A stretch of DNA of 64,000 nucleotides from Halodesulfovibrio aestuarii DSM 17919 = ATCC 29578 (GTDB lineage Bacteria; Desulfobacterota; Desulfovibrionia; Desulfovibrionales; Desulfovibrionaceae). Of this stretch, positions 1 to 64,000 are shown piece by piece (positions within the stretch are counted from its first letter, which is position 1; each line of letters begins with the position of its first letter). The notes under the pieces are model-generated. The model had not been told where the DNA came from. It searched no databases and was given only the letters and a program-made list of their open reading frames with translations. The DNA is taken from positions 124,001-188,000 of the forward strand of contig NZ_ARQF01000019.1 in NCBI RefSeq assembly GCF_000384815.1. The letters run 5' to 3'. The position numbers were made by a program, and so were the translations under genes.

Positions 1-1460
1 AAGCTAGATGCGTTCGCCAATACATCATCCAAAGAAGTAGCGCTCGCAGTAGAAGAACCGCATGTGTAGTTATTTAACTCAGGATAGTTAAAGGTTGGAT
101 CGTCTTCTGCAACAGTGCTGCAGTTTTTCAATCCGTATGCAACCTTTTTGATGTTGATAAGATGCTCAGGAGTAACATTCTCAGAAACAGAACTTCCGCC
201 CCATGAACCACATCCCAAAGTAAATGCAGGAGCAAGGCCGGTGCTGATCCCAACGCCACCCTGAGTGCTGCCGGTATTAACAAGAATTCGGGAAGCAGGC
301 TTAACGCTAAACTCACGAACGATATTCTCGTCTTCGGTATGCAGACTCATGGTATGGCCAATACCATTCTGCAGTAATTCAATACTGAGCTTACAAGCCT
401 CGTGCCAATCTTTTACAGTGTAGAATGCAAGAACAGTTGTAAGCTTTTCAAAAGAGAGAGGGGATCCTGCGCCAACGCCCTGCTGCTCACCAATGAGAAC
501 TTTAGTATCTGCAGGGATAGCGATACCAGCTGCTTCAGCAATAACCTGTGGGGCTCTGCCTACAAAGCTCGCGTTCATTACATGGCCATTTTTAAACAGA
601 CATGCGCAAACTTTGTGAGTTTCTTCCGCTGTCATGAAGTATGCGCCGTTCTTTTTGAGCTCTGCAATTACAGCCTCACGGTTGCATTCTTCTACGATAA
701 TTGACTGCTCAGAAGCACAAATTGTGCCGTAATCGAAGGTCTTACTTGCAATAATATTTTTAACAGCCTGCTGAACATTCGCTGTTTTTTCAATATATGC
801 CGGAGAGTTACCTGCGCCAACACCAAGAGCCGGCTTACCAGAACTGTATGCAGCCTTAACCATGCCCGGGCCACCAGTCGCAAGAATCATTTTAACATCG
901 GCGCCCTTCATCAGCTCGTCCGTAGCTGGCATGGAAGGCATGGATACACAGGAAATGATTCCTTGTGGAGCACCTGCAGCAACTGCAGCCTCACACATAA
1001 GGCGTGCAGCTTCGAGTGTACATTTCTTCGCAGCTGGGTGAGGAGCAAATACGATAGCATTACGGGACTTGATAGCTATCATAGCCTTGTAGATGGCAGT
1101 AGATGTAGGGTTTGTAGAAGGAGTAATCCCCATCAAAAGACCTACAGGCTCCGCAATTTCAATAACCCGATTAATCGGATCTTCTTTGATTACACCAACC
1201 GTCTTCATTGACTTAATGAAATCGTACAAGACCTGTGAAGCCAGATGGTTCTTGTATGTTTTACTAGGAACGTTACCGAATCCGGTTTCTTCAACCGCCA
1301 TTCGAGCAAGCTTCACAGCATTAGCTTTCGCAGCCTGCACCATACTGCGTAAAATAGAATCTACTAATTCATCTGTATAAGTAGCAATTTTTTCTGCAGC
1401 GATGCTACCGGCACGAGCTAAATCGCGTGCTTCCTGCACAGATTGTAAATCAAAATCCAT
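1..1460 (-). CDS. CoA-acylating aldehyde dehydrogenase (EutE/CutB-like), 3' end off the window
   Basis: Converts the acetaldehyde released from choline to acetyl-CoA with NAD and CoA inside the microcompartment (family knowledge). I see 486 codons, open at the left edge. The N-terminus (DLQSVQEARDLARAGSIAAE) looks like the amphipathic helix used for cargo encapsulation. The catalytic cysteine is present: FDYGTICASEQ puts Cys at residue 248, its TGT codon at 717-719 of the + strand. An AGGAGC ribosome site precedes the ATG at 1460, 25 bases after the upstream shell gene. It is the active partner of the cysteine-less paralogue at 11436-12947. Symbol left blank because CutB and EutE cannot be separated from this sequence alone. 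Confidence 0.93.
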   Translation of the reverse strand, partial: MDFDLQSVQEARDLARAGSIAAEKIATYTDELVDSILRSMVQAAKANAVKLARMAVEETGFGNVPSKTYKNHLASQVLYDFIKSMKTVGVIKEDPINRVIEIAEPVGLLMGITPSTNPTSTAIYKAMIAIKSRNAIVFAPHPAAKKCTLEAARLMCEAAVAAGAPQGIISCVSMPSMPATDELMKGADVKMILATGGPGMVKAAYSSGKPALGVGAGNSPAYIEKTANVQQAVKNIIASKTFDYGTICASEQSIIVEECNREAVIAELKKNGAYFMTAEETHKVCACLFKNGHVMNASFVGRAPQVIAEAAGIAIPADTKVLIGEQQGVGAGSPLSFEKLTTVLAFYTVKDWHEACKLSIELLQNGIGHTMSLHTEDENIVREFSVKPASRILVNTGSTQGGVGISTGLAPAFTLGCGSWGGSSVSENVTPEHLINIKKVAYGLKNCSTVAEDDPTFNYPELNNYTCGSSTASATSLDDVLANASS

Positions 1461-1485
1461 ATCAATCAGCTCCTATAAATTCGGA

Positions 1486-2256
1486 TCATGAATTTAATAA
1501 ATTGTAATAACGGGTGAACCCTTCCAGCAGTGCACGCTTTTTCACTTTTGACAGTTTTTTCTTATCAATAGTAAACTCTGAATACTGACGGGCCAATACA
1601 CGCAAAGTTGCCACGGTATGTTGTGCCAACATAGCGACAGCCTGTTGCGTTCCGAGTTCATCGTTAAGAGCGTCAACTTCGTCCTTCGATATAGGAAGAG
1701 CCTTTTTCTTCTTGGATACGGTTAGATTTTCGTTTTCAGAAGATGGAATAGTTCCATTCTCCTTCGAACTAACGCTGTCGTTGTCCAATTGGTGAAGATT
1801 TTTCTCTGCATTCTGAGCAGGTTCGGCATCTTCTACGGCAGGTGATGCTAGAAGCACGTCCTCATGTTCAGGTTGGTCTATAGCTGAAACACTTTTCATC
1901 TCGTTTTCAAAACAAGACTCAAAGGACTGCCCACCCTCGCAGGCATAACCTTCAGCCTGTCCGGAACCTGAAGAATCTTTGGGGGTGTCAAACAGCACAT
2001 CGGTAATACCACTCTCGGGCCGTGGAATTACATGACTTGAAATGACTTCCCCGCCATGAAGCCTCGAAATAGCAGCTAATGCCGCATCAACGGAACTCTT
2101 CACAGCTGCTACGTCACCAGTTACAGTAATTGTAACCAGCCCAGCACCAACGTACGTTTTATTCATCAAACGGACATTCGAAGATTTCACCATGGCATCA
2201 GCACCTTCAATCGCTGATATTAGCCCTCTGGTTTCAATAAGTCCTAGCGCGCTCAC
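1486..2256 (-). CDS. BMC-H shell protein with long C-terminal extension
   Basis: 256 residues. Residues 1-85 are a canonical hexamer-forming BMC domain (LGLIETRGLISAIEGADAM, then VTGDVAAVKSSVDAA). About 100 residues of polar, acidic, probably disordered linker follow. The last 65 residues form a compact basic helical domain (VATLRVLARQ, then KKKLSKVKKRALLEGF) reminiscent of SAP/Rho-N or EutK-type nucleic-acid-binding tails. Most shell hexamers are only about 95 residues. The start is GTG at 2256, three bases after the EutQ-like stop and preceded by AAGGGG. The BMC assignment is firm. The tail's role is unknown; binding of nucleic acid or cargo is inference. Confidence 0.9.
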   Translation of the reverse strand: MSALGLIETRGLISAIEGADAMVKSSNVRLMNKTYVGAGLVTITVTGDVAAVKSSVDAALAAISRLHGGEVISSHVIPRPESGITDVLFDTPKDSSGSGQAEGYACEGGQSFESCFENEMKSVSAIDQPEHEDVLLASPAVEDAEPAQNAEKNLHQLDNDSVSSKENGTIPSSENENLTVSKKKKALPISKDEVDALNDELGTQQAVAMLAQHTVATLRVLARQYSEFTIDKKKLSKVKKRALLEGFTRYYNLLNS

Positions 2257-2259
2257 TGG

Positions 2260-2904
2260 TTACCCCTTCGAAGAATCGGAAAATCTGGAATAAAAAATCC
2301 TTGCGGTTTCCGAAGTTTCCCAGACCACATCAGCACCTGCCGGGATATGCATTACATCACCTGCATGCACCGTTACATGTTCACCATTAATGGTCACAGT
2401 TAACGTTCCCTCAAGCAGGCAGCAGTTGGCTTCGCATGCGAAGGTCTGCTCATAACAGGACTGGGAAATCTTAAAAAAACCGGAATTAATCCGCCCGTCT
2501 TCTTTGCCGATGACTTCCTGTGAAGAAACTTCGCCGGTTGTCACAGACTGGTTTCGGCACGTTTGCACCGGGTCCATTTTTATGGAATCGCCTCGAACAA
2601 CCTTTCCGCCACCACACATAACGGCAGTGAATCTTTGTTCGAGCTCTTTCAAGAACTTAGTAAGCAAGCCTTTCTCATGCAGTGCATTTAACGCTGCGTA
2701 GATTAAGTCACTGCTTATTGCGTTATCGGTAACAGACTTTTGTGGTTCACACGGTTGTGGTGCGCCACGAATAATCTCGATACCTGCAAGTGCTGCTGCA
2801 TCCTGCGCAGAGGGGGTCAATATTGTATTGTCATCAATGTAGAACGCTGACTGATTTTGAAGAACCAGCTTCTCAACTTCTTCCGCACAAACAACTCGTT
2901 TCAT
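2260..2904 (-). CDS. EutQ-like cupin protein
   Basis: 214 residues. The N-terminus (RVVCAEEVEKLV... TILTPSAQDAAA) is the segment shared by EutQ-type proteins of microcompartment loci. The C-terminal 85 residues are a cupin barrel (LEGTLTVTINGEHVTVHAGD, then HIPAGADVVWE). EutQ has been reported to have acetate-kinase activity; whether this protein does is unknown. I chose the ATG at 2904 because AAGGAGG lies six bases upstream. An in-frame GTG at 2913 overlaps that ribosome site and is unlikely to be used. It sits between the PduT-like and extended shell genes. Confidence 0.85.
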   Translation of the reverse strand: MKRVVCAEEVEKLVLQNQSAFYIDDNTILTPSAQDAAALAGIEIIRGAPQPCEPQKSVTDNAISSDLIYAALNALHEKGLLTKFLKELEQRFTAVMCGGGKVVRGDSIKMDPVQTCRNQSVTTGEVSSQEVIGKEDGRINSGFFKISQSCYEQTFACEANCCLLEGTLTVTINGEHVTVHAGDVMHIPAGADVVWETSETARIFYSRFSDSSKG

Positions 2905-3085
2905 ATTGTTCACCTCCTTCTCTGGTTATGGGGCTTGTCATCTCAGAAAATCAGCAACCACTCATAAATCATGCACTGCTGATATTGAAACGCCATAGGC
3001 CACTTCAAACGGGTCCCAACATCTTTTCGTGCGCTAATCGTTTGCTACGGCCTCAGATTAGGACAAGACACCCTGTTAATTATAA

Positions 3086-3634
3086 TTAAAGCAATGATGG
3101 CAAAACCTTTGGAGAAGGCGAAGGAATAACCTCTGCGTTTACCAGAAGCCCTTTGAGCATCAACGCGTTTTTCGCACTTTCAATTCCCGCGGTTACCGCA
3201 GCAACATCACCAGTAAATGTGAAGAAAGACTTACCGCCTAACCCGTTACCGAGACGCAGTTCAATCGGCTCAACATTTACAGCCTTGAGCACTGAATCCG
3301 CAGCGACAACCATAGGAGCTAATGCGAAGGCTTCTACAATACCTACTGCATCCATGTACTCAGGCATCACCCCACCAGCGATTGCCGGAAAAACCTCCGG
3401 AGCAACACTCGGGATCACCATGCTGTCAATCAGATACTCTTTTGCATACTGCTCACCAACTTCAACGGAGTTATTCACTGAAGCGACATCTCCGGTTACG
3501 ATGGCAAAATATTTACCCGGGCATGTTGTTGTGGCAGTTACAATCTCAACCTCCGCTGTTTTGACCATCTGGTCTACGGCGTAGATTCCACGCGAGATAC
3601 TTGTAAATTCCACCATTCCTATTGACTTACTCAT
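3086..3634 (-). CDS. pduT: PduT-like tandem-domain BMC-T shell protein with pore Fe-S cysteine
   Basis: 182 residues containing two BMC domains in tandem (first VTGDVASVNNSV, second FTGDVAAVTAGI), so the protein should form pseudohexameric trimers. Cys38 lies in TTTCPGKYF, the same residue number as the cysteine that binds a [4Fe-4S] cluster at the trimer pore of PduT. The next gene downstream, one base away, encodes PduS, the known partner of PduT. The pair probably passes electrons across the shell, for example to recycle NAD for the aldehyde dehydrogenase (inference). Confidence 0.9.
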   Translation of the reverse strand: MSKSIGMVEFTSISRGIYAVDQMVKTAEVEIVTATTTCPGKYFAIVTGDVASVNNSVEVGEQYAKEYLIDSMVIPSVAPEVFPAIAGGVMPEYMDAVGIVEAFALAPMVVAADSVLKAVNVEPIELRLGNGLGGKSFFTFTGDVAAVTAGIESAKNALMLKGLLVNAEVIPSPSPKVLPSLL

Positions 3635-3635
3635 A

Positions 3636-4964
3636 TCAGCCTCTTTCTATCTCGATGTATCCATTTTCAATTGCAGTAACCTTGCCAGCCACACTTGCGT
3701 GTACGGAAGCACTTAACGCACCTTCAGGAATCGCACCCACACATTGTCCAACCTGTACAACGTCTCCTACTGACACCGTAGGGACAGCTGGAGCACCCAC
3801 ATGGGCATTTGTTGCGATTCTAACAACGTCAGGAACAAATGGTGCTTCTTCAACCGGAGCAGGCAGGTCAAACTCGCTCAAACCAAGACGTGCGATAAGT
3901 CGCTTGCTTGGAATAAGACGATATTCACGGTTATGGTGTGCCTCAGGTTCCTTGCCAGTAGGTTGGAATCGAATATTTTCCGCTGCGAGATCACGCTTCA
4001 AAGCATCGTTTGCAAGCTTAGGATTCAATCCCATAGGACAGGAAAAGTATTCGCAGAGGTTGCACATACAACAGAGTTGCGCATGCGTTTTCTCTGCTGC
4101 TCCAGCAAGGTTGTAATTTTGGATTCGCATGGACTTATGCGGCGCAACATTATGCCCGATGAGATAACGCGGACATAGATCTGTACACATGCGACACTGC
4201 GCGCAGGCAGCTCTATTTATGCGCTGGGTACTTTCGATAGTCGCATTTTTCCTGCGAATAAGCGGATGATCATTTTTAAGAATGATAAAGCCCTTATCTT
4301 TCTTGGTAATGTAGCCAGAAAGATCAGAAAGAGCCGGCCCCATCATTGGGCCACCACCGATAACGGTGTATCCTTCAAAAGACTCAAGTCCGCTCTTTTT
4401 AAGAACATCAATTACTGGTGTACCGACAGGAACTTTAACGGTTACACGGTGAGGGATATCTCCTGCCACCGTAATAAATTTTTCAGTTACTGGCGTACCG
4501 TTTGTAGCGTTGTAAACGTTCAGTGCTGTCTCTGAGTTGATAACAACACAGCCAACATTTAACGGAATACCTGCTTCTGGAACACTACGACCAGTCACCG
4601 TGTATACAAGCACCTGCTCGTCACCCGCAGGATAAATATCAGGAAGAGTTTTAACCTCTACCAACGGTGCAACTTGAAGAGCTTCAATTCGCTCCTGAAG
4701 ACCTTTGATAACGCTAGTATGCTTTTCTTTAACGCATAGATAAGCATGCTTGGCGCCTACTACTTTCGCAGCCTGTTCAAACCCTTTGATAATTTCATCA
4801 GGATAAATTGCCATAAGCTGCTGGTCCACTCGAAGCAGTGGCTCACACTCAGCACCATTTAAAAGAATAAATTCAGCAGAAGCAGCAAGCTTAACATGTG
4901 TAGGAAAACCTGCACCACCAGCACCGATGACCCCTGCGTCTTTAACTTGTTCAACTAGATTCAC
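3636..4964 (-). CDS. pduS: PduS-like RnfC-family flavin/Fe-S electron-transfer protein
   Basis: 442 residues from the chosen start. It has the N-terminal GAGGAGFPTHVKL glycine-rich motif and NGAECEPLLRVD of the RnfC/Nqo1 FMN/NADH fold, a SLBB-like region, and two ferredoxin motifs (CAQCRMCTDLCP and CCMCNLCEYFSCP). A C-terminal biotinyl-like barrel ends the protein (VGDVVQVGQCVGAIPEG). I prefer the GTG at 4964: GGAG is six bases upstream and it follows the BMC-P stop directly. The longer ATG form would overlap that gene by about 50 bases and add a non-homologous leader. PduS was described as a cobalamin reductase, but CutC needs no B12, so a redox role with PduT is more likely here. Confidence 0.9.
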   Translation of the reverse strand: MNLVEQVKDAGVIGAGGAGFPTHVKLAASAEFILLNGAECEPLLRVDQQLMAIYPDEIIKGFEQAAKVVGAKHAYLCVKEKHTSVIKGLQERIEALQVAPLVEVKTLPDIYPAGDEQVLVYTVTGRSVPEAGIPLNVGCVVINSETALNVYNATNGTPVTEKFITVAGDIPHRVTVKVPVGTPVIDVLKKSGLESFEGYTVIGGGPMMGPALSDLSGYITKKDKGFIILKNDHPLIRRKNATIESTQRINRAACAQCRMCTDLCPRYLIGHNVAPHKSMRIQNYNLAGAAEKTHAQLCCMCNLCEYFSCPMGLNPKLANDALKRDLAAENIRFQPTGKEPEAHHNREYRLIPSKRLIARLGLSEFDLPAPVEEAPFVPDVVRIATNAHVGAPAVPTVSVGDVVQVGQCVGAIPEGALSASVHASVAGKVTAIENGYIEIERG

Positions 4965-4965
4965 T

Positions 4966-5241
4966 TCATTCTCCACAAGTTGGCAGTTCACAATCTTCAT
5001 CAATAATGCCAACAATCACAGCATCAACAGGAATGTTGTCATCACCAAGCATCCGACGGGCAGAAGAGCCTGTTGTCACTATCACGCGATCACCAGTACC
5101 AGCGCCAATAGTATCAACAACTGTCATGCATTCACCGGCATTACGCCCACCGATAATTTCGACAATCATCAGCTTAAGCCCCAACATCTGTTCAGCCTTT
5201 CTGGTAGACCAGACGCTTCCGATTAGCTTTGCCGTTAACAT
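4966..5241 (-). CDS. eutN: BMC-P pentameric vertex protein (EutN/CcmL family)
   Basis: 91 residues, the full length of the family. It begins AKLIGSVWSTRKA and contains VDTIGAGTGDRVIVTTGSSA, the signature of pentamers that cap the icosahedral vertices of the shell. The last codons overlap the ribosome site of PduS, and the start overlaps the end of the GrpU-like gene by seven bases, so translation is tightly coupled. Other pentamer genes may lie beyond the left edge. Confidence 0.93.
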   Translation of the reverse strand: MLTAKLIGSVWSTRKAEQMLGLKLMIVEIIGGRNAGECMTVVDTIGAGTGDRVIVTTGSSARRMLGDDNIPVDAVIVGIIDEDCELPTCGE

Positions 5242-5540
5242 GCATAACTCCCGTCTTGCAGCTTTGTTTTAATGGCTGACATCGCAGCCTCTACGGAGGC
5301 GATATCTCCAAGCATAGCCATGGCAACCATATTCTGAGGACAGGTACCTTTAATATCCTCAACAACCACGCCTACACTCTTTTCAGCAATGTCTGCCGCA
5401 ACAATCATGTCTATGACCTTGCCCTGCACAAGCCCCACAGCACCGGTAGAAACTAAGTGTGATGATGAGCCAGAGCCTTTACGTCTGGTAAGCATGGCCA
5501 GAACAGCAGGGGAAGGCGACTTGATAATTCGGAATTCCAT
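5235..5540 (-). CDS. GrpU-like circularly permuted BMC-H shell protein
   Basis: 101 residues. It opens with MEFRIIKSPSP and has a central GAVGLVQGKVIDMIVAAD helix. The order of elements is a permuted BMC fold as in PduU/EutS. The KGTCPQN segment resembles the cysteine motif of GrpU, a glycyl-radical-type shell protein reported to bind an Fe-S cluster; the resemblance is from memory and should be checked. Start at the ATG at 5540; the upstream in-frame ATG at 5570 would lie inside EutJ. Confidence 0.8.
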   Translation of the reverse strand: MEFRIIKSPSPAVLAMLTRRKGSGSSSHLVSTGAVGLVQGKVIDMIVAADIAEKSVGVVVEDIKGTCPQNMVAMAMLGDIASVEAAMSAIKTKLQDGSYAC

Positions 5541-5550
5541 CACACACGTC

Positions 5551-6393
5551 CTAGTTTGTTTCCGCTTCACAGGTCATTGCGATACCAAGTGGTGTCACAA
5601 ACATCGGGTTCTGCGGCTTATGTGTATAAATACCTGTTTTCTTTTCAATAATCTTTTCAATCCCTTCAAGACAGCATGTGCCGCCAACAAGGGAAATTTC
5701 CTGCACGTCGTATCCTTCGATGTGCTTGTTGATGATCGTGGCAATTTTTTCAATTACTGGAGTCAGCACAGGGAGAAGCTCTGCGTGGTTTTCGTTGTTA
5801 CGCTTAAACAGATCCGCCTCTTCAAAAGGAATCTGATACGCACCGGAAACAACCAGTGTAAAATGTGTGCCCCCTGTAGCCTCATCAGCGACATAGATAA
5901 CTTTTCCATCCTTAAGGATAGAAATCCCAGTCGTACCACCACCAATATCAACAACAGCACCATTGGAAATTTGCAGGACTTCATTAGCTGCAGTCGGCTC
6001 GTCAAAGAGGTTGGTAAGTTCAAATCCAGCGCCTTCAACAACATTTTTGATTGCACCAGAATCAAGAGCATCAGTTCCAGGAGGAATAGCTGAGGCAGCA
6101 TAAAAAAGTTCAGCACCGAGCTTTTCTTCAACTTCCAATTTCAATTCACGCACAATCTGCACAGCCCCGATGTAATCAACAACCATGCCATCACGCACAA
6201 CATCAGCATAACGATATGCACCGGCTACAGGCTCACCGTTTTCATTAAGAACAGCCACGACCACGCACGCTGTTCCCAAGTCTACTCCGGTGTAATAATT
6301 ATTAGAGTCACCCTTGACCGGACGTTCAACTGCTTTTTCAAAATCGCGAACAAGCCGATCACAGTATTCAAAGTTTACTCTTTTCTTTGACAT
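5551..6393 (-). CDS. eutJ: EutJ-like actin/Hsp70-fold ATPase
   Basis: 280 residues, normal for EutJ. Actin-fold ATPase motifs are visible: phosphate-1 GVDLGTACVVVAV (residues about 36-48), connect-1 IPPGT, phosphate-2 VVDIGGGTTGISIL and adenosine loop LVGGTCCLEGI. EutJ is thought to act as a chaperone for microcompartment enzymes. It overlaps the EutT-like gene by 19 bases. Confidence 0.9.
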   Translation of the reverse strand: MSKKRVNFEYCDRLVRDFEKAVERPVKGDSNNYYTGVDLGTACVVVAVLNENGEPVAGAYRYADVVRDGMVVDYIGAVQIVRELKLEVEEKLGAELFYAASAIPPGTDALDSGAIKNVVEGAGFELTNLFDEPTAANEVLQISNGAVVDIGGGTTGISILKDGKVIYVADEATGGTHFTLVVSGAYQIPFEEADLFKRNNENHAELLPVLTPVIEKIATIINKHIEGYDVQEISLVGGTCCLEGIEKIIEKKTGIYTHKPQNPMFVTPLGIAMTCEAETN

Positions 6394-7052
6394 TCATTTC
6401 CTCCAAAGGCGGTGCAAATCAATTGTGATAACCTGTTACGAATCTGGTTAATCTGACGTCGCAAAGCGTCTTTTGAATTCTCACCATACGTCTCTACAAT
6501 GCTCACTTCGAAACTGAGCACAGTGCAGCGAATACGATTAATGAGCAGCATGGCCTTGACTTTCGGCATCTGCATATGAAACGCGTTTATTGCAAAACAA
6601 TCTGCCAGCGGGTCTGAAAAATTTTCTTGTGTAATACTTTTGCATGGTTCGCACAGCATGGATGACGGTGTGTCATCTGAACTGAGCATATTCTTCATGG
6701 CCGACACATGCGGCTCAAGCTCGGCAACCTTCTGAGAAAGCTTGATATCTATTTCAAGGAGTTCAAAAGCTGTCAGTAAAATGGAGGTTACAAGCGCTGT
6801 TACTTCATTTTTAATTTTTTTCGTTTTCCAATCTGTTTCCTGTGGCGTAGCAACAGTACCGGACTCTTCATTCTGGCCATCATCTACTGTTGCTGATTGC
6901 TCCAGCACGTCATGAATAAGCAGCTCTATTCTTCTATCAGTCAAAAACTGACGCGCTCCGGGGGTGAGCCTGATATCTTTATCAAGTCTAAATTCAGAAA
7001 ACGGCTCTTTCCTGTACGTGACACGCAGGTCTGATTCGGTAATAAACTTCAT
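6375..7052 (-). CDS. EutT-like protein of a B12-independent microcompartment
   Basis: 225 residues. The N-terminus (MKFITESDLRVTYRKEPFSE, then LTPGARQFLTDR) matches the start of EutT-type ATP:cob(I)alamin adenosyltransferases. The rest is helical, with a CEPC pair where EutT carries its metal-binding cysteines. CutC is a glycyl-radical enzyme and uses no cobalamin, so an adenosyltransferase would have no obvious client here. A structural or assembly role is possible. It overlaps EutJ by 19 bases and the GTPase by four. Confidence 0.7.
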   Translation of the reverse strand: MKFITESDLRVTYRKEPFSEFRLDKDIRLTPGARQFLTDRRIELLIHDVLEQSATVDDGQNEESGTVATPQETDWKTKKIKNEVTALVTSILLTAFELLEIDIKLSQKVAELEPHVSAMKNMLSSDDTPSSMLCEPCKSITQENFSDPLADCFAINAFHMQMPKVKAMLLINRIRCTVLSFEVSIVETYGENSKDALRRQINQIRNRLSQLICTAFGGNECQRKE

Positions 7053-7507
7053 CGGAGTTCCTCACTCTGCTCTACATCGAACAAATATTCAGCCAGACTT
7101 CGATCAACCTGTTCATTCGGGTTCACAACAAAATACGGTTCCGGAACCCCAAGTCGCGCCAGTTCTCCAAAGCAGCGTTCTGTGCCTTCTGAGCTGTTGC
7201 AATCAGTAGTCACCACTCCAACAACCGGACACGTAAATACGTTTCCTAAACCAGGAGAACCTGCCGAAGCTGTATTTCCCTGCCCTACAACGAACACAAC
7301 ATGTGATGCGTTGTTCTGTGCGATGGCAATCAAGCTTTGAAACATCCAAGGGTGTTCCAAATACTCACTGGGAACATCGATTGTCTTCTTACCGTACACA
7401 ACTTCCTGCGCGCTTCGACCCGAGCGAACTTGCCCTTCGAGCGCCTGTGCTAAAGCTGATTTTCCGCAGCCAGTAGCACCAATGAACATGACTCGTTTGC
7501 TACTCAT
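7049..7507 (-). CDS. eutP: EutP/PduV-like small GTPase
   Basis: 152 residues. The P-loop GATGCGKSALAQAL lies at residues 10-23, followed by TIDVPSEYLEHPWMFQSLI typical of EutP/PduV and a TTDCNSSEG segment. Members are linked to microcompartment positioning or to acetate-kinase-like activity. It overlaps the next gene by four bases and starts five bases after the PduU-like gene. Confidence 0.88.
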   Translation of the reverse strand: MSSKRVMFIGATGCGKSALAQALEGQVRSGRSAQEVVYGKKTIDVPSEYLEHPWMFQSLIAIAQNNASHVVFVVGQGNTASAGSPGLGNVFTCPVVGVVTTDCNSSEGTERCFGELARLGVPEPYFVVNPNEQVDRSLAEYLFDVEQSEELR

Positions 7508-7512
7508 TACGT

Positions 7513-7872
7513 CTAAGAGCGAGTCAAAGGACTCACTGAGAACCCCAAGTTTGAAGACAAATTTTCCAAAACAAACTGAAGTGCTGTCTCAACACTCTGA
7601 ACGTCACCGCAGAGCACTAGCGATCCTGTAAAGCGATCAATAAAACCAATTTCCACGCTGGCGGCCTTCGTTGCTATGTCCGCTGCAATAATTGACACCT
7701 CGTATGGAGAAAGCGTCAAAATCCCCAGGGCACCATGAGCCTGAACGCCGAGCCGTTCATAAATATCTGGATCCGGAGCAGCGATAACATGCGCAATGGT
7801 TACCTGCTTGCCCGGTACCGATTCCTGAATGATGCGCTGCAGCCCTTGAGACTGACCTTCATGACTATTCAT
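7513..7872 (-). CDS. PduU/EutS-like circularly permuted BMC-H shell protein
   Basis: 119 residues, the usual PduU/EutS length. It has an N-terminal beta-barrel-forming extension ([19 protein letters not shown]), then the permuted BMC core ([36 protein letters not shown]). PduU and EutS hexamers have a barrel that plugs one pore face. It lies between CutD and the GTPase, with 18 bases to the CutD start side. Confidence 0.92.
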
Positions 7873-7890
7873 ACAATTACTCCACCGGTA

Positions 7891-8841
7891 CTAATGTTTA
7901 ATGATGGCAACAGGAAAGCCACGGCGCTTAAATTGATTTTCGATCCGTTCCAGCTCTGCATCACTCAGACTTAAATCTTCTTTTACAGGATACTCCGCAT
8001 CCAGCTGGCTGTACTTGCCAACCCCCATCTTGTGGTACGGAAGCAAGTCGACCCCTTTGAAATTTTTTCGATCACGAAACCGCTGTAAAAAGGCGATCAA
8101 CTGCTCAATATCTTCTTCTGCGTCATTCACACCTTTCATAAGAGGAAGACGTGCCTGAACATTGAACCTGCCTTGAATAAGCGCTGTAAAATTCTCCAAA
8201 ATCCACTCGTTACGCACACCGGTAAGCTCATAATGCCGTTCAGAATTGATGTGCTTTAAATCAAAAAGAAAGAGATCGGTAAATTCGGCTATCTTAAGAA
8301 TCGTCTCACGTTTGGTGTAACCACAAGTTTCAATAGCAGTATTGATGCCACGCTGCTTGCACCCCATAAGAACATTCAGTGCAAATTCTGGCTGCATTAA
8401 CACTTCACCGCCACCCAACGTTACACCGCCACCGGACATCTCGTAGAAAGCGCGATCTTCTTCGATAATATCTAATACTTCTGATACGGTTTTAGCTTCA
8501 CCAACTACTGAAAGAGCAGAATCAAGACAGACTCTTACGCATTCTCCGCAGCCGATGCAGTCTACATTACGGGAAATTGAATGCGTCCGATCCACTCCAA
8601 TCGAATGAATTCCAACCGGACAGACCGGGACACATCTCCCGCAGTTGGTGCACAGATTTTTTTTAAATAGGATCTGAGCTTTCCGTGATTGACTTTCAGG
8701 GTTTGAGCACCATTTGCAACGCAATGGACACCCTTTGAAGAATACAAGAGTTCTCACTCCAGGACCGTCATACATATTGTACTTCTGTACATTGAAAATC
8801 AGTCCTTTTCTTTCAATTTTGTCTACATTGCTCACAGTCAT
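7891..8841 (-). CDS. cutD: Choline trimethylamine-lyase activating enzyme (radical SAM) CutD
   Basis: 316 residues. It uses S-adenosylmethionine and a [4Fe-4S] cluster to abstract a hydrogen from the CutC glycine. The radical SAM motif is GCPLRCKWC with Cys38, Cys42 and Cys45. A ferredoxin insert carries two CxxCxxCx3C sets (Cys64-74 and Cys95-105), typical of glycyl-radical activases outside the PflA type. GGGVTLGGGEVL is the SAM-binding glycine motif. It follows CutC by 26 bases, the usual order. Confidence 0.96.
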   Translation of the reverse strand: MTVSNVDKIERKGLIFNVQKYNMYDGPGVRTLVFFKGCPLRCKWCSNPESQSRKAQILFKKNLCTNCGRCVPVCPVGIHSIGVDRTHSISRNVDCIGCGECVRVCLDSALSVVGEAKTVSEVLDIIEEDRAFYEMSGGGVTLGGGEVLMQPEFALNVLMGCKQRGINTAIETCGYTKRETILKIAEFTDLFLFDLKHINSERHYELTGVRNEWILENFTALIQGRFNVQARLPLMKGVNDAEEDIEQLIAFLQRFRDRKNFKGVDLLPYHKMGVGKYSQLDAEYPVKEDLSLSDAELERIENQFKRRGFPVAIIKH

Positions 8842-8867
8842 AGCCGCTCAAACCCCGCTTTATTTTA

Positions 8868-11417
8868 CTAAATCTGCTTCAACATTGTTCTGCTGATAAT
8901 CTCGTCCTGAACATCTTTGCAAAGTTCCACAAAGAATGCAGAGTAACCTGCAACGCGAACAACAAGGTCACGGTAATTTTCAGGATTCTTCTGTGCTGCA
9001 ATAAGCACATCATTATCAAGGTAGTTAAACTGCATTTCACCGTTACCAAGCATACTTGCTGTGCGGATAAGGGTAATTAAGCTTTCTTCACCCTGCGGAG
9101 TCTCCAGCAGACCGGACATGATCTTAAAGTTATGAACCATGCCAATGTTCATGCTGTCGTTAGACATTTTGGAAACAGATTTGATGATAGCGGTAGGCCC
9201 TTTGTAATCAACGCCATGACTTGGGCTGATACCGTCAGAAAGAGGTGTCCAAGCGCCTCGACCACCAGCGGATGCACCAGTAATCTGTCCAAACGGGGTG
9301 TTGTTGGAAATAGAAAGGGTTCCGTGACTCAATACTGAGTACAACGTCTTGTATTGGCGGTGCTCTTCTTCTGTGAAGCTTACAAGATCTGCTGCAATAA
9401 GGTCTGCGTAGTCGTCATCGTTGCCGTATTTTGGAGCAGCTGCACAATCTGCCTTCACCTGCGCGTACCCCTCAAAGTCAGCTTTGAGAGCTTCATTCAT
9501 CTGGGCAAGAGTGTACTTTTTCTCTTCAAATACAAGCTTCTTAATTGCAGCCATGGAGTCTACGTATGTTGCAAGCCCACTCCAAACCACACCCGGTCCA
9601 AAGTTGTACATTGCGCCACCAGAAGAAACATCACGTCCGTTTTCCATACAACCTTCATACATCATGGACATAAGAGGCTTAGGAGCAAGCTCTCTATGAA
9701 CTCGCTGTGAAATAACTGTTGCAACGCTTGTATGCTTAGTGATGTATCTGATCTGATCTTTTACAGCTTCTTCAAACTGTTCGTAGGTTGTAAACTGCTC
9801 AAGAGGTCCTGCGTCCGGAGTAACCTGCTTGCCATACCAGAGTGGCACACCATGGTTCAGAACCAATTCAATACAAATTGGCCACTGAGTGTACCCGGTA
9901 GAAGTCCACTGGTAGAGACGACCGGATTTTTGTGGTTCAACACACCCCATCAGACAGTAATCGCGAGCGTCTTCAATAGTTACGCCTTTTGCGAGCATCA
10001 TCTTAATGTGTGCATCATCAAAGTGAATTGCAGGGAAACCCATTCCTGAGCGAATTACTTCGATAATTTTCTTCAGATATTTATGAGGTGATTTGTTGTG
10101 GACGCGAGTCGCGAGTGAAGGCTGGTAAACGCGAACATGACGAACTGCATCCATGAGCAGGTAGGTAAGATCGTTTGTAGCATCAGTGCCATCACGTTTC
10201 ACACCACCGACACACATGTTTACAAACGGCTGGTACCCTGCAAAAAACTTAGAGCCACCTTCGTTGGTAATCCACATCATTTCAGACATTTTGATGAGCA
10301 TACAGCCTGCGAGGTCAAAAGCTTCATACTCAGTCATACGACCTGCTTCGAGGTCTGCCTTAAAATATGGGTACATGTACTGGTCAACGCGACCAATTGA
10401 CATACCAGTCTGGTTCTCTTCTACAACCAGAAGAGACTCAATAGTCCATACAGCCTGAATCGCTTCCCAGAAGGTTTCAGGCTTATGTGCAGGCACACGT
10501 GCGTTCACTTCAGAAATCTTCAGCAACTCTGCCTTACGCTGCGGATTGCTTTCTTTAGCGGCAAGTTCAGCTGCATACTCGGAAATTCTGCGAGCATAGA
10601 TCATGATACCTTCTGCGGTATCAATAAGAGATTTGTAGAAGTAAATTTTGTCGATATCGTCTGGGTTCTTGTAATCAAGTGTTTCAAGATGCCCACGAGC
10701 TTCAGCCTGAATATCAAGCATACCCTTGTTCATAAGGATAACGTCATAGCCGGGGTTGGAGTCACCGCCGCCGTTTAACGCATGGTAGGAACAATCGGAT
10801 ACAAACGACTCGCCTGAAAGTTCCCATAATCCTGCTTCACGGTATTGATCTTCGCAGTATTCATCGATGGATTTGCCTTCCCAGAATGGAAACAACTCTT
10901 CACGCATGTACCGCTTATCTTCTTCAGAAATATAAAATGGATCCTGCGGGCGGCTTCCGATGGTGTCGATTTCGTCCTTCATCCAGCGCCATGCAATATC
11001 AGGTGAAAATGCACCTGCGCGTGGAGCACCACAAGGAGCACCAACGATAAGTTCGTTATCCTGAATTACGAGAGGGGCAGTTTCGCAGCAGTATTTGAAA
11101 CACTTACCACGCAGCAGTACCTTAGGCATGCCAGGATTTTCTTTCGCGATCTTTGTAATTGCACGTGCTCTATGAGTGGTAACAGTCGGCACCTGCTTAA
11201 GAAAATTCTCTCTAAGGCGTGTATGGCGATCAGTAGGACCTTCAGGAATACCCTTACACTCTTGAGTGAGTACTGGTGCAGTGGCACTGTCTGTACTGGA
11301 TTTTTTCAAAAGGTCTTCGGTCACATCAGAAAACATTTTCTGCAATGCATCCCTGTCTTCCGAAGACATATTTTTTGTAGCTTCTGCAAGCTGCTTGGAT
11401 AATTCACGAATATCCAC
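8868..11417 (-). CDS. cutC: Choline trimethylamine-lyase CutC (glycyl-radical enzyme)
   Basis: 849 residues; cleaves choline to trimethylamine and acetaldehyde. Against the D. alaskensis enzyme the catalytic and choline-binding residues recur with a constant +3 offset: Tyr211, Asp219, Phe398, Cys492 and Glu494 (in GCVEP), Thr505, Tyr509, and the radical glycine Gly824 in RVAGYSAFF. That pattern separates it from glycerol/diol dehydratases, pyruvate formate-lyase and isethionate lyase. The first about 50 residues are an extra amphipathic segment expected to target it to the shell lumen. Followed directly by CutD. Confidence 0.97.
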
Positions 11418-11435
11418 GACTACCTCGCTTTATTT

Positions 11436-12947
11436 TTAATTCTTATGACCACTATCTGCAGCAAGCACTTCTGCAATAGTTTCTTGTAAAATACGACGTA
11501 CTTCATTCAATGAGTCAGACTGAAAAGAGTTCGGCACAGCCCGTGGTACATTCTCATCAGATGCACCAAAAAGAATATTTGCGTTGGCAGATTCGATATC
11601 CCTGACACCGTATCCAACCTTACGCACATAGATGAGATTTTTTGGGGAAATATTATCAGAAGTGTACCCTTTGCCAGCGGAGCCACTTCCAAGTGTCATT
11701 GACGGAAACAAATTAGTTGTGGCCCCCATCCCCCCGAACACTGCAGGAGTGTTTACAAGCACCCTTCCAACAGGTTTTTTCAACGCAAAGAGCTTAATTA
11801 CGCTTTCGTCTCGGGAATGGATCACCAACGTGTGGCCACATCTCTCACTGAGAAGCAGCTCAATGCACTTTTCACACGCATGCATCCAATCGGGTTCAAT
11901 ATAAAAACTCAAAACAGGGCACAGCTTTTCACGGGAATAGATATCAAACTCAGCAATGTAGCTTCGCTCTGCAACAAGTACCTGAGTTCCGGCAGGCACT
12001 TGAAAGCCTGCCTTTTCTGCGACAGCAACAGCGGTGCGGCCGATACAGTCATGATTAAGGGTATTGGCAGGTAAGAATAGTAATTCACCAACGCTACGAG
12101 CTTCATCTTCCGACATGAAGTACGCACCATTCGCCTCGAATGCCCGTTTCACTTCAGCAGCAATACAACCATCAACCACAATAGCCTGCTCAGCTGCTGC
12201 AACTACGCCGTTATCAAAGGTCTTACTTGTGATAATATCTCTGACAGCCTGCTCAACATCAGCAGTCCGTTCAATAAACGCAGGAACATTACCTGCCCCG
12301 CCGTAAATAAGTGTCTTCCCAGACTCCTGTGCAGCCTGAAGCATTCCGGGAACACCCGTATTTAGAATCAATGCCACATGCCTATGTTGCATCAACTCAC
12401 GTGTACCGCTGGATGAAACAGTGTGCAGGTAAGACAATGCCCCATCAGGAAGACCATGGTTGCGACCAGTGTTTATCATGAAATCAATAACTTTCCCCAT
12501 AGTCTTACGAGCTCTGGGATGGGGGGAAAATACAATCGCGTTGCCTGATTTAATGGCGATCAGTGCCTTATAGATTGTAGTGGAAACCGGACTCGTAGCT
12601 GGACACAACGCAGCAATCACTCCGATTGGCACGCCTATGTCCATAGTCTGTTTATCCAGATCCTCAGCAACGACGCCTACACAACGCATTCCATGAAAAG
12701 CCCTACGGGAAAAGCCGCAGACAAAATTGTTTTTTTTCAGCTTATGCTGCCAATTGCCATACTCAGTCTCTTCAGCAGACATCATGGCAAATTCTCTCGT
12801 ATGCCGTTCAAGATCTTCAGCAATGTTGTCGACTATGGAATCAAGTTTTTCCTGCGAAAAGTCGGCAAGCTGTTGTTGAGCAACATAGGCATTTTCAACC
12901 AGAATTCTGGCCTGCTGAATTGAAAGCAAATCATTGTCTATAATCAT
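11436..12947 (-). CDS. Aldehyde dehydrogenase paralogue lacking the catalytic cysteine (CutF position)
   Basis: 503 residues, clearly homologous to EutE-type acylating aldehyde dehydrogenases along its whole length (N-terminal encapsulation-like helix, VPIGVIAALCPATSPVSTT, LIYGGAGN, SAGKGYTSDN). The cysteine that forms the thiohemiacetal is Ala250: FDNGVVAAAEQ replaces FDNG-x-x-C-A-S-E-Q. The codon is GCA (12198-12200, complement), so this is not a frameshift or a single obvious miscall. The frame is otherwise intact and well spaced, 18 bases before cutC. It probably cannot acylate CoA by the normal mechanism; a structural, NAD-binding or heteromeric partner role is inferred. Confidence 0.9.
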   Translation of the reverse strand: MIIDNDLLSIQQARILVENAYVAQQQLADFSQEKLDSIVDNIAEDLERHTREFAMMSAEETEYGNWQHKLKKNNFVCGFSRRAFHGMRCVGVVAEDLDKQTMDIGVPIGVIAALCPATSPVSTTIYKALIAIKSGNAIVFSPHPRARKTMGKVIDFMINTGRNHGLPDGALSYLHTVSSSGTRELMQHRHVALILNTGVPGMLQAAQESGKTLIYGGAGNVPAFIERTADVEQAVRDIITSKTFDNGVVAAAEQAIVVDGCIAAEVKRAFEANGAYFMSEDEARSVGELLFLPANTLNHDCIGRTAVAVAEKAGFQVPAGTQVLVAERSYIAEFDIYSREKLCPVLSFYIEPDWMHACEKCIELLLSERCGHTLVIHSRDESVIKLFALKKPVGRVLVNTPAVFGGMGATTNLFPSMTLGSGSAGKGYTSDNISPKNLIYVRKVGYGVRDIESANANILFGASDENVPRAVPNSFQSDSLNEVRRILQETIAEVLAADSGHKN

Positions 12948-12996
12948 CCACGCACTCCCGCTAAGTCTATTCTACCGTTCTCAATCTTGGCTCCGC

Positions 12997-13305
12997 CTAT
13001 TGCGGCAATAACTTTTCAGGAGCATAGCGCTTTGTGACTTTCTTTAAATCAGGATGAGGAGACGGGATCACAACAGAACTGTACACTTCCCCACCCATTG
13101 CTTTAACAGCTGCCACACCAGCCTGAACGGCTGCTTCGCAAGCAGCCACATCGCCTTCCATCAAAACTGAAATGTATCCAGAGGCAACGTTTTCGTACCC
13201 TGCAAGTTCAACATCTGCGGCTTTCATCATGGCGTCAGCAGCCTCAAGTACATAAACAAGACCAAATGCTTCCAGTAATCCTAACGCGCGAGCTCCACTC
13301 ATCAT
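12997..13305 (-). CDS. BMC-H hexameric shell protein
   Basis: 102 residues. Canonical BMC domain: ALGLLEAFGLVYVLEAADAM, VELAGYENVASGYISVLMEG, DVAACEAAVQAGV. A short basic tail follows. The start is ATG 13305 or the next codon; GGAG precedes both. It directly abuts the end of the shell gene upstream. Confidence 0.95.
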   Translation of the reverse strand: MMSGARALGLLEAFGLVYVLEAADAMMKAADVELAGYENVASGYISVLMEGDVAACEAAVQAGVAAVKAMGGEVYSSVVIPSPHPDLKKVTKRYAPEKLLPQ

Positions 13306-13605
13306 CTACTCCACATCAATGTCATGAACTGAAACAATGTCACCCACACCGCTAACTGGACGCGCCATTACATTATGGGCAGTAAGCTTCCCAATAGAAG
13401 AAGCAGCCTTAACTCCAGCTTCAACTGCGGATTTTACTGCGGCTACATCCCCTTTCACCATCACAGTTACGAGGGTGGAACCGATGTTTTCATAAGAAAC
13501 AAGCTCTACATCAGCTGCTTTAAGCATCATGTCACACGCATACAAAGCGGGAACCATCCCGACTGTTTCAATGAGACCAAGAGCATTCTCGCCGTAATAA
13601 CGCAT
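13306..13605 (-). CDS. BMC-H hexameric shell protein, first gene of the cut operon
   Basis: 99 residues, single BMC domain (ALGLIETVGMVPALYACDMM, VTVMVKGDVAAVKSAVEAG). An AAGGAG site precedes the ATG at 13605. It is the promoter-proximal gene of the minus-strand operon, which runs without a gap over 300 bases to the left edge, so its promoter should lie in 13606-14978. Confidence 0.95.
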   Translation of the reverse strand: MRYYGENALGLIETVGMVPALYACDMMLKAADVELVSYENIGSTLVTVMVKGDVAAVKSAVEAGVKAASSIGKLTAHNVMARPVSGVGDIVSVHDIDVE

Positions 13606-13834
13606 GGGGATATTCTCCTTAAAACTAATACGCCCTCTCCATTTCCCGCCTAAAACGGTAATGCATTCGGGGCTGCATCAATGATTCTTCTCGTTACAAA
13701 AGCTGTCAGAGCAGCCTGTGAAAATATGAGGTTTTATGCTTCAGGAACCTAGCTGAGGCCCTTGTGGTGGCAGCCAATACATTTTTAACCCCCTCAACAA
13801 CAAACTGCAGATGAACAACCAGTTCCACCTGCAG

Positions 13835-13850
13835 TGCAAATTCTTTTCCA
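13835..13850 (-). promoter_or_regulatory. Candidate sigma54 (-24/-12) promoter of the cut operon
   Basis: On the minus strand the sequence is TGGAAAAGAATTTGCA. GG and GC are separated by exactly 10 bases and the -12 element TTTGCA is good, but the -24 element TGGAAA departs from TGGCAC. The leader to the first shell gene would be about 220 bases. Weakest of the promoter calls here. Confidence 0.35.
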
Positions 13851-14345
13851 ATCTTGCTCTCACAACTCTTTTCAAAAAAAAAAAGCATGATTGCGGTTCT
13901 TTTTTTTATCCGCAGCCATACTTTTGCATACAATCTCATGTTACTGAACACCAACACATCACCTAACTAACATGCTGTGATAATATATATTTCTCTTTTT
14001 TATTTTCACTCTCCTCATAGACAGCAAGACCACACGTAAGACGGTCTCAAGAAAATATTTTTATTTTGCAATAGGCTTAGCCCAGCAATAAGACGTTCAT
14101 CACCTCTAGAACCCAGTTATATGAGTCCTAAAAACTTCAGGTAAACAATTTTAGCCCTACTCCACATGTCCCAGCATATAAAATCCTAAAAAGCAGCTAT
14201 CCACTCGCGCAACACACCATAACAACAAAGAATATTATAACTAAACACTCAAGTTCTTACTTACTGCAATAGTAGTTTTTAATTTGTGAAAAAATGCCAC
14301 ACAGTCAGAAAAAGAATTCACCTGAACACATAAAAGCTTACGAAC

Positions 14346-14361
14346 ACGACATGCATGTCGT
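14346..14361. promoter_or_regulatory. Operator: perfect palindrome CGACA-TGCA-TGTCG
   Basis: ACGACATGCATGTCGT is a perfect 16-base palindrome in the cut/permease divergent region. It has the core shared with the sites near 16304, 20248, 23023, 23093, 29214 and 34000. Confidence 0.7.
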
Positions 14362-14436
14362 TTAATGCACCACTTCTGTCTCGTTTCTTTTTATCGTTAT
14401 ATTTTAAGTTGTTACATTTTAAAAAAACTAAAATAA

Positions 14437-14448
14437 GACATTTCTGTC
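14437..14448. promoter_or_regulatory. Operator-like site GACA-TTTC-TGTC
   Basis: Palindromic core with the same four-base spacer; the outer C/G pair is lost. It lies 89 bases centre to centre from the perfect palindrome at 14346. Confidence 0.45.
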
Positions 14449-14739
14449 ACCACCCCGCTCAAATCCATCCTCACACACTCACCTAAATTCTTTTTTATAA
14501 TATTATTAGTATGTTCTGAAAGAAATTACAAAAAGAACTGCACTAACAGGCAATTACTGTGCCCAGTCTCACACACATTTTGGGGCGCTCATGTCGTTAT
14601 TACACGTATCGAAGTAATTATAATGTTATGAACCTGTGCCACACTCACCTCTCTTAGCGAAATCCGCTAAAAAACACTTTACTACAGGGTACAACAAAAG
14701 ACTTTTCTAATCACTCATGCCAATTGTCGCCTTCAATAA

Positions 14740-14754
14740 CCACAGACATGTCGC
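14740..14754. promoter_or_regulatory. Operator-like site CCACA-GACA-TGTCGC
   Basis: One mismatch to CGACA-N4-TGTCG. It lies about 190 bases upstream of the -24/-12 element at 14929, a usual distance for an enhancer site. Confidence 0.45.
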
Positions 14755-14928
14755 ACTCGATATTCACTAAAACCTTCTATCGCAGTCCCAGACAATTCCT
14801 TTGTCTAACCATCTGAACTTTCACTACCTGCACCATGGTGCCAGTGCCATATTCGCTTTTTTTTTCTGACAAACCATGCCTCATCTAAAAATGCACCATG
14901 AGAGATTTTTCACAATAGCAACGTTACG

Positions 14929-14944
14929 TGGCATGCTACATGCA
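14929..14944 (+). promoter_or_regulatory. Sigma54 promoter of the EamA permease operon
   Basis: TGGCATGCTACATGCA: GG and GC are exactly 10 bases apart, with near-consensus -24 and -12 elements. It lies 35 bases upstream of the ATG at 14979. Confidence 0.7.
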
Positions 14945-14978
14945 ACCTCCGGGCTTCAGACTAAAGGAGAATTAACAC

Positions 14979-15983
14979 ATGAAACTACAATCAAGTGTCA
15001 ACATTGAGTCGCTTGTAGCCCAGCGAAACATGCATTTTGCAAGAACAGGCATCCTTATCGCCTTATTTTCTGGAATGACTTGGGGACTTGATGGCGTTGT
15101 CCTTGGCAGCGCTCTCACCATGGCTCCATTTATTGATCCAGAGCTGTGGCTGCTCGCCCCATTAACTGCCGCTGCAATGCATGATGCAACATCTGCATTT
15201 GTAATCACTGCTATCAATATTTACTCAGGAAAGAGCAAAGAAATTTTCCGCAGCCTGCTCAGCAAGCCTGGCAAATTTATATGCCTTGGAGCGTTGATGG
15301 GAGGCCCAATTGGGATGGGAGGATACTTGCTTGCGCTCAAATTTGCAGGCCCGGCATTTGTGCTGCCAATCACGACTCTTTATCCAGCAATAGCCTCATT
15401 ACTTGCTGTTGTGGTGCTTAAAGAAAATATTTCTAAACTAGCTTGGGCGGGTTTAGGCATGTGTATTTTAGGCGCAATAGTTATTGGTTACACACCGCCA
15501 AGTGGCGAAACAACCAGCCAATTTTATTACGGAATCGCCTTTGCATTTCTTGCAACAATTGGATGGGGCTCAGAAGGAGTGTGTTCTACATATGGCATGG
15601 ATTTGCTTGACCCCTCTGTTGTACTAAACATACGCCAACTCGTTTCTGCCACCACCTACCTGCTCGTTATTCTTCCCATTGCAGGCGGCTACATGATTCT
15701 TACTGAAGCAGCATGGAATATTTCTGGTGACCTGATTCTTTTTGCAGGCGTTCTGGGCGCTGCTTCGTACCTGACATGGTACCGGGCAATGAACATGACT
15801 GGAGTAAGCCGGGCAATGGGGATTAACGTCACCTATGCGCTCTGGGGAATTATTTTTAGTTCCGTCTTTATGGACACAGAAATTACCGCAACCCTCGTCA
15901 TCGGAGCCATCATTATTACTGCGGGCATGATCATGGTTGTAGGCAATCCTAAAAATATGACAACCCTTCGCAATGTGAACTAG
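14979..15983 (+). CDS. EamA-family (DMT) permease
   Basis: 334 residues, about ten predicted membrane segments in two EamA repeats (first GILIALFSGMTWGLDGVVLG, second IAFAFLATIGWGSEGVCSTYG). Substrate is not readable from the sequence. It is transcribed divergently from the cut operon under a sigma54-type promoter with operator sites. Export of trimethylamine or uptake of choline or a related amine are reasonable guesses only. AAAGGAG precedes the ATG. Confidence 0.85.
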   Translation: MKLQSSVNIESLVAQRNMHFARTGILIALFSGMTWGLDGVVLGSALTMAPFIDPELWLLAPLTAAAMHDATSAFVITAINIYSGKSKEIFRSLLSKPGKFICLGALMGGPIGMGGYLLALKFAGPAFVLPITTLYPAIASLLAVVVLKENISKLAWAGLGMCILGAIVIGYTPPSGETTSQFYYGIAFAFLATIGWGSEGVCSTYGMDLLDPSVVLNIRQLVSATTYLLVILPIAGGYMILTEAAWNISGDLILFAGVLGAASYLTWYRAMNMTGVSRAMGINVTYALWGIIFSSVFMDTEITATLVIGAIIITAGMIMVVGNPKNMTTLRNVN

Positions 15984-15991
15984 AGGTCACC

Positions 15992-16267
15992 ATGACAACA
16001 CACAAATTACCGCTCAAAATGAGTATCGCTCAGATTTTCACAGATCAGGCTCCCCGCACTAAACACCATGTTTTTGTTGAACTAAAATCCAGCTATGGCA
16101 CTGAAAAACAATTCACGCGAGATACCATCGAAAATCATCTCATGTCCTTAAAAGCTGTCGGCATTCTTAAAGCTGAAGAAGCACGTCTCACTGCTCGTAA
16201 CGAACTAGTACAAGCATACGTCATCACCTCTTTCGGGCTTTCCAAACTGGCCAGTAAGCTTAACTAA
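15992..16267 (+). CDS. Small winged-helix-like protein, unknown function
   Basis: 91 residues, eight bases after the permease with its own GAGGT site, so in the same operon. The helix-helix pattern QFTRDTIENHLMSLKAVGIL followed by a hydrophobic strand pair (NELVQAYVITSFGLSKLASK) resembles a winged helix-turn-helix. I recognise no named family. It could be an accessory regulator of the amine genes. Confidence 0.65.
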   Translation: MTTHKLPLKMSIAQIFTDQAPRTKHHVFVELKSSYGTEKQFTRDTIENHLMSLKAVGILKAEEARLTARNELVQAYVITSFGLSKLASKLN

Positions 16268-16283
16268 ATTTTACAAAAAAAGA

Positions 16284-16297
16284 GGACATTACTGTCT
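16284..16297. promoter_or_regulatory. Operator-like site GGACA-TTAC-TGTCT
   Basis: Four-base spacer and GACA/TGTC core conserved. Its centre lies exactly 20 bases from the next site, two helical turns. Confidence 0.5.
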
Positions 16298-16303
16298 AAT
16301 TAA

Positions 16304-16317
16304 CGACACTAATGTCC
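16304..16317. promoter_or_regulatory. Operator CGACA-CTAA-TGTCC
   Basis: One mismatch to the palindrome. Paired with the site at 16284, and upstream of the sigma54 promoter of the BCCT gene. Confidence 0.6.
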
Positions 16318-16358
16318 TCTCTTTAACCATCTGTATTTATAAACTTAAAAAATATATA

Positions 16359-16374
16359 GCGACACCAATGTCAC
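16359..16374. promoter_or_regulatory. Operator GCGACA-CCAA-TGTCAC
   Basis: One outer mismatch. It lies about 100 bases upstream of the -24/-12 element at 16468, a classical enhancer distance. Confidence 0.65.
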
Positions 16375-16467
16375 TCTGCATCCAAATTACGCATTCTTGA
16401 ATTCGTTTCCACTAACCGATACAGCTACAATCAACAGTTTTACACTAAAAAATGCCAATGTGAAAAA

Positions 16468-16484
16468 TGGCACAAATAATGCTT
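16468..16484 (+). promoter_or_regulatory. Sigma54 promoter of the first BCCT transporter
   Basis: TGGCACAAATAATGCTT: perfect TGGCAC, GG-N10-GC spacing, -12 element ATGCT. It leaves a leader of roughly 90 bases before the ATG at 16587. Confidence 0.75.
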
Positions 16485-16586
16485 TATGCACAGAGTCAGA
16501 ACCCAACTCCCAAAACTTTAAGCTGCGCCGAACACAGCTAACATTTCATATAAGGCGCTCCTGGCACTTTCAACCAAGGAGAAAAC

Positions 16587-18218
16587 ATGGAAGAAACAGG
16601 GAACACACCTAATAGTGATTTAAGACCTGATTATAAAATTCTTATACCGACATCACTTGTTATTTTAAGTGTTTGTATACCTTTTGTTTTATATCCAGAC
16701 GCAAGCCAAAGCATCTTGAAAACTATCTTCAACATGCTTTCAACTTACGCGGGCTCCGCTTTCTTGTGGATCAGTCTCTCATTCGTTGCTCTTTCGCTCT
16801 ACTTCATCTTTTCGAAATACGGTAACATCAAATTTGGTGAGCCTGATGAGAAGCCGGCGTTCTCAGATATCTCATGGATTGCCATGATGTTCTGCACCGG
16901 TGTTGCTGGTGCCGTAATGTACTGGTCTGTAGCAGAACCACTTTTTGACCTTGCTTTCCCGCCAATGCACGCTGCGCCTTTCTCCAAGGAAGCGTATGAA
17001 TGGGCGACTACATATGTACTTTTCCATTGGGGTCCACTCACATGGTCATGGTATGTAATCTGTGCAATTCCTATCTGCTACATGTACTACAAACGCAAAA
17101 AGCCAGTCCTTCGCATCAGTACAGCGTGCGAAGAAGCACTTGGCAAGCGTGTAAACGGCCCGCTCGGCTCTGCTATTGACTCTTTTTTCTGCATCGGACT
17201 GGTAGCATCAAACGCAGCAGTAATGGCGATTTCTGTTCCAATCATTGCATTCTCTCTATCCGAAACTTTTGGCATCGAGCCGTCTCTCGGCCTCCAGCTC
17301 ATCGTACTCGCCACAAGTACTGTTATCTTTAGCGCCAGTGTTGCAGCAGGGCTGGAAAAAGGTATTGCGAACCTTAGCTACGTAAACCTTATTATTGCGA
17401 TTGCACTCATCACCTTTGCATTTATTGTTGGTCCTACAACATACATTGTAGATAACTTTACAAACGCATTCGGTATGATGCTTAGCAACTTCTTCCACAT
17501 GTCCCTTTGGACTGATCCGCATACCAGCGGAACATTCCCTCAGGACTGGACAGTGTTTTACGCTCTTTGGATGGCGAGTTATGGTCCATTTATGGGTCTC
17601 TTTATTGCTCGTATCTCAAAAGGCAGAACCGTACGTCAGATCGTATCTATGGGTCTGATTTTCGGTATTCTTGGTGGTTGGCTCATCCATGGCGTCTTTG
17701 GTGGATACACTCTCCATCTCCAGCTCACCGGCGCTCTTGACGCTGCGGGAATTCTCAAAGAGTTCGGTCCTGCAATGGCTGTTGTAAAAGTATTAAGCAG
17801 CCTCCCTGGCGGCATAGCTATTCTGCTCGCATACTGCGTATTTTCAACCATTTTCCTTGCAACCTCTGTTGACTCTGCTGCATATGCGCTCTCCACAGCT
17901 TGCACCCGCAAACTTGGTATCGGTGATCATCCAACTGTTGGCCACCGTTTCTTCTGGGCCTTCCTGCAAGCCATCCTTCCTGCTTCCATGCTTTTCATTG
18001 GCGGCATAGCCCCAATGAAGACTTTTGCAAACGTTGCGGGCGCTCTGATGATCCTTGTTATTATCCCGATGGTCATCTCTCTCTTCAAAATGCTCAAAGA
18101 CGAAGACCCTGTTCGTCTTAAGTATCCTGAAATCGCAGACAAACTTGAGCGCTTAGACAAACTTGAAGCTCTTGCTGATCTTGAATCCCCTAAACAGGAC
18201 TACAAACAAGCAAGCTAA
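16587..18218 (+). CDS. BCCT-family quaternary-amine transporter
   Basis: 543 residues, about 12 membrane segments. Family motifs: GVAGAVMYWSVAEPLFDLAF and ASYGPFMGLFIARISKGRTV. In the substrate-binding helix the aromatic box reads W-M-A-S-Y where BetP has W-W-I-S-W, so one tryptophan is methionine and one tyrosine; the Y is shared with CaiT-like members (from memory). It should import choline, betaine or carnitine-type compounds. AAGGAG precedes the ATG. Three operators and a sigma54 promoter lie upstream, linking it to choline degradation. About 50% similar by eye to the product of 32183-33748. Confidence 0.93.
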   Translation: MEETGNTPNSDLRPDYKILIPTSLVILSVCIPFVLYPDASQSILKTIFNMLSTYAGSAFLWISLSFVALSLYFIFSKYGNIKFGEPDEKPAFSDISWIAMMFCTGVAGAVMYWSVAEPLFDLAFPPMHAAPFSKEAYEWATTYVLFHWGPLTWSWYVICAIPICYMYYKRKKPVLRISTACEEALGKRVNGPLGSAIDSFFCIGLVASNAAVMAISVPIIAFSLSETFGIEPSLGLQLIVLATSTVIFSASVAAGLEKGIANLSYVNLIIAIALITFAFIVGPTTYIVDNFTNAFGMMLSNFFHMSLWTDPHTSGTFPQDWTVFYALWMASYGPFMGLFIARISKGRTVRQIVSMGLIFGILGGWLIHGVFGGYTLHLQLTGALDAAGILKEFGPAMAVVKVLSSLPGGIAILLAYCVFSTIFLATSVDSAAYALSTACTRKLGIGDHPTVGHRFFWAFLQAILPASMLFIGGIAPMKTFANVAGALMILVIIPMVISLFKMLKDEDPVRLKYPEIADKLERLDKLEALADLESPKQDYKQAS

Positions 18219-18244
18219 TTACTCAACTGTATTGCTAGATTATT

Positions 18245-18275
18245 AAAAAGCCCGCAGAGATTCTGCGGGCTTTTT
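18245..18275 (+). terminator. Rho-independent terminator of the BCCT gene
   Basis: AAAAAGCCCGCAGA pairs with TCTGCGGGCTTTTT around a three-base loop, and a T-run follows. It lies 27 bases after the stop. Confidence 0.9.
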
Positions 18276-18359
18276 CTATAGGCAGTACGTTGAACTGATT
18301 ACGCACAACAAAGCACAAGGTTAGAAATTTTGAATCAAGATCAAAATAGCATTACAAAA

Positions 18360-18395
18360 CCCCGTACAAGATCCTTTGCCGGATCTTGTACGGGG
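18360..18395. repeat. Perfect 15-bp inverted repeat
   Basis: CCCCGTACAAGATCC and GGATCTTGTACGGGG are separated by six bases. No strong T-run follows on either strand. It may be a backup terminator or a boundary element. Confidence 0.6.
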
Positions 18396-18790
18396 TAATT
18401 ATTTCAATACATTTATCACCATCACATCAAATTCTTAATTATCTGTTACTGTAAACATTTCCAGCGTATTACGACAACCTACCTCGTTCCTATCCTTACG
18501 AAGAGCCTCAATGCCATTCTTAACAGATTCTCACCATACTCGAGCAATTCTACGCACATCAACCAATACTTGTATTGATGCAATCTCTTCAATGTAAGAT
18601 ATCAGTTACGCTATGTCCTTTTATACTTTTAAGAATTCAGAATGAAAACATACAGTTCAAATCTTTCGACAATAAAACTGCAACTATCTAAAACTCAATA
18701 AAATTTCATTCAAAACATGAGTAGAGCTATTCAACAACAAAGCATTTAGTTCGACGGCATCTTACTATAATTCAACTACCAAAAAAATAT

Positions 18791-18822
18791 GCCCCTCTTC
18801 TTAGGCAAGATTGAAGAGGGGC
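18791..18822 (-). terminator. Terminator of the second EamA permease (minus strand)
   Basis: GCCCCTCTTC and GAAGAGGGGC form a 10-bp stem. On the minus strand ATATTTTTTT follows. It lies about 140 bases beyond the stop at 18965. Confidence 0.7.
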
Positions 18823-18964
18823 AGGGAGCAACTTACATGGATCAATCTGCATTAAGCGCAATTGCAGTAACAATGAACCAATATAAGGAGGATATGAAGC
18901 TATAGATTTAGGTTTTGGCAGTACATATGTTTTTTTTCTTGTACACTGGCTTTTTATTCCACCA

Positions 18965-19957
18965 CTATGGAGAAACTGGATTAGAAGAAGGTTGTGCCCC
19001 TGCCGATGTAGCGTTGTGTGTTCCTTGAGGTAGCCTTTTCCGTGAGTTTCCGGATATCATCGATAAAAGGATTCCCCCAAAAATAATTACCCCACCTTGA
19101 AGCTGTGTTGCTGAAACAGGCTCACCTAGAAAGGCCCAAGCGAGCAAACCGCTTATCAAGGGTATTATATAGTAAAACTGGGTAGTGCGAGTCGCCCCAA
19201 TAATTCCTACAGCCAAGTTCCAAAAGAAGTAACACAAAATAGATGCACCGATAGCTAAGTATGTCAGCGTCAACCACATATCATTCGTTACTTCTACAAC
19301 CTCAACTCCAGAATGAACATCCCAGATGAATATTGGAATCAGGAACACAAAGCCAAGTACAAAAGTTACGCCAAGCAAGGCACGTTGACTTATTTTTCCG
19401 CTCACAGCTTTTATTGTAGTATTGTATGCAGCTGACATCAGACAGGTGCCTATAACAAACAGGTCTCCTTGTCCGAACTGAATACTGGCCAACTGTGACC
19501 AATTGCCGTCTGTTACCAGATAAGCAACACCACAAATACTGACGATACACCCCAGATACATAGCAGGAGAGCTTTTTTCGCCAATAAAAATCCGAGCCAC
19601 CACAGCAGTCATTAAAGGTGACAGCGTTGAAATAAGTGCAATGTTTAGTGCAGGGGTTGTCTGTCCGGCAATGAATAAAAACAAATCAAATAAAGAAATA
19701 CCTAATAAAGCCAAGAAACAGACTGTTACAAAATACTTTTTTAACACCCTACGTTCTCTCCACATCGGGCCTAGAGAAAACGGTAAAATGAACAATGTGG
19801 CTAACGCCCAGCGGTACATATTAAGCATCGCAGGGGGCATAACATCACCCATTGCTCTAGCTGCAACTATATTTCCTGAAAAATTAATTATAGCCAGCAA
19901 TATATAGCAGTAACCAGCTGTTTTGCTGAACAATATATTTTGAAAACGGAGAGGCAT
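18965..19957 (-). CDS. EamA-family (DMT) permease
   Basis: 330 residues with about ten membrane segments in two EamA repeats (YCYILLAIINFSGNIVAARA, then GASILCYFFWNLAVGIIGAT). It belongs to a different EamA branch from the product of 14979-15983. Substrate unknown. It is divergent from the chemoreceptor, sharing an intergenic region with one operator at 20248. A proline- and serine-rich tail ends the protein. Confidence 0.85.
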   Translation of the reverse strand: MPLRFQNILFSKTAGYCYILLAIINFSGNIVAARAMGDVMPPAMLNMYRWALATLFILPFSLGPMWRERRVLKKYFVTVCFLALLGISLFDLFLFIAGQTTPALNIALISTLSPLMTAVVARIFIGEKSSPAMYLGCIVSICGVAYLVTDGNWSQLASIQFGQGDLFVIGTCLMSAAYNTTIKAVSGKISQRALLGVTFVLGFVFLIPIFIWDVHSGVEVVEVTNDMWLTLTYLAIGASILCYFFWNLAVGIIGATRTTQFYYIIPLISGLLAWAFLGEPVSATQLQGGVIIFGGILLSMISGNSRKRLPQGTHNATSAGAQPSSNPVSP

Positions 19958-20050
19958 TATTCACACCATTTCACTTGTTGAAATCTAAGAAACTGAATGG
20001 TTGAACATGTCTTAATTGCACGCCTCACCATTCATTCCGTAAAATTTTTT

Positions 20051-20072
20051 AGCCCCCGGCCCCCCGGGGGCT
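20051..20072. repeat. Isolated GC-rich hairpin
   Basis: AGCCCCCGG and CCGGGGGCT form a nine-base perfect stem with a CCCC loop. It stands out in AT-rich DNA. No T-run on either strand, so not a normal terminator. It could fold in the permease leader RNA. Confidence 0.5.
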
Positions 20073-20247
20073 TGTCAGAACAAGTAAGTATCTTCTCCAC
20101 ATTCCGTAGTGGAGTGCTAACCAGACAGCTCACTTTTCCAATTCTCTCCGTTTGCTCTAAAAGCACAGACCATGCCACTCGTGACGCTATGCATAACAGT
20201 TCGTTTTTATTATTTTTTTTGCAAAAACATTTCTTGGGCAAAAAAAA

Positions 20248-20267
20248 ATGCGACACACTTGTCGCAT
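20248..20267. promoter_or_regulatory. Operator: 20-base palindrome ATGCGACA-CACT-TGTCGCAT
   Basis: The longest perfect copy of the operator. It lies about 210 bases upstream of the chemoreceptor's -24/-12 element. As RNA it would be a good hairpin, but the flanks do not suggest a terminator. Confidence 0.7.
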
Positions 20268-20465
20268 TTTTCACTTAAAATAAAATTTTACTATGTATTA
20301 ATAGGCAATTACGCCATTACGTCTTTTTTGTCGTATTTATTACCTTAAATGTCACCTACCCTATCCCAAAGCTATTACTGAGAGATTTACGTACCTTTTT
20401 ATTACTACACTGAACTCCCATATATTTTTCGTAAGACTGCCCTACCCCTTTCCTTTACTATAACA

Positions 20466-20481
20466 TGGCGTAGTTTTTGCA
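20466..20481 (+). promoter_or_regulatory. Sigma54 promoter of the chemoreceptor
   Basis: TGGCGTAGTTTTTGCA: GG-N10-GC spacing and a perfect TTGCA -12 element. It shows that translation must start downstream, at 20525. Confidence 0.7.
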
Positions 20482-20524
20482 TTTATCCGTCTTTAAATTA
20501 TTCTTTTTTAACGAAGGGACAATA

Positions 20525-22663
20525 ATGCACTTCACCTCACTTAAATCAAAACTTGTTGTTTTTATCTCGAGCATCTTCATTTTGTTCTTTTGCGTACTCA
20601 TCATTGGAACAGCCTACTACTTGCGGACAACAGCTATCAACGACGCTGTTTCTTATACGGAAAAAACTACCAAAGAAATTTCACTCCGTATTCAACGCGA
20701 ATTTGAAGCCGGCTTTTCTGTAGCTAGAACTCTAGCTACTACGCTTGAAGGGTTGCGTGCACAAAACATGATGCCCTCAAGAGAGCAAGCAACTGAAATG
20801 CTCCACGCATCTGCTGTAAAAAACCCTAAATTCTTCGGAATATGGACGGTCTGGGAACCTCAAGGTTTTGGCGATGATGACCACCAGTACACGTCAAACG
20901 CCGAACATTCAGGCCCTGATGGCAGGTTTGTTCCATACTGGAACAAAACAAAAGGCTATCTATCCCTGTACCCCTGCAAATCCTATCGCGATGATGAACC
21001 ATCAGGTTGGTACACATTCTCACGCGATAGCAAGCAAGAGTTTGCAACTGTAATTACAGAATTTAAACCAAATGGAAAATCAATCAAAGTTACTTCGCTT
21101 ACTGTTCCAGTAATTGTGGATGGAAAAGCAGTCGGAGTAATCGGAGCAGACCTTTCTGCCGACTTCCTGAACAATATTGCAAATTCAATTAAAGCGTTTG
21201 ATGGTCAGGCAACTCTGGCGATTATTGCACACGACGGAAGCGTGCAGGCTCTAACTCATGATACAAAAGCACTGAACACTCAGTACGAAAAATATGTACC
21301 GAATGCTGCGGCGCTTCTTACCCAAGCTGCTTCAGGCAAAACAGTAACATCCATCAAGGATGACTACTTGCGTGTAATTGTTCCGATTTCTCTGGGCAAA
21401 GCAGAAAAAAACTGGGCAATTGCCCTTTCTGTGCCGAAAGCAGTCGTACTTGCAGAAGCAAACTCTATGACCAAACTGCTTGCAGGAGCCTCAATAGCTA
21501 CACTTATTCTAGCCCTGCTGTTTATTTACTACTTAGCAGGCTTCATTACGAAGCCAATAATTCACACTTCTAATATTGTTGAAGAATTAGCGTCCGGTAA
21601 ACTGAATAAAAGATGCGTCATTCGATCACATGACGAAATCGCTACCATGCAAAATGCTGTGAACAACCTTGGCGAAACACTTGAGCAAAACGAACAACGC
21701 AGCAAAGAAAGCATGGAGGAAATCGAAGCTCATTCCACAGAGGCAACTAAAGCTATGGAAGCAGCACGTCTTGCTCAGGAAGAAGCCGAACAGGCCCACA
21801 GCAAAGGTATGCTGGCTGCAGCCAAACAACTAGAAACTGTCGTCAGCACACTGGCCGGTTTGTCAACGGAACTGAATGAGCAGATCACCTCTACAGTTAA
21901 TGACATTACACTACAGGAAGCACGAAACAGTGAAACTGCCACAGCAATGGAAGAAATGAACTGCACAATTCTCGAAGTAGCACAAAATGCTAATCATGCA
22001 GCAACAAGTACAGACGAAGTCTGCACTAAAGCTGAAAAAGGTATTCGGGGGATTACGCAGTCTGTTGAGACTATACAGAATGTTTCTTCACACACGGAAA
22101 AGCTTAAATGTGAAATGAACGCATTGGGAGAGCAAGCCACCTCCATAAGCGACATTATCAATGTTATCAGCGACATAGCAGATCAAACAAACCTTCTCGC
22201 CTTAAACGCAGCGATTGAAGCAGCACGTGCTGGAGATGCAGGACGCGGGTTTGCTGTTGTTGCAGACGAAGTGCGTAAACTTGCTGAAAACACCATGAAT
22301 GCGACCAATCAGGTCAGCACAGCGATTGAGAACATTCAAGCAAGTGCCAACGCAAACATTGAAGCAATGAACTCCACCTTCGATTCAGTGGGTCAGGCAA
22401 CTGAATACGTAACTGAATCTGGAAAAACATTTACCCAGATTATGGAGCACATCACCAGTGTAACAGAACAAGTTCGGGCAATTGCTACAGCGACAACTCA
22501 ACAATCTGCGGCGAGTGAAGAAATAAACCAGGCTGTCGGAGAAATTAGCCAACTTGCTTCAAACACGTCTATCCACATGCATGAAGCACAAAACGCGACA
22601 AACAACCTTACGACCCTGACAAACCAGTTAAATCAGATGATCACCACACTACAGAATAGTTAA
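20525..22663 (+). CDS. Methyl-accepting chemotaxis protein with dCache-like sensor
   Basis: 712 residues. First membrane helix about residues 10-32; a large periplasmic sensor with the dCache pattern ([14 protein letters not shown]... [15 protein letters not shown]); second membrane helix about 325-345; a HAMP domain; a coiled coil; and the signalling hairpin tip [18 protein letters not shown]. No CheR-binding pentapeptide at the C-terminus. The start is ATG 20525 with AAGGGA upstream; an upstream in-frame ATG at 20477 overlaps the promoter. Some dCache receptors sense quaternary amines (McpX-type), and the operator/promoter context suggests an amine ligand here (inference). Confidence 0.93.
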
Positions 22664-22678
22664 TCTGACATCTTCCAT

Positions 22679-22714
22679 AAAAAAGGAGCACCTTCTTGAG
22701 GGGCTCCTTTTTTT
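22679..22714 (+). terminator. Terminator of the chemoreceptor gene
   Basis: AAAAGGAGC pairs with GCTCCTTTT around a 13-base loop, with a run of T. It follows the stop by about 16 bases. Confidence 0.85.
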
Positions 22715-22924
22715 ACAAGACTCTATCAAACTTTGCCCCATCTCTCATTTTCTTGTCCTATATTGCAGTTGCGTTCACCGCGCTCTTATAGGCCATTTCT
22801 TAAACGGAACAGCCCGATTTAACCTTCTTTAGCTGCGTTACAGCTCTCATGTGCCTTATTTCCCGTACATTGCTCTTCCGCAACTCAATCGCATCAAAAA
22901 AACACAATGGTTGCGCGCCATTGA

Positions 22925-22938
22925 TGACACTTCTGTCA
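22925..22938. promoter_or_regulatory. Operator-like site TGACA-CTTC-TGTCA
   Basis: Perfectly symmetric but with T/A in place of the outer C/G. It is the first of three sites upstream of the lipoyl operon. Confidence 0.5.
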
Positions 22939-23022
22939 CAACCCATAACATTGCAATATTATTAATCTTTTTCATGTATTTTTTGCATACAATACGAAAA
23001 ACAAGATGTTCTGACCAAAACG

Positions 23023-23036
23023 CGACAAGTGTGTCA
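23023..23036. promoter_or_regulatory. Operator CGACA-AGTG-TGTCA
   Basis: One mismatch. Its centre lies 70 bases from the next site and about 165 bases upstream of the -24/-12 element. Confidence 0.6.
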
Positions 23037-23092
23037 CAAAGGCTCTAACAAGCTGTTTATCATGAAAAAGTATATATCAACAAAAAACAACA

Positions 23093-23106
23093 CGACACCC
23101 ATGTCG
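23093..23106. promoter_or_regulatory. Operator CGACA-CCCA-TGTCG
   Basis: Perfect core palindrome about 90 bases upstream of the sigma54 promoter at 23195, the best-placed enhancer of this operon. Confidence 0.7.
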
Positions 23107-23194
23107 CACCCAACACTTAGCCAAACACATCCCCCCTCCCAAAAAAACCTTTTTTACTATCATATTACATTGTATTTACTATGATTAGACACTT

Positions 23195-23210
23195 TGGCAC
23201 GAACAATGCT
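23195..23210 (+). promoter_or_regulatory. Sigma54 promoter of the OsmC-lpd-gcvH operon
   Basis: TGGCACGAACAATGCT matches TGGCACG-N4-TTGCW at all but one position, with GG-N10-GC spacing. It is the best -24/-12 element in the window. Confidence 0.8.
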
Positions 23211-23260
23211 GTCCGCCAGTTGAGGACAAGCTTGTCCAAATAATCACGAGGGAGAAAAAA

Positions 23261-23686
23261 ATGGCTGAACTCACAGTATCATATGATCGCGAAGGTGAAA
23301 AACAAACTATCCACACAGGATCAAAGGTCCTTGGTGATATCGATATCAACTACGAAGGTGTTCCAGCAGACCAACGTGGCGGCACCGCAAAACAGTTACT
23401 GGCTTCTTCTGCCCTCTACTGCTTCTGCGGCGCACTTGGAAAAGCACTGGAAACCCGTGGCGCAACTTACGAGCGTATTACCGGCACAGCAACACTCGAG
23501 ACCGGTGTTGACGAAAAGAAACGTGCACGCGTTACCGGTATTACTCTTGATGTGACCGTACACATGGACGAAGATTATGATTTCATCTTTGACCGTGTTG
23601 AGAAAATCATGAAACAAGGCTGTCTGGTTACTGCATCCCTGCACGCGGCATTCCCAATGACCTACAACCTGCACCACGAATGCTAA
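23261..23686 (+). CDS. OsmC/Ohr-family protein
   Basis: 141 residues. The fold signature is present, with candidate redox cysteines Cys54 and Cys56 (ALYCFCGALG) and Cys121 (MKQGCLVTASL) near the positions used by OsmC peroxidases. It is the first gene of an operon with Lpd and GcvH. Peroxidatic OsmC/Ohr proteins are known to be recycled by lipoylated proteins and dihydrolipoamide dehydrogenase, which would explain the neighbours. A role in detoxifying or thiol chemistry during amine breakdown is inference. Confidence 0.85.
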   Translation: MAELTVSYDREGEKQTIHTGSKVLGDIDINYEGVPADQRGGTAKQLLASSALYCFCGALGKALETRGATYERITGTATLETGVDEKKRARVTGITLDVTVHMDEDYDFIFDRVEKIMKQGCLVTASLHAAFPMTYNLHHEC

Positions 23687-23730
23687 TCGTCATCAAATTT
23701 CAGGAATTGCTCTAGCAAACAGGAGAAACA

Positions 23731-25155
23731 ATGCCATCCATCACGATTATAGGCGCAGGTCCTGGCGGTTATATTGCTGCATTTGAAGCCGCTCGCCGTG
23801 GTGCCTCCGTCACTCTGGTCGAAAAGACGAATGTGGGAGGAACCTGCTTAAACACTGGCTGTATTCCTACCAAAACTCTCAAGTCATCAGCAGAAGCGCT
23901 CGAAACTGCAAGCAAACTCGCACAGTTCGGCATCACAGCTTCCGCCGGAGATGAATCTGTTAGTTTTAAGGCAGATATGCCAGCCATTGTTGCCCGTAAA
24001 GAACGCGTTCGCCAAGTGCTTTGCGGCGGGCTTGAGAAGACCTGCACGTCTCTTAATATCCGTCTTATCCGAGGTGCGGCTGAGCTGACTTCCACCAGTA
24101 CAGTTCTTGTGCACACCGAAGAGGGCACAGAAGAAATCAAAAGTGATAACGTTATCATCGCTACCGGTTCCAGCACCCTTGATCTGCCGTCATTGCCTGT
24201 TGACCATAAATATATCCTCAACAGTGACGACGCACTGAACCTCGACCACGTACCTGCCAACATGGTCATTGTCGGCGGCGGTGTAATCGGATGTGAACTG
24301 GCCTTCATCTACCGTGCTTTCGGCACGTCTGTAACTATTGTGGAAGGTATGGATCGCCTGCTCCCAATTCCTTCTGTTGACGAAGATATGAGCCGTTTGT
24401 TGCAGCGCGAGGCAAAAAAGCACCGCATTAAAGTAGAACTCGCAAAGACGGTAAAAAGCGCCACAGTTGTTGATAAAAAAGTCGTTTGCGTGCTTAGTCC
24501 TTCACCTTTTGTTAAAGGTGCAACTGGAGCAGACACAATCATTGAAGCTGACGCGGTGCTTGTTGCCGTTGGCCGTACCCCTAACACTGAAGGCCTGAAT
24601 CTGGTCGAAGCCGGTGTGGAAACGGACAACCGCGGATGGATCAAGGCGGATCACGGAATGCGCACCTCTGCCAAGGGCATTTACGCTATCGGTGACGCAC
24701 TCGGCCCAGCACGCGTAATGCTGGCCCACGTAGCTTCCGCGGAAGGTCTGTGCGCTGTGGCTAACTGCTTTGGCGAAGACAAGACGCTGAATTACGGTGT
24801 CATCCCAGCTGGTATTTTCACCTCTCCAGAAATCGGAACTGTAGGCATTTCTGAAGCCGATGCGATCAAACAGGGCTTTGAAGTCCGCTCTCAAGTATTC
24901 CAATTCCGCGAATTGGGCAAAGCACAAGCTATGGGCGAATTGCCGGGCATGTTTAAAATGATCTGTGAAAAAGAAAGCGGCAAGATTCTTGGCGTACACA
25001 TCGCTGGCGCCCATGCCACCGACCTCATCGCTGAGGCGGCATTGGCTATTGAAAAAGGTCTTACCGCAGCCGATTTGGCTCACACAATTCACGCGCATCC
25101 AACCCTTGCGGAAGGCCTGTACGAGGTCGCCGAAGGCTGGCTTCGGGGCTGCTAG
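23731..25155 (+). CDS. lpdA: Dihydrolipoamide dehydrogenase
   Basis: 474 residues, family length. FAD-binding GAGPGGYIAAFEAARRG at the N-terminus; redox disulfide Cys39/Cys44 in GGTCLNTGCIPTK; NAD-binding GGGVIGCELAF; catalytic His-Glu in HAHPTLAEG near the C-terminus. It reoxidises dihydrolipoyl groups with NAD. An AGGAG site lies upstream. No pyruvate dehydrogenase or GcvP/GcvT genes are adjacent. Confidence 0.95.
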   Translation: MPSITIIGAGPGGYIAAFEAARRGASVTLVEKTNVGGTCLNTGCIPTKTLKSSAEALETASKLAQFGITASAGDESVSFKADMPAIVARKERVRQVLCGGLEKTCTSLNIRLIRGAAELTSTSTVLVHTEEGTEEIKSDNVIIATGSSTLDLPSLPVDHKYILNSDDALNLDHVPANMVIVGGGVIGCELAFIYRAFGTSVTIVEGMDRLLPIPSVDEDMSRLLQREAKKHRIKVELAKTVKSATVVDKKVVCVLSPSPFVKGATGADTIIEADAVLVAVGRTPNTEGLNLVEAGVETDNRGWIKADHGMRTSAKGIYAIGDALGPARVMLAHVASAEGLCAVANCFGEDKTLNYGVIPAGIFTSPEIGTVGISEADAIKQGFEVRSQVFQFRELGKAQAMGELPGMFKMICEKESGKILGVHIAGAHATDLIAEAALAIEKGLTAADLAHTIHAHPTLAEGLYEVAEGWLRGC

Positions 25156-25200
25156 CTCCTGTTTTGCGCCATCAAAACAGTATACTTAAAGGATAACACA

Positions 25201-25590
25201 ATGAGTGAACTTACTTTTCCAAATGATCTTCTTTACCATACCGAACATACTTGGGTACGCATTGCTGATGACAACACTGCAATAGTTGGCATTACCGACT
25301 TTGCACAGGAACAGCTTGGCGAAGTTGCTTTTGTAGATCTTCCATCCGCAGGCTCCAGCTTCTCCGCAGGAGACGAATTCGGAACTGTAGAATCCATCAA
25401 AGCTGTAAGCAGCCTCCACATGCCTATCACCGGCACTGTTACTGAAGTAAACGAAGGCCTCGAAGACGATCCTTCTCAGGTTAACACATCCCCTTACGGT
25501 GACGGCTGGATGCTCCGTATTACTGTTGACGCTGATGCAGACAAAAGCCATCTGCTCAACGATCAGGATTACGCAGCACAGCTCAAATAG
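25201..25590 (+). CDS. gcvH: Glycine cleavage system H-like lipoyl carrier protein
   Basis: 129 residues, full length. The lipoylated lysine is Lys67 in VESIKAVSS, with the family motif GEVAFVDLP before it. AAGGATA precedes the ATG. It could serve the glycine cleavage system (with GcvP/GcvT elsewhere) or carry reducing power to the OsmC protein of the same operon. Confidence 0.95.
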   Translation: MSELTFPNDLLYHTEHTWVRIADDNTAIVGITDFAQEQLGEVAFVDLPSAGSSFSAGDEFGTVESIKAVSSLHMPITGTVTEVNEGLEDDPSQVNTSPYGDGWMLRITVDADADKSHLLNDQDYAAQLK

Positions 25591-25653
25591 TCGCAAGCCT
25601 CCGAATAGTTTAATACCTAAGCTTCCGGCACCTCCAGACGGAAAAGCTTTTAG

Positions 25654-25688
25654 AATAGCGGCTTCTTATATTTGAAGCCGCTATTTTA
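25654..25688 (+). terminator. Hairpin with T-run between gcvH and lipB
   Basis: AATAGCGGCTTC pairs with GAAGCCGCTATT around an eight-base loop, followed by TT. Probably reduces read-through, so that LipB and LipA are made at lower level than the carrier protein. Confidence 0.75.
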
Positions 25689-25736
25689 AAGAGTTACGCA
25701 CTTCCCAACAACATTTAACCAATTTTCATGGGACCA

Positions 25737-26381
25737 ATGCAGATTATCGACCTTGGACGAATTCGATACAAAGACGCCGAAGATCTTCAGATGGAGCGCC
25801 TCGACGCTGTCGTAAACGGGGCAGAGCAAACGCTCTACCTGCTGGAACACGATCCGGTGATTACTTTCGGACGAAACGGCGGCCGTGAAAATCTCCATGT
25901 CAGCGACGAATTCCTCGCCTTACAGGGCATTGATCTTGCGCACTCCACACGCGGTGGCAACATTACCTGTCACTTCCCCGGCCAGCTTGTGGCCTATCCA
26001 ATCTTTAGGGTAGCCAAACGACCAGGCGGAATGCGTCAGCTCTTTTATGATCTTGAAGAAGTGGTCATCCGTACAATTAGCGACTTTGGCATCGCTGCGA
26101 CAAGACAGGAAGGCCGTCCCGGAGTCTGGGTGGAAAACAGAAAACTCTGTTCCATCGGTATCGGGATGAAAAAATGGACAAGTTACCATGGCCTTGCGCT
26201 CAACGTGCAGCGCGATGTCGAGCTGTTCCGCATGATAACCCTCTGTGGATTAACTGACGCAGAACCTTCATCCATTGCCCAAGAACTTGGTCGCGAAAAA
26301 CTTCCCATGCAAGAGGTCAAAGATGTGCTCGCAAGACACTTCCAAAACATATTTACGCATTCCCCCGTGGCTCAGAGTTAA
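25737..26381 (+). CDS. lipB: Octanoyl-ACP:protein transferase
   Basis: 214 residues from ATG 25737 (ATG 25728 also possible; neither has a strong ribosome site). It transfers octanoyl from ACP to the H-protein. Motifs: [12 protein letters not shown], a slight variant of the usual RGGQ-T-H-PGQ; the catalytic Lys region [11 protein letters not shown]; and the catalytic Cys in MITLCGL, where most members have PCG. Its end overlaps the lipA start. Confidence 0.9.
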
Positions 26382-27219
26382 AATCCCCTGTAACAAAACC
26401 TACGGCGCCACACAGGAGATGGTGAAAGACCTGAACCTGCATACAGTCTGCCAAAGCGCAAAGTGTCCCAATATGTTCGAATGTTTTTCGGAACATACGG
26501 CGACCTTTTTAATCATGGGCGACACTTGCACCCGCAACTGCGCTTTTTGCAACATTGAAAGCGGCACCCTTTCGCCTCTTGACCCTACAGAACCAAACCG
26601 CGTGGCGGAGGCCTCCAAGCGTCTTCAGCTCAAACATGTTGTAATAACCTCAGTTACCCGCGATGATCTAGATGATGGCGGTGCAGCCCACTTCGCCGCC
26701 ACTATACGTGCAATTCGTAAACAGCTTCCGGATTCCACCATTGAAGTACTGATTCCCGACTTTCAAGGAAATGAGGAAGCGCTGAACGAAGTCATCGCTG
26801 CCAAACCGGACATCATCAACCACAACGTGGAAACCCCACCAGTCCACTACGTCAACATCCGCCCACAAGCGAGCTACCAGCAAAGCCTTGAGCTGTTGAC
26901 ACGCGTGAAAAAGGCCGGAGTAATTTCCAAATCTGGCCTCATGGTCGGTCTGGGTGAGACGGACGACGAGGTGCGCGGCGTAATTGATGACCTTGCCGCC
27001 ATTAATTGTGACATTGTAACCATCGGGCAATATATGCGTCCTTCACGTAAGCACCCTGCAGTACATCGTTACGTGCCACCGGAGCACTTTGAACAATATG
27101 CACAGTACGGCAAAAACAAAGGCGTCTTACACATGTACAGTGCTCCGCTTGTCCGTTCGTCATATAACGCAGCCCTCTTTGCAGGGGCGAGCAAAAGCAA
27201 TAACTCTTCCGTGAAATAG
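26323..27219 (+). CDS. lipA: Lipoyl synthase
   Basis: 298 residues; inserts two sulfurs into the octanoyl group. Auxiliary cluster [12 protein letters not shown], radical [11 protein letters not shown], and the C-terminal RSSY serine ligand are all present. I start at ATG 26323, preceded by AGAGG and close to the conserved [12 protein letters not shown]; the longer frame from 26275 lies inside lipB. The 59-base overlap with lipB suggests coupled translation. Confidence 0.95.
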
Positions 27220-27269
27220 AATACAACCCGAAGTTGATTTTTTGTTAATAGCACCCGTCACAACATCGG

Positions 27270-27445
27270 TGCTGAAACCTTTATGCACCGTGGGCTAGAG
27301 TAAGCCGATAGAAGATGGAAAAGCCGCTGTAGTGCACTTCAACTCTACAAACGTAACTTTGATCCATCCAAGGCCAACGCCCTTCCGTCATCAGTGAGGA
27401 GGTATCCCCGTACCACCTTCTGACAGTGGGAGGTTGCTCCTTCAA
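27270..27445 (+). ncRNA. Possible structured RNA, unknown class
   Basis: Hairpins visible on the + strand: CGGTGC/GCACCG (27272-27295 area), and TCAG-GGAGGTA paired with TACCACC-CTGA (27391-27426 area). The stretch is richer in GC than the flanks and runs straight into a strong terminator at 27450-27512. It has no open frame or ribosome site. It does not match tmRNA, RNase P, SRP or a riboswitch class I can recall. It may also just be the lipA 3' region. Confidence 0.25.
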
Positions 27446-27449
27446 AAGC

Positions 27450-27512
27450 AAACGGCCAGTTTATCCTGAATCCTACAAGGAACATCAGGATAAACTGGCC
27501 GTTTCATTTTTT
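27450..27512 (+). terminator. Strong terminator, 20-bp perfect stem
   Basis: The arms at 27450-27469 and 27485-27504 are perfectly complementary with a 15-base loop. CATTTTTT follows. Ends the lipA transcript or the putative RNA before it. Confidence 0.9.
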
Positions 27513-27710
27513 CAAATTGCTCACTGATCAATACAGCATTGTTTTACAACGTCTTACAGTAAAAAAAACAGAACTGTGACGTATCAAACCAATGGTTATA
27601 AGACACATTTATTACAGGCAGCTTGAAAAAGAAATACAGTTGCGACGTGAATTGAAGAGTCGGAAGAATAATTCTGCGAGTGGAAATAGAGTTGGGATAA
27701 CGTGCGTTGA

Positions 27711-29189
27711 TTACATGGAATACTTTTTCAGCTTTCGCTGCATAGTGCGCATATTGAGACCTAAATACTTTGCGGTTTGCCCTTTTCTCCAGTGATTTTT
27801 TTCAAGAGCTTTGAGCATAAGGTGACGCTCAACAGCTTCCAGCACTTCTGAAAGCGTAGAGTAGTCTTCTGCGGCTTCCAATGCTTCTTCAATATCCATC
27901 GAACCTTTTGGAGCCTGAATACCAAAGTCACTCAAAACCACTTCACCGAACGTCAGGTAACGCTCCAAAACGTTCTGCAGTTCACGGACATTCCCCGGCC
28001 AGTCATGCGCATCAAACGCTGCATAAAGTTTAGCAGGAATCGTAGATACATCTGCATTTTTACCTAGATAGCGTGATAAAAACTCAGCTACCAGCAGCGG
28101 AAGGTCTTCCAGACGATCACGGAGCGGAGGAACACGGATGGGCAGTACATGCAGACGGAAAAAGAAGTCAGAGCGCATTGTTCCATCTTTAACCATTTGC
28201 GAAAGGTCTCGGTTAGTCGCTGCAACAAGTCTAAACTGTGAATGCTGAGACTCACTTCCACCTACAGGTGTATAAAATTTACTTTCCAGTGCACGAAGCA
28301 GTTTTACCTGCAAAGCAAGGTCAATTTCCCCCACCTCGTCAAGAAAAAGTGTCCCGCCATCTGCTGCGGCAAGGTACCCCTTGCGGTTGGCAACCGCACC
28401 GGAGAATGCGCCCTTTTTATACCCGAAAAATTCACTTTCCATCAAGTTAGGAGGAATAGCACCACAGTTAACTGGAACATATGGTCCTTTCACGCCGCTT
28501 TGCTCATGAATAGTTTGAGCGACAAGGTCTTTGCCTGTACCTGTCTCTCCAAGTATAATTACATTAGCGTTGCTTTTTGAAGCTTTTAAAATAAGTTTGA
28601 AAACATCGCGCATGCCGTCGCTTTTGCCGATGATGTTACCAAATCTAAAACGGTCATCCATGGAACCTTGAAGGCGGTGGTTCTCCTGCAGCAATTCAAA
28701 TTCACGCATCTTTTGTGCGCTGATATCGATCATAATGCCTTCAAGATATACGGGAGTTCCATCATTATCGTAAACACATTCGCCCTGATCCCAAATCCAC
28801 TTACAACTTTCATCCTCAAGAAGAACACGGTAGAGCATTTTGTAGGGACGATTGCTGATTATGGCATCTTCCTGTTCCTTACGCATTGAGGCAAGGTCGT
28901 CAGGATGTGCCATAATTTCCATCACATTCGTACGCTTGCCAATAAGAGCTTCCGGTGTAACCCCTAAAAGGTCAATACTGCCCCGACTAACGAACTCCAA
29001 CATCGATTGAAAATTCTCATCAATGGTACATCGATAGGCCATCCCCGGCAGATTGTTGAACAAACGAGTCAGTTGCCGCTGGCTTGCCAGCAGGTCCTGC
29101 TTGGACGTGCTGAGGATTATCGACTCCTCATGCAGCCCTGCACCATCCGTAGGCTGTTCTACATTTATCTGGTCGTTCATAGTTTCCAT
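27711..29189 (-). CDS. Sigma54-dependent transcriptional activator (PAS, AAA+, Fis HTH)
   Basis: 492 residues. The N-terminal half has a PAS domain (FNNLPGMAYRCTIDE... DISAQKMREFELL). The AAA+ domain has Walker A GETGTGKD, the sigma54-contacting loop GAFSGA (usual form GAFTGA, a conservative T-to-S change) and Walker B TLFLDEVGE. A Fis-type HTH ends the protein (GQTAKYLGLNMRTMQRKL). I start at ATG 29189 after GGGAGAG. A perfect 20-base operator lies 22 bases upstream of this ATG, so it probably controls itself. It is the only activator of this class in the window and the likely reader of the CGACA-N4-TGTCG sites. Confidence 0.92.
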   Translation of the reverse strand: METMNDQINVEQPTDGAGLHEESIILSTSKQDLLASQRQLTRLFNNLPGMAYRCTIDENFQSMLEFVSRGSIDLLGVTPEALIGKRTNVMEIMAHPDDLASMRKEQEDAIISNRPYKMLYRVLLEDESCKWIWDQGECVYDNDGTPVYLEGIMIDISAQKMREFELLQENHRLQGSMDDRFRFGNIIGKSDGMRDVFKLILKASKSNANVIILGETGTGKDLVAQTIHEQSGVKGPYVPVNCGAIPPNLMESEFFGYKKGAFSGAVANRKGYLAAADGGTLFLDEVGEIDLALQVKLLRALESKFYTPVGGSESQHSQFRLVAATNRDLSQMVKDGTMRSDFFFRLHVLPIRVPPLRDRLEDLPLLVAEFLSRYLGKNADVSTIPAKLYAAFDAHDWPGNVRELQNVLERYLTFGEVVLSDFGIQAPKGSMDIEEALEAAEDYSTLSEVLEAVERHLMLKALEKNHWRKGQTAKYLGLNMRTMQRKLKKYSM

Positions 29190-29498
29190 ATTGTCTCTCC
29201 CAAACAACATGTGCGACAAAGGTGTCGCACCCTCTCAAATGCGGCATCTATGTCCTCTCGAAAGAAAGAGCAAGTGTTTTTTCACCTCCATCTTCACCTC
29301 TAAAATAATACTCAGGGCAGTTGTTGGTGTGTTCTCTTGCCTATCTTTCCAATATGTCATTTCTTTTTATGCAAGGACTGAAATTGAGTCACATTTACAG
29401 GGCTAATGGAGCAAAAGGAAAAAAGGGAACACACCCCATGGACCGGACTGGAATCCGGCCTATGAGGTGCGTTTGTGAGTATAACTATCGAGTGCTTC
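29190..29498 (-). other. Gene-free stretch upstream of the activator
   Basis: 309 bases. Contains the operator at 29211-29230 near the activator start. No -24/-12 element with correct spacing was found, so the activator probably has a sigma70-type promoter. Beyond 29240 I see nothing else. Confidence 0.5.
29211..29230. promoter_or_regulatory. Operator: 20-base palindrome GTGCGACA-AAGG-TGTCGCAC
   Basis: Perfect arms, four-base spacer. It is so close to the activator's start codon that occupancy would block transcription or initiation, pointing to autorepression. Confidence 0.7.
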
Positions 29499-30080
29499 TT
29501 ATGCGCAGTCGTGCTTATCCCAAGGTTCGCGGTTATCGCGCTGCAGCGCAACTTCCATACGAGCAATGGCATCTTTCAGTTTGCCAATTTCCTTGAGTTT
29601 CATGTTAGCATCTTTAAGCGCCTGGTAAAGAATGCCACCTGTGCAATCTGCTGGTACGAGAAGATCTGCTACGTAGCAGAAGGTAGCAACAACATCAGCT
29701 GCGGTTGCACTACGTTCAACAGTGCCTGCTTTTTTATCAATGCCAAGACCGGAAAGGTAGAGGCCGTTGTCGGTAGCAATAGCGATAAGGGTACGACGGT
29801 CAGCAGCATCGGAAATCTGAGCAACAGCAGCTTCCAAAACTTCATTGCTTGCATTGCCGAGTTCTACAACTGCAAATGCACAATCTTCTTCAAAAGCTTT
29901 AGCAACACCGTCAGCAGCAACAGTGATTGCGCCTTCGATTTTAGCTGCTTCTGTAACCATGTTTTCGTTGTTGAAAGAAGCTACAGTGCAAGCTTTTTTC
30001 ATGAACTTTTCTAATGCTGCGCCGCTACCATTTACGTCTGCTTCGCCACAAGCGATCAGAACTACTTTTTTTTCAGCCAT
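29499..30080 (-). CDS. Small protein related to the C-terminus of alkaline-phosphatase-superfamily enzymes
   Basis: 193 residues, AGGAG before the ATG. The segment GLGIDKKAGTVERS...DVVATFCYVADLLVPADCTG aligns by eye with the end of the neighbouring hydrolase (GPGVKQGFVYDRP...DVVPTFCHATGNPVPADTEG). The metal-binding and nucleophile motifs of a full enzyme are absent. An N-terminal alanine-rich Rossmann-like part precedes, and a basic helical tail follows. Function unknown; an inhibitor or partner subunit of the hydrolase is possible. Third gene of the BCCT-hydrolase operon. Confidence 0.7.
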   Translation of the reverse strand: MAEKKVVLIACGEADVNGSGAALEKFMKKACTVASFNNENMVTEAAKIEGAITVAADGVAKAFEEDCAFAVVELGNASNEVLEAAVAQISDAADRRTLIAIATDNGLYLSGLGIDKKAGTVERSATAADVVATFCYVADLLVPADCTGGILYQALKDANMKLKEIGKLKDAIARMEVALQRDNREPWDKHDCA

Positions 30081-30184
30081 TATTTTCTCCTGGATTTTAC
30101 CGGGTAGATATCTATATAAAAAACATGCTGTTACACATTCGATTAGCCAAGAACCATCGTTGATTTACTCAACGAATTCGTTTC

Positions 30185-32074
30185 CTAGTTATCGTGCTTT
30201 TCAAAAATCTGGTACATTACAGCACCTTCAGTATCAGCAGGAACAGGGTTGCCTGTTGCGTGACAGAAAGTAGGAACTACATCTACCAGCCAGCGCGGAC
30301 GATCGTATACAAAACCTTGTTTAACGCCTGGGCCGCGCCATACCATAACGTTTTTCAGAGAACCACATCCGGACTCACCAGTAGGGAAACCGTAGCCGTG
30401 TTCTGCCATGTATTCAGGTTTAAGTACGTAAACAACGTCACCAGCCTGCTCGCCACCCATGCCGAAAACTTTAGCGTCTTCTTTAGGGATTGCACACATA
30501 ACTGGACGTTCACCTGTTTCTGGGTGTTTGTAGTCGTAGAGAGCATCGATAATCTGGTTACGAACTTTTTCGTAATCTTCGTCCTCTACAATACCACCCG
30601 GGTACTTTGACTTCAGGTTTACATATACAAACATGTAACGCTGAGGAACAGCCAAAGATTTTTCGGGGATAAGGTCGTAGTTAAAGCCTTCGGCTTCTTC
30701 CCATACAGAACCTGCATCGTCTTTGCCACGAGCTTCATAAGCACACAAACCAGCCTGCTTCAGAGCTTCTGCAGTGTTAAGGATAGGTCCGATAGGAGTT
30801 GCACCGTGGTCAGAGATAAGACAAGTAAGCGCATCAGCAGGCATGTGCTCCATTACTGCACCAAGGAATTTGTCCTCGATCTGGTAGATAGCACGTTCCA
30901 TATCGTATGCTTTCTTTTTCTCTTCTTCGGAACCGTATTCCATCTTCTCGAGGTAACCATGATAGAACCAGTCGATAAGGTGGGTGTGCATGTAAACGAG
31001 ATCCCAATCAGCATGGTCTTTCATGAGTGTAGTTAACACTTCGGTAAGCCACTCTGAGTGGAACTGAGCCAATTCAATCACTGTTTCGTCATCAATAATG
31101 CCGTTTACAAGGCCAACAAAGCCCATGTCGTTTGCAAGAATAGTTTTGCTGAAATCAACATTCTTCAACGCATCGTCAGGAGCGCAGTAACCGTGAGTTC
31201 CAGTGATACCGGACATGTAAAGTTTAAAGTCTTCAGCATCGTCAGAAAGTTCCATCAACTTACAACGGAAGTAACCTTTCTCAATGCGGCCATCAGACTC
31301 GATAGGGAACTCAGATTCAATAACGTCAGACCATTCGCGAACTTTGATGGTAAAGAATGCCTTAGAAAAATCTTTTTCTGGGCACAGAGCGAAAACATCG
31401 TAGCCGTCGTCTTCAGATTCCCAAGTCAGACCGTACCAGGTTTGAGGAGTCATTTTTTCCATGGCGTGAGGGAATTCCATAGGAATTACCATATCGAGAG
31501 GCTCAAGATCTTCGATTTCTTCAGGGAGGTTTTTCCAGCCTTCAGCTTCTTCGAAACGTGCCTGTACACCAATTGGGTAGTAGTCGGTTGCTACACAAGA
31601 TTCTGAACACAAGCTTTCTCTGTGCTCGTAGCCTTCAATCTGCCAACGGGATTCCGCAGCAGATAAGCCTTCACCCTGTACCATTACGCCATTTTTGAGT
31701 TTAGAAGGCCAAGAAGTAGGGTAGTTTACTACCAGACATTTTTTGCCTGCTTTATCCCATGCATCCCAAATGGTTTCGGCTTTAAGCATTTTGGAACCGA
31801 AGGCCTGCACGCATTTGGAAAAGTGCAAGGACTCGCCTTCGTTGTAGTAGTAATAGTCCTCAACACCGTGAGTACGAGGGTAAGCACCGGTACAGATAGA
31901 GGCCCAGGAAGGAGGGGTAACTGTAGGCATGTTGTAGCCTTCAGTCATGTATGACCCTTCTTCTTTGAATTTTTTGAAGTTAGGCAAAGCGCCTTCTTCC
32001 ATCAGTGCTTCAAGGCGCTTAGGAATAGCGCAGTCGAAACCGAGAAGTGCAATTCTTTTGGCTTCAGAAGTCAT
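30185..32074 (-). CDS. Cytoplasmic type I phosphodiesterase / nucleotide pyrophosphatase-like hydrolase
   Basis: 629 residues, no signal peptide. Alkaline-phosphatase-superfamily features: metal-binding Asp14 in LGFDCA, nucleophile Thr53 in TVTPPSWASICTG, HTHLIDWFYHGY and LISDHGATPIG metal sites. A threonine nucleophile, not the Cys/Ser-x-Pro-x-Arg motif, argues against a sulfatase. Its partner genes are a BCCT transporter (upstream) and a small C-terminal-like protein. I infer that it releases choline or a related amine from an imported ester such as a phosphodiester. AAAGGAA precedes the ATG. Confidence 0.88.
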   Translation of the reverse strand: MTSEAKRIALLGFDCAIPKRLEALMEEGALPNFKKFKEEGSYMTEGYNMPTVTPPSWASICTGAYPRTHGVEDYYYYNEGESLHFSKCVQAFGSKMLKAETIWDAWDKAGKKCLVVNYPTSWPSKLKNGVMVQGEGLSAAESRWQIEGYEHRESLCSESCVATDYYPIGVQARFEEAEGWKNLPEEIEDLEPLDMVIPMEFPHAMEKMTPQTWYGLTWESEDDGYDVFALCPEKDFSKAFFTIKVREWSDVIESEFPIESDGRIEKGYFRCKLMELSDDAEDFKLYMSGITGTHGYCAPDDALKNVDFSKTILANDMGFVGLVNGIIDDETVIELAQFHSEWLTEVLTTLMKDHADWDLVYMHTHLIDWFYHGYLEKMEYGSEEEKKKAYDMERAIYQIEDKFLGAVMEHMPADALTCLISDHGATPIGPILNTAEALKQAGLCAYEARGKDDAGSVWEEAEGFNYDLIPEKSLAVPQRYMFVYVNLKSKYPGGIVEDEDYEKVRNQIIDALYDYKHPETGERPVMCAIPKEDAKVFGMGGEQAGDVVYVLKPEYMAEHGYGFPTGESGCGSLKNVMVWRGPGVKQGFVYDRPRWLVDVVPTFCHATGNPVPADTEGAVMYQIFEKHDN

Positions 32075-32182
32075 TTTACTTTTCCTTTAATTTCAATGTG
32101 TTATAGCTTTAGTTGTGCGCAACAAAAGAGCCACCAGGAAACATCATGCTCCCGAATGGTGGAGCTTTAGTTACAAACGATA

Positions 32183-33748
32183 CTAAATAGTTTTGTTAGG
32201 ATCGGGGGTGCAATATTTAACCAAGGCATCATCCTGCTTGGTCATTTTGAACCAAGAAGCTATTCCGAATGCAATAGGCACGAGCATAAGTGCTCCTGCG
32301 AAATTCGCGAAGACCTTAGCCGGTCCAAGACCGCCTAGCGTAATCGCCGCCAGAGCAAGCCCTGCCTGAATGGCTGCCCAATAAAATCGGTGTCCGCGAG
32401 TCGGTTCGGTTCCCGGGACTAGTTTGGTCGTTGCGGAACAGGAAATAATGTAGGCACAGGAATCCACAGATGTTGCAAGAAAAATTGTTGAGAACACACA
32501 ATAGCCAATCAAAACAAATGTTCCAGCAGGTAATGTACTAAGGACTGAAACCAGTGCCGCTGAACCACCGGAGGCTTTCAACATGTCAACTGCATCGACA
32601 ACACCGTTAAGCTGAGCGTGTAGGGTGTACCCACCAAACACAGCATGGATCATATAGGAACCGGCTATGCCCCCAGCCAAGCCCAAAGCAATCACCTGAC
32701 GAACGGTGCGCCCTCGAGAAATACGTGCAATAAACAGCCCCATAAACGGACCGTAGGAAGCCATCCACAAGGCATAAAAGATAGTCCAATCCTGCGGAAA
32801 ACTGCCTTTGGTATACGGATCAGTCCAAAGAATCATTCCCCAAAAATTAGACAGCATCTGCCCCATCGAGTTGGTGAAGTTATCCACAATAAATACTGTA
32901 GGGCCAGTAACAAAGCAGAAAAGAACCAACCCCAGCGCGATGACAACGTTGGCATCAGATAAAACCTTAATGCCTTTTTTGAGCCCCAGAGAGACAGAAG
33001 CAGTAAAAATAACTGCTGAGATGCCAAGGATAACCAGTTCCAGAGTAAAGCTAGGCTTAATACCGAGAACAGCACTCAAAGCATGATTAACAATCGGAAC
33101 AGACACTCCCATAACCGTAGCATTAGAGAACATCAGACCGATAATAAAAATAATTTCGATACCTCTACCGATACCACGATTGGCCTTTTCACCAAGTATC
33201 GGCTCAGCAGTGGAACTAATGCGCAGGACAGGCTTTTTACGCTTGTAGTACAAGTAACAGATAGGCAATGCACTTACCATGTACCACGGCCAGGTGACAG
33301 GCCCCCAATGCAGAAGCACATAGGCCATGGACCACTCGAAAGCCTCGCGCGATAGCGGCTCCGCGAACATAGGCGGGTACGCCAGATTGAACAGAGGTTC
33401 TACAATGGACCAAAACATAACCGCACCGGCAACGCCGGAACAGAACATCATAGAAATCCAGGAATAGTTGTTAAACTCGGGCTTTTCGTCTTTTTCGCCA
33501 AATTTAATTTCTCCGTAACGGGAAAACATAAAAAATACGGAGAGAAACATCATCACTAAGGTAGCCCACAAAAACAACGTACCTGTTGTATTAGTAAATA
33601 CACTATATACAGACTTCAGAAGCTGTTCGAACGGTTCGGTAAACAAGATTGAACAAGCGATAATCCCAATAAGAATTATCGTCGCAGGAATCAAAATCTT
33701 GTTATCAGGGCGAAGGTTTGCACCCTGATTTTTGTCTTCTGTAACCAT
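32183..33748 (-). CDS. BCCT-family quaternary-amine transporter, first gene of the hydrolase operon
   Basis: 521 residues from ATG 33748 (GGAGGGG upstream; a longer frame to 33841 has no ribosome site). About 12 membrane segments; motifs GVAGAVMFWSIVEPLFNLAY and ASYGPFMGLFIARISRGRTV. Same W-M-A-S-Y aromatic box as the other BCCT. It begins EDKNQGANLRPDNKILIP, like its paralogue, so the two arose by duplication. Expected substrate is a choline-type amine or its ester. Under a sigma54 promoter with three upstream operators. Confidence 0.93.
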   Translation of the reverse strand: MVTEDKNQGANLRPDNKILIPATIILIGIIACSILFTEPFEQLLKSVYSVFTNTTGTLFLWATLVMMFLSVFFMFSRYGEIKFGEKDEKPEFNNYSWISMMFCSGVAGAVMFWSIVEPLFNLAYPPMFAEPLSREAFEWSMAYVLLHWGPVTWPWYMVSALPICYLYYKRKKPVLRISSTAEPILGEKANRGIGRGIEIIFIIGLMFSNATVMGVSVPIVNHALSAVLGIKPSFTLELVILGISAVIFTASVSLGLKKGIKVLSDANVVIALGLVLFCFVTGPTVFIVDNFTNSMGQMLSNFWGMILWTDPYTKGSFPQDWTIFYALWMASYGPFMGLFIARISRGRTVRQVIALGLAGGIAGSYMIHAVFGGYTLHAQLNGVVDAVDMLKASGGSAALVSVLSTLPAGTFVLIGYCVFSTIFLATSVDSCAYIISCSATTKLVPGTEPTRGHRFYWAAIQAGLALAAITLGGLGPAKVFANFAGALMLVPIAFGIASWFKMTKQDDALVKYCTPDPNKTI

Positions 33749-33904
33749 TTCCCCTCCAGGAAAATTCACTTGCTCCAGAAAATGCCATTCCGCTGTATAT
33801 CTTGCTCTGAAATATCTGTTGATATATCTTGTTGCTGACAACTAATAACAAACTAATTTCATACGAAATTAAAACTCACATAAAGTTGTTGTTGCAGGTC
33901 TTAA

Positions 33905-33920
33905 AGCAATATGCGGGCCA
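33905..33920 (-). promoter_or_regulatory. Sigma54 promoter of the BCCT-hydrolase operon
   Basis: Minus-strand TGGCCCGCATATTGCT: GG-N10-GC spacing, perfect TTGCT -12 element. The leader is about 145 bases. Confidence 0.75.
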
Positions 33921-33999
33921 AACCGAATAAACTGCCGGAATAGCCCATACACTTGTGAAAAGATGCGCAACATGCCTCTATAACAAAAACACGACCTGG

Positions 34000-34013
34000 C
34001 GACATTTTTGTCG
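34000..34013. promoter_or_regulatory. Operator CGACA-TTTT-TGTCG
   Basis: Perfect palindrome 80-95 bases upstream of the -24/-12 element, the position expected for an enhancer site. Confidence 0.7.
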
Positions 34014-34065
34014 TTACGTAGTTCCGAATAAAAAATCCCCTGCTTTATCAGCAGTAAACATGCAG

Positions 34066-34079
34066 CGACATTTTAGACG
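34066..34079. promoter_or_regulatory. Operator-like half-site pair CGACA-TTTT-AGACG
   Basis: The left half is perfect, the right half matches at three of five positions. It sits exactly 20 bases from the next site, as at 16284/16304. Confidence 0.4.
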
Positions 34080-34085
34080 CTTCTG

Positions 34086-34099
34086 CGTAATTTTTGTCG
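34086..34099. promoter_or_regulatory. Operator-like half-site pair CGTAA-TTTT-TGTCG
   Basis: The right half is perfect, the left half matches at three of five positions. With 34066 it forms a composite with perfect outer halves. Confidence 0.4.
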
Positions 34100-34822
34100 T
34101 CACCACCTATCAAAACAGCAACTCTGAGCCCCTAAATCTCAATAGCAACCTTTCCTTCACGCTATTCCACACGACTCGTGACAAAAAGCTCAACCAACTC
34201 AAAAAACTCCACGCCATACCCTCTATTGAACCATCCAGAAAACCTGAAAATACAATCCGCAACAATAGCGTGCCACATGGTGCACGTTGATGGAATAATA
34301 TTAATAAAAAAGAGAAGAAGTTTCCCATATCATTAAGCCCGCTTGATACAGTTGCGAGGTTATTATGACGAGAGGGATGAGCATTTATTCGTAACATCTA
34401 AACAATCCCTGCGATTTACAGAGTGCCTTGATAGATTCTAACCTGGACATTATTCAACCCTTGATACCCTACTGCCGACTGATGCACGACGTGTTGAAAG
34501 TCGTCACCTTGCATGAGACAACATTATTTGCTGCAGAATAATTCTTTTACCCATAAAAAAGAAAAGGGAATACATTAAAAGCAGATGGTCGGAGCATACC
34601 TAAGAGAACGGATGCATGCGGCATAGGTCTACCCCTCAAGCAAGTAAGTATTTTTAGAAAAAAGATGTGAGCATGCATGCGGTAGAAATTCTCAACAGCC
34701 TTGAATCAAAGCTCAAAAAGCAAGGTGGCGATATCGGGAAGAAGATAAAAGAGATGGTGGAGCAGGTAGAAATAAAATTTCAAACCGCACACTTTGGCGT
34801 ATTCTACATAAAGTCAGGCAAC

Positions 34823-34862
34823 AAAAAAAAGCACTTACATGTACATGTAAGTGCTTTATTTA
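34823..34862 (-). terminator. Terminator after the tRNA genes
   Basis: GCACTTACATG and CATGTAAGTGC form an 11-bp stem. On the minus strand an eight-base T-run follows, right after tRNA-Glu. Confidence 0.85.
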
Positions 34863-34865
34863 CTT

Positions 34866-34943
34866 TGGCGTCCCCAAGGGGATTTGAACCCCTGTCGCCT
34901 GCGTGAAAGGCAGGTGTCCTGGGCCAGGCTAGACGATGGGGAC
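34866..34943 (-). tRNA. tRNA-Glu (anticodon TTC), CCA encoded
   Basis: Cloverleaf on the minus strand: acceptor GTCCCCA/TGGGGAC, anticodon arm CCTGC-CTTTCAC-GCAGG, T arm AGGGGTTCAAATCCCCT, discriminator G, genomic CCA. It lies 55 bases from tRNA-Gln, probably co-transcribed. Confidence 0.96.
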
Positions 34944-34998
34944 GCTTAAAAACTTGCATTTTTTTACTAACAAGACTGATCAATATAGTAAAAAAATT

Positions 34999-35073
34999 TG
35001 GCTGGGCTACAAGGACTTGAACCTTGATTAACGGAGCCAGAACCCGTCGTCCTGCCAATTGAACGATAGCCCA
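34999..35073 (-). tRNA. tRNA-Gln (anticodon CTG), CCA encoded
   Basis: Acceptor TGGGCTA/TAGCCCA with the U1-A72 pair usual for tRNA-Gln, anticodon arm ACGGG-TTCTGGC-TCCGT, T arm AAGGTTCAAGTCCTT, discriminator G and CCA. It lies next to the gene for its own synthetase. Confidence 0.95.
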
Positions 35074-35193
35074 GCAAGTTGTGAGATGTGGTTCTATGGA
35101 AAACCCAGCTTACTGTCAACGGAAAAAATCAAAAAAAAGACTTTTCAATTAATAGGTACCAATCATTCCATTATTCAACCCAATAATGCCTAT

Positions 35194-35231
35194 AAAAAAA
35201 GCCCCTGTCACAATGAACAGGGGCTTTTTTT
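35194..35231 (-). terminator. Bidirectional terminator after glnS
   Basis: GCCCCTGT and ACAGGGGC with A-run and T-run on both sides. It separates glnS from the tRNAs. Confidence 0.9.
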
Positions 35232-35249
35232 ATGTCGATTAATCAGCAA

Positions 35250-36959
35250 CTATTTTTGGTTACGTTCTACACGCTTCCAACTATCACGAAGGGTTGCAGT
35301 CCGGTTGAAAACCGGTCTTTCTGGGGTAGTATCGAGGTCTGCACAATAGTAGCCAAGGCGCTCGAACTGTACACGTTCACCAGCTTTGTATTCAGCAAGA
35401 CGTGGCTCAAGATATGCGGTGATAATTTTTTCAGAATCAGGGTTGATGTAATCAATAAAAGTTTTACCTTCTTCAACCTTGTTCGGATTTTCTTTTTCGA
35501 AAAGTGGTTCGTAAAGACGCACTTCGGCAGGCACAGCGTGCTTCACAGAAACCCAGTGCAATGTGCCCTTAACCTTACGACCATCTTCAGACCAGCCGCC
35601 CTTGGTTGCGGGATCATAAGTACAGTGGATTTCAACAATCTCACCTTGTTCGTCTTTCACAACATCAGTACAGGTAACGTAGTATGCGTAACGCAGACGA
35701 ACTTCTTTACCAACGGTAAGACGGAAAAATTTCTTAGGTGCTTCTTCACGGAAATCTTCGCGTTCAATGTACAATTCACGGGAGAACGGCACAGTGCGCT
35801 TGCCATATTCTTCCAGTTCCGGATGAAGCGGCATTTCAAATTCATCAACCTGATCTTCAGGATAGTTTGTAATCACGACTTTTACCGGATCAATAACACC
35901 CATGAGACGCGGTGCAACGGCGTTAAGTTTTTCGCGCATGCAGAATTCGAGCATTGCAGCATCAACCATGGAGTCTGCTTTTGCCACCCCTATACGGGAA
36001 CAGAATTCGCGGATTGCTTCAGGTGGACAACCACGGCGACGTAAGCCGGAAATGGTAGGCATACGCGGATCATCCCACCCACGGACATGCCCTTCTTCGA
36101 CAAGCTGAATAAGTTTACGCTTGGAAAGGACAGTATGTGTCAGATTCAGTCGTGCAAACTCAATCTGCTGCGGGTGATATATGTCGAGAGTATCAAGCAG
36201 CCAGTCATAAAGTTCACGGTTATTTTCAAACTCAAGAGTACAAATAGAATGCGTAATGTGTTCCTGAGAATCAGAAAGACAATGCGCGAAGTCGTACATA
36301 GGATAAATACACCATGCATCACCAGTTCTATGATGAGTCGCCCTGCGGATACGGTACAATGCAGGGTCACGCATTATAATATTCGGTGAGGTCATATCTA
36401 TTTTAGCGCGCAGAACACACTCGCCGTCAGCAAATTCACCATTGCGCATACGGGTAAACAGATCAAGGTTCTCTTCCACACTGCGACCACGGTATGGGCT
36501 TTCAGTCCCCGGCTCAGTAAGAGTACCGCGCATCTCGCGAATAGCCTCAGGAGTGGAGTGGTCTACGTATGCTTTACCCATTTCAATAAGCTTTACGGCA
36601 TGGCCATAAAGCACTTCAAAATAGTTGGAAGTATAAAAAGGCTTTTCACCCCAGTCGAAACCGAGCCACTTTACGTCTTCCTGAATGGATTGAACGTATT
36701 CATCTTCTTCTTTCAACGGGTTAGTATCGTCAAATCGAAGATTACAAATGCCATTTTCGTGTTCTTGCGCAATTCCAAAGTTCAAGCAAATGGATTTAGC
36801 ATGCCCAAGATGCAGATAGCCATTAGGCTCTGGAGGGAAACGGGTATGTACGCGCCCGTCAAATTTTCCGCTCTCACAATCTTCAGCAATAATAGTACGG
36901 ATAAAATCCAGACTAGTTCCTTCGTTGTTCTCTTCAGGTGCTACAGGAGCCTTACTCAT
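35250..36959 (-). CDS. glnS: Glutaminyl-tRNA synthetase
   Basis: 569 residues, normal length. Class I motifs: [15 protein letters not shown] (HIGH) and VLSKRKL (KMSKS-like). Two beta-barrel anticodon-binding domains follow. GlnRS rather than GluRS is shown by the length and by RFDDTNP and the C-terminal barrels. Its presence means Gln-tRNA is made directly. GAGGACG precedes the ATG. Confidence 0.96.
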
Positions 36960-37616
36960 GAATACGTCCTCTAAATCTATTTCTTCGCATTGTTGCGACT
37001 ATGAACAATTTATAAGCGGATGACATACGGCAAACAACCGCAGCGGTCAATTGGTGCAATGGTATTGCAATAGCAAATGTCCTATCTGACATCACATCCA
37101 CACAACATTATATGCAAGCAACGGTCGTACACCAAGTACAAATCACAGGGTTGCTAAAAAGACCTGCTGCATTGTGCAAATCGGTAATCTAACATCGCAC
37201 AACTTTGTCCTATTTCTGAAATAAAAAATCAACTTTCATCTTCCTCGCTATCAAGCCATCACTCTTTCTTTATTTTTTGAAATATTTTGCAACAAATTGA
37301 TTTAAAAAAATCATATTATCAACTTTTTTAAAAATACTGAGCACTACATCACTTTTTTTAAGCATAAAACTTCCTTCATTATATCAGGAGATAATGAAAA
37401 ATTTATATAAACAAAATCTGATATATTAAGTTTTTTTCATATATTTTTTACTTTTTTGAGAAAAAGAGCAGTTTTCATTTTGACAATTTTAGTATTTTCG
37501 GCAACAAAGAACATGAAGGGAACATTATTTTTTCTCATTCTTCCTAGACTACACACACACTTACAACCATATTGCTAGAATAAAAGACAATATGTTTTTC
37601 AACGCTGGAGGAACTT
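36960..37616 (+). other. AT-rich intergenic region between glnS and livK
   Basis: 657 bases, very AT-rich from 37200 on, no supported gene. A TTGACA near 37480 may be a -35 element for the liv operon, but I see no clear -10. No operator of the CGACA type. Confidence 0.4.
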
Positions 37617-38738
37617 ATGACATTTTCTGGTTTACTTAAGTCCATCGTAACGGGCCTCGCCGTTACAGCATTATGTGTACCTGCTTTTGCGGCAGACACT
37701 ATCAAGCTTGGTGTAGCTGGCGCACACAGTGGCGACCTTGCTTCCTATGGTTTACCTACCGTTAACGCTGCAAAAGTTGTTGTTGAAAAAATCAACGCTG
37801 CCGGCGGGATAAATGGCAAACAGGTTGAGTTGCTTATTCAGGATGACCAGTGCAAACCTGAGCAGGCTACCAACGTAGCTACCAAACTTGTTTCTGACGG
37901 TGCAAACGTTGTACTCGGTCACATCTGCTCTGGTGCAACAAAAGCTGCTCTGCCGATCTACACAGAAGCTAAGCTTATCGCCATGTCACCTAGTGCTACA
38001 AACCCTATGCTCACCCAGTCTGGCGACTACCCGACATTCTTCCGCACCATCGCTTCTGACGATATGCAGGCACGTCTCGGCGTTGACTTTGCTATCGAAA
38101 AACTTGGCGCAAAAAAAATTGCCGTACTGCACGATAAAGGGGACTACGGTAAAGGGTACGCAGAATTCGCACGCAAATTTATTGAAGAAGGCGGCAAAGC
38201 TGAAGTTGTTATGTTTGAAGGCGTAACACCGGGTGCTCCAGACTACTCCGCAGTAGTACAGAAAATTCGCCGTTTTAAAGCTGATACCGTTATCTACGGT
38301 GGTTACCATCCGGAAGCTTCTAAAATCATTAGTCAGATGCGTAAAAAGCGTATTAAAGCAAACTTTGTTTCTGATGACGGCGTAAAAGATGACACCTTCA
38401 TCAAAGTAGCCGGTAAAAACGCTGAGGGCGTATACGCCTCCGGCCCTATCGATGTATCTAACCTGCCAATGTACAAAGAAGCGATTGCTGCACACGTAAA
38501 AATGTTTGGCTCCGAGCCTGGCGCATTCTACCCTGCAGCATACGCAGCAACTGTAGCAATGCTTACCGCCATCGAACGTGCTGACTCCACAGACTACGAA
38601 GCTGTAACTGCTAAACTGCGCAGTGAGTTTGTAGATACTCCTGTCGGCAAAATTAAATTTAACGAAAAAGGCGACGCAGAAGGCGTTGGTTTCTCCATGT
38701 ATCAGGTACAAAACGGTAAATACATAGAACTTAAATAA
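37617..38738 (+). CDS. livK: ABC transporter substrate-binding protein, branched-chain amino acid type
   Basis: 373 residues. A signal peptide (LLKSIVTGLAVTALCVPAFA) is cleaved at AFA-AD. Periplasmic type I fold: IKLGVAGAHSGDLASYG... AAGGINGKQVELLIQDDQC. Ligand may be leucine/isoleucine/valine or another amino acid or amide; sequence alone does not decide. GGAGG precedes the ATG. First gene of a complete five-gene transporter. Confidence 0.93.
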   Translation: MTFSGLLKSIVTGLAVTALCVPAFAADTIKLGVAGAHSGDLASYGLPTVNAAKVVVEKINAAGGINGKQVELLIQDDQCKPEQATNVATKLVSDGANVVLGHICSGATKAALPIYTEAKLIAMSPSATNPMLTQSGDYPTFFRTIASDDMQARLGVDFAIEKLGAKKIAVLHDKGDYGKGYAEFARKFIEEGGKAEVVMFEGVTPGAPDYSAVVQKIRRFKADTVIYGGYHPEASKIISQMRKKRIKANFVSDDGVKDDTFIKVAGKNAEGVYASGPIDVSNLPMYKEAIAAHVKMFGSEPGAFYPAAYAATVAMLTAIERADSTDYEAVTAKLRSEFVDTPVGKIKFNEKGDAEGVGFSMYQVQNGKYIELK

Positions 38739-38762
38739 TACAACCGGATTGACCGCAACCGC

Positions 38763-38795
38763 AACGGGGAGCAGTCTCGCATTGTTCCCCGTTTT
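38763..38795 (+). terminator. Partial terminator between livK and livH
   Basis: AACGGGGA pairs with TCCCCGTT, followed by TT. It likely keeps binding-protein mRNA in excess over the permease genes. Confidence 0.65.
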
Positions 38796-38864
38796 ACTCA
38801 GATAATAGGCCTCGTACCTGCAACGATTTTTGCAGACAGGCACCTCTCTGACAGGGACATACAC

Positions 38865-39773
38865 ATGGATTGGGATTTTTTCATCGAATTGGGTCTTGGC
38901 GGATTAACGCGTGGTAGCATCTATGCTCTCATCGCGATCGGCTACACGATGGTATACGGCATTATTGAGCTTATTAACTTTGCCCACGGCGAAATTTACA
39001 TGCTCGGTGCCTTTACCGGTCTTATTGTTGCCGGCGTGATGGGTATCTATGGATTCCCAGCTGTTGCAATCCTGCTTATGGCAATAGTTATTGCCGTATT
39101 GTACTGTGCTGCCTACGGGTACACCATGGAAAAAGTAGCGTACAAACCGCTTCGTGGCGCTGCTCGCTTATCTCCACTTATTTCTGCTATCGGTATGTCA
39201 CTTTTCCTCCAGAACTACATCATTCTGGCGCAGACATCTGACTTCTTACCGTTTCCAGCATTAATTCCGGATTTTGAGTTTATGGAACCAATTGCACACA
39301 TTTTTGGTTCAACGGACTTAGTAATTGTTGTTGCCAGTGCCAGTTCAATGGCAGCTCTTACCTTGTTCATTAAATTTACCAAACTGGGCAAAGCCATGCG
39401 TGCAACTGCCCAGAACAGAAAAATGGCAATGCTCCTTGGCATTAACGCCGACAAAATTATTTCTACCACCTTCATCATTGGCTCTTCGCTGGCTGCTCTT
39501 GGTGGCGTGCTTATTTCCACCCACTCAGGTCAGCTAAACTTCATGATCGGCTTTATTGCCGGTGTAAAAGCATTTACGGCTGCGGTTCTTGGTGGCATCG
39601 GTTCCATTCCGGGTGCGATGCTTGGCGGGCTGTTCCTCGGATTGGCAGAAAGCTATGCGGCAGGGTATATTTCCAGTGACTACGAAGACGTTTTTGCCTT
39701 CTCACTGCTGGTCATATTCCTCATCTTCCGTCCATCCGGCATTCTGGGCAAAGCGCCTGTTGAAAAGGTATAA
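38865..39773 (+). CDS. livH: ABC transporter permease LivH
   Basis: 302 residues, about eight membrane segments. Family signature GSIYALIAIGYTMVYGIIEL at the N-terminus, and a LGGIGSIPGAMLGG loop that contacts the ATPases. The stop is 60 bases before livM. Confidence 0.95.
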   Translation: MDWDFFIELGLGGLTRGSIYALIAIGYTMVYGIIELINFAHGEIYMLGAFTGLIVAGVMGIYGFPAVAILLMAIVIAVLYCAAYGYTMEKVAYKPLRGAARLSPLISAIGMSLFLQNYIILAQTSDFLPFPALIPDFEFMEPIAHIFGSTDLVIVVASASSMAALTLFIKFTKLGKAMRATAQNRKMAMLLGINADKIISTTFIIGSSLAALGGVLISTHSGQLNFMIGFIAGVKAFTAAVLGGIGSIPGAMLGGLFLGLAESYAAGYISSDYEDVFAFSLLVIFLIFRPSGILGKAPVEKV

Positions 39774-39833
39774 CCGTATTCACTCGTAACGAAAGAAGGA
39801 GTTGCAGAACCTAGCTTCTGCAGAAGAGATACA

Positions 39834-41057
39834 ATGCAAGGACTGAAACAATCCATAATTACCAGTTTGTGGTTCATGTTCCTTACATTTCCTATCATGG
39901 TTGTTCGAGTAAATACTATCGAGAACACCATTGAATGGAGATGGATGAACCTTGCCTACGTCGGCGTAGGGATCTTTATTTTATCCTACGTATGGCGCTG
40001 GGCTCTGGCTCGCAAAGAAGCCAAACAATACGAAACAGTTTCGACTGACAAACCGAAAAAACAACTCTGGATCTCCCGTGCGATGGAAGAACCTGCAGTG
40101 GCACGACCTGCTCTTGCCGTTGCCTTTGCAGTGAGCGCAATACTGCCTTTGCTTGTAAGCACGTACCAGACAAACATTTTTATCTCGTTTTTGCTGTACA
40201 TCATCCTTGGCCTCGGCTTGAACATTATTGTTGGTGTAGCAGGTCTTCTTTTTCTTGGACATGCTGCATTCTATGCAATTGGTGCATACAGCTATGCATT
40301 GCTTAACCACTATTTCGGAATCGGATTCTGGGTAGCGTTGCCACTTGGCGGCCTATTTGCCTGTCTCGGCGGAATCCTGCTTGCCTTCCCTGTATTGCGT
40401 CTGCGTGGTGACTACCTCGCAATCGTAACTCTCGGATTCGGTGAAATTATCCGACTGGTTCTGGAAAACTGGAGCACTCTGACTGGTGGCCCATCCGGTA
40501 TCTCTAATATTGACCGGCCGGGCTTATTCGGCATGGAACTGTCTGTAGCAGACGCAAATATATACATTTACTACATAGTTCTCGGTCTCGCTATCGTTAC
40601 CATTATTTCAGTGCAACGATTAAAAAATTCCCGTATCGGCCGTGCTCTTCAGGCACTGCGCGAAGATGAAATCGCCTGTCAGGCAATGGGGATTGATCGC
40701 GTTACCGTTAAACTTATGGCGTTTGGTCTGGGTACAGCTTGGGCTGGTCTTGCCGGTGTAATTTTTGCCGCAAAAACCACCTTTATTAACCCTGCCAGTT
40801 TTACCTTTATGGAATCGGCAATCATCTTGTCCATCGTTGTTCTCGGCGGCATGGGTTCCAACCTTGGTGTTATCCTCGGCTCTGCGTTCCTCGTGCTTAT
40901 GCCGGAATATCTGCGGGCATTCTCAGAATACCGCATGATTATTTTTGCGTCCGCAATGGTGCTTATGATGGTATTCCGTCCGCAGGGACTTATTGCTCCT
41001 AAGGGACGTAAATACCACATAGATGATCCTGACCTTGTCAAAGAAGGAGATGCGTAA
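39834..41057 (+). CDS. livM: ABC transporter permease LivM
   Basis: 407 residues. An N-terminal extension of about 95 residues with two extra membrane helices, as in E. coli LivM, precedes the core (LGLNIIVGVAGLLFLGHAAF, then LGGMGSNLGVILGS). The last base overlaps the livG start (TAATG). Confidence 0.95.
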   Translation: MQGLKQSIITSLWFMFLTFPIMVVRVNTIENTIEWRWMNLAYVGVGIFILSYVWRWALARKEAKQYETVSTDKPKKQLWISRAMEEPAVARPALAVAFAVSAILPLLVSTYQTNIFISFLLYIILGLGLNIIVGVAGLLFLGHAAFYAIGAYSYALLNHYFGIGFWVALPLGGLFACLGGILLAFPVLRLRGDYLAIVTLGFGEIIRLVLENWSTLTGGPSGISNIDRPGLFGMELSVADANIYIYYIVLGLAIVTIISVQRLKNSRIGRALQALREDEIACQAMGIDRVTVKLMAFGLGTAWAGLAGVIFAAKTTFINPASFTFMESAIILSIVVLGGMGSNLGVILGSAFLVLMPEYLRAFSEYRMIIFASAMVLMMVFRPQGLIAPKGRKYHIDDPDLVKEGDA

Positions 41058-41845
41058 TGTCTACTGTACTGAACGTTAATGCGCTCTCCAAAAGCTTCGG
41101 TGGTCTGCGGGCACTTAACGATGTTGACCTGAAAGTGGACAGCGGCGAGATTGTTGCACTCATCGGCCCGAACGGTGCCGGCAAGACTACTTTCTTCAAC
41201 TGCATCACCGGCATTTATGAACCGACTGATGGCGATGTGCTCTTTACTCCACTTGGAAAAACAGAACGCCGTGTCAACGGTATGAAGCCGAACAGCGTTA
41301 CTGAGCTAGGTATGGCGCGTACCTTCCAGAACATTCGACTATTTAAGAATATGACTGTGCTGGAAAATGTTATGGTAGCCCGTCACTGCCGCACTAAAGC
41401 TGGCATTCTGGATGCGTTGCTTCGCCCACCACATGTTAAGCGTGAAGAAAAAGAAAATATTGAGAAAAGCTATGAGCTGCTCAAATACGTTGGGCTTAAC
41501 CAGCACTACAACGATCTTGCCTGCAATCTGCCATACGGCGATCAGCGAAGATTAGAAATTGCACGAGCAATGGCTACTGAGCCTTCCCTGCTTTTACTTG
41601 ATGAACCTGCAGCCGGCATGAACCCACAGGAAACAGCATCACTTAAACAGCTGGTGTTGGATATCCGCGACAGGTTCAACCTTGCAATTCTGCTCATTGA
41701 ACACGATATGAGCATGGTAATGAGTCTATCCGAACGCATCTACGTTATGGAATACGGCTGCCTTATTTCTCAGGGTACTCCAGAAGAAATAAGAAAGGAT
41801 CCACAGGTTATCAAAGCCTATCTTGGAGAGGAAAGCCATGCTTAA
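41057..41845 (+). CDS. livG: ABC transporter ATP-binding protein LivG
   Basis: 262 residues. Walker A GPNGAGKTT, signature LPYGDQRRLEIARA (LSGGQ variant usual for LivG), Walker B LLLLDEPAAGMNP. It overlaps livF by eight bases. Confidence 0.96.
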   Translation: MSTVLNVNALSKSFGGLRALNDVDLKVDSGEIVALIGPNGAGKTTFFNCITGIYEPTDGDVLFTPLGKTERRVNGMKPNSVTELGMARTFQNIRLFKNMTVLENVMVARHCRTKAGILDALLRPPHVKREEKENIEKSYELLKYVGLNQHYNDLACNLPYGDQRRLEIARAMATEPSLLLLDEPAAGMNPQETASLKQLVLDIRDRFNLAILLIEHDMSMVMSLSERIYVMEYGCLISQGTPEEIRKDPQVIKAYLGEESHA

Positions 41846-42542
41846 AATTAATGGAATTAACACATTCTACGGCAACATCCATGCGCTGCATGATGTAAGC
41901 CTGCATATTGATGAAGGTGAAATCGTAACACTTATCGGTGCTAACGGTGCCGGTAAGTCTACAACTCTCATGTCTATTTGCGGTGGTACTCCGCCTCGTA
42001 CCGGGGAAATCACTTTTGAGGGCAAACCGATTCACCAGATGAAGATGGATCAAATAGTGCATCTTGGCATCTCCCAAGTACCAGAAGGCCGACTCATTTT
42101 TCCAGACTTAACCGTTATGGAAAACTTGGAGCTTGGAGCTTTTCTGCGTAACGATAAAGACGCCATCAAACGCGATATGGAATACGCATTCCACCTGTTC
42201 CCGATTCTGGAAGAACGCCAGAAGCAAACAGGAGGCACACTCTCCGGTGGTGAACAGCAAATGCTAGCAATCTCCCGTGCCCTGATGGCTAGACCTCGAC
42301 TGTTGCTCCTTGATGAGCCATCCCTTGGTCTTGCCCCAATTATTATCCAGCAGATTTTTGAAATCATTCAAAAGGTAAACGCATCCGGTACCACAGTATT
42401 TCTTGTGGAACAGAATGCGAACCAAGCGCTCAAAATTGCGCACCGAGGATATGTAATGGAAACCGGGCACATTACTATGGAAGATAACGCAGCAACTCTG
42501 CTTGCCAACGAGGACGTAAAAAAAGCATACCTTGGCTTATAG
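41838..42542 (+). CDS. livF: ABC transporter ATP-binding protein LivF
   Basis: 234 residues. Walker A GANGAGKST, signature LSGGEQQMLAISRAL, Walker B LLLLDEPSLGLAP. The start is ATG 41838 after GGAGAGG; an in-frame ATG at 41823 overlaps that site and livG. Confidence 0.96.
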   Translation: MLKINGINTFYGNIHALHDVSLHIDEGEIVTLIGANGAGKSTTLMSICGGTPPRTGEITFEGKPIHQMKMDQIVHLGISQVPEGRLIFPDLTVMENLELGAFLRNDKDAIKRDMEYAFHLFPILEERQKQTGGTLSGGEQQMLAISRALMARPRLLLLDEPSLGLAPIIIQQIFEIIQKVNASGTTVFLVEQNANQALKIAHRGYVMETGHITMEDNAATLLANEDVKKAYLGL

Positions 42543-42560
42543 CCAAACCCATTCGAGAGA

Positions 42561-42589
42561 GGGCGACAGCTGTTGCTGCGCCCTTTTTT
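42561..42589 (+). terminator. Terminator of the liv operon
   Basis: GGGCG and CGCCC with inner CAGC/GCTG and a six-base T-run, 19 bases after the livF stop. Confidence 0.88.
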
Positions 42590-42636
42590 CATGCCTTTTT
42601 CATGGGGAGGACAAGTGCGTTAGCTTTTCAGCTGCA

Positions 42637-42951
42637 TCAGTCTTTACGAGCGCCCTGCGGGCAGAAAAAGACTGCCCCACCGGTTTTCTGTGATCCCGAA
42701 AGATTAGCGAAAGTGAAAGTAACGCTTAGAGCTAGACCTAGCATTGCAGCAAAAAGAATACGGAGATCCGGCGGCAGCAAAAATGTTATGGTATGTGCTG
42801 GAATCCAGAAGAACGGGAGAGTCTTCTTCAAGACCAGCCCCCACATAATGTTCCAGTCAATTTCTTTAAATCGATCCGCCATGTTGATGGGGATAATCAC
42901 AGATAAAAGCAGAAGCACGAAAACACCTGCTGCTTCGGCTTTATCTTTGAA
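42637..42951 (-). pseudogene. Small two-helix membrane protein, possibly 5'-truncated
   Basis: The frame reads DKAEAAGVFVLLLLSVIIPI, then WNIMWGLVLKKTLPFFWIPA and ILFAAMLGLALSVTFTFA, a plausible membrane protein with a long clean composition. But in the open frame after the upstream stop (42952-42954) I find no ATG, and the only start, GTG at 42918, lacks a ribosome site and would cut into the first helix. It is therefore a remnant, or its start lies across a sequence difference. It lies 15 bases after the GGDEF gene. Confidence 0.35.
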
Positions 42952-42969
42952 TTATAGACTACCTGCGCC

Positions 42970-43983
42970 CTATACTGCCCCTAGCTCACACTCTAACATC
43001 GCCGAACAGCACATATTCCTGCCATCACCCTTTGCTTTGTATAAAGCGGCATCGGCAGCTTTTATAAGAGAAAGAGTATCTTCTTTTTGCGTTGGGATAA
43101 TAGAGGCAGCGCCTACACTTACGGTCACATGTTCTGAAACGGGTGAGCCTTTATGTTGAATTGCAAGCAACTCAACGTTATCGCGAACACGCTCTGCCAC
43201 GTGCTGTGCTCCAGCAAGCTCTGTGTCCGGCAATATTATCGCAAACTCTTCACCACCGACTCGTGCCGTCCTATCCACATCACGTTTCACAGTATCTGCC
43301 AATGCTTGCGCGACTTGTACAAGGCACTCGTCACCCTTTGTGTGTCCGTACGTGTCATTATAAGCTTTAAAATAGTCGATATCGATAACTATTAGAGATA
43401 ATGGAGACTTATTTCTATACGCCCGTTTCCATTCGTGGGAAAAATTAGCATTAAACTGACGCTTATTAAGTAAACCAGTAAGTCCGTCAGTAATTGAAAG
43501 AAGGAGAAGCTGTTCGTTTGTCTGTTCAAGCTGCTGTTGCAGTTCTTCAAGCTCTACAAGTTTTTGGTCCAGCTCAAGGCTTTTTTGTTCCAACGCTACT
43601 TTATGATGGAATAAATCAATAAAAACGCCAACTTTGCTTTTAAAAATATGGGCATCAAGCGGCTTAAACAGGTAATCAACAGCACCGGATTCATACCCCT
43701 TGAAGACTTGAGCCTTGCCCTTGCCCTCCGCAGTTACGAAAATAATGGGGATATGCTTTGTTTTTCTATTCCCGCGCATAAGCTCTGCAACTTCATAACC
43801 GTCCATGCCCGGCATCTGAACATCCAACAAGATCAGTGCAAAATCATGATCAAGCATGTGACCGAGGGCTTCCTCGCCTGAGTTTGCGCGAACAACCTCT
43901 ATCCCCGGTTGTTCTAACAGGCTTTCCAACGTCAGCAGATTTTCCGGCCTGTCATCTACGATGAGTACCTTGGCGATTCCCAT
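42970..43983 (-). CDS. Response regulator with diguanylate cyclase (REC-GGDEF)
   Basis: 337 residues. Receiver domain with the phospho-acceptor Asp in LILLDVQMPGMDGYEV (about residue 55), a coiled coil (about 130-165), then a GGDEF domain with an intact GGEEF motif (RVGGEEFAIIL), so it should make c-di-GMP when phosphorylated. Last gene of the kinase-CheR-CheB operon, two bases after CheB. Confidence 0.93.
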   Translation of the reverse strand: MGIAKVLIVDDRPENLLTLESLLEQPGIEVVRANSGEEALGHMLDHDFALILLDVQMPGMDGYEVAELMRGNRKTKHIPIIFVTAEGKGKAQVFKGYESGAVDYLFKPLDAHIFKSKVGVFIDLFHHKVALEQKSLELDQKLVELEELQQQLEQTNEQLLLLSITDGLTGLLNKRQFNANFSHEWKRAYRNKSPLSLIVIDIDYFKAYNDTYGHTKGDECLVQVAQALADTVKRDVDRTARVGGEEFAIILPDTELAGAQHVAERVRDNVELLAIQHKGSPVSEHVTVSVGAASIIPTQKEDTLSLIKAADAALYKAKGDGRNMCCSAMLECELGAV

Positions 43984-43985
43984 GG

Positions 43986-44570
43986 TTATCCTCTATTACA
44001 AAGTGTATTCAATAATATTCCGATTTCATCCAAAGAAAGAATAAAATCCGGATTTGAAGCTTCAATGGCAGCCTTAGGCATTGTATCAAACTCCGCAGAA
44101 TCCGGAGACTGCACAATGGTAAGACCAGCGCGTTTTTTTATTTGGGACACCCCATAAGCACCGTCGGAATTTGCCCCTGACAAAATTATTCCTACAAGTG
44201 CATCGCAATACGCTTCCGAAGCAGTCTCAAACAACACATCAATGGATGGCCGTGAAAAGTTCACCCTGCCCTCTACAGACAAAGCAATACTTTTGTCCGG
44301 TTCCACTAACAAATGGTAATTAGACGGTGCAATATATACGTTACCTGATGTAATTACATCCTTGTCCTCAGCATCCTTAACTGTTCCAGTACAGTGCTGA
44401 CGAAGCAACTCCGGCAACAGGCTTTCACGGTTAGGGCAAATATGCTGAGCGATAAGAACCGGCAGGTTGAAATCGAGGCACCGTTGAGAGAAAATACGGT
44501 GTAATGCGATAAGCCCCCCGGCAGAAGCTCCAATAACAATCGCTTCATATTTCTGAATGATTTTATCCAT
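43986..44570 (-). CDS. Stand-alone CheB-type methylesterase domain
   Basis: 194 residues, catalytic domain only, no receiver. The triad is visible: Ser16 (IGASAGG), His43 (IAQHICP) and Asp in GANSDGAYG (usual form GMGxDG). Such proteins pair with CheR homologues in signalling complexes outside the main chemotaxis operon. It sits between CheR and the REC-GGDEF gene. Confidence 0.92.
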   Translation of the reverse strand: MDKIIQKYEAIVIGASAGGLIALHRIFSQRCLDFNLPVLIAQHICPNRESLLPELLRQHCTGTVKDAEDKDVITSGNVYIAPSNYHLLVEPDKSIALSVEGRVNFSRPSIDVLFETASEAYCDALVGIILSGANSDGAYGVSQIKKRAGLTIVQSPDSAEFDTMPKAAIEASNPDFILSLDEIGILLNTLCNRG

Positions 44571-44586
44571 TCACTTTTCCAACTAG

Positions 44587-45423
44587 TTACATGCGCTTTT
44601 TCCGGTAAATCTTTTCCCGCTCTGCAACTACTTCGAACTTGTGTGCAACATCTGAAAACTTAATATTTTCCTTTGACCCAAGGCACAGGAATCCCCCCGG
44701 ACATAAGCTTTCATAAAATAAGTTCAGTACCCTATTCTGCAAATCTCTATTGAAATAGATAAGCACGTTTCGGCAAAAAATAGTATTCATTTCTCCAAAC
44801 ACACCATCAGTCACGAGGTTATGTGAAGAGAAAAGAACCTGTTCTTTTAAAAATCTCTTCATAACTACATTGTCGTAATCCGCAGTGTAATAATCAGAAA
44901 AAGAACTTTTACCCCCAGCCTGCTGGTAGTTTGCTGTGTATTCACGCACCAGATTCATAGGGTAAATACCGTCTTTAGCCTTAGCTAAAATCAGTTCGTT
45001 GAAGTCAGTCGCGTACATTTGCACACGCTCTTTCATCCCTTCTTCTTGAAGGACAATCCCCATGGAGTAGACTTCTTGTCCGGCGGAACACCCTGCATGC
45101 CATACTTTAGCAAATGGGTATGTTTTCAAATACGGAACGACCAGCTCACGCACGCTTTTATAAAACCAAGGATCTCTAAACATTTCAGTAACATTTATCG
45201 ACAAATCTAAAAGTACTCTGTTGAAAAATGTTTCATCGTAAATAAGCAAATGCTGCATAGCTGCCAGATTCGGCAGTCCTTCAAGAGCTCGTCTATGTTC
45301 TAACCTTCGCTTTGTATGCGCACTGGCGTATTTTCTAAAATCATATCCGTAACGCAAATAAATTGCTTCCAGCAGTAGCTGGACTTCCAGCCGCTCATTT
45401 TCAACCTGCTCAACTTCATTCAT
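44587..45423 (-). CDS. CheR-type methyltransferase
   Basis: 278 residues. An N-terminal helical domain, then the SAM domain with VWHAGCSAGQEVYSMGIVL (motif I) and TIFCRNVLIYF (CheR signature). It is one base from the kinase stop. It may methylate the kinase or a chemoreceptor elsewhere. Confidence 0.94.
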   Translation of the reverse strand: MNEVEQVENERLEVQLLLEAIYLRYGYDFRKYASAHTKRRLEHRRALEGLPNLAAMQHLLIYDETFFNRVLLDLSINVTEMFRDPWFYKSVRELVVPYLKTYPFAKVWHAGCSAGQEVYSMGIVLQEEGMKERVQMYATDFNELILAKAKDGIYPMNLVREYTANYQQAGGKSSFSDYYTADYDNVVMKRFLKEQVLFSSHNLVTDGVFGEMNTIFCRNVLIYFNRDLQNRVLNLFYESLCPGGFLCLGSKENIKFSDVAHKFEVVAEREKIYRKKRM

Positions 45424-45424
45424 A

Positions 45425-48400
45425 CTAATATAACCAAACCCGCATCATAGAAATGAGCTTCTCTGTATTCACCGGCTTAGACAGGTAATCACTAGCTCCG
45501 CAATCAATACATTTGCTTCTGTCACCCTTCATAGCTTTTGCTGTAAGCGCAATAATCGGCAATTTTGCATATTCAGGGTTCTTACGAATCTCTGTCATAG
45601 CCTCATATCCGTCCATCTGAGGCATCATAATATCCATCAGCACGCAATCGATCGAGTCGAGTTCTTCCAGCTTTTCAAGACATTCAATGCCGTTTTTCGC
45701 CACGACGACATCCATATTCCTGTCTTCTAGAACACTGGAGAGCGCAAAAACGTTACGCATATCATCATCCACAATCATGACTTTCTTGCCATTCAGTACG
45801 GATTCTTTGTCATGCACCATCTTGAGCATCTGCTGTTTTTCGTACGGCAGGTTTGATTCAACACGATGCAGGAACAGTGCAGACTCGTCTAACAACCGCT
45901 CAGGAGATTTTACGCCCTTAATAATTATGCTCTCTGCATACTTACTGAGCTGCTTTTCTTCCTCATGAGATAAATCACGTCCTGTGTAAATAATAACAGG
46001 CACTCGCATAGCCGCATCGCTCATGCGTATTTTTTCAAGCAATTCAAAGCCGGACATATCTTCGAGTCCCAAATCCAGAATCATACAATCATAGTTGCCT
46101 CTGGATAACTCCTCGTATGCTTCCTTTCCGGTCGCGACGTCCGTAGTCTTTACATCTCCATTACCGATCAACTCCTTAATGCTCTGACATTGGATCTTGT
46201 CGTCCTCAACGAGCAATAAATTGCGAACCGGCTTAGATATAACGTCCTCAAGCGCACCAAAGGCTTCTTCAACATGTTCCATGGTGACCGGCTTTGCCAG
46301 ATATCCGATTGCGCCCATGCGGAGCGCATCCAAAGAATTATCATTAGCAGACATGAAGTGAACAGGAATATGCCGTAGCGCCGGATTATCCTTAAGCCGC
46401 TCCATGACCGTCCAGCCATCAATCCCCGGAAGTCCAACATCCAGAATAATTGCGCTCGGTTTATAGTAATCCGCGAAGTGCAGACCTGTTTCACCGTCTT
46501 CGGCTACAAGACACAAAAATCCGCGTTCACGTCCAAAATCACGCATGATTTTGGCAAAATTCCAATCATCTTCGATGATAAGTAAGCTACGTGAGTCAGG
46601 CGTAATCGCAATACGGTCATCCTCAACATACTCACTTTCCTTAGATGAACTACTTTTTTGCTGCACTGACGCTGACGCAGCAACCGGCGCAGAAGTTTGT
46701 GTCGGTGCAATCTCGGTATTGCGGCTTACCTGCGTCGTTGAAAAGGATTCTTTTTCAACAAAACTTTCACCGCCGGAAGCAAGCGGCAATTCTGCTCTTT
46801 CAAAGACATCAGTATTCGATGAAGTCTCCTGATAAAATTCTGGAAGAACTATGGTAAAGGTACTGCCTTTACCCTCTTCACTCTCAAGATAGATAGCTCC
46901 TTGCAGCAACCGAGCAAGTTCGCGCGAAATAGAAAGGCCAAGCCCTGTACCGCCATAGTTTCGGCTTGTACTACCATCCGCCTGCTGGAATGCTTGGAAA
47001 ATTGCAACCTGCTTGTCTTTAGCAATACCTATTCCGTCATCAGACACAGCAAAAGCAACAGCGTTACTGGCATCAATGCCTAGCTCGTTAGTCAATTCCT
47101 GCGGTGGTCTGGAGATAGTTAACGAAACAGTTCCTTCGTGGGTGAACTTCAAGGCATTGGTAAGCAAATTACGCAAAACCTGTTGCAGGCGTTGAGAGTC
47201 CGTTTCCAAAGCCTCCGGAACATCTGGCTCAACACTAACATTAAAATTAATGCCTTTATCTGCGGCTATGTCTTTGTAAAGACGGGTAATGTCTTGAATC
47301 AGACTTGAAACCCTTACTGGTTCAATAATAAGCTCAACTTTTCCTGCTTCAATTTTAGACAAGTCCAAAATTTCATTGATCAATGTCAGTAAATCAGAAC
47401 CGGAAGAATGAATTGCTTTGGCAGATTCAATCTGCTTGTTGTTGAGGTTTCCGTCTTTGTTTTGACCGAACAGTTGAGATAAAATCAAAATAGAGTTCAA
47501 CGGAGTTCGGAGTTCGTGCGACATATTCGCTAAAAATTCAGATTTGTACTTGCTCGCTACTTCCAGATCTTTAGCTTTCTGCTTTACCGCCTTCTGCGCT
47601 TTAACTAGATCAGCATTTTTTTCAGCAATAGCGGATTTCTGTTCCTCAAGAGCCTTCGTGCGTTCCTCAAGTTCTTCGTTGATAACGCGTAATTCTTCCT
47701 GCTGCGCCTGAAGTTCTGATTGCGATTCTTTCAGAACTTTCGCCTGCTCTTCCAACTCTTCGTTGGTTACTCGCAGTTCTTCCTGCTGCTGTTGCAATTT
47801 TGCTTCAGACTGAAGTAACGCATTGGTCTGCTCTTCCAATTCCTCGTTAGTTACACGCAGCTCTTCCTGCTGCTGCTGCGCTTGTTCCAACAACTCATGA
47901 ACAAGCTGACGAGACTGAGCTGCATTCATCAGAATCGCTATATTTTCAATATTCTGCTCAATAAATTTCCTATGCAATGGTGAGAATGACTCTAATGTAC
48001 CCAGTAAAAGGACACCAACAACATTTCCCTCAAACGCAACAGGCACGGCCATATATGCCGTTGAAATAACTTCACCAGCACCGTAGTTCACAGTCGGCGC
48101 TTCTTCATTAATATCTGAAAATACCAAGATTTCATTTTCAAGTGCAGTCTGGCCAACCATTCCCTCACCAAAAGCAAAACGGTTGAAATTACCTTTTCTA
48201 TCAGTGAAGGCATAACTTGCTGTCAGCACCAGCTCATCTTCTTCCAATGCGTACACTGCACCAAGTTGGGCATCCATGTGCTTGCAAAGATATGAGATAA
48301 AAGTACGGGCTAATTTCTGAGGAGAATGTTCCCCACGCATGGAATCGTCTAAACCTTCCTTACCCGATTTCAGCCAGTCTAACTCCTGAAGATTTCGCGC

Positions 48401-49594
48401 CATTCTATCAAGTGACCGGGCAAGGTCACCAAGTTCATCTTTTTGATAAACTTCTATCGTCGCATCAAGATCACCTTCAGCAATCGCCTGCGCAAACTCC
48501 ATATCTGCAATGATCGGACGGGTAATCGTACGGGAAAAGAAGACTGCAAGCAGCCCTACCAACATCAATAATACCCCGGAGACTATCGCCAGCAACTTGT
48601 ATGTCTGACGAATAGGAGCGGTTACTTCATATTTATTGATCTTAGAAATGAGAAACCAACGAACACCAGCGACATTCAGTTCGTTGTAAACAACAAGAAC
48701 TTCGTTTCCGGCGCTGTCGGTGTACAATCTATGCCCACCGGACTCACCTGCTGACACCGCATCTTTCCAATAAGCCAATGGTTTTTCGAGAGAATACCCT
48801 ACGACATATTCACCATTCCCCATCGTACGAAGATTGCTACGGAACTCATATCTATTCTGCGCTAAATTAACGCCCAGCAAGTATGACTCGCCCGACTCGC
48901 CCATACCCTGACGAGAATCGACAACATATGTGATAAGTTGAGGTGTTAACTGGAAAACAAGCACACCAATAATTTTTTCAAATTCATTTCTGATAGGTTC
49001 AGCAATAAAAGCCGCCTCAGTGCCCCCACTTGGAGAGTATGTAGAAAAATCAACAAACGTTGTTTTTCCAGAAAAAACAGCTCGCCTCCATGCATTAGCA
49101 AGACTGCTATTTCTATACTGACCTGATTTTAAATTTGTTCCCAGCTCTTCTTCATTAGCGGTTGAAAAAAGCACGTTACCATCATCAGCATCAATAAGCA
49201 GCATGTCGTGATACCCATACGCATCAACATACCTCTTTAATGGCGCGATATAACTATGAAATTTTTCTTGATATTGAAGAGAATGCACATCGGCAAGAAG
49301 GGAACGCTCTTTTTGTAATTCCGACCGGTGTCTGTTCAGAAGCACCATCATTTCCTGAACTCGTTCAGAATCTGCTAAAATACGAATTCTAGAAAAGCTT
49401 GTGGTGAAAAAATCTTCTATTTGCCCCTTGCGAATAGACTGTACTGTCAGCAGTTGATTATATGATTTTTCCATCAACTCATCCGTTGCCAGTTTACTTC
49501 CGACAATACTCACAATAAGCAACGGAACAGCACCAACAAAAACAAGCAAAAACACAAGTTTAGACTTGATGCGGATATCTGAAAGACGAACCAT
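45425..49594 (-). CDS. Giant hybrid sensor histidine kinase with three receiver domains
   Basis: 1389 residues. Order: membrane helix (about 10-32), dCache-like periplasmic sensor, second helix (about 335-355), HAMP, GAF, long coiled coil with three near-copies of a QQEELRVTNEELEEQ repeat, HisKA with SHELRTPLNS, HATPase (NALKFTHEGTV, GGTGLGLSIS), a Ser-rich linker, then REC1 (AIILDVGLPG), REC2 (CMILDLGLED) and REC3 (CVLMDIMMPQMDGY). Start is ATG 49594; a longer frame reaches 49633. Followed by CheR, CheB and a REC-GGDEF output protein. Confidence 0.94.
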   Translation of the reverse strand: MVRLSDIRIKSKLVFLLVFVGAVPLLIVSIVGSKLATDELMEKSYNQLLTVQSIRKGQIEDFFTTSFSRIRILADSERVQEMMVLLNRHRSELQKERSLLADVHSLQYQEKFHSYIAPLKRYVDAYGYHDMLLIDADDGNVLFSTANEEELGTNLKSGQYRNSSLANAWRRAVFSGKTTFVDFSTYSPSGGTEAAFIAEPIRNEFEKIIGVLVFQLTPQLITYVVDSRQGMGESGESYLLGVNLAQNRYEFRSNLRTMGNGEYVVGYSLEKPLAYWKDAVSAGESGGHRLYTDSAGNEVLVVYNELNVAGVRWFLISKINKYEVTAPIRQTYKLLAIVSGVLLMLVGLLAVFFSRTITRPIIADMEFAQAIAEGDLDATIEVYQKDELGDLARSLDRMARNLQELDWLKSGKEGLDDSMRGEHSPQKLARTFISYLCKHMDAQLGAVYALEEDELVLTASYAFTDRKGNFNRFAFGEGMVGQTALENEILVFSDINEEAPTVNYGAGEVISTAYMAVPVAFEGNVVGVLLLGTLESFSPLHRKFIEQNIENIAILMNAAQSRQLVHELLEQAQQQQEELRVTNEELEEQTNALLQSEAKLQQQQEELRVTNEELEEQAKVLKESQSELQAQQEELRVINEELEERTKALEEQKSAIAEKNADLVKAQKAVKQKAKDLEVASKYKSEFLANMSHELRTPLNSILILSQLFGQNKDGNLNNKQIESAKAIHSSGSDLLTLINEILDLSKIEAGKVELIIEPVRVSSLIQDITRLYKDIAADKGINFNVSVEPDVPEALETDSQRLQQVLRNLLTNALKFTHEGTVSLTISRPPQELTNELGIDASNAVAFAVSDDGIGIAKDKQVAIFQAFQQADGSTSRNYGGTGLGLSISRELARLLQGAIYLESEEGKGSTFTIVLPEFYQETSSNTDVFERAELPLASGGESFVEKESFSTTQVSRNTEIAPTQTSAPVAASASVQQKSSSSKESEYVEDDRIAITPDSRSLLIIEDDWNFAKIMRDFGRERGFLCLVAEDGETGLHFADYYKPSAIILDVGLPGIDGWTVMERLKDNPALRHIPVHFMSANDNSLDALRMGAIGYLAKPVTMEHVEEAFGALEDVISKPVRNLLLVEDDKIQCQSIKELIGNGDVKTTDVATGKEAYEELSRGNYDCMILDLGLEDMSGFELLEKIRMSDAAMRVPVIIYTGRDLSHEEEKQLSKYAESIIIKGVKSPERLLDESALFLHRVESNLPYEKQQMLKMVHDKESVLNGKKVMIVDDDMRNVFALSSVLEDRNMDVVVAKNGIECLEKLEELDSIDCVLMDIMMPQMDGYEAMTEIRKNPEYAKLPIIALTAKAMKGDRSKCIDCGASDYLSKPVNTEKLISMMRVWLY
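47655..47890 (-). repeat. Tandem coding repeat, about 84-base period
   Basis: Three copies of a segment encoding (Q)QEELRV-NEELEE recur every 84 bases (28 residues) inside the kinase coiled coil. A period of 28 fits four heptads, so copy number could change without breaking the helix. Confidence 0.75.
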
Positions 49595-50051
49595 CTGAGC
49601 CCCCCCGAGCGTACATAAACACCTGCGCATCATTCATTAAAAATGAATTACTCTTTTCCATGGCAGGTGTAGATAGATAATTTTTAGAACTGGGACTATG
49701 TTCCAACTTAAACAGAAAATCAATATTATTAACTCAAAACATTGTTGTTTATGACTAAAAAGCATTGTCTATACGATGTTTTTAACCAAAACTTCGTTAG
49801 AAAAAGACATTCAGAACATTTATGTCCCTAACTATGAATTCAAAATGCGTCTTTTGAATTCAAAAATATTAATATGTAGTCACAAAAGGTTATCAAAAAA
49901 ACAAGAGTACAAAATCCTTTTGTATAAATATAATCACATCAGGTTATAATAATTCTGAACATTGATACAAAAATAAAAATAAAAAATGTGTAAAAAAACA
50001 TCACCTATTTCTTTAGATAAAAATTACTACTGATGTACGCAGGATTTATTT
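49595..50051 (-). other. AT-rich intergenic region
   Basis: 457 bases between the kinase and TunR-like genes, both on the minus strand. No coding frame. It should carry the kinase promoter. I see no palindrome of note. Confidence 0.4.
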
Positions 50052-51104
50052 CTAGTATAGAGAGTTAATAACAACTGAAAGTTCTTTAAAATAAACATCA
50101 ACTAAGCTTCCTGAATCAATTTTTAATGATTCAACAACATTTTTAGAAACGAGCGAACAAATCTTTATGCCATCTTCCAAATGGCCCGTAATCTCTGACA
50201 TGACCTCTGTAGATGTAATATGCTCTATACTACACTTAAATTTATTCCTGCACCTCTGGCTGCTATTAAAACACGGTTTTTTAATATCAATATAAGGGGC
50301 TTTAATAGTCGCTACAACGGGAGTCCCGATACAAAGTTTAAGTGTACGCAAGCTCTCTACAGTAATCAGAGCAAATACAGATAGTCCCGAGTCTGTTACA
50401 ACCTCAACCTCTGCCATGATGCCATCAACAGCTACGTGCGCAACATGCCCCATAAATGAATTACGGGCGCTTGTCCTCCGTTGCATCTCACTATGTGCCT
50501 TACGGACTATCGATGTAACATCCTCATTGGTATAATTTCTAAAACTTGCCATCACATCAGCAGACAGATGCCCCAGCACCTTACTGACCACCAGCAACGG
50601 CACACCCCCCCTCACCATCTCCAGAGCCCGGCTGTACCGCAACACTCTAGGCGTTGCTAATTCTTTAGGGAGTCCGCAATCCATTGCACGTGCGTAGAAA
50701 ATTCTTCTCACGTAGCCGGGATCCATATGGAAAAAGTGCCCACGAAGACTGACCCCCATTGAACTCTCTAACACATCCTGTATCGCATCGTTTGCAAAGC
50801 TTTCCAGCGGAACGTCACGTTGCGCTTCCCCCTGCCCTAAGCAAACTATCTTGCGTGAAAAATCAAAAGCTATCCTGTCATCCAAAGCCAACACTTCTCC
50901 AAGGCGCGCCCCCGTAAAACGCAGGAGTAAATACAATGCACGCATCCGCTGGCGGGAACGAACATATTCCTGTCTGTCCGTTGCCGCAGACCATGCATCA
51001 AAAGAATGAAGAAATAGCTCCAACTGTTCCGGCTCAAGATATCGCAATGAATCAGAAACAGTAAAAATCGTATGTGGGGACAGAGATCCAGCATTTTCAG
51101 ACAT
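50052..51104 (-). CDS. tunR: TunR-like tungstate-responsive regulator (recombinase-type DNA-binding + TOBE-like domains)
   Basis: 350 residues from ATG 51104 (GGAG upstream). Residues about 30-205 resemble a tyrosine recombinase (FTGARLGEVLALDD, then VLGHLSADVMASFRNYT). Where XerD has HxLRH it has TPRVLRYS, so the catalytic set is incomplete and DNA binding without strand exchange is likely. The C-terminal 120 residues hold two TOBE-like oxyanion domains. This architecture is known from TunR of Desulfovibrio. It is divergent from the modABC genes, its expected targets. Confidence 0.82.
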   Translation of the reverse strand: MSENAGSLSPHTIFTVSDSLRYLEPEQLELFLHSFDAWSAATDRQEYVRSRQRMRALYLLLRFTGARLGEVLALDDRIAFDFSRKIVCLGQGEAQRDVPLESFANDAIQDVLESSMGVSLRGHFFHMDPGYVRRIFYARAMDCGLPKELATPRVLRYSRALEMVRGGVPLLVVSKVLGHLSADVMASFRNYTNEDVTSIVRKAHSEMQRRTSARNSFMGHVAHVAVDGIMAEVEVVTDSGLSVFALITVESLRTLKLCIGTPVVATIKAPYIDIKKPCFNSSQRCRNKFKCSIEHITSTEVMSEITGHLEDGIKICSLVSKNVVESLKIDSGSLVDVYFKELSVVINSLY

Positions 51105-51120
51105 GGTAACTCCACTGAAA

Positions 51121-51146
51121 GTCACGGTTTCTATTTTTTTCGTGAC
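51121..51146. promoter_or_regulatory. Inverted repeat GTCACG-N14-CGTGAC in the tunR/modA region
   Basis: Perfect six-base arms 14 bases apart in the 140-base divergent region. Possible TunR site; recombinase-type proteins bind spaced inverted half-sites. Confidence 0.4.
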
Positions 51147-51244
51147 GTACTTGTTCTAAAAAAGCAATCTTCATAGAAGCAATTACAAAAGTAAAGTCAT
51201 GAAATTTTCTATGGTTACTAATTCTATATCTGTGGAGACTTCGA

Positions 51245-51979
51245 ATGAAACTACTGCTTACACTTATGATGGTCCTCTGTGTCTCGCTTCCTGCGCATGC
51301 TCAGGCAGCCGATCTTGTCATTGCTCAGGCGGCAAATTTTATGCCTGCGATGAAAGAGATAATCCCTGCTTTTGAAAAAGAAACCGGGCTCAAAGTACAG
51401 GCAACGTATACCTCAACAGGCAAACTATACGGACAAATTATCAACGGTGCTCCCTTTGATCTGTTTCTTGCCGCGGACACTCGACGTCCGGAAAAATTAT
51501 TCACAGATGATCTTGCCATGGAGCCGTTCATCTATGCTAAAGGCCGTATTGTACTCTGGACCCTCAACAAAAAACTATGTGCAACGCCATGGAAAGAGGC
51601 CATCCAATCTCCTGCCGTTACCCATGTTGCCATTGCTAACACGGAAACAGCCCCATACGGCACTGTAGCGAAAATTGCTTTAGAAAACGAACAGCTCTGG
51701 ACAACTATCCAGCCTAAACTTGCCATCGGACAGTCAATATCTCAAGTGTTCCAGTATGTGGCTACTGGCTCAGCAGACGCAGGTTTTTGTGCATATTCAT
51801 ATATGTTCACCCCTGAGGGAAAAAATGGCTGCTTTGTACAAGTAAAAGAAGCACCGAAAGTTATCCAAAAAGCATGCATTCTCAAAAGTTCAGAGAATAA
51901 ACAGGCTGCTCAGAAATTTGTTACATTCCTTAGTTCTTCAACAGTAACAGCCATCAAAAACAAATACGGGTACGAATAA
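51245..51979 (+). CDS. modA: Molybdate/tungstate ABC transporter substrate-binding protein
   Basis: 244 residues. Signal peptide to AQAA; mature start ADLVIAQAANFMPAMKEI, then TYTSTGKLYGQIINGAPFDL and NTETAPYGTVAKIALE, typical ModA oxyanion-site segments. Followed by ModB three bases on. Molybdate versus tungstate cannot be told apart here; the next-door TunR suggests tungstate may matter. Confidence 0.95.
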   Translation: MKLLLTLMMVLCVSLPAHAQAADLVIAQAANFMPAMKEIIPAFEKETGLKVQATYTSTGKLYGQIINGAPFDLFLAADTRRPEKLFTDDLAMEPFIYAKGRIVLWTLNKKLCATPWKEAIQSPAVTHVAIANTETAPYGTVAKIALENEQLWTTIQPKLAIGQSISQVFQYVATGSADAGFCAYSYMFTPEGKNGCFVQVKEAPKVIQKACILKSSENKQAAQKFVTFLSSSTVTAIKNKYGYE

Positions 51980-51982
51980 ACA

Positions 51983-52642
51983 ATGACGCTAGAGCCCCTA
52001 CTCCTCTCAGCTAAACTAGCGTTTTGTACTATGGTGCTCATTCCGTTACTGGCCTTTCCTCCTGCATATTTTTTAGCATTTGGAAAATGCAGAGGGAAAA
52101 GCATACTGGATGCTCTCATAACATTGCCCATGGTTATCCCCCCCACAGTTCTCGGTTTCGGGTTGCTTATTCTCATGACACCCACCGGAGCTGTGGGCTC
52201 AACATGGAAGAGCCTGACAGGCGACAGGCTCATCTTCAGCTTTGCGGGCATTTTGTTTGCGTCTCTTGTTTTTAACCTGCCCTTTGCCGTACAGCCGCTT
52301 AGGGCCTCTTTCGAGAAACTGGACAAACGCTTGCTGGAAAGCGCAGCGGTGTTAGGACTGTCTCCATTTCAAACATTTTACCGTGTCGTACTCCCAAACT
52401 GTGTAAGCGGCATTGTGGCAAGTTCCATTTTAGTGTTCGCCCACAGTCTTGGGGAGTTCGGCGTTATTCTCATGGTGGGTGGCAGCATTCCCGGTCGTAC
52501 TCAGGTTGCGTCCATTGCAATTTTTGAAGCAGTTGAAGCACTACGTTATGACGACGCCATCTACATGTCTGCAGCCCTCGTGCCTGTGTGTTTCGTTTTT
52601 CTCATAGTCATCAATGCAGTCAACGGGAGGCAGCAGTCATGA
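51983..52642 (+). CDS. modB: Molybdate ABC transporter permease
   Basis: 219 residues, about five membrane segments. LPMVIPPTVLGFGLL and the ATPase-contacting loop (HSLGEFGVILMVGGSIPGRT) are characteristic. Overlaps modC by four bases. Confidence 0.95.
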   Translation: MTLEPLLLSAKLAFCTMVLIPLLAFPPAYFLAFGKCRGKSILDALITLPMVIPPTVLGFGLLILMTPTGAVGSTWKSLTGDRLIFSFAGILFASLVFNLPFAVQPLRASFEKLDKRLLESAAVLGLSPFQTFYRVVLPNCVSGIVASSILVFAHSLGEFGVILMVGGSIPGRTQVASIAIFEAVEALRYDDAIYMSAALVPVCFVFLIVINAVNGRQQS

Positions 52643-53403
52643 CGCTTTCACTTTCCGTGTCCAAACAACTTGAGAATATTACCGTACAGCTTGAGACTAG
52701 TTGTCCGTCTAATACGCTTACAGCTATTGTCGGCCCATCCGGTTCAGGGAAAACGACTCTTATCCGCATGCTTGCCGGACTTGAAACTCCGGACAGCGGC
52801 ACCATAACCTGTAACGACGCTGTTTGGTTTTCCAGCACAAACGGTGTGACCGTTCCCCCGCAATCTCGACGTGTAGGACTTGTTTTTCAGGATTACACCC
52901 TTTTCCCGCATCTTACGGTTGAAAAGAATATTCTTTTTGCCGCAGTAACGCCGAAGACTGTACCTGATTTATTGCAGACATTCGGCATTGAGCACATAAA
53001 ACACAAAAAACCGCACTCCATTTCCGGTGGAGAGCGGCAGCGGGCAGCGTTCTGTCAGGCGTTGGCACGGGAACCTGTTGCACTATTATTAGATGAGCCG
53101 TTTTCTGCTCTTGACGTAACGACACGGCGGAAACTTCAACACCTGCTGTTAGAAATCAAAACACGACTTCCTATTCCCATTATTCATGTGACACATGATT
53201 TGGAAGAAGCTACAATGCTTGGCGATACAATCATTGCGATGGAACAGGGAAAAGTCTCACCAAACTGGTTGAATACACAATTGCTTGCGGCGCACCATGC
53301 CGCACAGGCACCCCTCCCATACGAACAATGCCATACCTGTAGCGTCAACACCCTAAATTTGAACACGATTTCAAACGAGAAACAAAATGCAAGCACTAGA
53401 TAG
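52639..53403 (+). CDS. modC: Molybdate ABC transporter ATP-binding protein
   Basis: 254 residues from ATG 52639 (GGGAGG upstream). Walker A GPSGSGKTT, signature SISGGERQRAAFCQAL, Walker B ALLLDEPFSALDV. It lacks the about 100-residue C-terminal MOP domain of E. coli ModC. A His/Cys-bearing tail replaces it. Overlaps the next gene by 17 bases. Confidence 0.94.
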   Translation: MTLSLSVSKQLENITVQLETSCPSNTLTAIVGPSGSGKTTLIRMLAGLETPDSGTITCNDAVWFSSTNGVTVPPQSRRVGLVFQDYTLFPHLTVEKNILFAAVTPKTVPDLLQTFGIEHIKHKKPHSISGGERQRAAFCQALAREPVALLLDEPFSALDVTTRRKLQHLLLEIKTRLPIPIIHVTHDLEEATMLGDTIIAMEQGKVSPNWLNTQLLAAHHAAQAPLPYEQCHTCSVNTLNLNTISNEKQNASTR

Positions 53404-54109
53404 CATCCGCACTCAAGTCATTTCCCACTGGAAGGAACTGAATATTCTTCAGGAAAAAATTATTGTCTCCGCCAAGCCTCTTACACCAGAAGAAGCTATC
53501 GGCACCCCAGATGATACGGACTATCCTATCCAGCAAGGCAAAGAATATTTAATGGAAGCTACATTCAACGGTCATAAAGGTCAGGCGTTCACTGGCAACC
53601 GTGGCACTTTTTCAGGAACACTTGCAGATGTTGCCGCCCTTCCACTTACCAACGACCTTAACCGCGCCGTTTTTATCGCCACTCTCAATGCTGTAGGCAG
53701 TGCGTATGACAACACAACCAATACGATTCATTGCAAAGACAATGAACCCAAGCAGTGCGCACAACAACTTCGTGAATTTATCCAGCAGAAATACGGTAAA
53801 TGTCGCATCACCATTATCGGCTTTCAACCCGCAATGGCTGAAGCACTTCAGGCGGGATTTGAGGTTCGCCTTATCGACCTTGACCCTAAAAATATCGGGC
53901 AGGTAAAACGGGGCGTACTTATTGAAGGAAAAGAAAAAACAGACGATGCCGTTCAATGGGCAGACCTTCTGTTAGTAACAGGCACCACCCTTGCGAACAA
54001 TTCTATTGACCTTTTTCTCACTGAAAAGCCGGTTATCTTTTATGGAACCACCATCGCCGGTGCGGCACCATACATGAACTGGGAACGCTTCTGCCCTATG
54101 AGCAAATAA
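53387..54109 (+). CDS. DUF364-like putative metal-chelation protein
   Basis: 240 residues. The N-terminal part resembles DUF4213 (YLMEATFNGHKGQAFTG) and the C-terminal part the Rossmann-like DUF364 (KCRITIIGFQPAMAEAL, LLVTGTTLANNSIDLFL, FYGTTIAGAAPYMNWERFCP). Such proteins occur next to Mo/W uptake genes; the function is not established. Its start overlaps modC. Confidence 0.82.
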   Translation: MQALDSIRTQVISHWKELNILQEKIIVSAKPLTPEEAIGTPDDTDYPIQQGKEYLMEATFNGHKGQAFTGNRGTFSGTLADVAALPLTNDLNRAVFIATLNAVGSAYDNTTNTIHCKDNEPKQCAQQLREFIQQKYGKCRITIIGFQPAMAEALQAGFEVRLIDLDPKNIGQVKRGVLIEGKEKTDDAVQWADLLLVTGTTLANNSIDLFLTEKPVIFYGTTIAGAAPYMNWERFCPMSK

Positions 54110-54112
54110 CAA

Positions 54113-54454
54113 CTACCGAACCCACCCAAAACAACTCTTCAATATACCCTGTGCCGCCTTATCCATTTTCTTTTCCGCTTCCCTATAGGATGAAATAAAC
54201 CGTCTTCCAGTCTCTGTAAGGCGGTATCCTTTTTTGTTCCCTCCAACTTTTGTTACTAAATCTTCCCCTATACTTTGCTCCAATTTTTTTAAGCGCCCCC
54301 AAGCCCGTCTATATGACATACCTAATTCTTTCGACGCTCCTGAAAGAGAACCCAACGCATCAATTTTTTCAAGTAGCACAGCACCACCAGTGCCAAAGAG
54401 CATTTCACCATCTTTCTCCAACCAAAATTTGTACCTCACCTCATTCCCTTGCAT
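54113..54454 (-). CDS. ModE-like molybdate-type repressor, DNA-binding domain only
   Basis: 113 residues from ATG 54454 (CGGAGG nine bases upstream). LysR-type winged helix as in the N-terminus of ModE (LLEKIDALGSLSGASKELGM, SYRRAWGRLKKLE, GYRLTETGRRFI). The C-terminal TOBE oxyanion domains of ModE are absent. It is convergent with the DUF364 gene and divergent from the MoeA-like gene, with an inverted repeat between. Confidence 0.9.
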   Translation of the reverse strand: MQGNEVRYKFWLEKDGEMLFGTGGAVLLEKIDALGSLSGASKELGMSYRRAWGRLKKLEQSIGEDLVTKVGGNKKGYRLTETGRRFISSYREAEKKMDKAAQGILKSCFGWVR

Positions 54455-54551
54455 ATGCACATTCCTCCGTACTTTTATCGCTTCTTGTATTTTTTTATTA
54501 AGCAAATCAAGCCGTACACTATTTTTTTTTAAATAAAAAAGGTTTGACTTA

Positions 54552-54571
54552 TTATGTCGCCATAGACATAA
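54552..54571. promoter_or_regulatory. Inverted repeat TTATGTC-N6-GACATAA, probable Mo/W operator
   Basis: Perfect seven-base arms with a six-base spacer, between the divergent ModE-like and MoeA-like genes. Placement suggests it controls both, most simply by the ModE-like protein. Confidence 0.55.
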
Positions 54572-54638
54572 GAAAAACACAGGTAATCACTCATTCACTA
54601 CTTTTTTCTTCAACCTGAATCGCAAAAAAGAGATTACA

Positions 54639-55661
54639 ATGCAGGCAGTTCCAGTTCAAAATGCTATTGGTATGGTTCTCTGTCACGACATCACTCGAAT
54701 CGTTCCGGGTGAAAGTAAAGGCCCTGCGTTTAAGAAAGGCCACATCGTTACAGAAGAGGATATTCCTACCCTTCTTGATATCGGAAAAGAGCATCTCTAC
54801 GTGCTTGATCTTGCCGAAAACCAGATTCACGAAAACGAAGCGGCTATCCGCATTGCCAAAGCCGTTTCCGGTGATGGCATCACTCTAAGTGATGTTTCTG
54901 AAGGAAGGGTAAACCTTATTGCAAGCAAAGGTCTGCTGTCCATTGATGTTGAGAAAGTACATCAAATCAATGCAATTGAAGAAGTTGTACTTTCCACAAT
55001 GCACAATGGCTTGCATGTTCTGTCAGAACGACCAATTGCTGGTACCCGCATTGTTCCTCTTGTTACCGACAGGTCAAAAATTGAAGAAGTAGAAGCTGTT
55101 TGCGCCAAGGGCGGCCCTGTTATTCAGATTAAGCCGTTCAAACACCATAAAGTAGGGGTGGTTACTACCGGTAGCGAAGTCTACAATGGTAGAATTACAG
55201 ACAAGTTCGGGCCTGTAATCCGTAAAAAATTTCACGAACTCGGGTCAAACGTTGTGGAACAGGTTTTTGTTCCCGACGATCAACAAATGACAACAAATGC
55301 CATTAACTCATTCTTGAATGAAGGTATGGATTTTGTTGTTGTCACAGGCGGTATGTCCGTTGACCCTGATGACAGAACCCCCGCCAGTATCCGCGACACC
55401 GGAGCAGATGTAGTTACCTACGGCTCCCCAACCTTCCCCGGTGCCATGTTTATGCTCGCCTACAAGGATGGCCGACCTATTATCGGACTTCCCGGCTGCG
55501 TCATGTATTACCGCGCCAGTATCTTTGATCTCATTGTACCACGCATTCTCGCAGGCGAAACCATTACCCGTAGAGATATTACGAACCTAGGACACGGCGG
55601 CTTTTGTGCCGGTTGCGACACATGCCACTTTCCGCTCTGTTCCTTTGGTAAATCGTCATAA
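54639..55661 (+). CDS. MoeA/MoaB-like molybdopterin-binding protein with Cys-rich tail
   Basis: 340 residues. A C-terminal MoCF-biosynthesis domain with VVTTGSEVYNGRITD and VVTGGMSVDPDDRTPASI, shorter than MoeA (about 400). The last 20 residues contain four cysteines (GFCAGCDTCHFPLC), unusual for the family, that could bind a metal or Fe-S cluster. It precedes Mop, so it may deliver or select the cofactor metal (inference). Confidence 0.88.
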   Translation: MQAVPVQNAIGMVLCHDITRIVPGESKGPAFKKGHIVTEEDIPTLLDIGKEHLYVLDLAENQIHENEAAIRIAKAVSGDGITLSDVSEGRVNLIASKGLLSIDVEKVHQINAIEEVVLSTMHNGLHVLSERPIAGTRIVPLVTDRSKIEEVEAVCAKGGPVIQIKPFKHHKVGVVTTGSEVYNGRITDKFGPVIRKKFHELGSNVVEQVFVPDDQQMTTNAINSFLNEGMDFVVVTGGMSVDPDDRTPASIRDTGADVVTYGSPTFPGAMFMLAYKDGRPIIGLPGCVMYYRASIFDLIVPRILAGETITRRDITNLGHGGFCAGCDTCHFPLCSFGKSS

Positions 55662-55795
55662 TAATTGGTTGGTTCTGCTGTAGAACCCTCCTGCCTTACA
55701 ACCTAATATGTGATGGTACCTTTCACAGCATCAACACCCTTCGCCTTGTGTTGTACCACGCTGCTTGATCGCCTAGGTACCCGAGAGGAGTTTCC

Positions 55796-58513
55796 ATGCT
55801 TAAAAAAATGCTCCATGTTAACGGCGTAGACCGGATGGTCATATGTGACCAAGACGACTCGCTTGCAAATGTACTACGCGAAAATCTTGGAATCACCAGT
55901 GTTAAGGTCGGTTGCGGACAAGGACAGTGCGGTAGCTGTACTGTTGTTGTAGATGGCAAGCTCAAACGCACTTGTACTTTAAAAATGAAGCGCGTTGCTG
56001 AGAACACCAAAATTGTTACGGTAGAAGGGGTGGGCACCCCTACATGCTTGCACCCTATTCAGCTTGCATGGATTGCTCATGGTGGCGCACAGTGCGGGTT
56101 CTGTACACCTGGTTTCATAGTTTCTTCCTACGCACTGTTGCTTGAAAATCAGTCTCCTAGTCGTGAAGACATTCGTGACTGGTTCCAGAAGCATCGTAAC
56201 GCATGTCGTTGCACAGGCTACAAACCACTTGTTGATGCAGTTATGGATGCAGCAGCTGTAATTCGCGGAGACAAGACCCGTGAAGAATTAATGAAAGACG
56301 TACCGGTTGAAGGCCGCATTCTTGGCACTAAATACCCTCGTCCTTCCGCTGTAGCAAAAGTTACCGGCACCCTCGATTATGGTGCAGATCTTGGCATCAA
56401 ACTTCCAGGTGACACTCTCCGTCTCGCTTTAGTACAGGCAGAAGTATCACACGCGAAAATTATTTCCATTGACACTTCCGAAGCTGAAAAAATGGATGGC
56501 GTCAAAAAAATCATTACTCATAAAGATGTTAAAGGTAAAAACCGCATAACCGGTCTTATTACCTTCCCAAGCAACAAAGGTGATGGTTGGGATCGTCCTA
56601 TTTTGTGTGATGAAAAAGTATTCCAGTACGGTGATACTCTTGCTATCGTTTGTGCTGATACTGAAAAGCATGCAAAAGCTGCTGCTGCAAAAGTAAAAGT
56701 AGAACTCGAACAGCTGCCAGAATACATGAGCGCTCCTGAAGCAATGCAGGATGATGCTATGGAAATTCATCCTGGCACTCCTAATATTTACTACATACAA
56801 AACATTGCCAAAGGCAACGAAACTGCACCGATTTTTAAAGATGCAGACGTAACGATTGAAGGCGATTACTATGTTGGCCGTCAGCCACATATGCCTATCG
56901 AACCGGACGTAGGCTTTGCATACCGTAACGATAAAGGCAAACTCGTTATCCATTCCAAATCTATCGGCATGCACCTGCACGCTGCTATGATTGCTCCTGG
57001 TCTTGGTGAAGATGTTGAGAATCTCGTTATGGTTCAAAACCCAACAGGTGGTACTTTCGGGTACAAATTCAGTGCAACCATGGAAGCTCTTGTTGGTGTT
57101 GCATGTATTGCAACTGGTAAACCAGTGTTCCTGAATTACACATGGCACCAGCAGCAAACGTATACTCCAAAGCGTTCTCCATTCTTTATGAATGTTCGTC
57201 TAGCTGCTGACAAAGAAGGTAAACTCCTTGGTATGGAAACTGACTGGTCTGTTGACCACGGTCCATACTCTGAATTCGGTGACCTCCTCACCCTTCGCGG
57301 TGCTCAGTTCATCGGCGCAGGCTATAACATTCCGAATATCCGAGGCGAAGGTCGTACTGTTTGTACAAACCACGCTTGGGGCTCTGCATTCCGTGGATTC
57401 GGCTCACCGCAGTCTGAATTTGCATCTGAAGTTCTCATGGACGAACTTGCTGAAAAAATTGGCATGGACCCATTAGAAATTCGTTACAAAAACGCATACC
57501 GTAAGGGTTCCACAACCCCTACAGGTCAAGATCCTGAAGTCTACAGCATTCCTGATATTATCGACACAATCCGTCCTAAATATGAAGAAGCGAAAAAACG
57601 CGCAGCAGAACTTTCCACACCGGAAGTCAAACGCGGCGTAGGTATCGCTCTTGGTGTTTACGGTTCCGGTCTTGATGGCCCTGATACCGCTGACGCTGAT
57701 GTTGAATTAGATGCTCAGGGTTGTGTAACCGTGTACACCACATGGCACGATCATGGTCAGGGTGCAGACATCGGTGCACAGACAACAGCCCATGAAGCAT
57801 TATCCCCAATGGGTATTCCAGCAGAAAAAGTAAAAGTGTGCCTCAACGACACTAGCAAATGCCCGAATGGTGGCCCAGCTGGTGGTTCTCGTTCTCAGGT
57901 TGTTGTTGGACGGGCCATCAAATCAGCATGTGAAGCACTTGTTGAATCCATGAAAAAAGCTGATGGCTCTTACTACACCTATGAAGAAATGGTTGAGAAG
58001 AAAATCCCTACACGTGCCAGTGGTAAATGGACTGCTCCTTGTACTGATTGTGACGAAAACAGTCAGGGTAACCCATTTGCTTGTTACATGTATGGCATGT
58101 TCCTCGCTGAAGTTAGTGTTGAGTTGGCTACAGGTAAAACGAAAGTTGATAAAATGACTGCGGTCGCTGACATTGGTACCATCATGAACAAACTTGTTGT
58201 TGATGGACAGATGTATGGTGGTCTTGCTCAGGCTATCGGCCTTGCGCTTACAGAAGACTATGAAGATATCAAAAAGCATTCAACGATGATTGGTGCCGGT
58301 CTTCCATTCGCCAAAGATATTCCAGACGACATGGAACTCGTATACATTGAGTCCAAACGTCCAGAGGGTCCTTTCGGTGCATCCGGTGTTGGTGAACTTC
58401 CACTCACCAGCCCACACGCAGCTATCATCAACGCTATCTACAACGCTTGTGGCGCACGTATCCGCCATTTGCCTGCACGTCCTGAAAAAGTACTCGCAGA
58501 GCTCAACAAGTAA
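55796..58513 (+). CDS. mop: Molybdenum aldehyde oxidoreductase
   Basis: 905 residues (D. gigas 907). Oxidises aldehydes to acids. Two N-terminal [2Fe-2S] domains have cysteines 40, 45, 48, 60 and 100, 103, 137, 139, the same numbers as in D. gigas. A Moco domain follows, with the active-site Glu867 in GVGELPLTS. It has no FAD domain, so it hands electrons to a partner, perhaps the next gene's product. Might help dispose of acetaldehyde from choline (inference). Confidence 0.96.
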   Translation: MLKKMLHVNGVDRMVICDQDDSLANVLRENLGITSVKVGCGQGQCGSCTVVVDGKLKRTCTLKMKRVAENTKIVTVEGVGTPTCLHPIQLAWIAHGGAQCGFCTPGFIVSSYALLLENQSPSREDIRDWFQKHRNACRCTGYKPLVDAVMDAAAVIRGDKTREELMKDVPVEGRILGTKYPRPSAVAKVTGTLDYGADLGIKLPGDTLRLALVQAEVSHAKIISIDTSEAEKMDGVKKIITHKDVKGKNRITGLITFPSNKGDGWDRPILCDEKVFQYGDTLAIVCADTEKHAKAAAAKVKVELEQLPEYMSAPEAMQDDAMEIHPGTPNIYYIQNIAKGNETAPIFKDADVTIEGDYYVGRQPHMPIEPDVGFAYRNDKGKLVIHSKSIGMHLHAAMIAPGLGEDVENLVMVQNPTGGTFGYKFSATMEALVGVACIATGKPVFLNYTWHQQQTYTPKRSPFFMNVRLAADKEGKLLGMETDWSVDHGPYSEFGDLLTLRGAQFIGAGYNIPNIRGEGRTVCTNHAWGSAFRGFGSPQSEFASEVLMDELAEKIGMDPLEIRYKNAYRKGSTTPTGQDPEVYSIPDIIDTIRPKYEEAKKRAAELSTPEVKRGVGIALGVYGSGLDGPDTADADVELDAQGCVTVYTTWHDHGQGADIGAQTTAHEALSPMGIPAEKVKVCLNDTSKCPNGGPAGGSRSQVVVGRAIKSACEALVESMKKADGSYYTYEEMVEKKIPTRASGKWTAPCTDCDENSQGNPFACYMYGMFLAEVSVELATGKTKVDKMTAVADIGTIMNKLVVDGQMYGGLAQAIGLALTEDYEDIKKHSTMIGAGLPFAKDIPDDMELVYIESKRPEGPFGASGVGELPLTSPHAAIINAIYNACGARIRHLPARPEKVLAELNK

Positions 58514-58525
58514 TATAGTACAAAC

Positions 58526-58553
58526 CGTCCGTGCTGCTTTGGCAGCACGGACG
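58526..58553 (+). repeat. Intercistronic hairpin between mop and the next gene
   Basis: CGTCCGTGCTGC pairs with GCAGCACGGACG around a four-base loop, no T-run. Likely stabilises the mop message or tunes read-through. Confidence 0.65.
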
Positions 58554-58570
58554 TAACTAGCAGCACGCAT

Positions 58571-60853
58571 ATGGAACAACACGAATTACGCCAGTGGGAA
58601 GCACAATGCACGCAAGAAGATGCGCCGCACTGTCAAGCCCAGTGTCCTTTGCACATTGATGTCCGCACCTTCTGTAAAAAAATGGCTGCGGGTAAAATTA
58701 ATGAAGCATGGGCTGTTTTGTATAAAAGCATGCCGATGCCGCATATTACCGCCAATATATGCAATGGGTTATGTATGGAGACATGCCTTCGCAAAGATCT
58801 TGGCGGCAGCATTAATATGCCGGAGCTTGAAAGCTATTGTGCTGCAAATGCAACTAAAAACCCGCCAGTACGTCCACTTCCTTCTAAAGGCAAGCGTGTA
58901 CTCATTATTGGCGGAGGACTTTCTGCATTAGCTGCTGCGTGGGACCTTGCTAAAAAGGGTATCAGTCCCACTATCCTTTCAACAGAAGCGTATGACGATG
59001 TTGCATCCAATATTCCTGAAAAAGCATTTGAGCAGCATGAACAAGCGATGAAAAAACTCGGGGTTCTCTTCTCCAGCGAGGAATTACCCGAAGATCTAGC
59101 CGAAATCTGCACCAAATGGGATGCTGTCCTGCTTGCAACATCTGAAGTAGCAAACCAGTATCCGTGCGAGCTTATTAACCCGAAGACATTACAAACAAAT
59201 ATTTCTTCTGTATTCACTGTTCCGTTCCCTTGTATTGCTACCTCGATAGAACGTATTGCCCTTGGCAGAACGTTAGCATTATCTGCGGAACGGTCTATAC
59301 AGAATGTATCCCTCACAGCAGGGAGAGACACTGAAGGGCCATACCAATCCCGCCTGCAAACTGCAGTATCGTCTGTCTCTTCACTTCCACGTCTTCCTGC
59401 AGGTGATGAGGGATATGATGAAGCGACGGCTATGCTGGAAGCCGGAAGGTGCCTACAATGCGAATGTATGCAGTGCGTAAACAACTGTGTGTATCTGGCA
59501 GAATTCAAAAGCTACCCTAAAGTATACGCGCGGCATATATACAACAATGCCGCAATCGTTATGGGGACACGACATGCCAACAAAATGATCAACTCCTGCA
59601 TGTTGTGTGGTCTTTGCGAAGAAATTTGTCCTGAAGACTTTGCAGTCCAGAATCTCTGCCTGACAGCACGACAAGAGATGGTGGCAGATTCCACAATGCC
59701 ACCTTCTGCACATGAATTTGCACTCCGCGATATGGCATTTGCCAATACTGCGGGTATGCTCGCAAAGAATGCACCTTCCGCTTCCGCTAGCACGTACGCC
59801 TTCTTTCCGGGATGTCAGCTTCCTGCAATTTCGCCGCATCTTGTTGAAAGCACATATAATTATCTACGCGATTCTCTGGAAGAGCCGGTGGGGTTATTTA
59901 TCCATTGTTGCGGAGCTCCTGCACACTGGGCAGGACAAAAAGATCTGACGGAGGCAACAACGCGCCAGATTCTTCAGCAATGGGAGATCATGGGAAAACC
60001 GGAACTCATTACCGGTTGTCCAACATGCGCCTCTATGTTTGCAGAACTACTGCCACAGATTCCAACCCGATCTTTATGGGAAGTTCTTGAAGAAGTAGGT
60101 CTACCTGCAAAAGCCCGCATGCCACAACAGCCATATGTACTGCATGACCCGTGTTCAACCCGCCATGACGAACCTATGCGCGCACATGTTCGTGCCATCA
60201 TAGAAAAGCTTGCCGTTTCGATTACAGAACCACGTCTTTCCGGTTTATTAACAGAATGTTGTGGTTTTGGGGGATTGCTTGACTCTGCCAACCCTGAGCT
60301 TTCCCGCAAGGCATCTCAGCACAGGGCAGAAACCCTCTCTGCATGCACAGAAGATGAACAGGATGTGCTCACGTATTGCGCCATGTGCCGCGACATGCTT
60401 GCAAGAACAGGCAAACGTACAATTCACCTGCTGGATATTCTTTTTCCGAATTGTAATGCTGCCCTTTCATGCTGCGATGCTGACCCCGCAACCATACCTG
60501 TTACAGGTTTTTCAGACCGCCGCGAGAACCGTATACGCCTCAAGGAGCATCTGCTCACGACAGTATGGGGCGAGGCGGAATCTGTCACAAAAGAAAACGC
60601 ACCAACAATCACATACACGGAACAAGCAGCAGCCAATATGGAAGAGCGGCGAATTCTGCGAAGCGATATTCGCAAAGTTGTGGACTATGTAGAAGCGACT
60701 AATTCAAGTTTATTCAACACACAAACCCAACGCAACGTTGCCAGCTTCCGCCCTGTAGGTGTTACCTACTGGATCGAATATACGAAAGATAATGACGCAT
60801 ACTGCATCCACAATGTCTGGTCACACCGTATGCAGATTATTCCTCCAAAATAA
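58571..60853 (+). CDS. FAD/Fe-S oxidoreductase with CCG (HdrB/GlpC-type) domains
   Basis: 760 residues. Order: GltD-like Fe-S domain (HCQAQCPLHID, CNGLCMETC), FAD/NAD Rossmann start (VLIIGGGLSALAAAWDLAKK) that is shorter than usual, ferredoxin cysteines (CMLCGLCEEICP), then two CCG domains (FFPGCQ... CCGAPAHW... TGCPTC and HDPCS... CCGFGG... YCAMC). It matches the protein next to mop in D. vulgaris (DVU_1558-type; from memory). Likely electron acceptor or bifurcating partner for Mop. Confidence 0.85.
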   Translation: MEQHELRQWEAQCTQEDAPHCQAQCPLHIDVRTFCKKMAAGKINEAWAVLYKSMPMPHITANICNGLCMETCLRKDLGGSINMPELESYCAANATKNPPVRPLPSKGKRVLIIGGGLSALAAAWDLAKKGISPTILSTEAYDDVASNIPEKAFEQHEQAMKKLGVLFSSEELPEDLAEICTKWDAVLLATSEVANQYPCELINPKTLQTNISSVFTVPFPCIATSIERIALGRTLALSAERSIQNVSLTAGRDTEGPYQSRLQTAVSSVSSLPRLPAGDEGYDEATAMLEAGRCLQCECMQCVNNCVYLAEFKSYPKVYARHIYNNAAIVMGTRHANKMINSCMLCGLCEEICPEDFAVQNLCLTARQEMVADSTMPPSAHEFALRDMAFANTAGMLAKNAPSASASTYAFFPGCQLPAISPHLVESTYNYLRDSLEEPVGLFIHCCGAPAHWAGQKDLTEATTRQILQQWEIMGKPELITGCPTCASMFAELLPQIPTRSLWEVLEEVGLPAKARMPQQPYVLHDPCSTRHDEPMRAHVRAIIEKLAVSITEPRLSGLLTECCGFGGLLDSANPELSRKASQHRAETLSACTEDEQDVLTYCAMCRDMLARTGKRTIHLLDILFPNCNAALSCCDADPATIPVTGFSDRRENRIRLKEHLLTTVWGEAESVTKENAPTITYTEQAAANMEERRILRSDIRKVVDYVEATNSSLFNTQTQRNVASFRPVGVTYWIEYTKDNDAYCIHNVWSHRMQIIPPK

Positions 60854-60862
60854 GAGCATGCT

Positions 60863-61078
60863 ATGAATACGCTACAGGTTTTACACGACGATTTTTCTCA
60901 TTGGAAATGCACACAGTGCAATGAACAGCTCGTTTTTACGGCCGTGGAACTGGTGTATCTTGAAAGTAAATTTTCGGTTGAATTACCCACCTGTCCCGCG
61001 TGCGGCTATGTGCTCATTCCTGAATCTCTCGCCACAAGTAAAATGGCAGAAGTGGAACAATTACTGGAAGATAAATGA
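60863..61078 (+). CDS. Small two-CxxC redox/zinc-ribbon protein (DVU_1557 type)
   Basis: 71 residues. CxxC pairs at WKCTQCNEQ and PTCPACGYV, so a rubredoxin-like or zinc-ribbon fold. Its stop overlaps the next start (ATGA). Family named for its place in Mop clusters (from memory). Confidence 0.8.
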   Translation: MNTLQVLHDDFSHWKCTQCNEQLVFTAVELVYLESKFSVELPTCPACGYVLIPESLATSKMAEVEQLLEDK

Positions 61079-61821
61079 GTACTCCGCTTTGGCAGCATCC
61101 TCTCATGGCAACATTGGAAGATGGCGCACTTCGTCCCGGTGGGCTTTCACTTACCCGCAAGACCTACGATAATTTGAAGATTTCATCTCCTATGCGTGTT
61201 CTGGATGCCGGATGCGGCACCGGAATCACAGGTAAATTTCTTCAACAAGAATATAGCGCTATTGTCACGGGACTTGACCTTTCCTATCAAAACACGCTGC
61301 AAACTCGTGAAAGACAACTCCCTGTCGTACAAGGAACCGTGGAACAACTTCCATTTCCAAACGCGACATTTCACATAGTCAACTGCGACTGCGTCCTCTC
61401 CCTCAGCAATTCTCTGGAAACAACTATTTTAGAATTCTCACGGGTACTCTGCGCTGGTGGCACACTGCTTCTTTCTGACCTCTACAGGCGTAAGGAACAG
61501 ACAGAACAAACGGTAGCAACGCCCAATATATCTTCTGAGGTAGCACCAATTCCCGTTAATTCAGAATCCGAAAACAACAGCTGTAGCTGTAGTAGTTCAC
61601 CGCTTCAACTTAAAAAACTTTTTGCTGCGCTTACACAAGCAGGTTTTGTGCACACAAGCAGCACTGACTGCACAAAAGAGCTGAAAGAGCTGACAGCGAA
61701 ACTTATTTTCTCCGGCATTGCACCGTGCTGCCAAAGCGATGCAAATACCGCGGACAGCCGCACGAAAACTTTCGATAAAAGTATCGGGTACATCCAAATT
61801 AGAGCCTTAAAAAAGGAATGA
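61075..61821 (+). CDS. Class I SAM-dependent methyltransferase (DVU_1556 type)
   Basis: 248 residues. Motif I VLDAGCGTGITGKFL, then VVQGTVEQLPFPNATFHIVN and FSRVLCAGGTLLLSDLYR. A serine/cysteine-rich insert (NNSCSCSSS) is odd. In this cluster the methyltransferase is paired with TrsS and its substrate is unknown. Confidence 0.85.
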   Translation: MSTPLWQHPLMATLEDGALRPGGLSLTRKTYDNLKISSPMRVLDAGCGTGITGKFLQQEYSAIVTGLDLSYQNTLQTRERQLPVVQGTVEQLPFPNATFHIVNCDCVLSLSNSLETTILEFSRVLCAGGTLLLSDLYRRKEQTEQTVATPNISSEVAPIPVNSESENNSCSCSSSPLQLKKLFAALTQAGFVHTSSTDCTKELKELTAKLIFSGIAPCCQSDANTADSRTKTFDKSIGYIQIRALKKE

Positions 61822-61824
61822 CAT

Positions 61825-62283
61825 ATGCTTTCCGACATCCAACTGCAATTGCTTCAATGGGCTGGCAAAGGGTATTGTTGCAGCCAAATCCTAGTCGGCA
61901 TGGCGCTGGAATATTCCGGCATTGAAAACCCGCAGCTAATCAGAGCTGCAGAAGGATTATGCAGCGGGATGTCCAGCTGCAACGGTACATGCGGGCTGCT
62001 TACAGGCGGATCCTTAATGTTAGGTCTATACGCCGGGCATGACGCAGAAACAGAAGAAAAAGACGAACATCTCTCCCTCCTTCTAGAATCCTTCACAGAC
62101 TGGTTTACGCAGAAAGCAACAGCGCAGTATGGTGGCATTACCTGTGGACAAATTCTGGGAGAAACCAGCGGCGCCCCCGTACCGGACACAAGCAAATGCG
62201 GTTCTCTACTTGCTGAAACATTCACTTACATTGAATCTCTGCTCGCTGAATACGAGTACGAAATTTCCGCAGTAAAAGAGTAG
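61825..62283 (+). CDS. C-GCAxxG-C-C family protein (DVU_1555 type)
   Basis: 152 residues. Cysteines recur at GYCCSQ, GLCSGMSSCNGTCG, ITCGQIL and SKCGSLL, the scattered set typical of this family, which often has a redox or metal role. No enzyme activity is established. Three bases from both neighbours. Confidence 0.82.
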   Translation: MLSDIQLQLLQWAGKGYCCSQILVGMALEYSGIENPQLIRAAEGLCSGMSSCNGTCGLLTGGSLMLGLYAGHDAETEEKDEHLSLLLESFTDWFTQKATAQYGGITCGQILGETSGAPVPDTSKCGSLLAETFTYIESLLAEYEYEISAVKE

Positions 62284-62285
62284 TT

Positions 62286-63644
62286 ATGTCTGACCACGTT
62301 TCCCATACAGAAAGTGTTTGTCCTGAATGTCTTCAACGCATTCCAGCCATGCGTGTTACCCACGGGGAAGAAACACGTCTTGTGAAACATTGCCCACAAC
62401 ACGGCGCTTTCTCAACTCCTGTCTGGCGCTCTACACACACCGCAACAGTTTTTAAGGATTGGTTACGGCCTAAAACGCCATCAACACCGCCGACGATATC
62501 CACATCTGTCGACAAAGGCTGCCCATTTGATTGCGGCCTGTGCGAAGAGCACCGTCAACACAGCTGCATGGCACTCATCGAGGTTACATGGAACTGCAAC
62601 CTATCCTGCCCAGTCTGCTTTGCATCAGCTGAAAATAAAGCAACATCCCCCACTCCGAAAGAGCCTACAAAAGAAGAACTCATTCAACTGTTGGAAACCA
62701 CCATGCGCAACACAGGCGGTTGCAATCTTCAATTTTCCGGTGGGGAGCCAACCATACGCGATGATCTTCCAGAGCTTGTCGCAGAAGCAAAACGCATCGG
62801 TTTCCCGTTCGTTCAAATTAACACCAACGGAGTTCGTGCCGCACACGATCCTGAATATGTAACTGAACTTGCGGCCGCTGGTGTTGACTCCGTATTCCTA
62901 CAATTTGACGGGTTACGTGAATCGACATGGAAAGCATTCCGCAATGCGGATCTTCGCGAAATAAAAGCAAGAGCAATCGAAGCCTTTGCAAAAGCAAAAA
63001 TAGGCATTGTTCTCGTACCGGTCATTTCGCCTCTCATTAACAAGGACGAAGTCGGCGACATTATCCGTTTTGCCATAGATCACGCACCAGCCGTACGCGG
63101 TGTTCATTTTCAGCCTATCAGCTATTTCGGACGATATCCTGTTGCCCCTGCCGACGCTGAACGCATCACACTGCCGGAACTGGCTGAAGAACTGGAACGA
63201 CAGACAGACAACCTTGTTGCTACAGGTGACTTTGTACCCCCGACATGCGAACACGCGCTCTGCTCATTCCACGCAAATTACATTATCAACGAGGACAACA
63301 CACTCCAGCTGCTGTCTGTTCCTAAAAAGACATGTAACTGCAAGCCGAAACCGGCAGCAGAAGGAGCAGAAAAAGCGCGCTCTTTTGTACGCAGCCAGTG
63401 GGCTGCGGCTGAATTAGAAAAGAAACCTCAATCTCTATCCAACGAACTTGATTCGTTCATTCAGCAAGCATCAATACGGCGCTTTGCCATCTCAGCCATG
63501 GCGTTTCAGGATGCATGGTCACTGGATATTGAACGACTGAAAGGATGCTGCATCCACGTAGTTGCACCGGACGGTAGACTCGTCCCATTCTGTGCCTACA
63601 ATCTCACTGCGGCAGATGGAACGACATTGTATCGCGGGAAGTAG
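62286..63644 (+). CDS. Radical SAM protein TrsS-like
   Basis: 452 residues. Preceded by an N-terminal cysteine set (CPECLQRIP, GCPFDCGLCEEH), the radical SAM motif is CNLSCPVC and the SAM motif FSGGEPTIRDDLPEL. A C-terminal Cys set (GCCIHVV, VPFCAYN) resembles the tetraether-lipid synthase-like branch. Orthologues include selenoproteins (name from memory); here all codons are ordinary cysteines. Its substrate is unknown; a modification of a partner in this cluster is possible. Confidence 0.82.
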   Translation: MSDHVSHTESVCPECLQRIPAMRVTHGEETRLVKHCPQHGAFSTPVWRSTHTATVFKDWLRPKTPSTPPTISTSVDKGCPFDCGLCEEHRQHSCMALIEVTWNCNLSCPVCFASAENKATSPTPKEPTKEELIQLLETTMRNTGGCNLQFSGGEPTIRDDLPELVAEAKRIGFPFVQINTNGVRAAHDPEYVTELAAAGVDSVFLQFDGLRESTWKAFRNADLREIKARAIEAFAKAKIGIVLVPVISPLINKDEVGDIIRFAIDHAPAVRGVHFQPISYFGRYPVAPADAERITLPELAEELERQTDNLVATGDFVPPTCEHALCSFHANYIINEDNTLQLLSVPKKTCNCKPKPAAEGAEKARSFVRSQWAAAELEKKPQSLSNELDSFIQQASIRRFAISAMAFQDAWSLDIERLKGCCIHVVAPDGRLVPFCAYNLTAADGTTLYRGK

Positions 63645-63888
63645 TTTTTTGATTTCGTCGCCTCCGGCGGGCAGGGTACCGTCCTTGCATTTCGAGAGAG
63701 AAACACCCTCTCGACTGCGAGTTATATTACCTGATTAACATCAGCCATTCTACACAAAGAATATATCGTCACTTATGAACATAAAATAGCCGAACGCAAA
63801 AACTCTTTACTAACAAAATATTACTGTCACCGATGATATATTAGCGCCAGCCATCAGAAACTACAGATGTCTCTCGAACAGGATAGAA
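63645..63888 (+). other. Intergenic region with REP-like palindromes
   Basis: Carries the GC-rich palindrome CGCCTCCGGCGGG (63660 area), then CGAGAG/CTCTCG (63692-63715). Such GCCTCCGGC elements often follow genes in Desulfovibrio-type genomes. No gene. Confidence 0.4.
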
Positions 63889-64000
63889 ATGCTAAATTTG
63901 ATTGAAGAAAGTCCAAAGCAACAGCATGTTAACCGGATAAATCCGTTAGATGCACAGGCTCAGCAAGATATGCGAACTGAGGCTCCAATCTCTCAGGCTC
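63889..64000 (+). CDS. Partial gene, 3' end off the window
   Basis: The ATG at 63889 opens 37 codons to the window edge (MLNLIEESPKQQHVNRINPL...). A weak GGAT site lies upstream. The residues are polar and do not match a family I know. Start and reality both uncertain. Confidence 0.4.
   Translation, partial: MLNLIEESPKQQHVNRINPLDAQAQQDMRTEAPISQA

Follow-up and report, generated by a model that had tools for sequence, protein, structure and literature searches.

The window, i.e., the whole stretch of 64,000 nucleotides from Halodesulfovibrio aestuarii analysed here, raises the question of whether a palindrome that recurs between its genes, CGACA-N4-TGTCG, marks a common regulon and, if so, which protein acts through it and on what pathway. 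Judging by comparative sequence evidence, we consider it highly probable that these palindromes are the upstream activating sequences of a single sigma54 activator (the EBP coded at 27711-29189), which would serve six promoters of a module tied to the choline TMA-lyase CutC.

The palindromic operator and its promoters in the window

Exact copies of the palindrome start at 14347, 20251, 23093, 29214 and 34000 (n = 5); copies with one mismatch start at 14740, 16304, 16360 and 23023, and those with two at 14436, 16284, 22925, 34066 and 34086. The palindrome is thus confirmed as an observation: all eight perfect or one-mismatch copies of the original prediction were recovered, with its coordinates off by 0-3, as were its weaker copies (14437, 14740, 16284, 22925, 34066 and 34086), although that at 14740, with just one mismatch, is better than had been stated. 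That all sites are intergenic also holds with the start codons adopted here. The principal sites are:

14346..14361: exact operator RCGACA-N4-TGTCGY before EamA1; its distance to the first cut gene is 742 bp
14740..14753: operator, one mismatch
16304..16317: operator, one mismatch
16360..16373: operator, one mismatch
20250..20265: exact operator between the divergent EamA2 and MCP genes
23023..23036: operator, one mismatch; the neighbouring exact operator is 70 bp away
23092..23107: exact operator
29213..29228: exact operator shortly before the EBP gene
33999..34014: exact operator

Matches with up to two mismatches number 36 in the window against 20.6 ± 4.6 in 100 shuffles, none of which reached 36. 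Among palindromes of the form X5-N4-X5', CGACA ranks first of 1024 (5 copies vs. a mean of 0.11), and it is found at gap 4 only when gaps of 0-20 are scanned. Across the source genome (3.55 Mb) there are nine exact copies, five of them within this window; of the other four, three fall inside ORFs from a mechanical listing and the fourth lies between a convergent pair. Genome-wide, the bare motif shows no excess over a reversed control, either as exact copies (9 vs. 12) or with one mismatch (116 vs. 203). Since it is in excess only in some relatives and not here, motif counts alone are weak proof. The extended operator RCGACA-N4-TGTCGY, a form displayed by all five exact window copies, occurs five times in the genome, always in the window; it is this extended form, its position and its neighbours that carry evidential weight, rather than bare counts.

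Six -24/-12 promoters, all with GG-N10-GC in a TGGCAC/TTGC-like context, are the only window matches outside ORFs scoring at least 16 (16.3-17.1) on a consensus weighted by hand, with a maximum of 17.9. The scan is unspecific at lower scores, with 138 window matches of at least 13.5 vs. 66-99 in 20 block shuffles. Five of the six had been predicted (14929, 16468, 20466, 23195 and 33905) and prove real by score, whereas the minus-strand promoter at 20162 had been overlooked. The operator-promoter spacing measures 80-215 bp, in keeping with the 80-210 claimed. Operator-promoter composites number five in the source genome, of which four are in the window (reversed control, 3).

14929..14944, plus: sigma54 promoter TGGCATGCTACATGCA for EamA1-orf91, score 16.6 of 17.9
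16468..16483, plus: sigma54 promoter TGGCACAAATAATGCT for BCCT1, 16.6; composite also recovered by the genome-wide scan
20162..20177, minus: sigma54 promoter TGGCATGGTCTGTGCT for EamA2, 16.6
20466..20481, plus: sigma54 promoter TGGCGTAGTTTTTGCA for MCP, 16.3
23195..23210, plus: sigma54 promoter TGGCACGAACAATGCT for OsmC-Lpd-GcvH-LipB-LipA, 17.1; composite also recovered by the genome-wide scan
33905..33920, minus: sigma54 promoter TGGCCCGCATATTGCT for BCCT2-PDE-P193, 16.9

The genes behind these promoters, with their presence in the 29 compared stretches where counted, are:

14979..15983, plus: EamA1, DMT-type permease (PF00892; 16/29)
15992..16267, plus: orf91, no family (19/29)
16587..18218, plus: BCCT1 transporter (PF02028)
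18965..19957, minus: EamA2, DMT-type permease (PF00892; 16/29)
20525..22663, plus: MCP chemoreceptor (PF00015; 6/29); ATG 20525, longest ORF from TTG 20477
23261..23686, plus: OsmC family protein (PF02566; 26/29)
23731..25155, plus: dihydrolipoyl dehydrogenase, Lpd (TIGR01350, over cut-off)
25201..25590, plus: GcvH-type lipoyl carrier (TIGR00527, over cut-off)
25728..26381, plus: presumably LipB (octanoyltransferase), named from its sequence; conserved in L112
26275..27219, plus: presumably LipA (lipoyl synthase), likewise named from its sequence; true start probably inside (5/29)
29499..30080, minus: P193, no family; residues 104-161 related to the PDE C-terminus
30185..32074, minus: PDE, alkaline-phosphatase-superfamily enzyme, NPP/phosphonoacetate hydrolase-like (PF01663)
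32183..33841, minus: BCCT2 transporter (PF02028); probable ATG 33748

The predicted targets (a permease, two BCCT transporters, the chemoreceptor and the lipoyl operon) all have promoters, but EamA2 had been missed and the promoter candidate of the cut operon, also named as a probable target, is weak. The BCCT family comprises quaternary-amine transporters. Both window members score under the cut-offs of the NCBIfam BetT, betaine and carnitine models, and the regulon BCCTs have an altered cage region; because the Trp pair of DddT is missing from them, a quaternary amine substrate is not assured. The PDE reaches 34.6 bits against the phosphonoacetate hydrolase (PhnA) model, under its curated cut-off of 407.55; with weak PhnA and TIGR03340 scores, a role in phosphonate use is not supported. 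An AlphaFold model of P193 from the single sequence has a mean pLDDT of 47.3. Genes resembling DsrH/E/F of sulfur relays occur in 9-10 of the 29 compared stretches, and some clusters have a TauABC/SsuABC-like ABC transporter, among them three stretches that are without a BCCT (L207, L209 and L210).

The proposed activator and its operators across relatives

The regulator acting through the palindromes is most likely a protein coded within the cluster:

27711..29189, minus: EBP, PAS-AAA+(GAFSGA)-Fis HTH sigma54 activator (PF08447, PF00158, PF02954)

Its AAA+ sigma54-interaction domain (PF00158) scores 207.9 bits (cut-off 20.2) and its C-terminal Fis-type HTH (PF02954) 47.6 bits (cut-off 22), and the translation has the GAFTGA loop as a GAFSGA variant, which is listed as compatible with activation (PMC4641369). 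The recognition helix RTxQR[KR] is present in all 34 cluster EBPs, which came from a search of 38 stretches, four of them without a match. Its Q is found in none of 29 other activators, a negative set that includes L016-L035 and leaves out L036-L095; 28 of these 29 are without an exact site. Among the relatives of the EBP, exact sites lie within about 1.5 kb in 6 of the 7 best matches and in none of 9 weaker ones, and the sites accompany the EBP into another family; identity is at most 50% among the matches listed, with records near the window left out. The operator at 29214 precedes the EBP ATG at 29189 by about 25 bp (alternative starts, ATG 29210 and TTG 29219, would bring it closer or inside), and 28 of 34 EBP genes have a site near their start (absent in 6), which points to probable autoregulation.

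We then used the PDE as a conserved cluster gene, which gave 64 matches in 348 genomes, and scanned 20 analyst-chosen neighbourhoods. Exact operators are present in 19 of the 20, the exception (L209) having one-mismatch sites only. Here, again, the CGACA palindrome ranks first of 1024, with 56 copies against a mean of 0.71 and 13 for the runner-up; all 56 are at gap 4, and none of the other gaps between 0 and 20 has more than five. An outward sigma54-like promoter lies within 250 bp of 74 of 110 exact sites vs. 1854 of 20,000 random positions (9%), the control being random rather than intergenic positions. At the other 36 sites no promoter scoring at least 15.5 was found within that distance; some of these adjoin the EBP gene and a few fall within reading frames. 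The flanking R/Y bases, for which there was no selection, are conserved in 215 of 220 flanks at cluster sites vs. 7 of 26 at off-cluster copies. Tandem operators, 66-73 or 86-90 bp apart, are frequent, and helical phasing is weak when only distinct operator-promoter distances (43) are considered (p about 0.009).

Full operators are commoner in genomes with the PDE than in those without it in 11 of the 13 genera having both kinds (e.g., 5.2 vs. 0.2 in g1 and 3.0 vs. 1.2 in g48), a comparison begun with three analyst-picked genera and extended to all 13. The two remaining genera show no such excess (none in either kind in g41; 2.0 vs. 2.0 in g37). The full operator is absent from 5 of the 64 PDE genomes, and several copies are found in some genomes without the PDE (e.g., six in G058 and five in G301). 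All these tallies are to be read with kinship in mind, related genomes not being independent and near-identical ones inflating counts; ORFs in relatives were called mechanically and some genome and distance tallies compiled by hand. The same genes carry sites in other genera and in another family, and these comparisons strongly support one coherent operator/sigma54 regulon. Because a common site and a matching activator lie beside a choline-linked cluster in many relatives, joint activation is probable.

We infer the following course of events. The PAS domain of the EBP would sense a signal, possibly choline or something related to it, or else a matching redox state. The EBP bound at the operators, which in relatives lie mostly 60-150 bp from the promoter, perhaps with preferred helical faces, would loop onto sigma54 polymerase waiting at the -24/-12 elements, and would so activate EamA1-orf91, BCCT1, EamA2, the chemoreceptor, OsmC-Lpd-GcvH-LipB-LipA and BCCT2-PDE-P193, while the operator beside its own start codon would probably mediate autoregulation. 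The tie to the TMA-lyase would take different forms, with cutC in an activated operon in some genomes and a MerR-like promoter before cut in others.

The choline link and competing readings

The window contains a cut operon, with CutC as a possible further target:

7891..8841, minus: CutD activase (TIGR04395, over cut-off)
8868..11417, minus: CutC choline TMA-lyase (TIGR04394, 1645 bits, over cut-off)
12997..13605, minus: the first two genes of the cut operon, for microcompartment shell proteins (similar to shell families, but below the equivalog cut-offs)

Its nearest exact operator is 742 bp away and its only promoter candidate, at 13835 on the minus strand, is weak (15.1 of 17.9); a MerR-like promoter was not found before it. 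Among the 348 genomes, CutC is present in 66, including 45 of the 64 with the PDE; 19 PDE genomes are without CutC and 21 CutC genomes without the PDE. CutC and the PDE lie within 25 kb in 19 of the 45 (counted by hand). Apparent operons place cut genes behind an operator and promoter in G104, G143, G152, G153, G182, G198, G206 and G222, and the order OsmC-Lpd-GcvH-CutC-CutD occurs in relatives. Of the cut operons, 33 were examined: a MerR-like promoter precedes 16, the sigma54 operator arrangement is seen at eight, and nine show neither by the analyst's criteria. We accordingly reject cut as a core target in general, given how often a MerR-like promoter stands there instead. The choline link is supported by co-occurrence and co-location with CutC. 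The predicted network around choline breakdown is partly borne out: its coherence has strong support, but the reading is too narrow in view of the CutC-less PDE genomes and of the many cut operons that are not targets, and choline as substrate or ligand is putative.

The strongest competitor keeps the same operator/sigma54 regulon and assigns it to a different substrate of the BCCT type, be it a sulfonium, a sulfonate or a further quaternary amine, with CutC an optional neighbour; we give this reading serious weight, at somewhat below an even chance. It draws on the 19 CutC-less PDE genomes, one of which (G037) has a cluster of BCCT, PDE, P193, EamA, OsmC and EBP genes, on the DsrH/E/F-like genes and TauABC/SsuABC-like transporter of some clusters, on the MerR-like promoter at 16 of 33 cut operons and on the altered BCCT cage, and is opposed by how strongly CutC co-occurs and co-locates with the cluster, at times within one apparent operon, and by the quaternary-amine character of the BCCT family.

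A broader proposal, which we advance tentatively and with a little less confidence still, is that the EBP governs an undescribed anaerobic module of sulfate reducers: a quaternary-amine-like compound would be imported and handled by the PDE and P193 and by a thiol relay of the lipoyl/OsmC or the DsrEFH kind; CutC would be an optional branch whose control switched in evolution between the sigma54 EBP and a MerR-type regulator. In such a module the PDE would be cytosolic and P193 its partial paralogue.

It is improbable that some other regulator, such as a repressor from another family, occupies the palindrome while the EBP uses other sites. Some sites do adjoin the EBP gene without a sigma54 promoter, in a repressor-like arrangement, but sigma54 promoters follow the sites at enhancer distances, and the sites co-vary with the EBP recognition helix and go with the EBP into another family; moreover, MerR, in 8 of 29 stretches, is the only other regulator identified among the shared gene groups, whose annotation is incomplete. 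A chance cluster or repeat family without regulatory meaning, for which the genome-wide counts below the reversed control might speak, has a negligible probability and is in our view already refuted by conservation, since these genes have sites in other genera and in a further family, with conserved flanks; the intergenic concentration of five of nine copies in 20 kb also speaks against it.

Relation to known systems and significance

The favoured reading, a sigma54 regulon under one EBP, has precedents. In D. vulgaris Hildenborough, where the sigma54 regulons of 37 EBPs were studied, one-component PAS EBPs likewise lie beside their targets, with -24/-12 promoters and small regulons, and three of five motif groups pair a TGT with an ACA half site at a distance of 9, 11 or 12 bp (PMC4641369). 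None of the regulons in Table 1 of that paper, compared by annotation, is annotated with choline, BCCT, OsmC/lipoyl or PDE functions, and 'choline', 'betaine', 'BCCT' and 'lipo' are absent from its main text. The cut genes beside the regulon resemble known cut microcompartment clusters in having CutC, CutD and shell genes; the cluster of D. alaskensis serves growth on choline and sulfate, and a predicted TRAP-like choline transporter has been named (PMC4215793, PMC6620236). The accessible parts of these accounts name no sigma54 regulator, OsmC-lipoyl operon or PDE, and, unlike those clusters, the present regulon also exists without CutC. Sigma54 control of a methylated-amine catabolic locus is known from the SoxR-Sigma54 sarcosine system of Bacillus thuringiensis, which differs in its sarcosine oxidase and its host (PMC4941409, as far as accessible). 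The literature searched, which covered few subscription papers and main texts rather than supplements, yielded no description of the regulon.

The anaerobic conversion of choline to trimethylamine matters for both the gut and marine sediments, and no sigma54 regulator of this conversion in the present group is mentioned in the consulted parts of the cut-cluster accounts. With operator, activator and target list defined, such regulation becomes directly testable. The conserved partners PDE, P193, OsmC-Lpd-GcvH and DsrEFH point to steps around CutC beyond those in the consulted parts of the cited sources.

The operator in the window and in related genomes

The palindromes and -24/-12 promoters on which the original prediction of a shared regulon rested are all present in the window (G000:C19:124001-188000, in a genome of 3.55 Mb and 21 contigs), with coordinates differing by 0-3. 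The gene content suggests that the organism is a Desulfovibrio-type sulfate reducer. When up to two mismatches are allowed, the operator CGACA-N4-TGTCG has 36 matches in the window against 20.6 expected, a number reached in 0 of 100 shuffles. With 5 exact copies it is the commonest of the 1024 palindromes built this way (mean 0.11), and the CGACA palindrome occurs there at gap 4 alone among gaps 0-20. Genome-wide, the bare motif shows no excess (9 exact copies, 5 of them in the window, vs 12 for the reversed control; 116 one-mismatch copies vs 203 for the control), so the case rests on where the sites lie and what surrounds them. Three of the 4 exact copies outside the window lie within mechanically listed ORFs and one between convergent ORFs, and all 5 genomic copies of the full operator, RCGACA-N4-TGTCGY, are in the window.

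As a probe for the cluster in 348 genomes of the class we used the PDE, an alkaline-phosphatase-superfamily protein encoded at 30185-32074 (E<=1e-150). It is present in 64 genomes, with at least 59% identity in 63 of them. The scan of related genomes, set beforehand as a check, came out in favor of the regulon: 19 of 20 neighborhoods fetched out of the 64 PDE genomes hold one to five exact sites each, 56 in total, against a palindrome mean of 0.71 and a runner-up with 13. The flanks outside the search pattern are R before and Y after in 215/220 cases at sites in cluster stretches and in 7/26 at 13 off-cluster copies. At least one full operator is found in 59/64 PDE genomes, and in 11 of the 13 genera with both PDE and PDE-less genomes the mean number is higher with PDE: g1 (5.2 vs 0.2), g48 (3.0 vs 1.2), g8 (4.5 vs 0.45) and g5 (3.8 vs 1.4), each at p<0.005, and g50 (1.5 vs 0.7, p 0.05). 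The other genera are represented by only one or two PDE genomes each. The mean is equal (2.0) in g37 and zero in both groups in g41, and some PDE-less genomes have several copies. One genome, G003, exceeds its relatives with 17 exact sites and 9 full operators.

Gene families by number of stretches, from ORF clustering of 29 stretches in 27 genomes, window included
PDE, 27
P193 (PDE neighbor), 27
OsmC, 26
EBP (sigma54 activator), 25
BCCT transporter, 22
orf91 (no family), 19
EamA1 and EamA2 (DMT-type permeases), 16 each
YitT, 15
Lpd, 15
GcvH, 14
DsrH/F/E, 10/10/9
MerR, 8
Shell proteins, 7
Chemoreceptor, 6

The literature searched, which included passages of PMC6620236, PMC4215793, PMC6325248 and PMC8667426, gave no account of such a regulon. 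The 36 D. vulgaris regulons of PMC4641369, in the part covered, differ in lacking its functions.

The proposed activator and the sigma54 promoters

The proposed regulator is encoded within the cluster:
27711-29189, minus strand: EBP, with PAS_3, sigma54-activation (GAFSGA loop) and Fis-HTH domains

A search of 59 relatives gave 16 EBP matches at E<=1e-100. Of the best seven, which include the window's own EBP (52-100% identity), six carry between one and three exact sites in the short locus; the remaining one (G001) has a one-mismatch site at the corresponding place and five exact sites within ~14 kb. The 9 weaker matches (41-45% identity) have no exact site in the short locus. All 34 cluster EBPs, drawn from 38 cluster stretches of which four gave no match, share the recognition-helix motif RTxQR[KR]. 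The Q of this motif is absent from all 29 other EBPs (20 named loci among the matches listed plus the 9 weaker matches), which have F/Y (27), S (one) or R (one) there, and for 28 of them the fetched locus lacks an exact site. Since the cluster EBPs share the helix, while the others lack the Q and mostly the sites, this comparison ties the operator to the EBP as its putative regulator, with binding predicted from sequence. In G007 (L260, G007:C3:194000-202800), the EBP found ahead of the cut operon is a different one, with 41% identity and another recognition helix.

Autoregulation of the EBP is probable. Near the approximate start codons of 28/34 EBP genes there is a site with at most one mismatch: 20 lie upstream by up to ~100 bp, 4 fall slightly within the assumed start and 4 are at 109-250 bp. 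Because a weak sigma54-like element (15.5) faces the EBP gene in these last four (G068, L136, L138, L140), the site might there mediate activation rather than repression.

Our -24/-12 scan, built on a consensus with hand-set weights (maximum 17.9), is unspecific, as the window gave 138 matches at >=13.5 against 66-99 in 20 block shuffles. The five promoters originally named score 16.3-17.1; a sixth, overlooked then, lies at 20162 on the minus strand (16.6), between the 20251 operator and EamA2. The remaining matches at >=16 (3672, 8335, 23763, 52570, 54380) are all within ORFs. The composite of GACA-N4-TGTC and TGGY-N8-TGC occurs genome-wide three times at a gap of 55-85, two of them in the window (reversed control 1), and twice at 84-114, both in the window (reversed control 2). 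L249 (G000:C21:1045112) is the sole operator–sigma54 composite found outside the window in this genome.

Across 40 stretches from 38 genomes, 74 of 110 exact sites have an outward promoter (>=15.5) within 250 bp, against 9.3% of random positions. The distances are mainly 62-67, 74-80, 86-89, 104-109 and 134-151; with a Rayleigh R of 0.54 at 10.5 bp for all 74, and p about 0.009 when each of the 43 different distances is counted once, helical phasing is suggested only. Directly past the OsmC promoter is a second palindrome, GGACAAGCTTGTCC (window 23224-23237; L112 9911-9924; L136 about 12465-12480), identical in G001 and with a similar counterpart in G005, possibly a leader hairpin or repressor site.

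Two arrangements upstream of cut operons

CutC, the choline TMA-lyase (TIGR04394), is above cut-off in 66/348 genomes. CutC and PDE occur together in 45 genomes, PDE alone in 19, CutC alone in 21 and neither in 263 (Fisher p 2e-25, relatedness ignored), and the two lie <=25 kb apart in 19 of the 45 by hand count. In G182, G143, G153, G198 and G152, an exact operator and sigma54 promoter precede OsmC-Lpd-GcvH-CutC-CutD (CutD being the activase), and their fetched stretches (L232, L233, L234, L235 and L237) gave no shell-gene match; the choline lyase may here work without a microcompartment. G206 has shell genes, AldDH, CutC and CutD after OsmC-Lpd-GcvH, and G222 and G104 have operator and promoter immediately ahead of a shell-AldDH-CutC-CutD operon.

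A different element dominates one set of 15 regions upstream of cut, comprising the window's and 14 fetched ones: 13 (L252-L260, L262-L265; not G000 or G104) have TTGAC[CT]TT[CG]CC, then an inverted GGGG-rich half with a long spacer (TTGACCTTCCCC...GGGG...TA), which we take to be as expected for a MerR-family promoter. Seven of these have an EamA-MerR gene pair upstream in opposite orientation, and the element also adjoins shell genes in G284, G310 and G180. Thus, 16 of 33 cut operons examined have the MerR-like element, 8 have the sigma54 arrangement, in none of which that element was found, and 9 show neither under the criteria used (G000, G012, G116, G123, G127, G132, G144, G165, G259). Among the last, G144 has the order OsmC-GcvH-CutC-CutD and a promoter, its sole exact site being within the EBP frame; in G012, BCCT and CutC follow one another downstream of operator and promoter; and in G132 and G259 the MerR-like element lies solely on the side of a divergent EamA gene. 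In the window, 742 bp separate the 14347 operator from the first shell gene, and the top promoter candidate in that interval (13835, minus) scores 15.1, for which reason we hold direct operator–sigma54 control of cut in this genome to be an evenly balanced prospect.

Predicted functions of the module

From their sequences, the module's parts would provide import by BCCT and sensing by the chemoreceptor, together with DMT permeases, PDE, P193 and a thiol/lipoyl set (OsmC, Lpd, GcvH, LipA/B, or DsrEFH). Neither BCCT reaches the cut-off of any NCBIfam model that it matched. The nearest solved relative of BCCT2 is DddT, which has FYWAWWIVYTPF at the substrate-cage region, whereas the regulon BCCTs read FYALWMASYGPF-like (18/29) or FYALFWAG-like (10/29). 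A TauABC/SsuABC-like ABC transporter lies within the cluster in L207, L209, L210 and L239, and no BCCT was found in the first three; in other genomes an outer-membrane-protein-like ORF lies past the PDE operator. The PDE, as we read its sequence, has no obvious signal peptide. P193 (29499-30080) has no family match, though so widespread; from the similarity of its residues 104-161 to the C-terminus of PDE (hhalign probability 97.6), we suggest that it may be a partial phosphatase-superfamily paralogue. For OsmC-Lpd-GcvH, we conjecture a protective or redox role for the oxygen-sensitive CutC.
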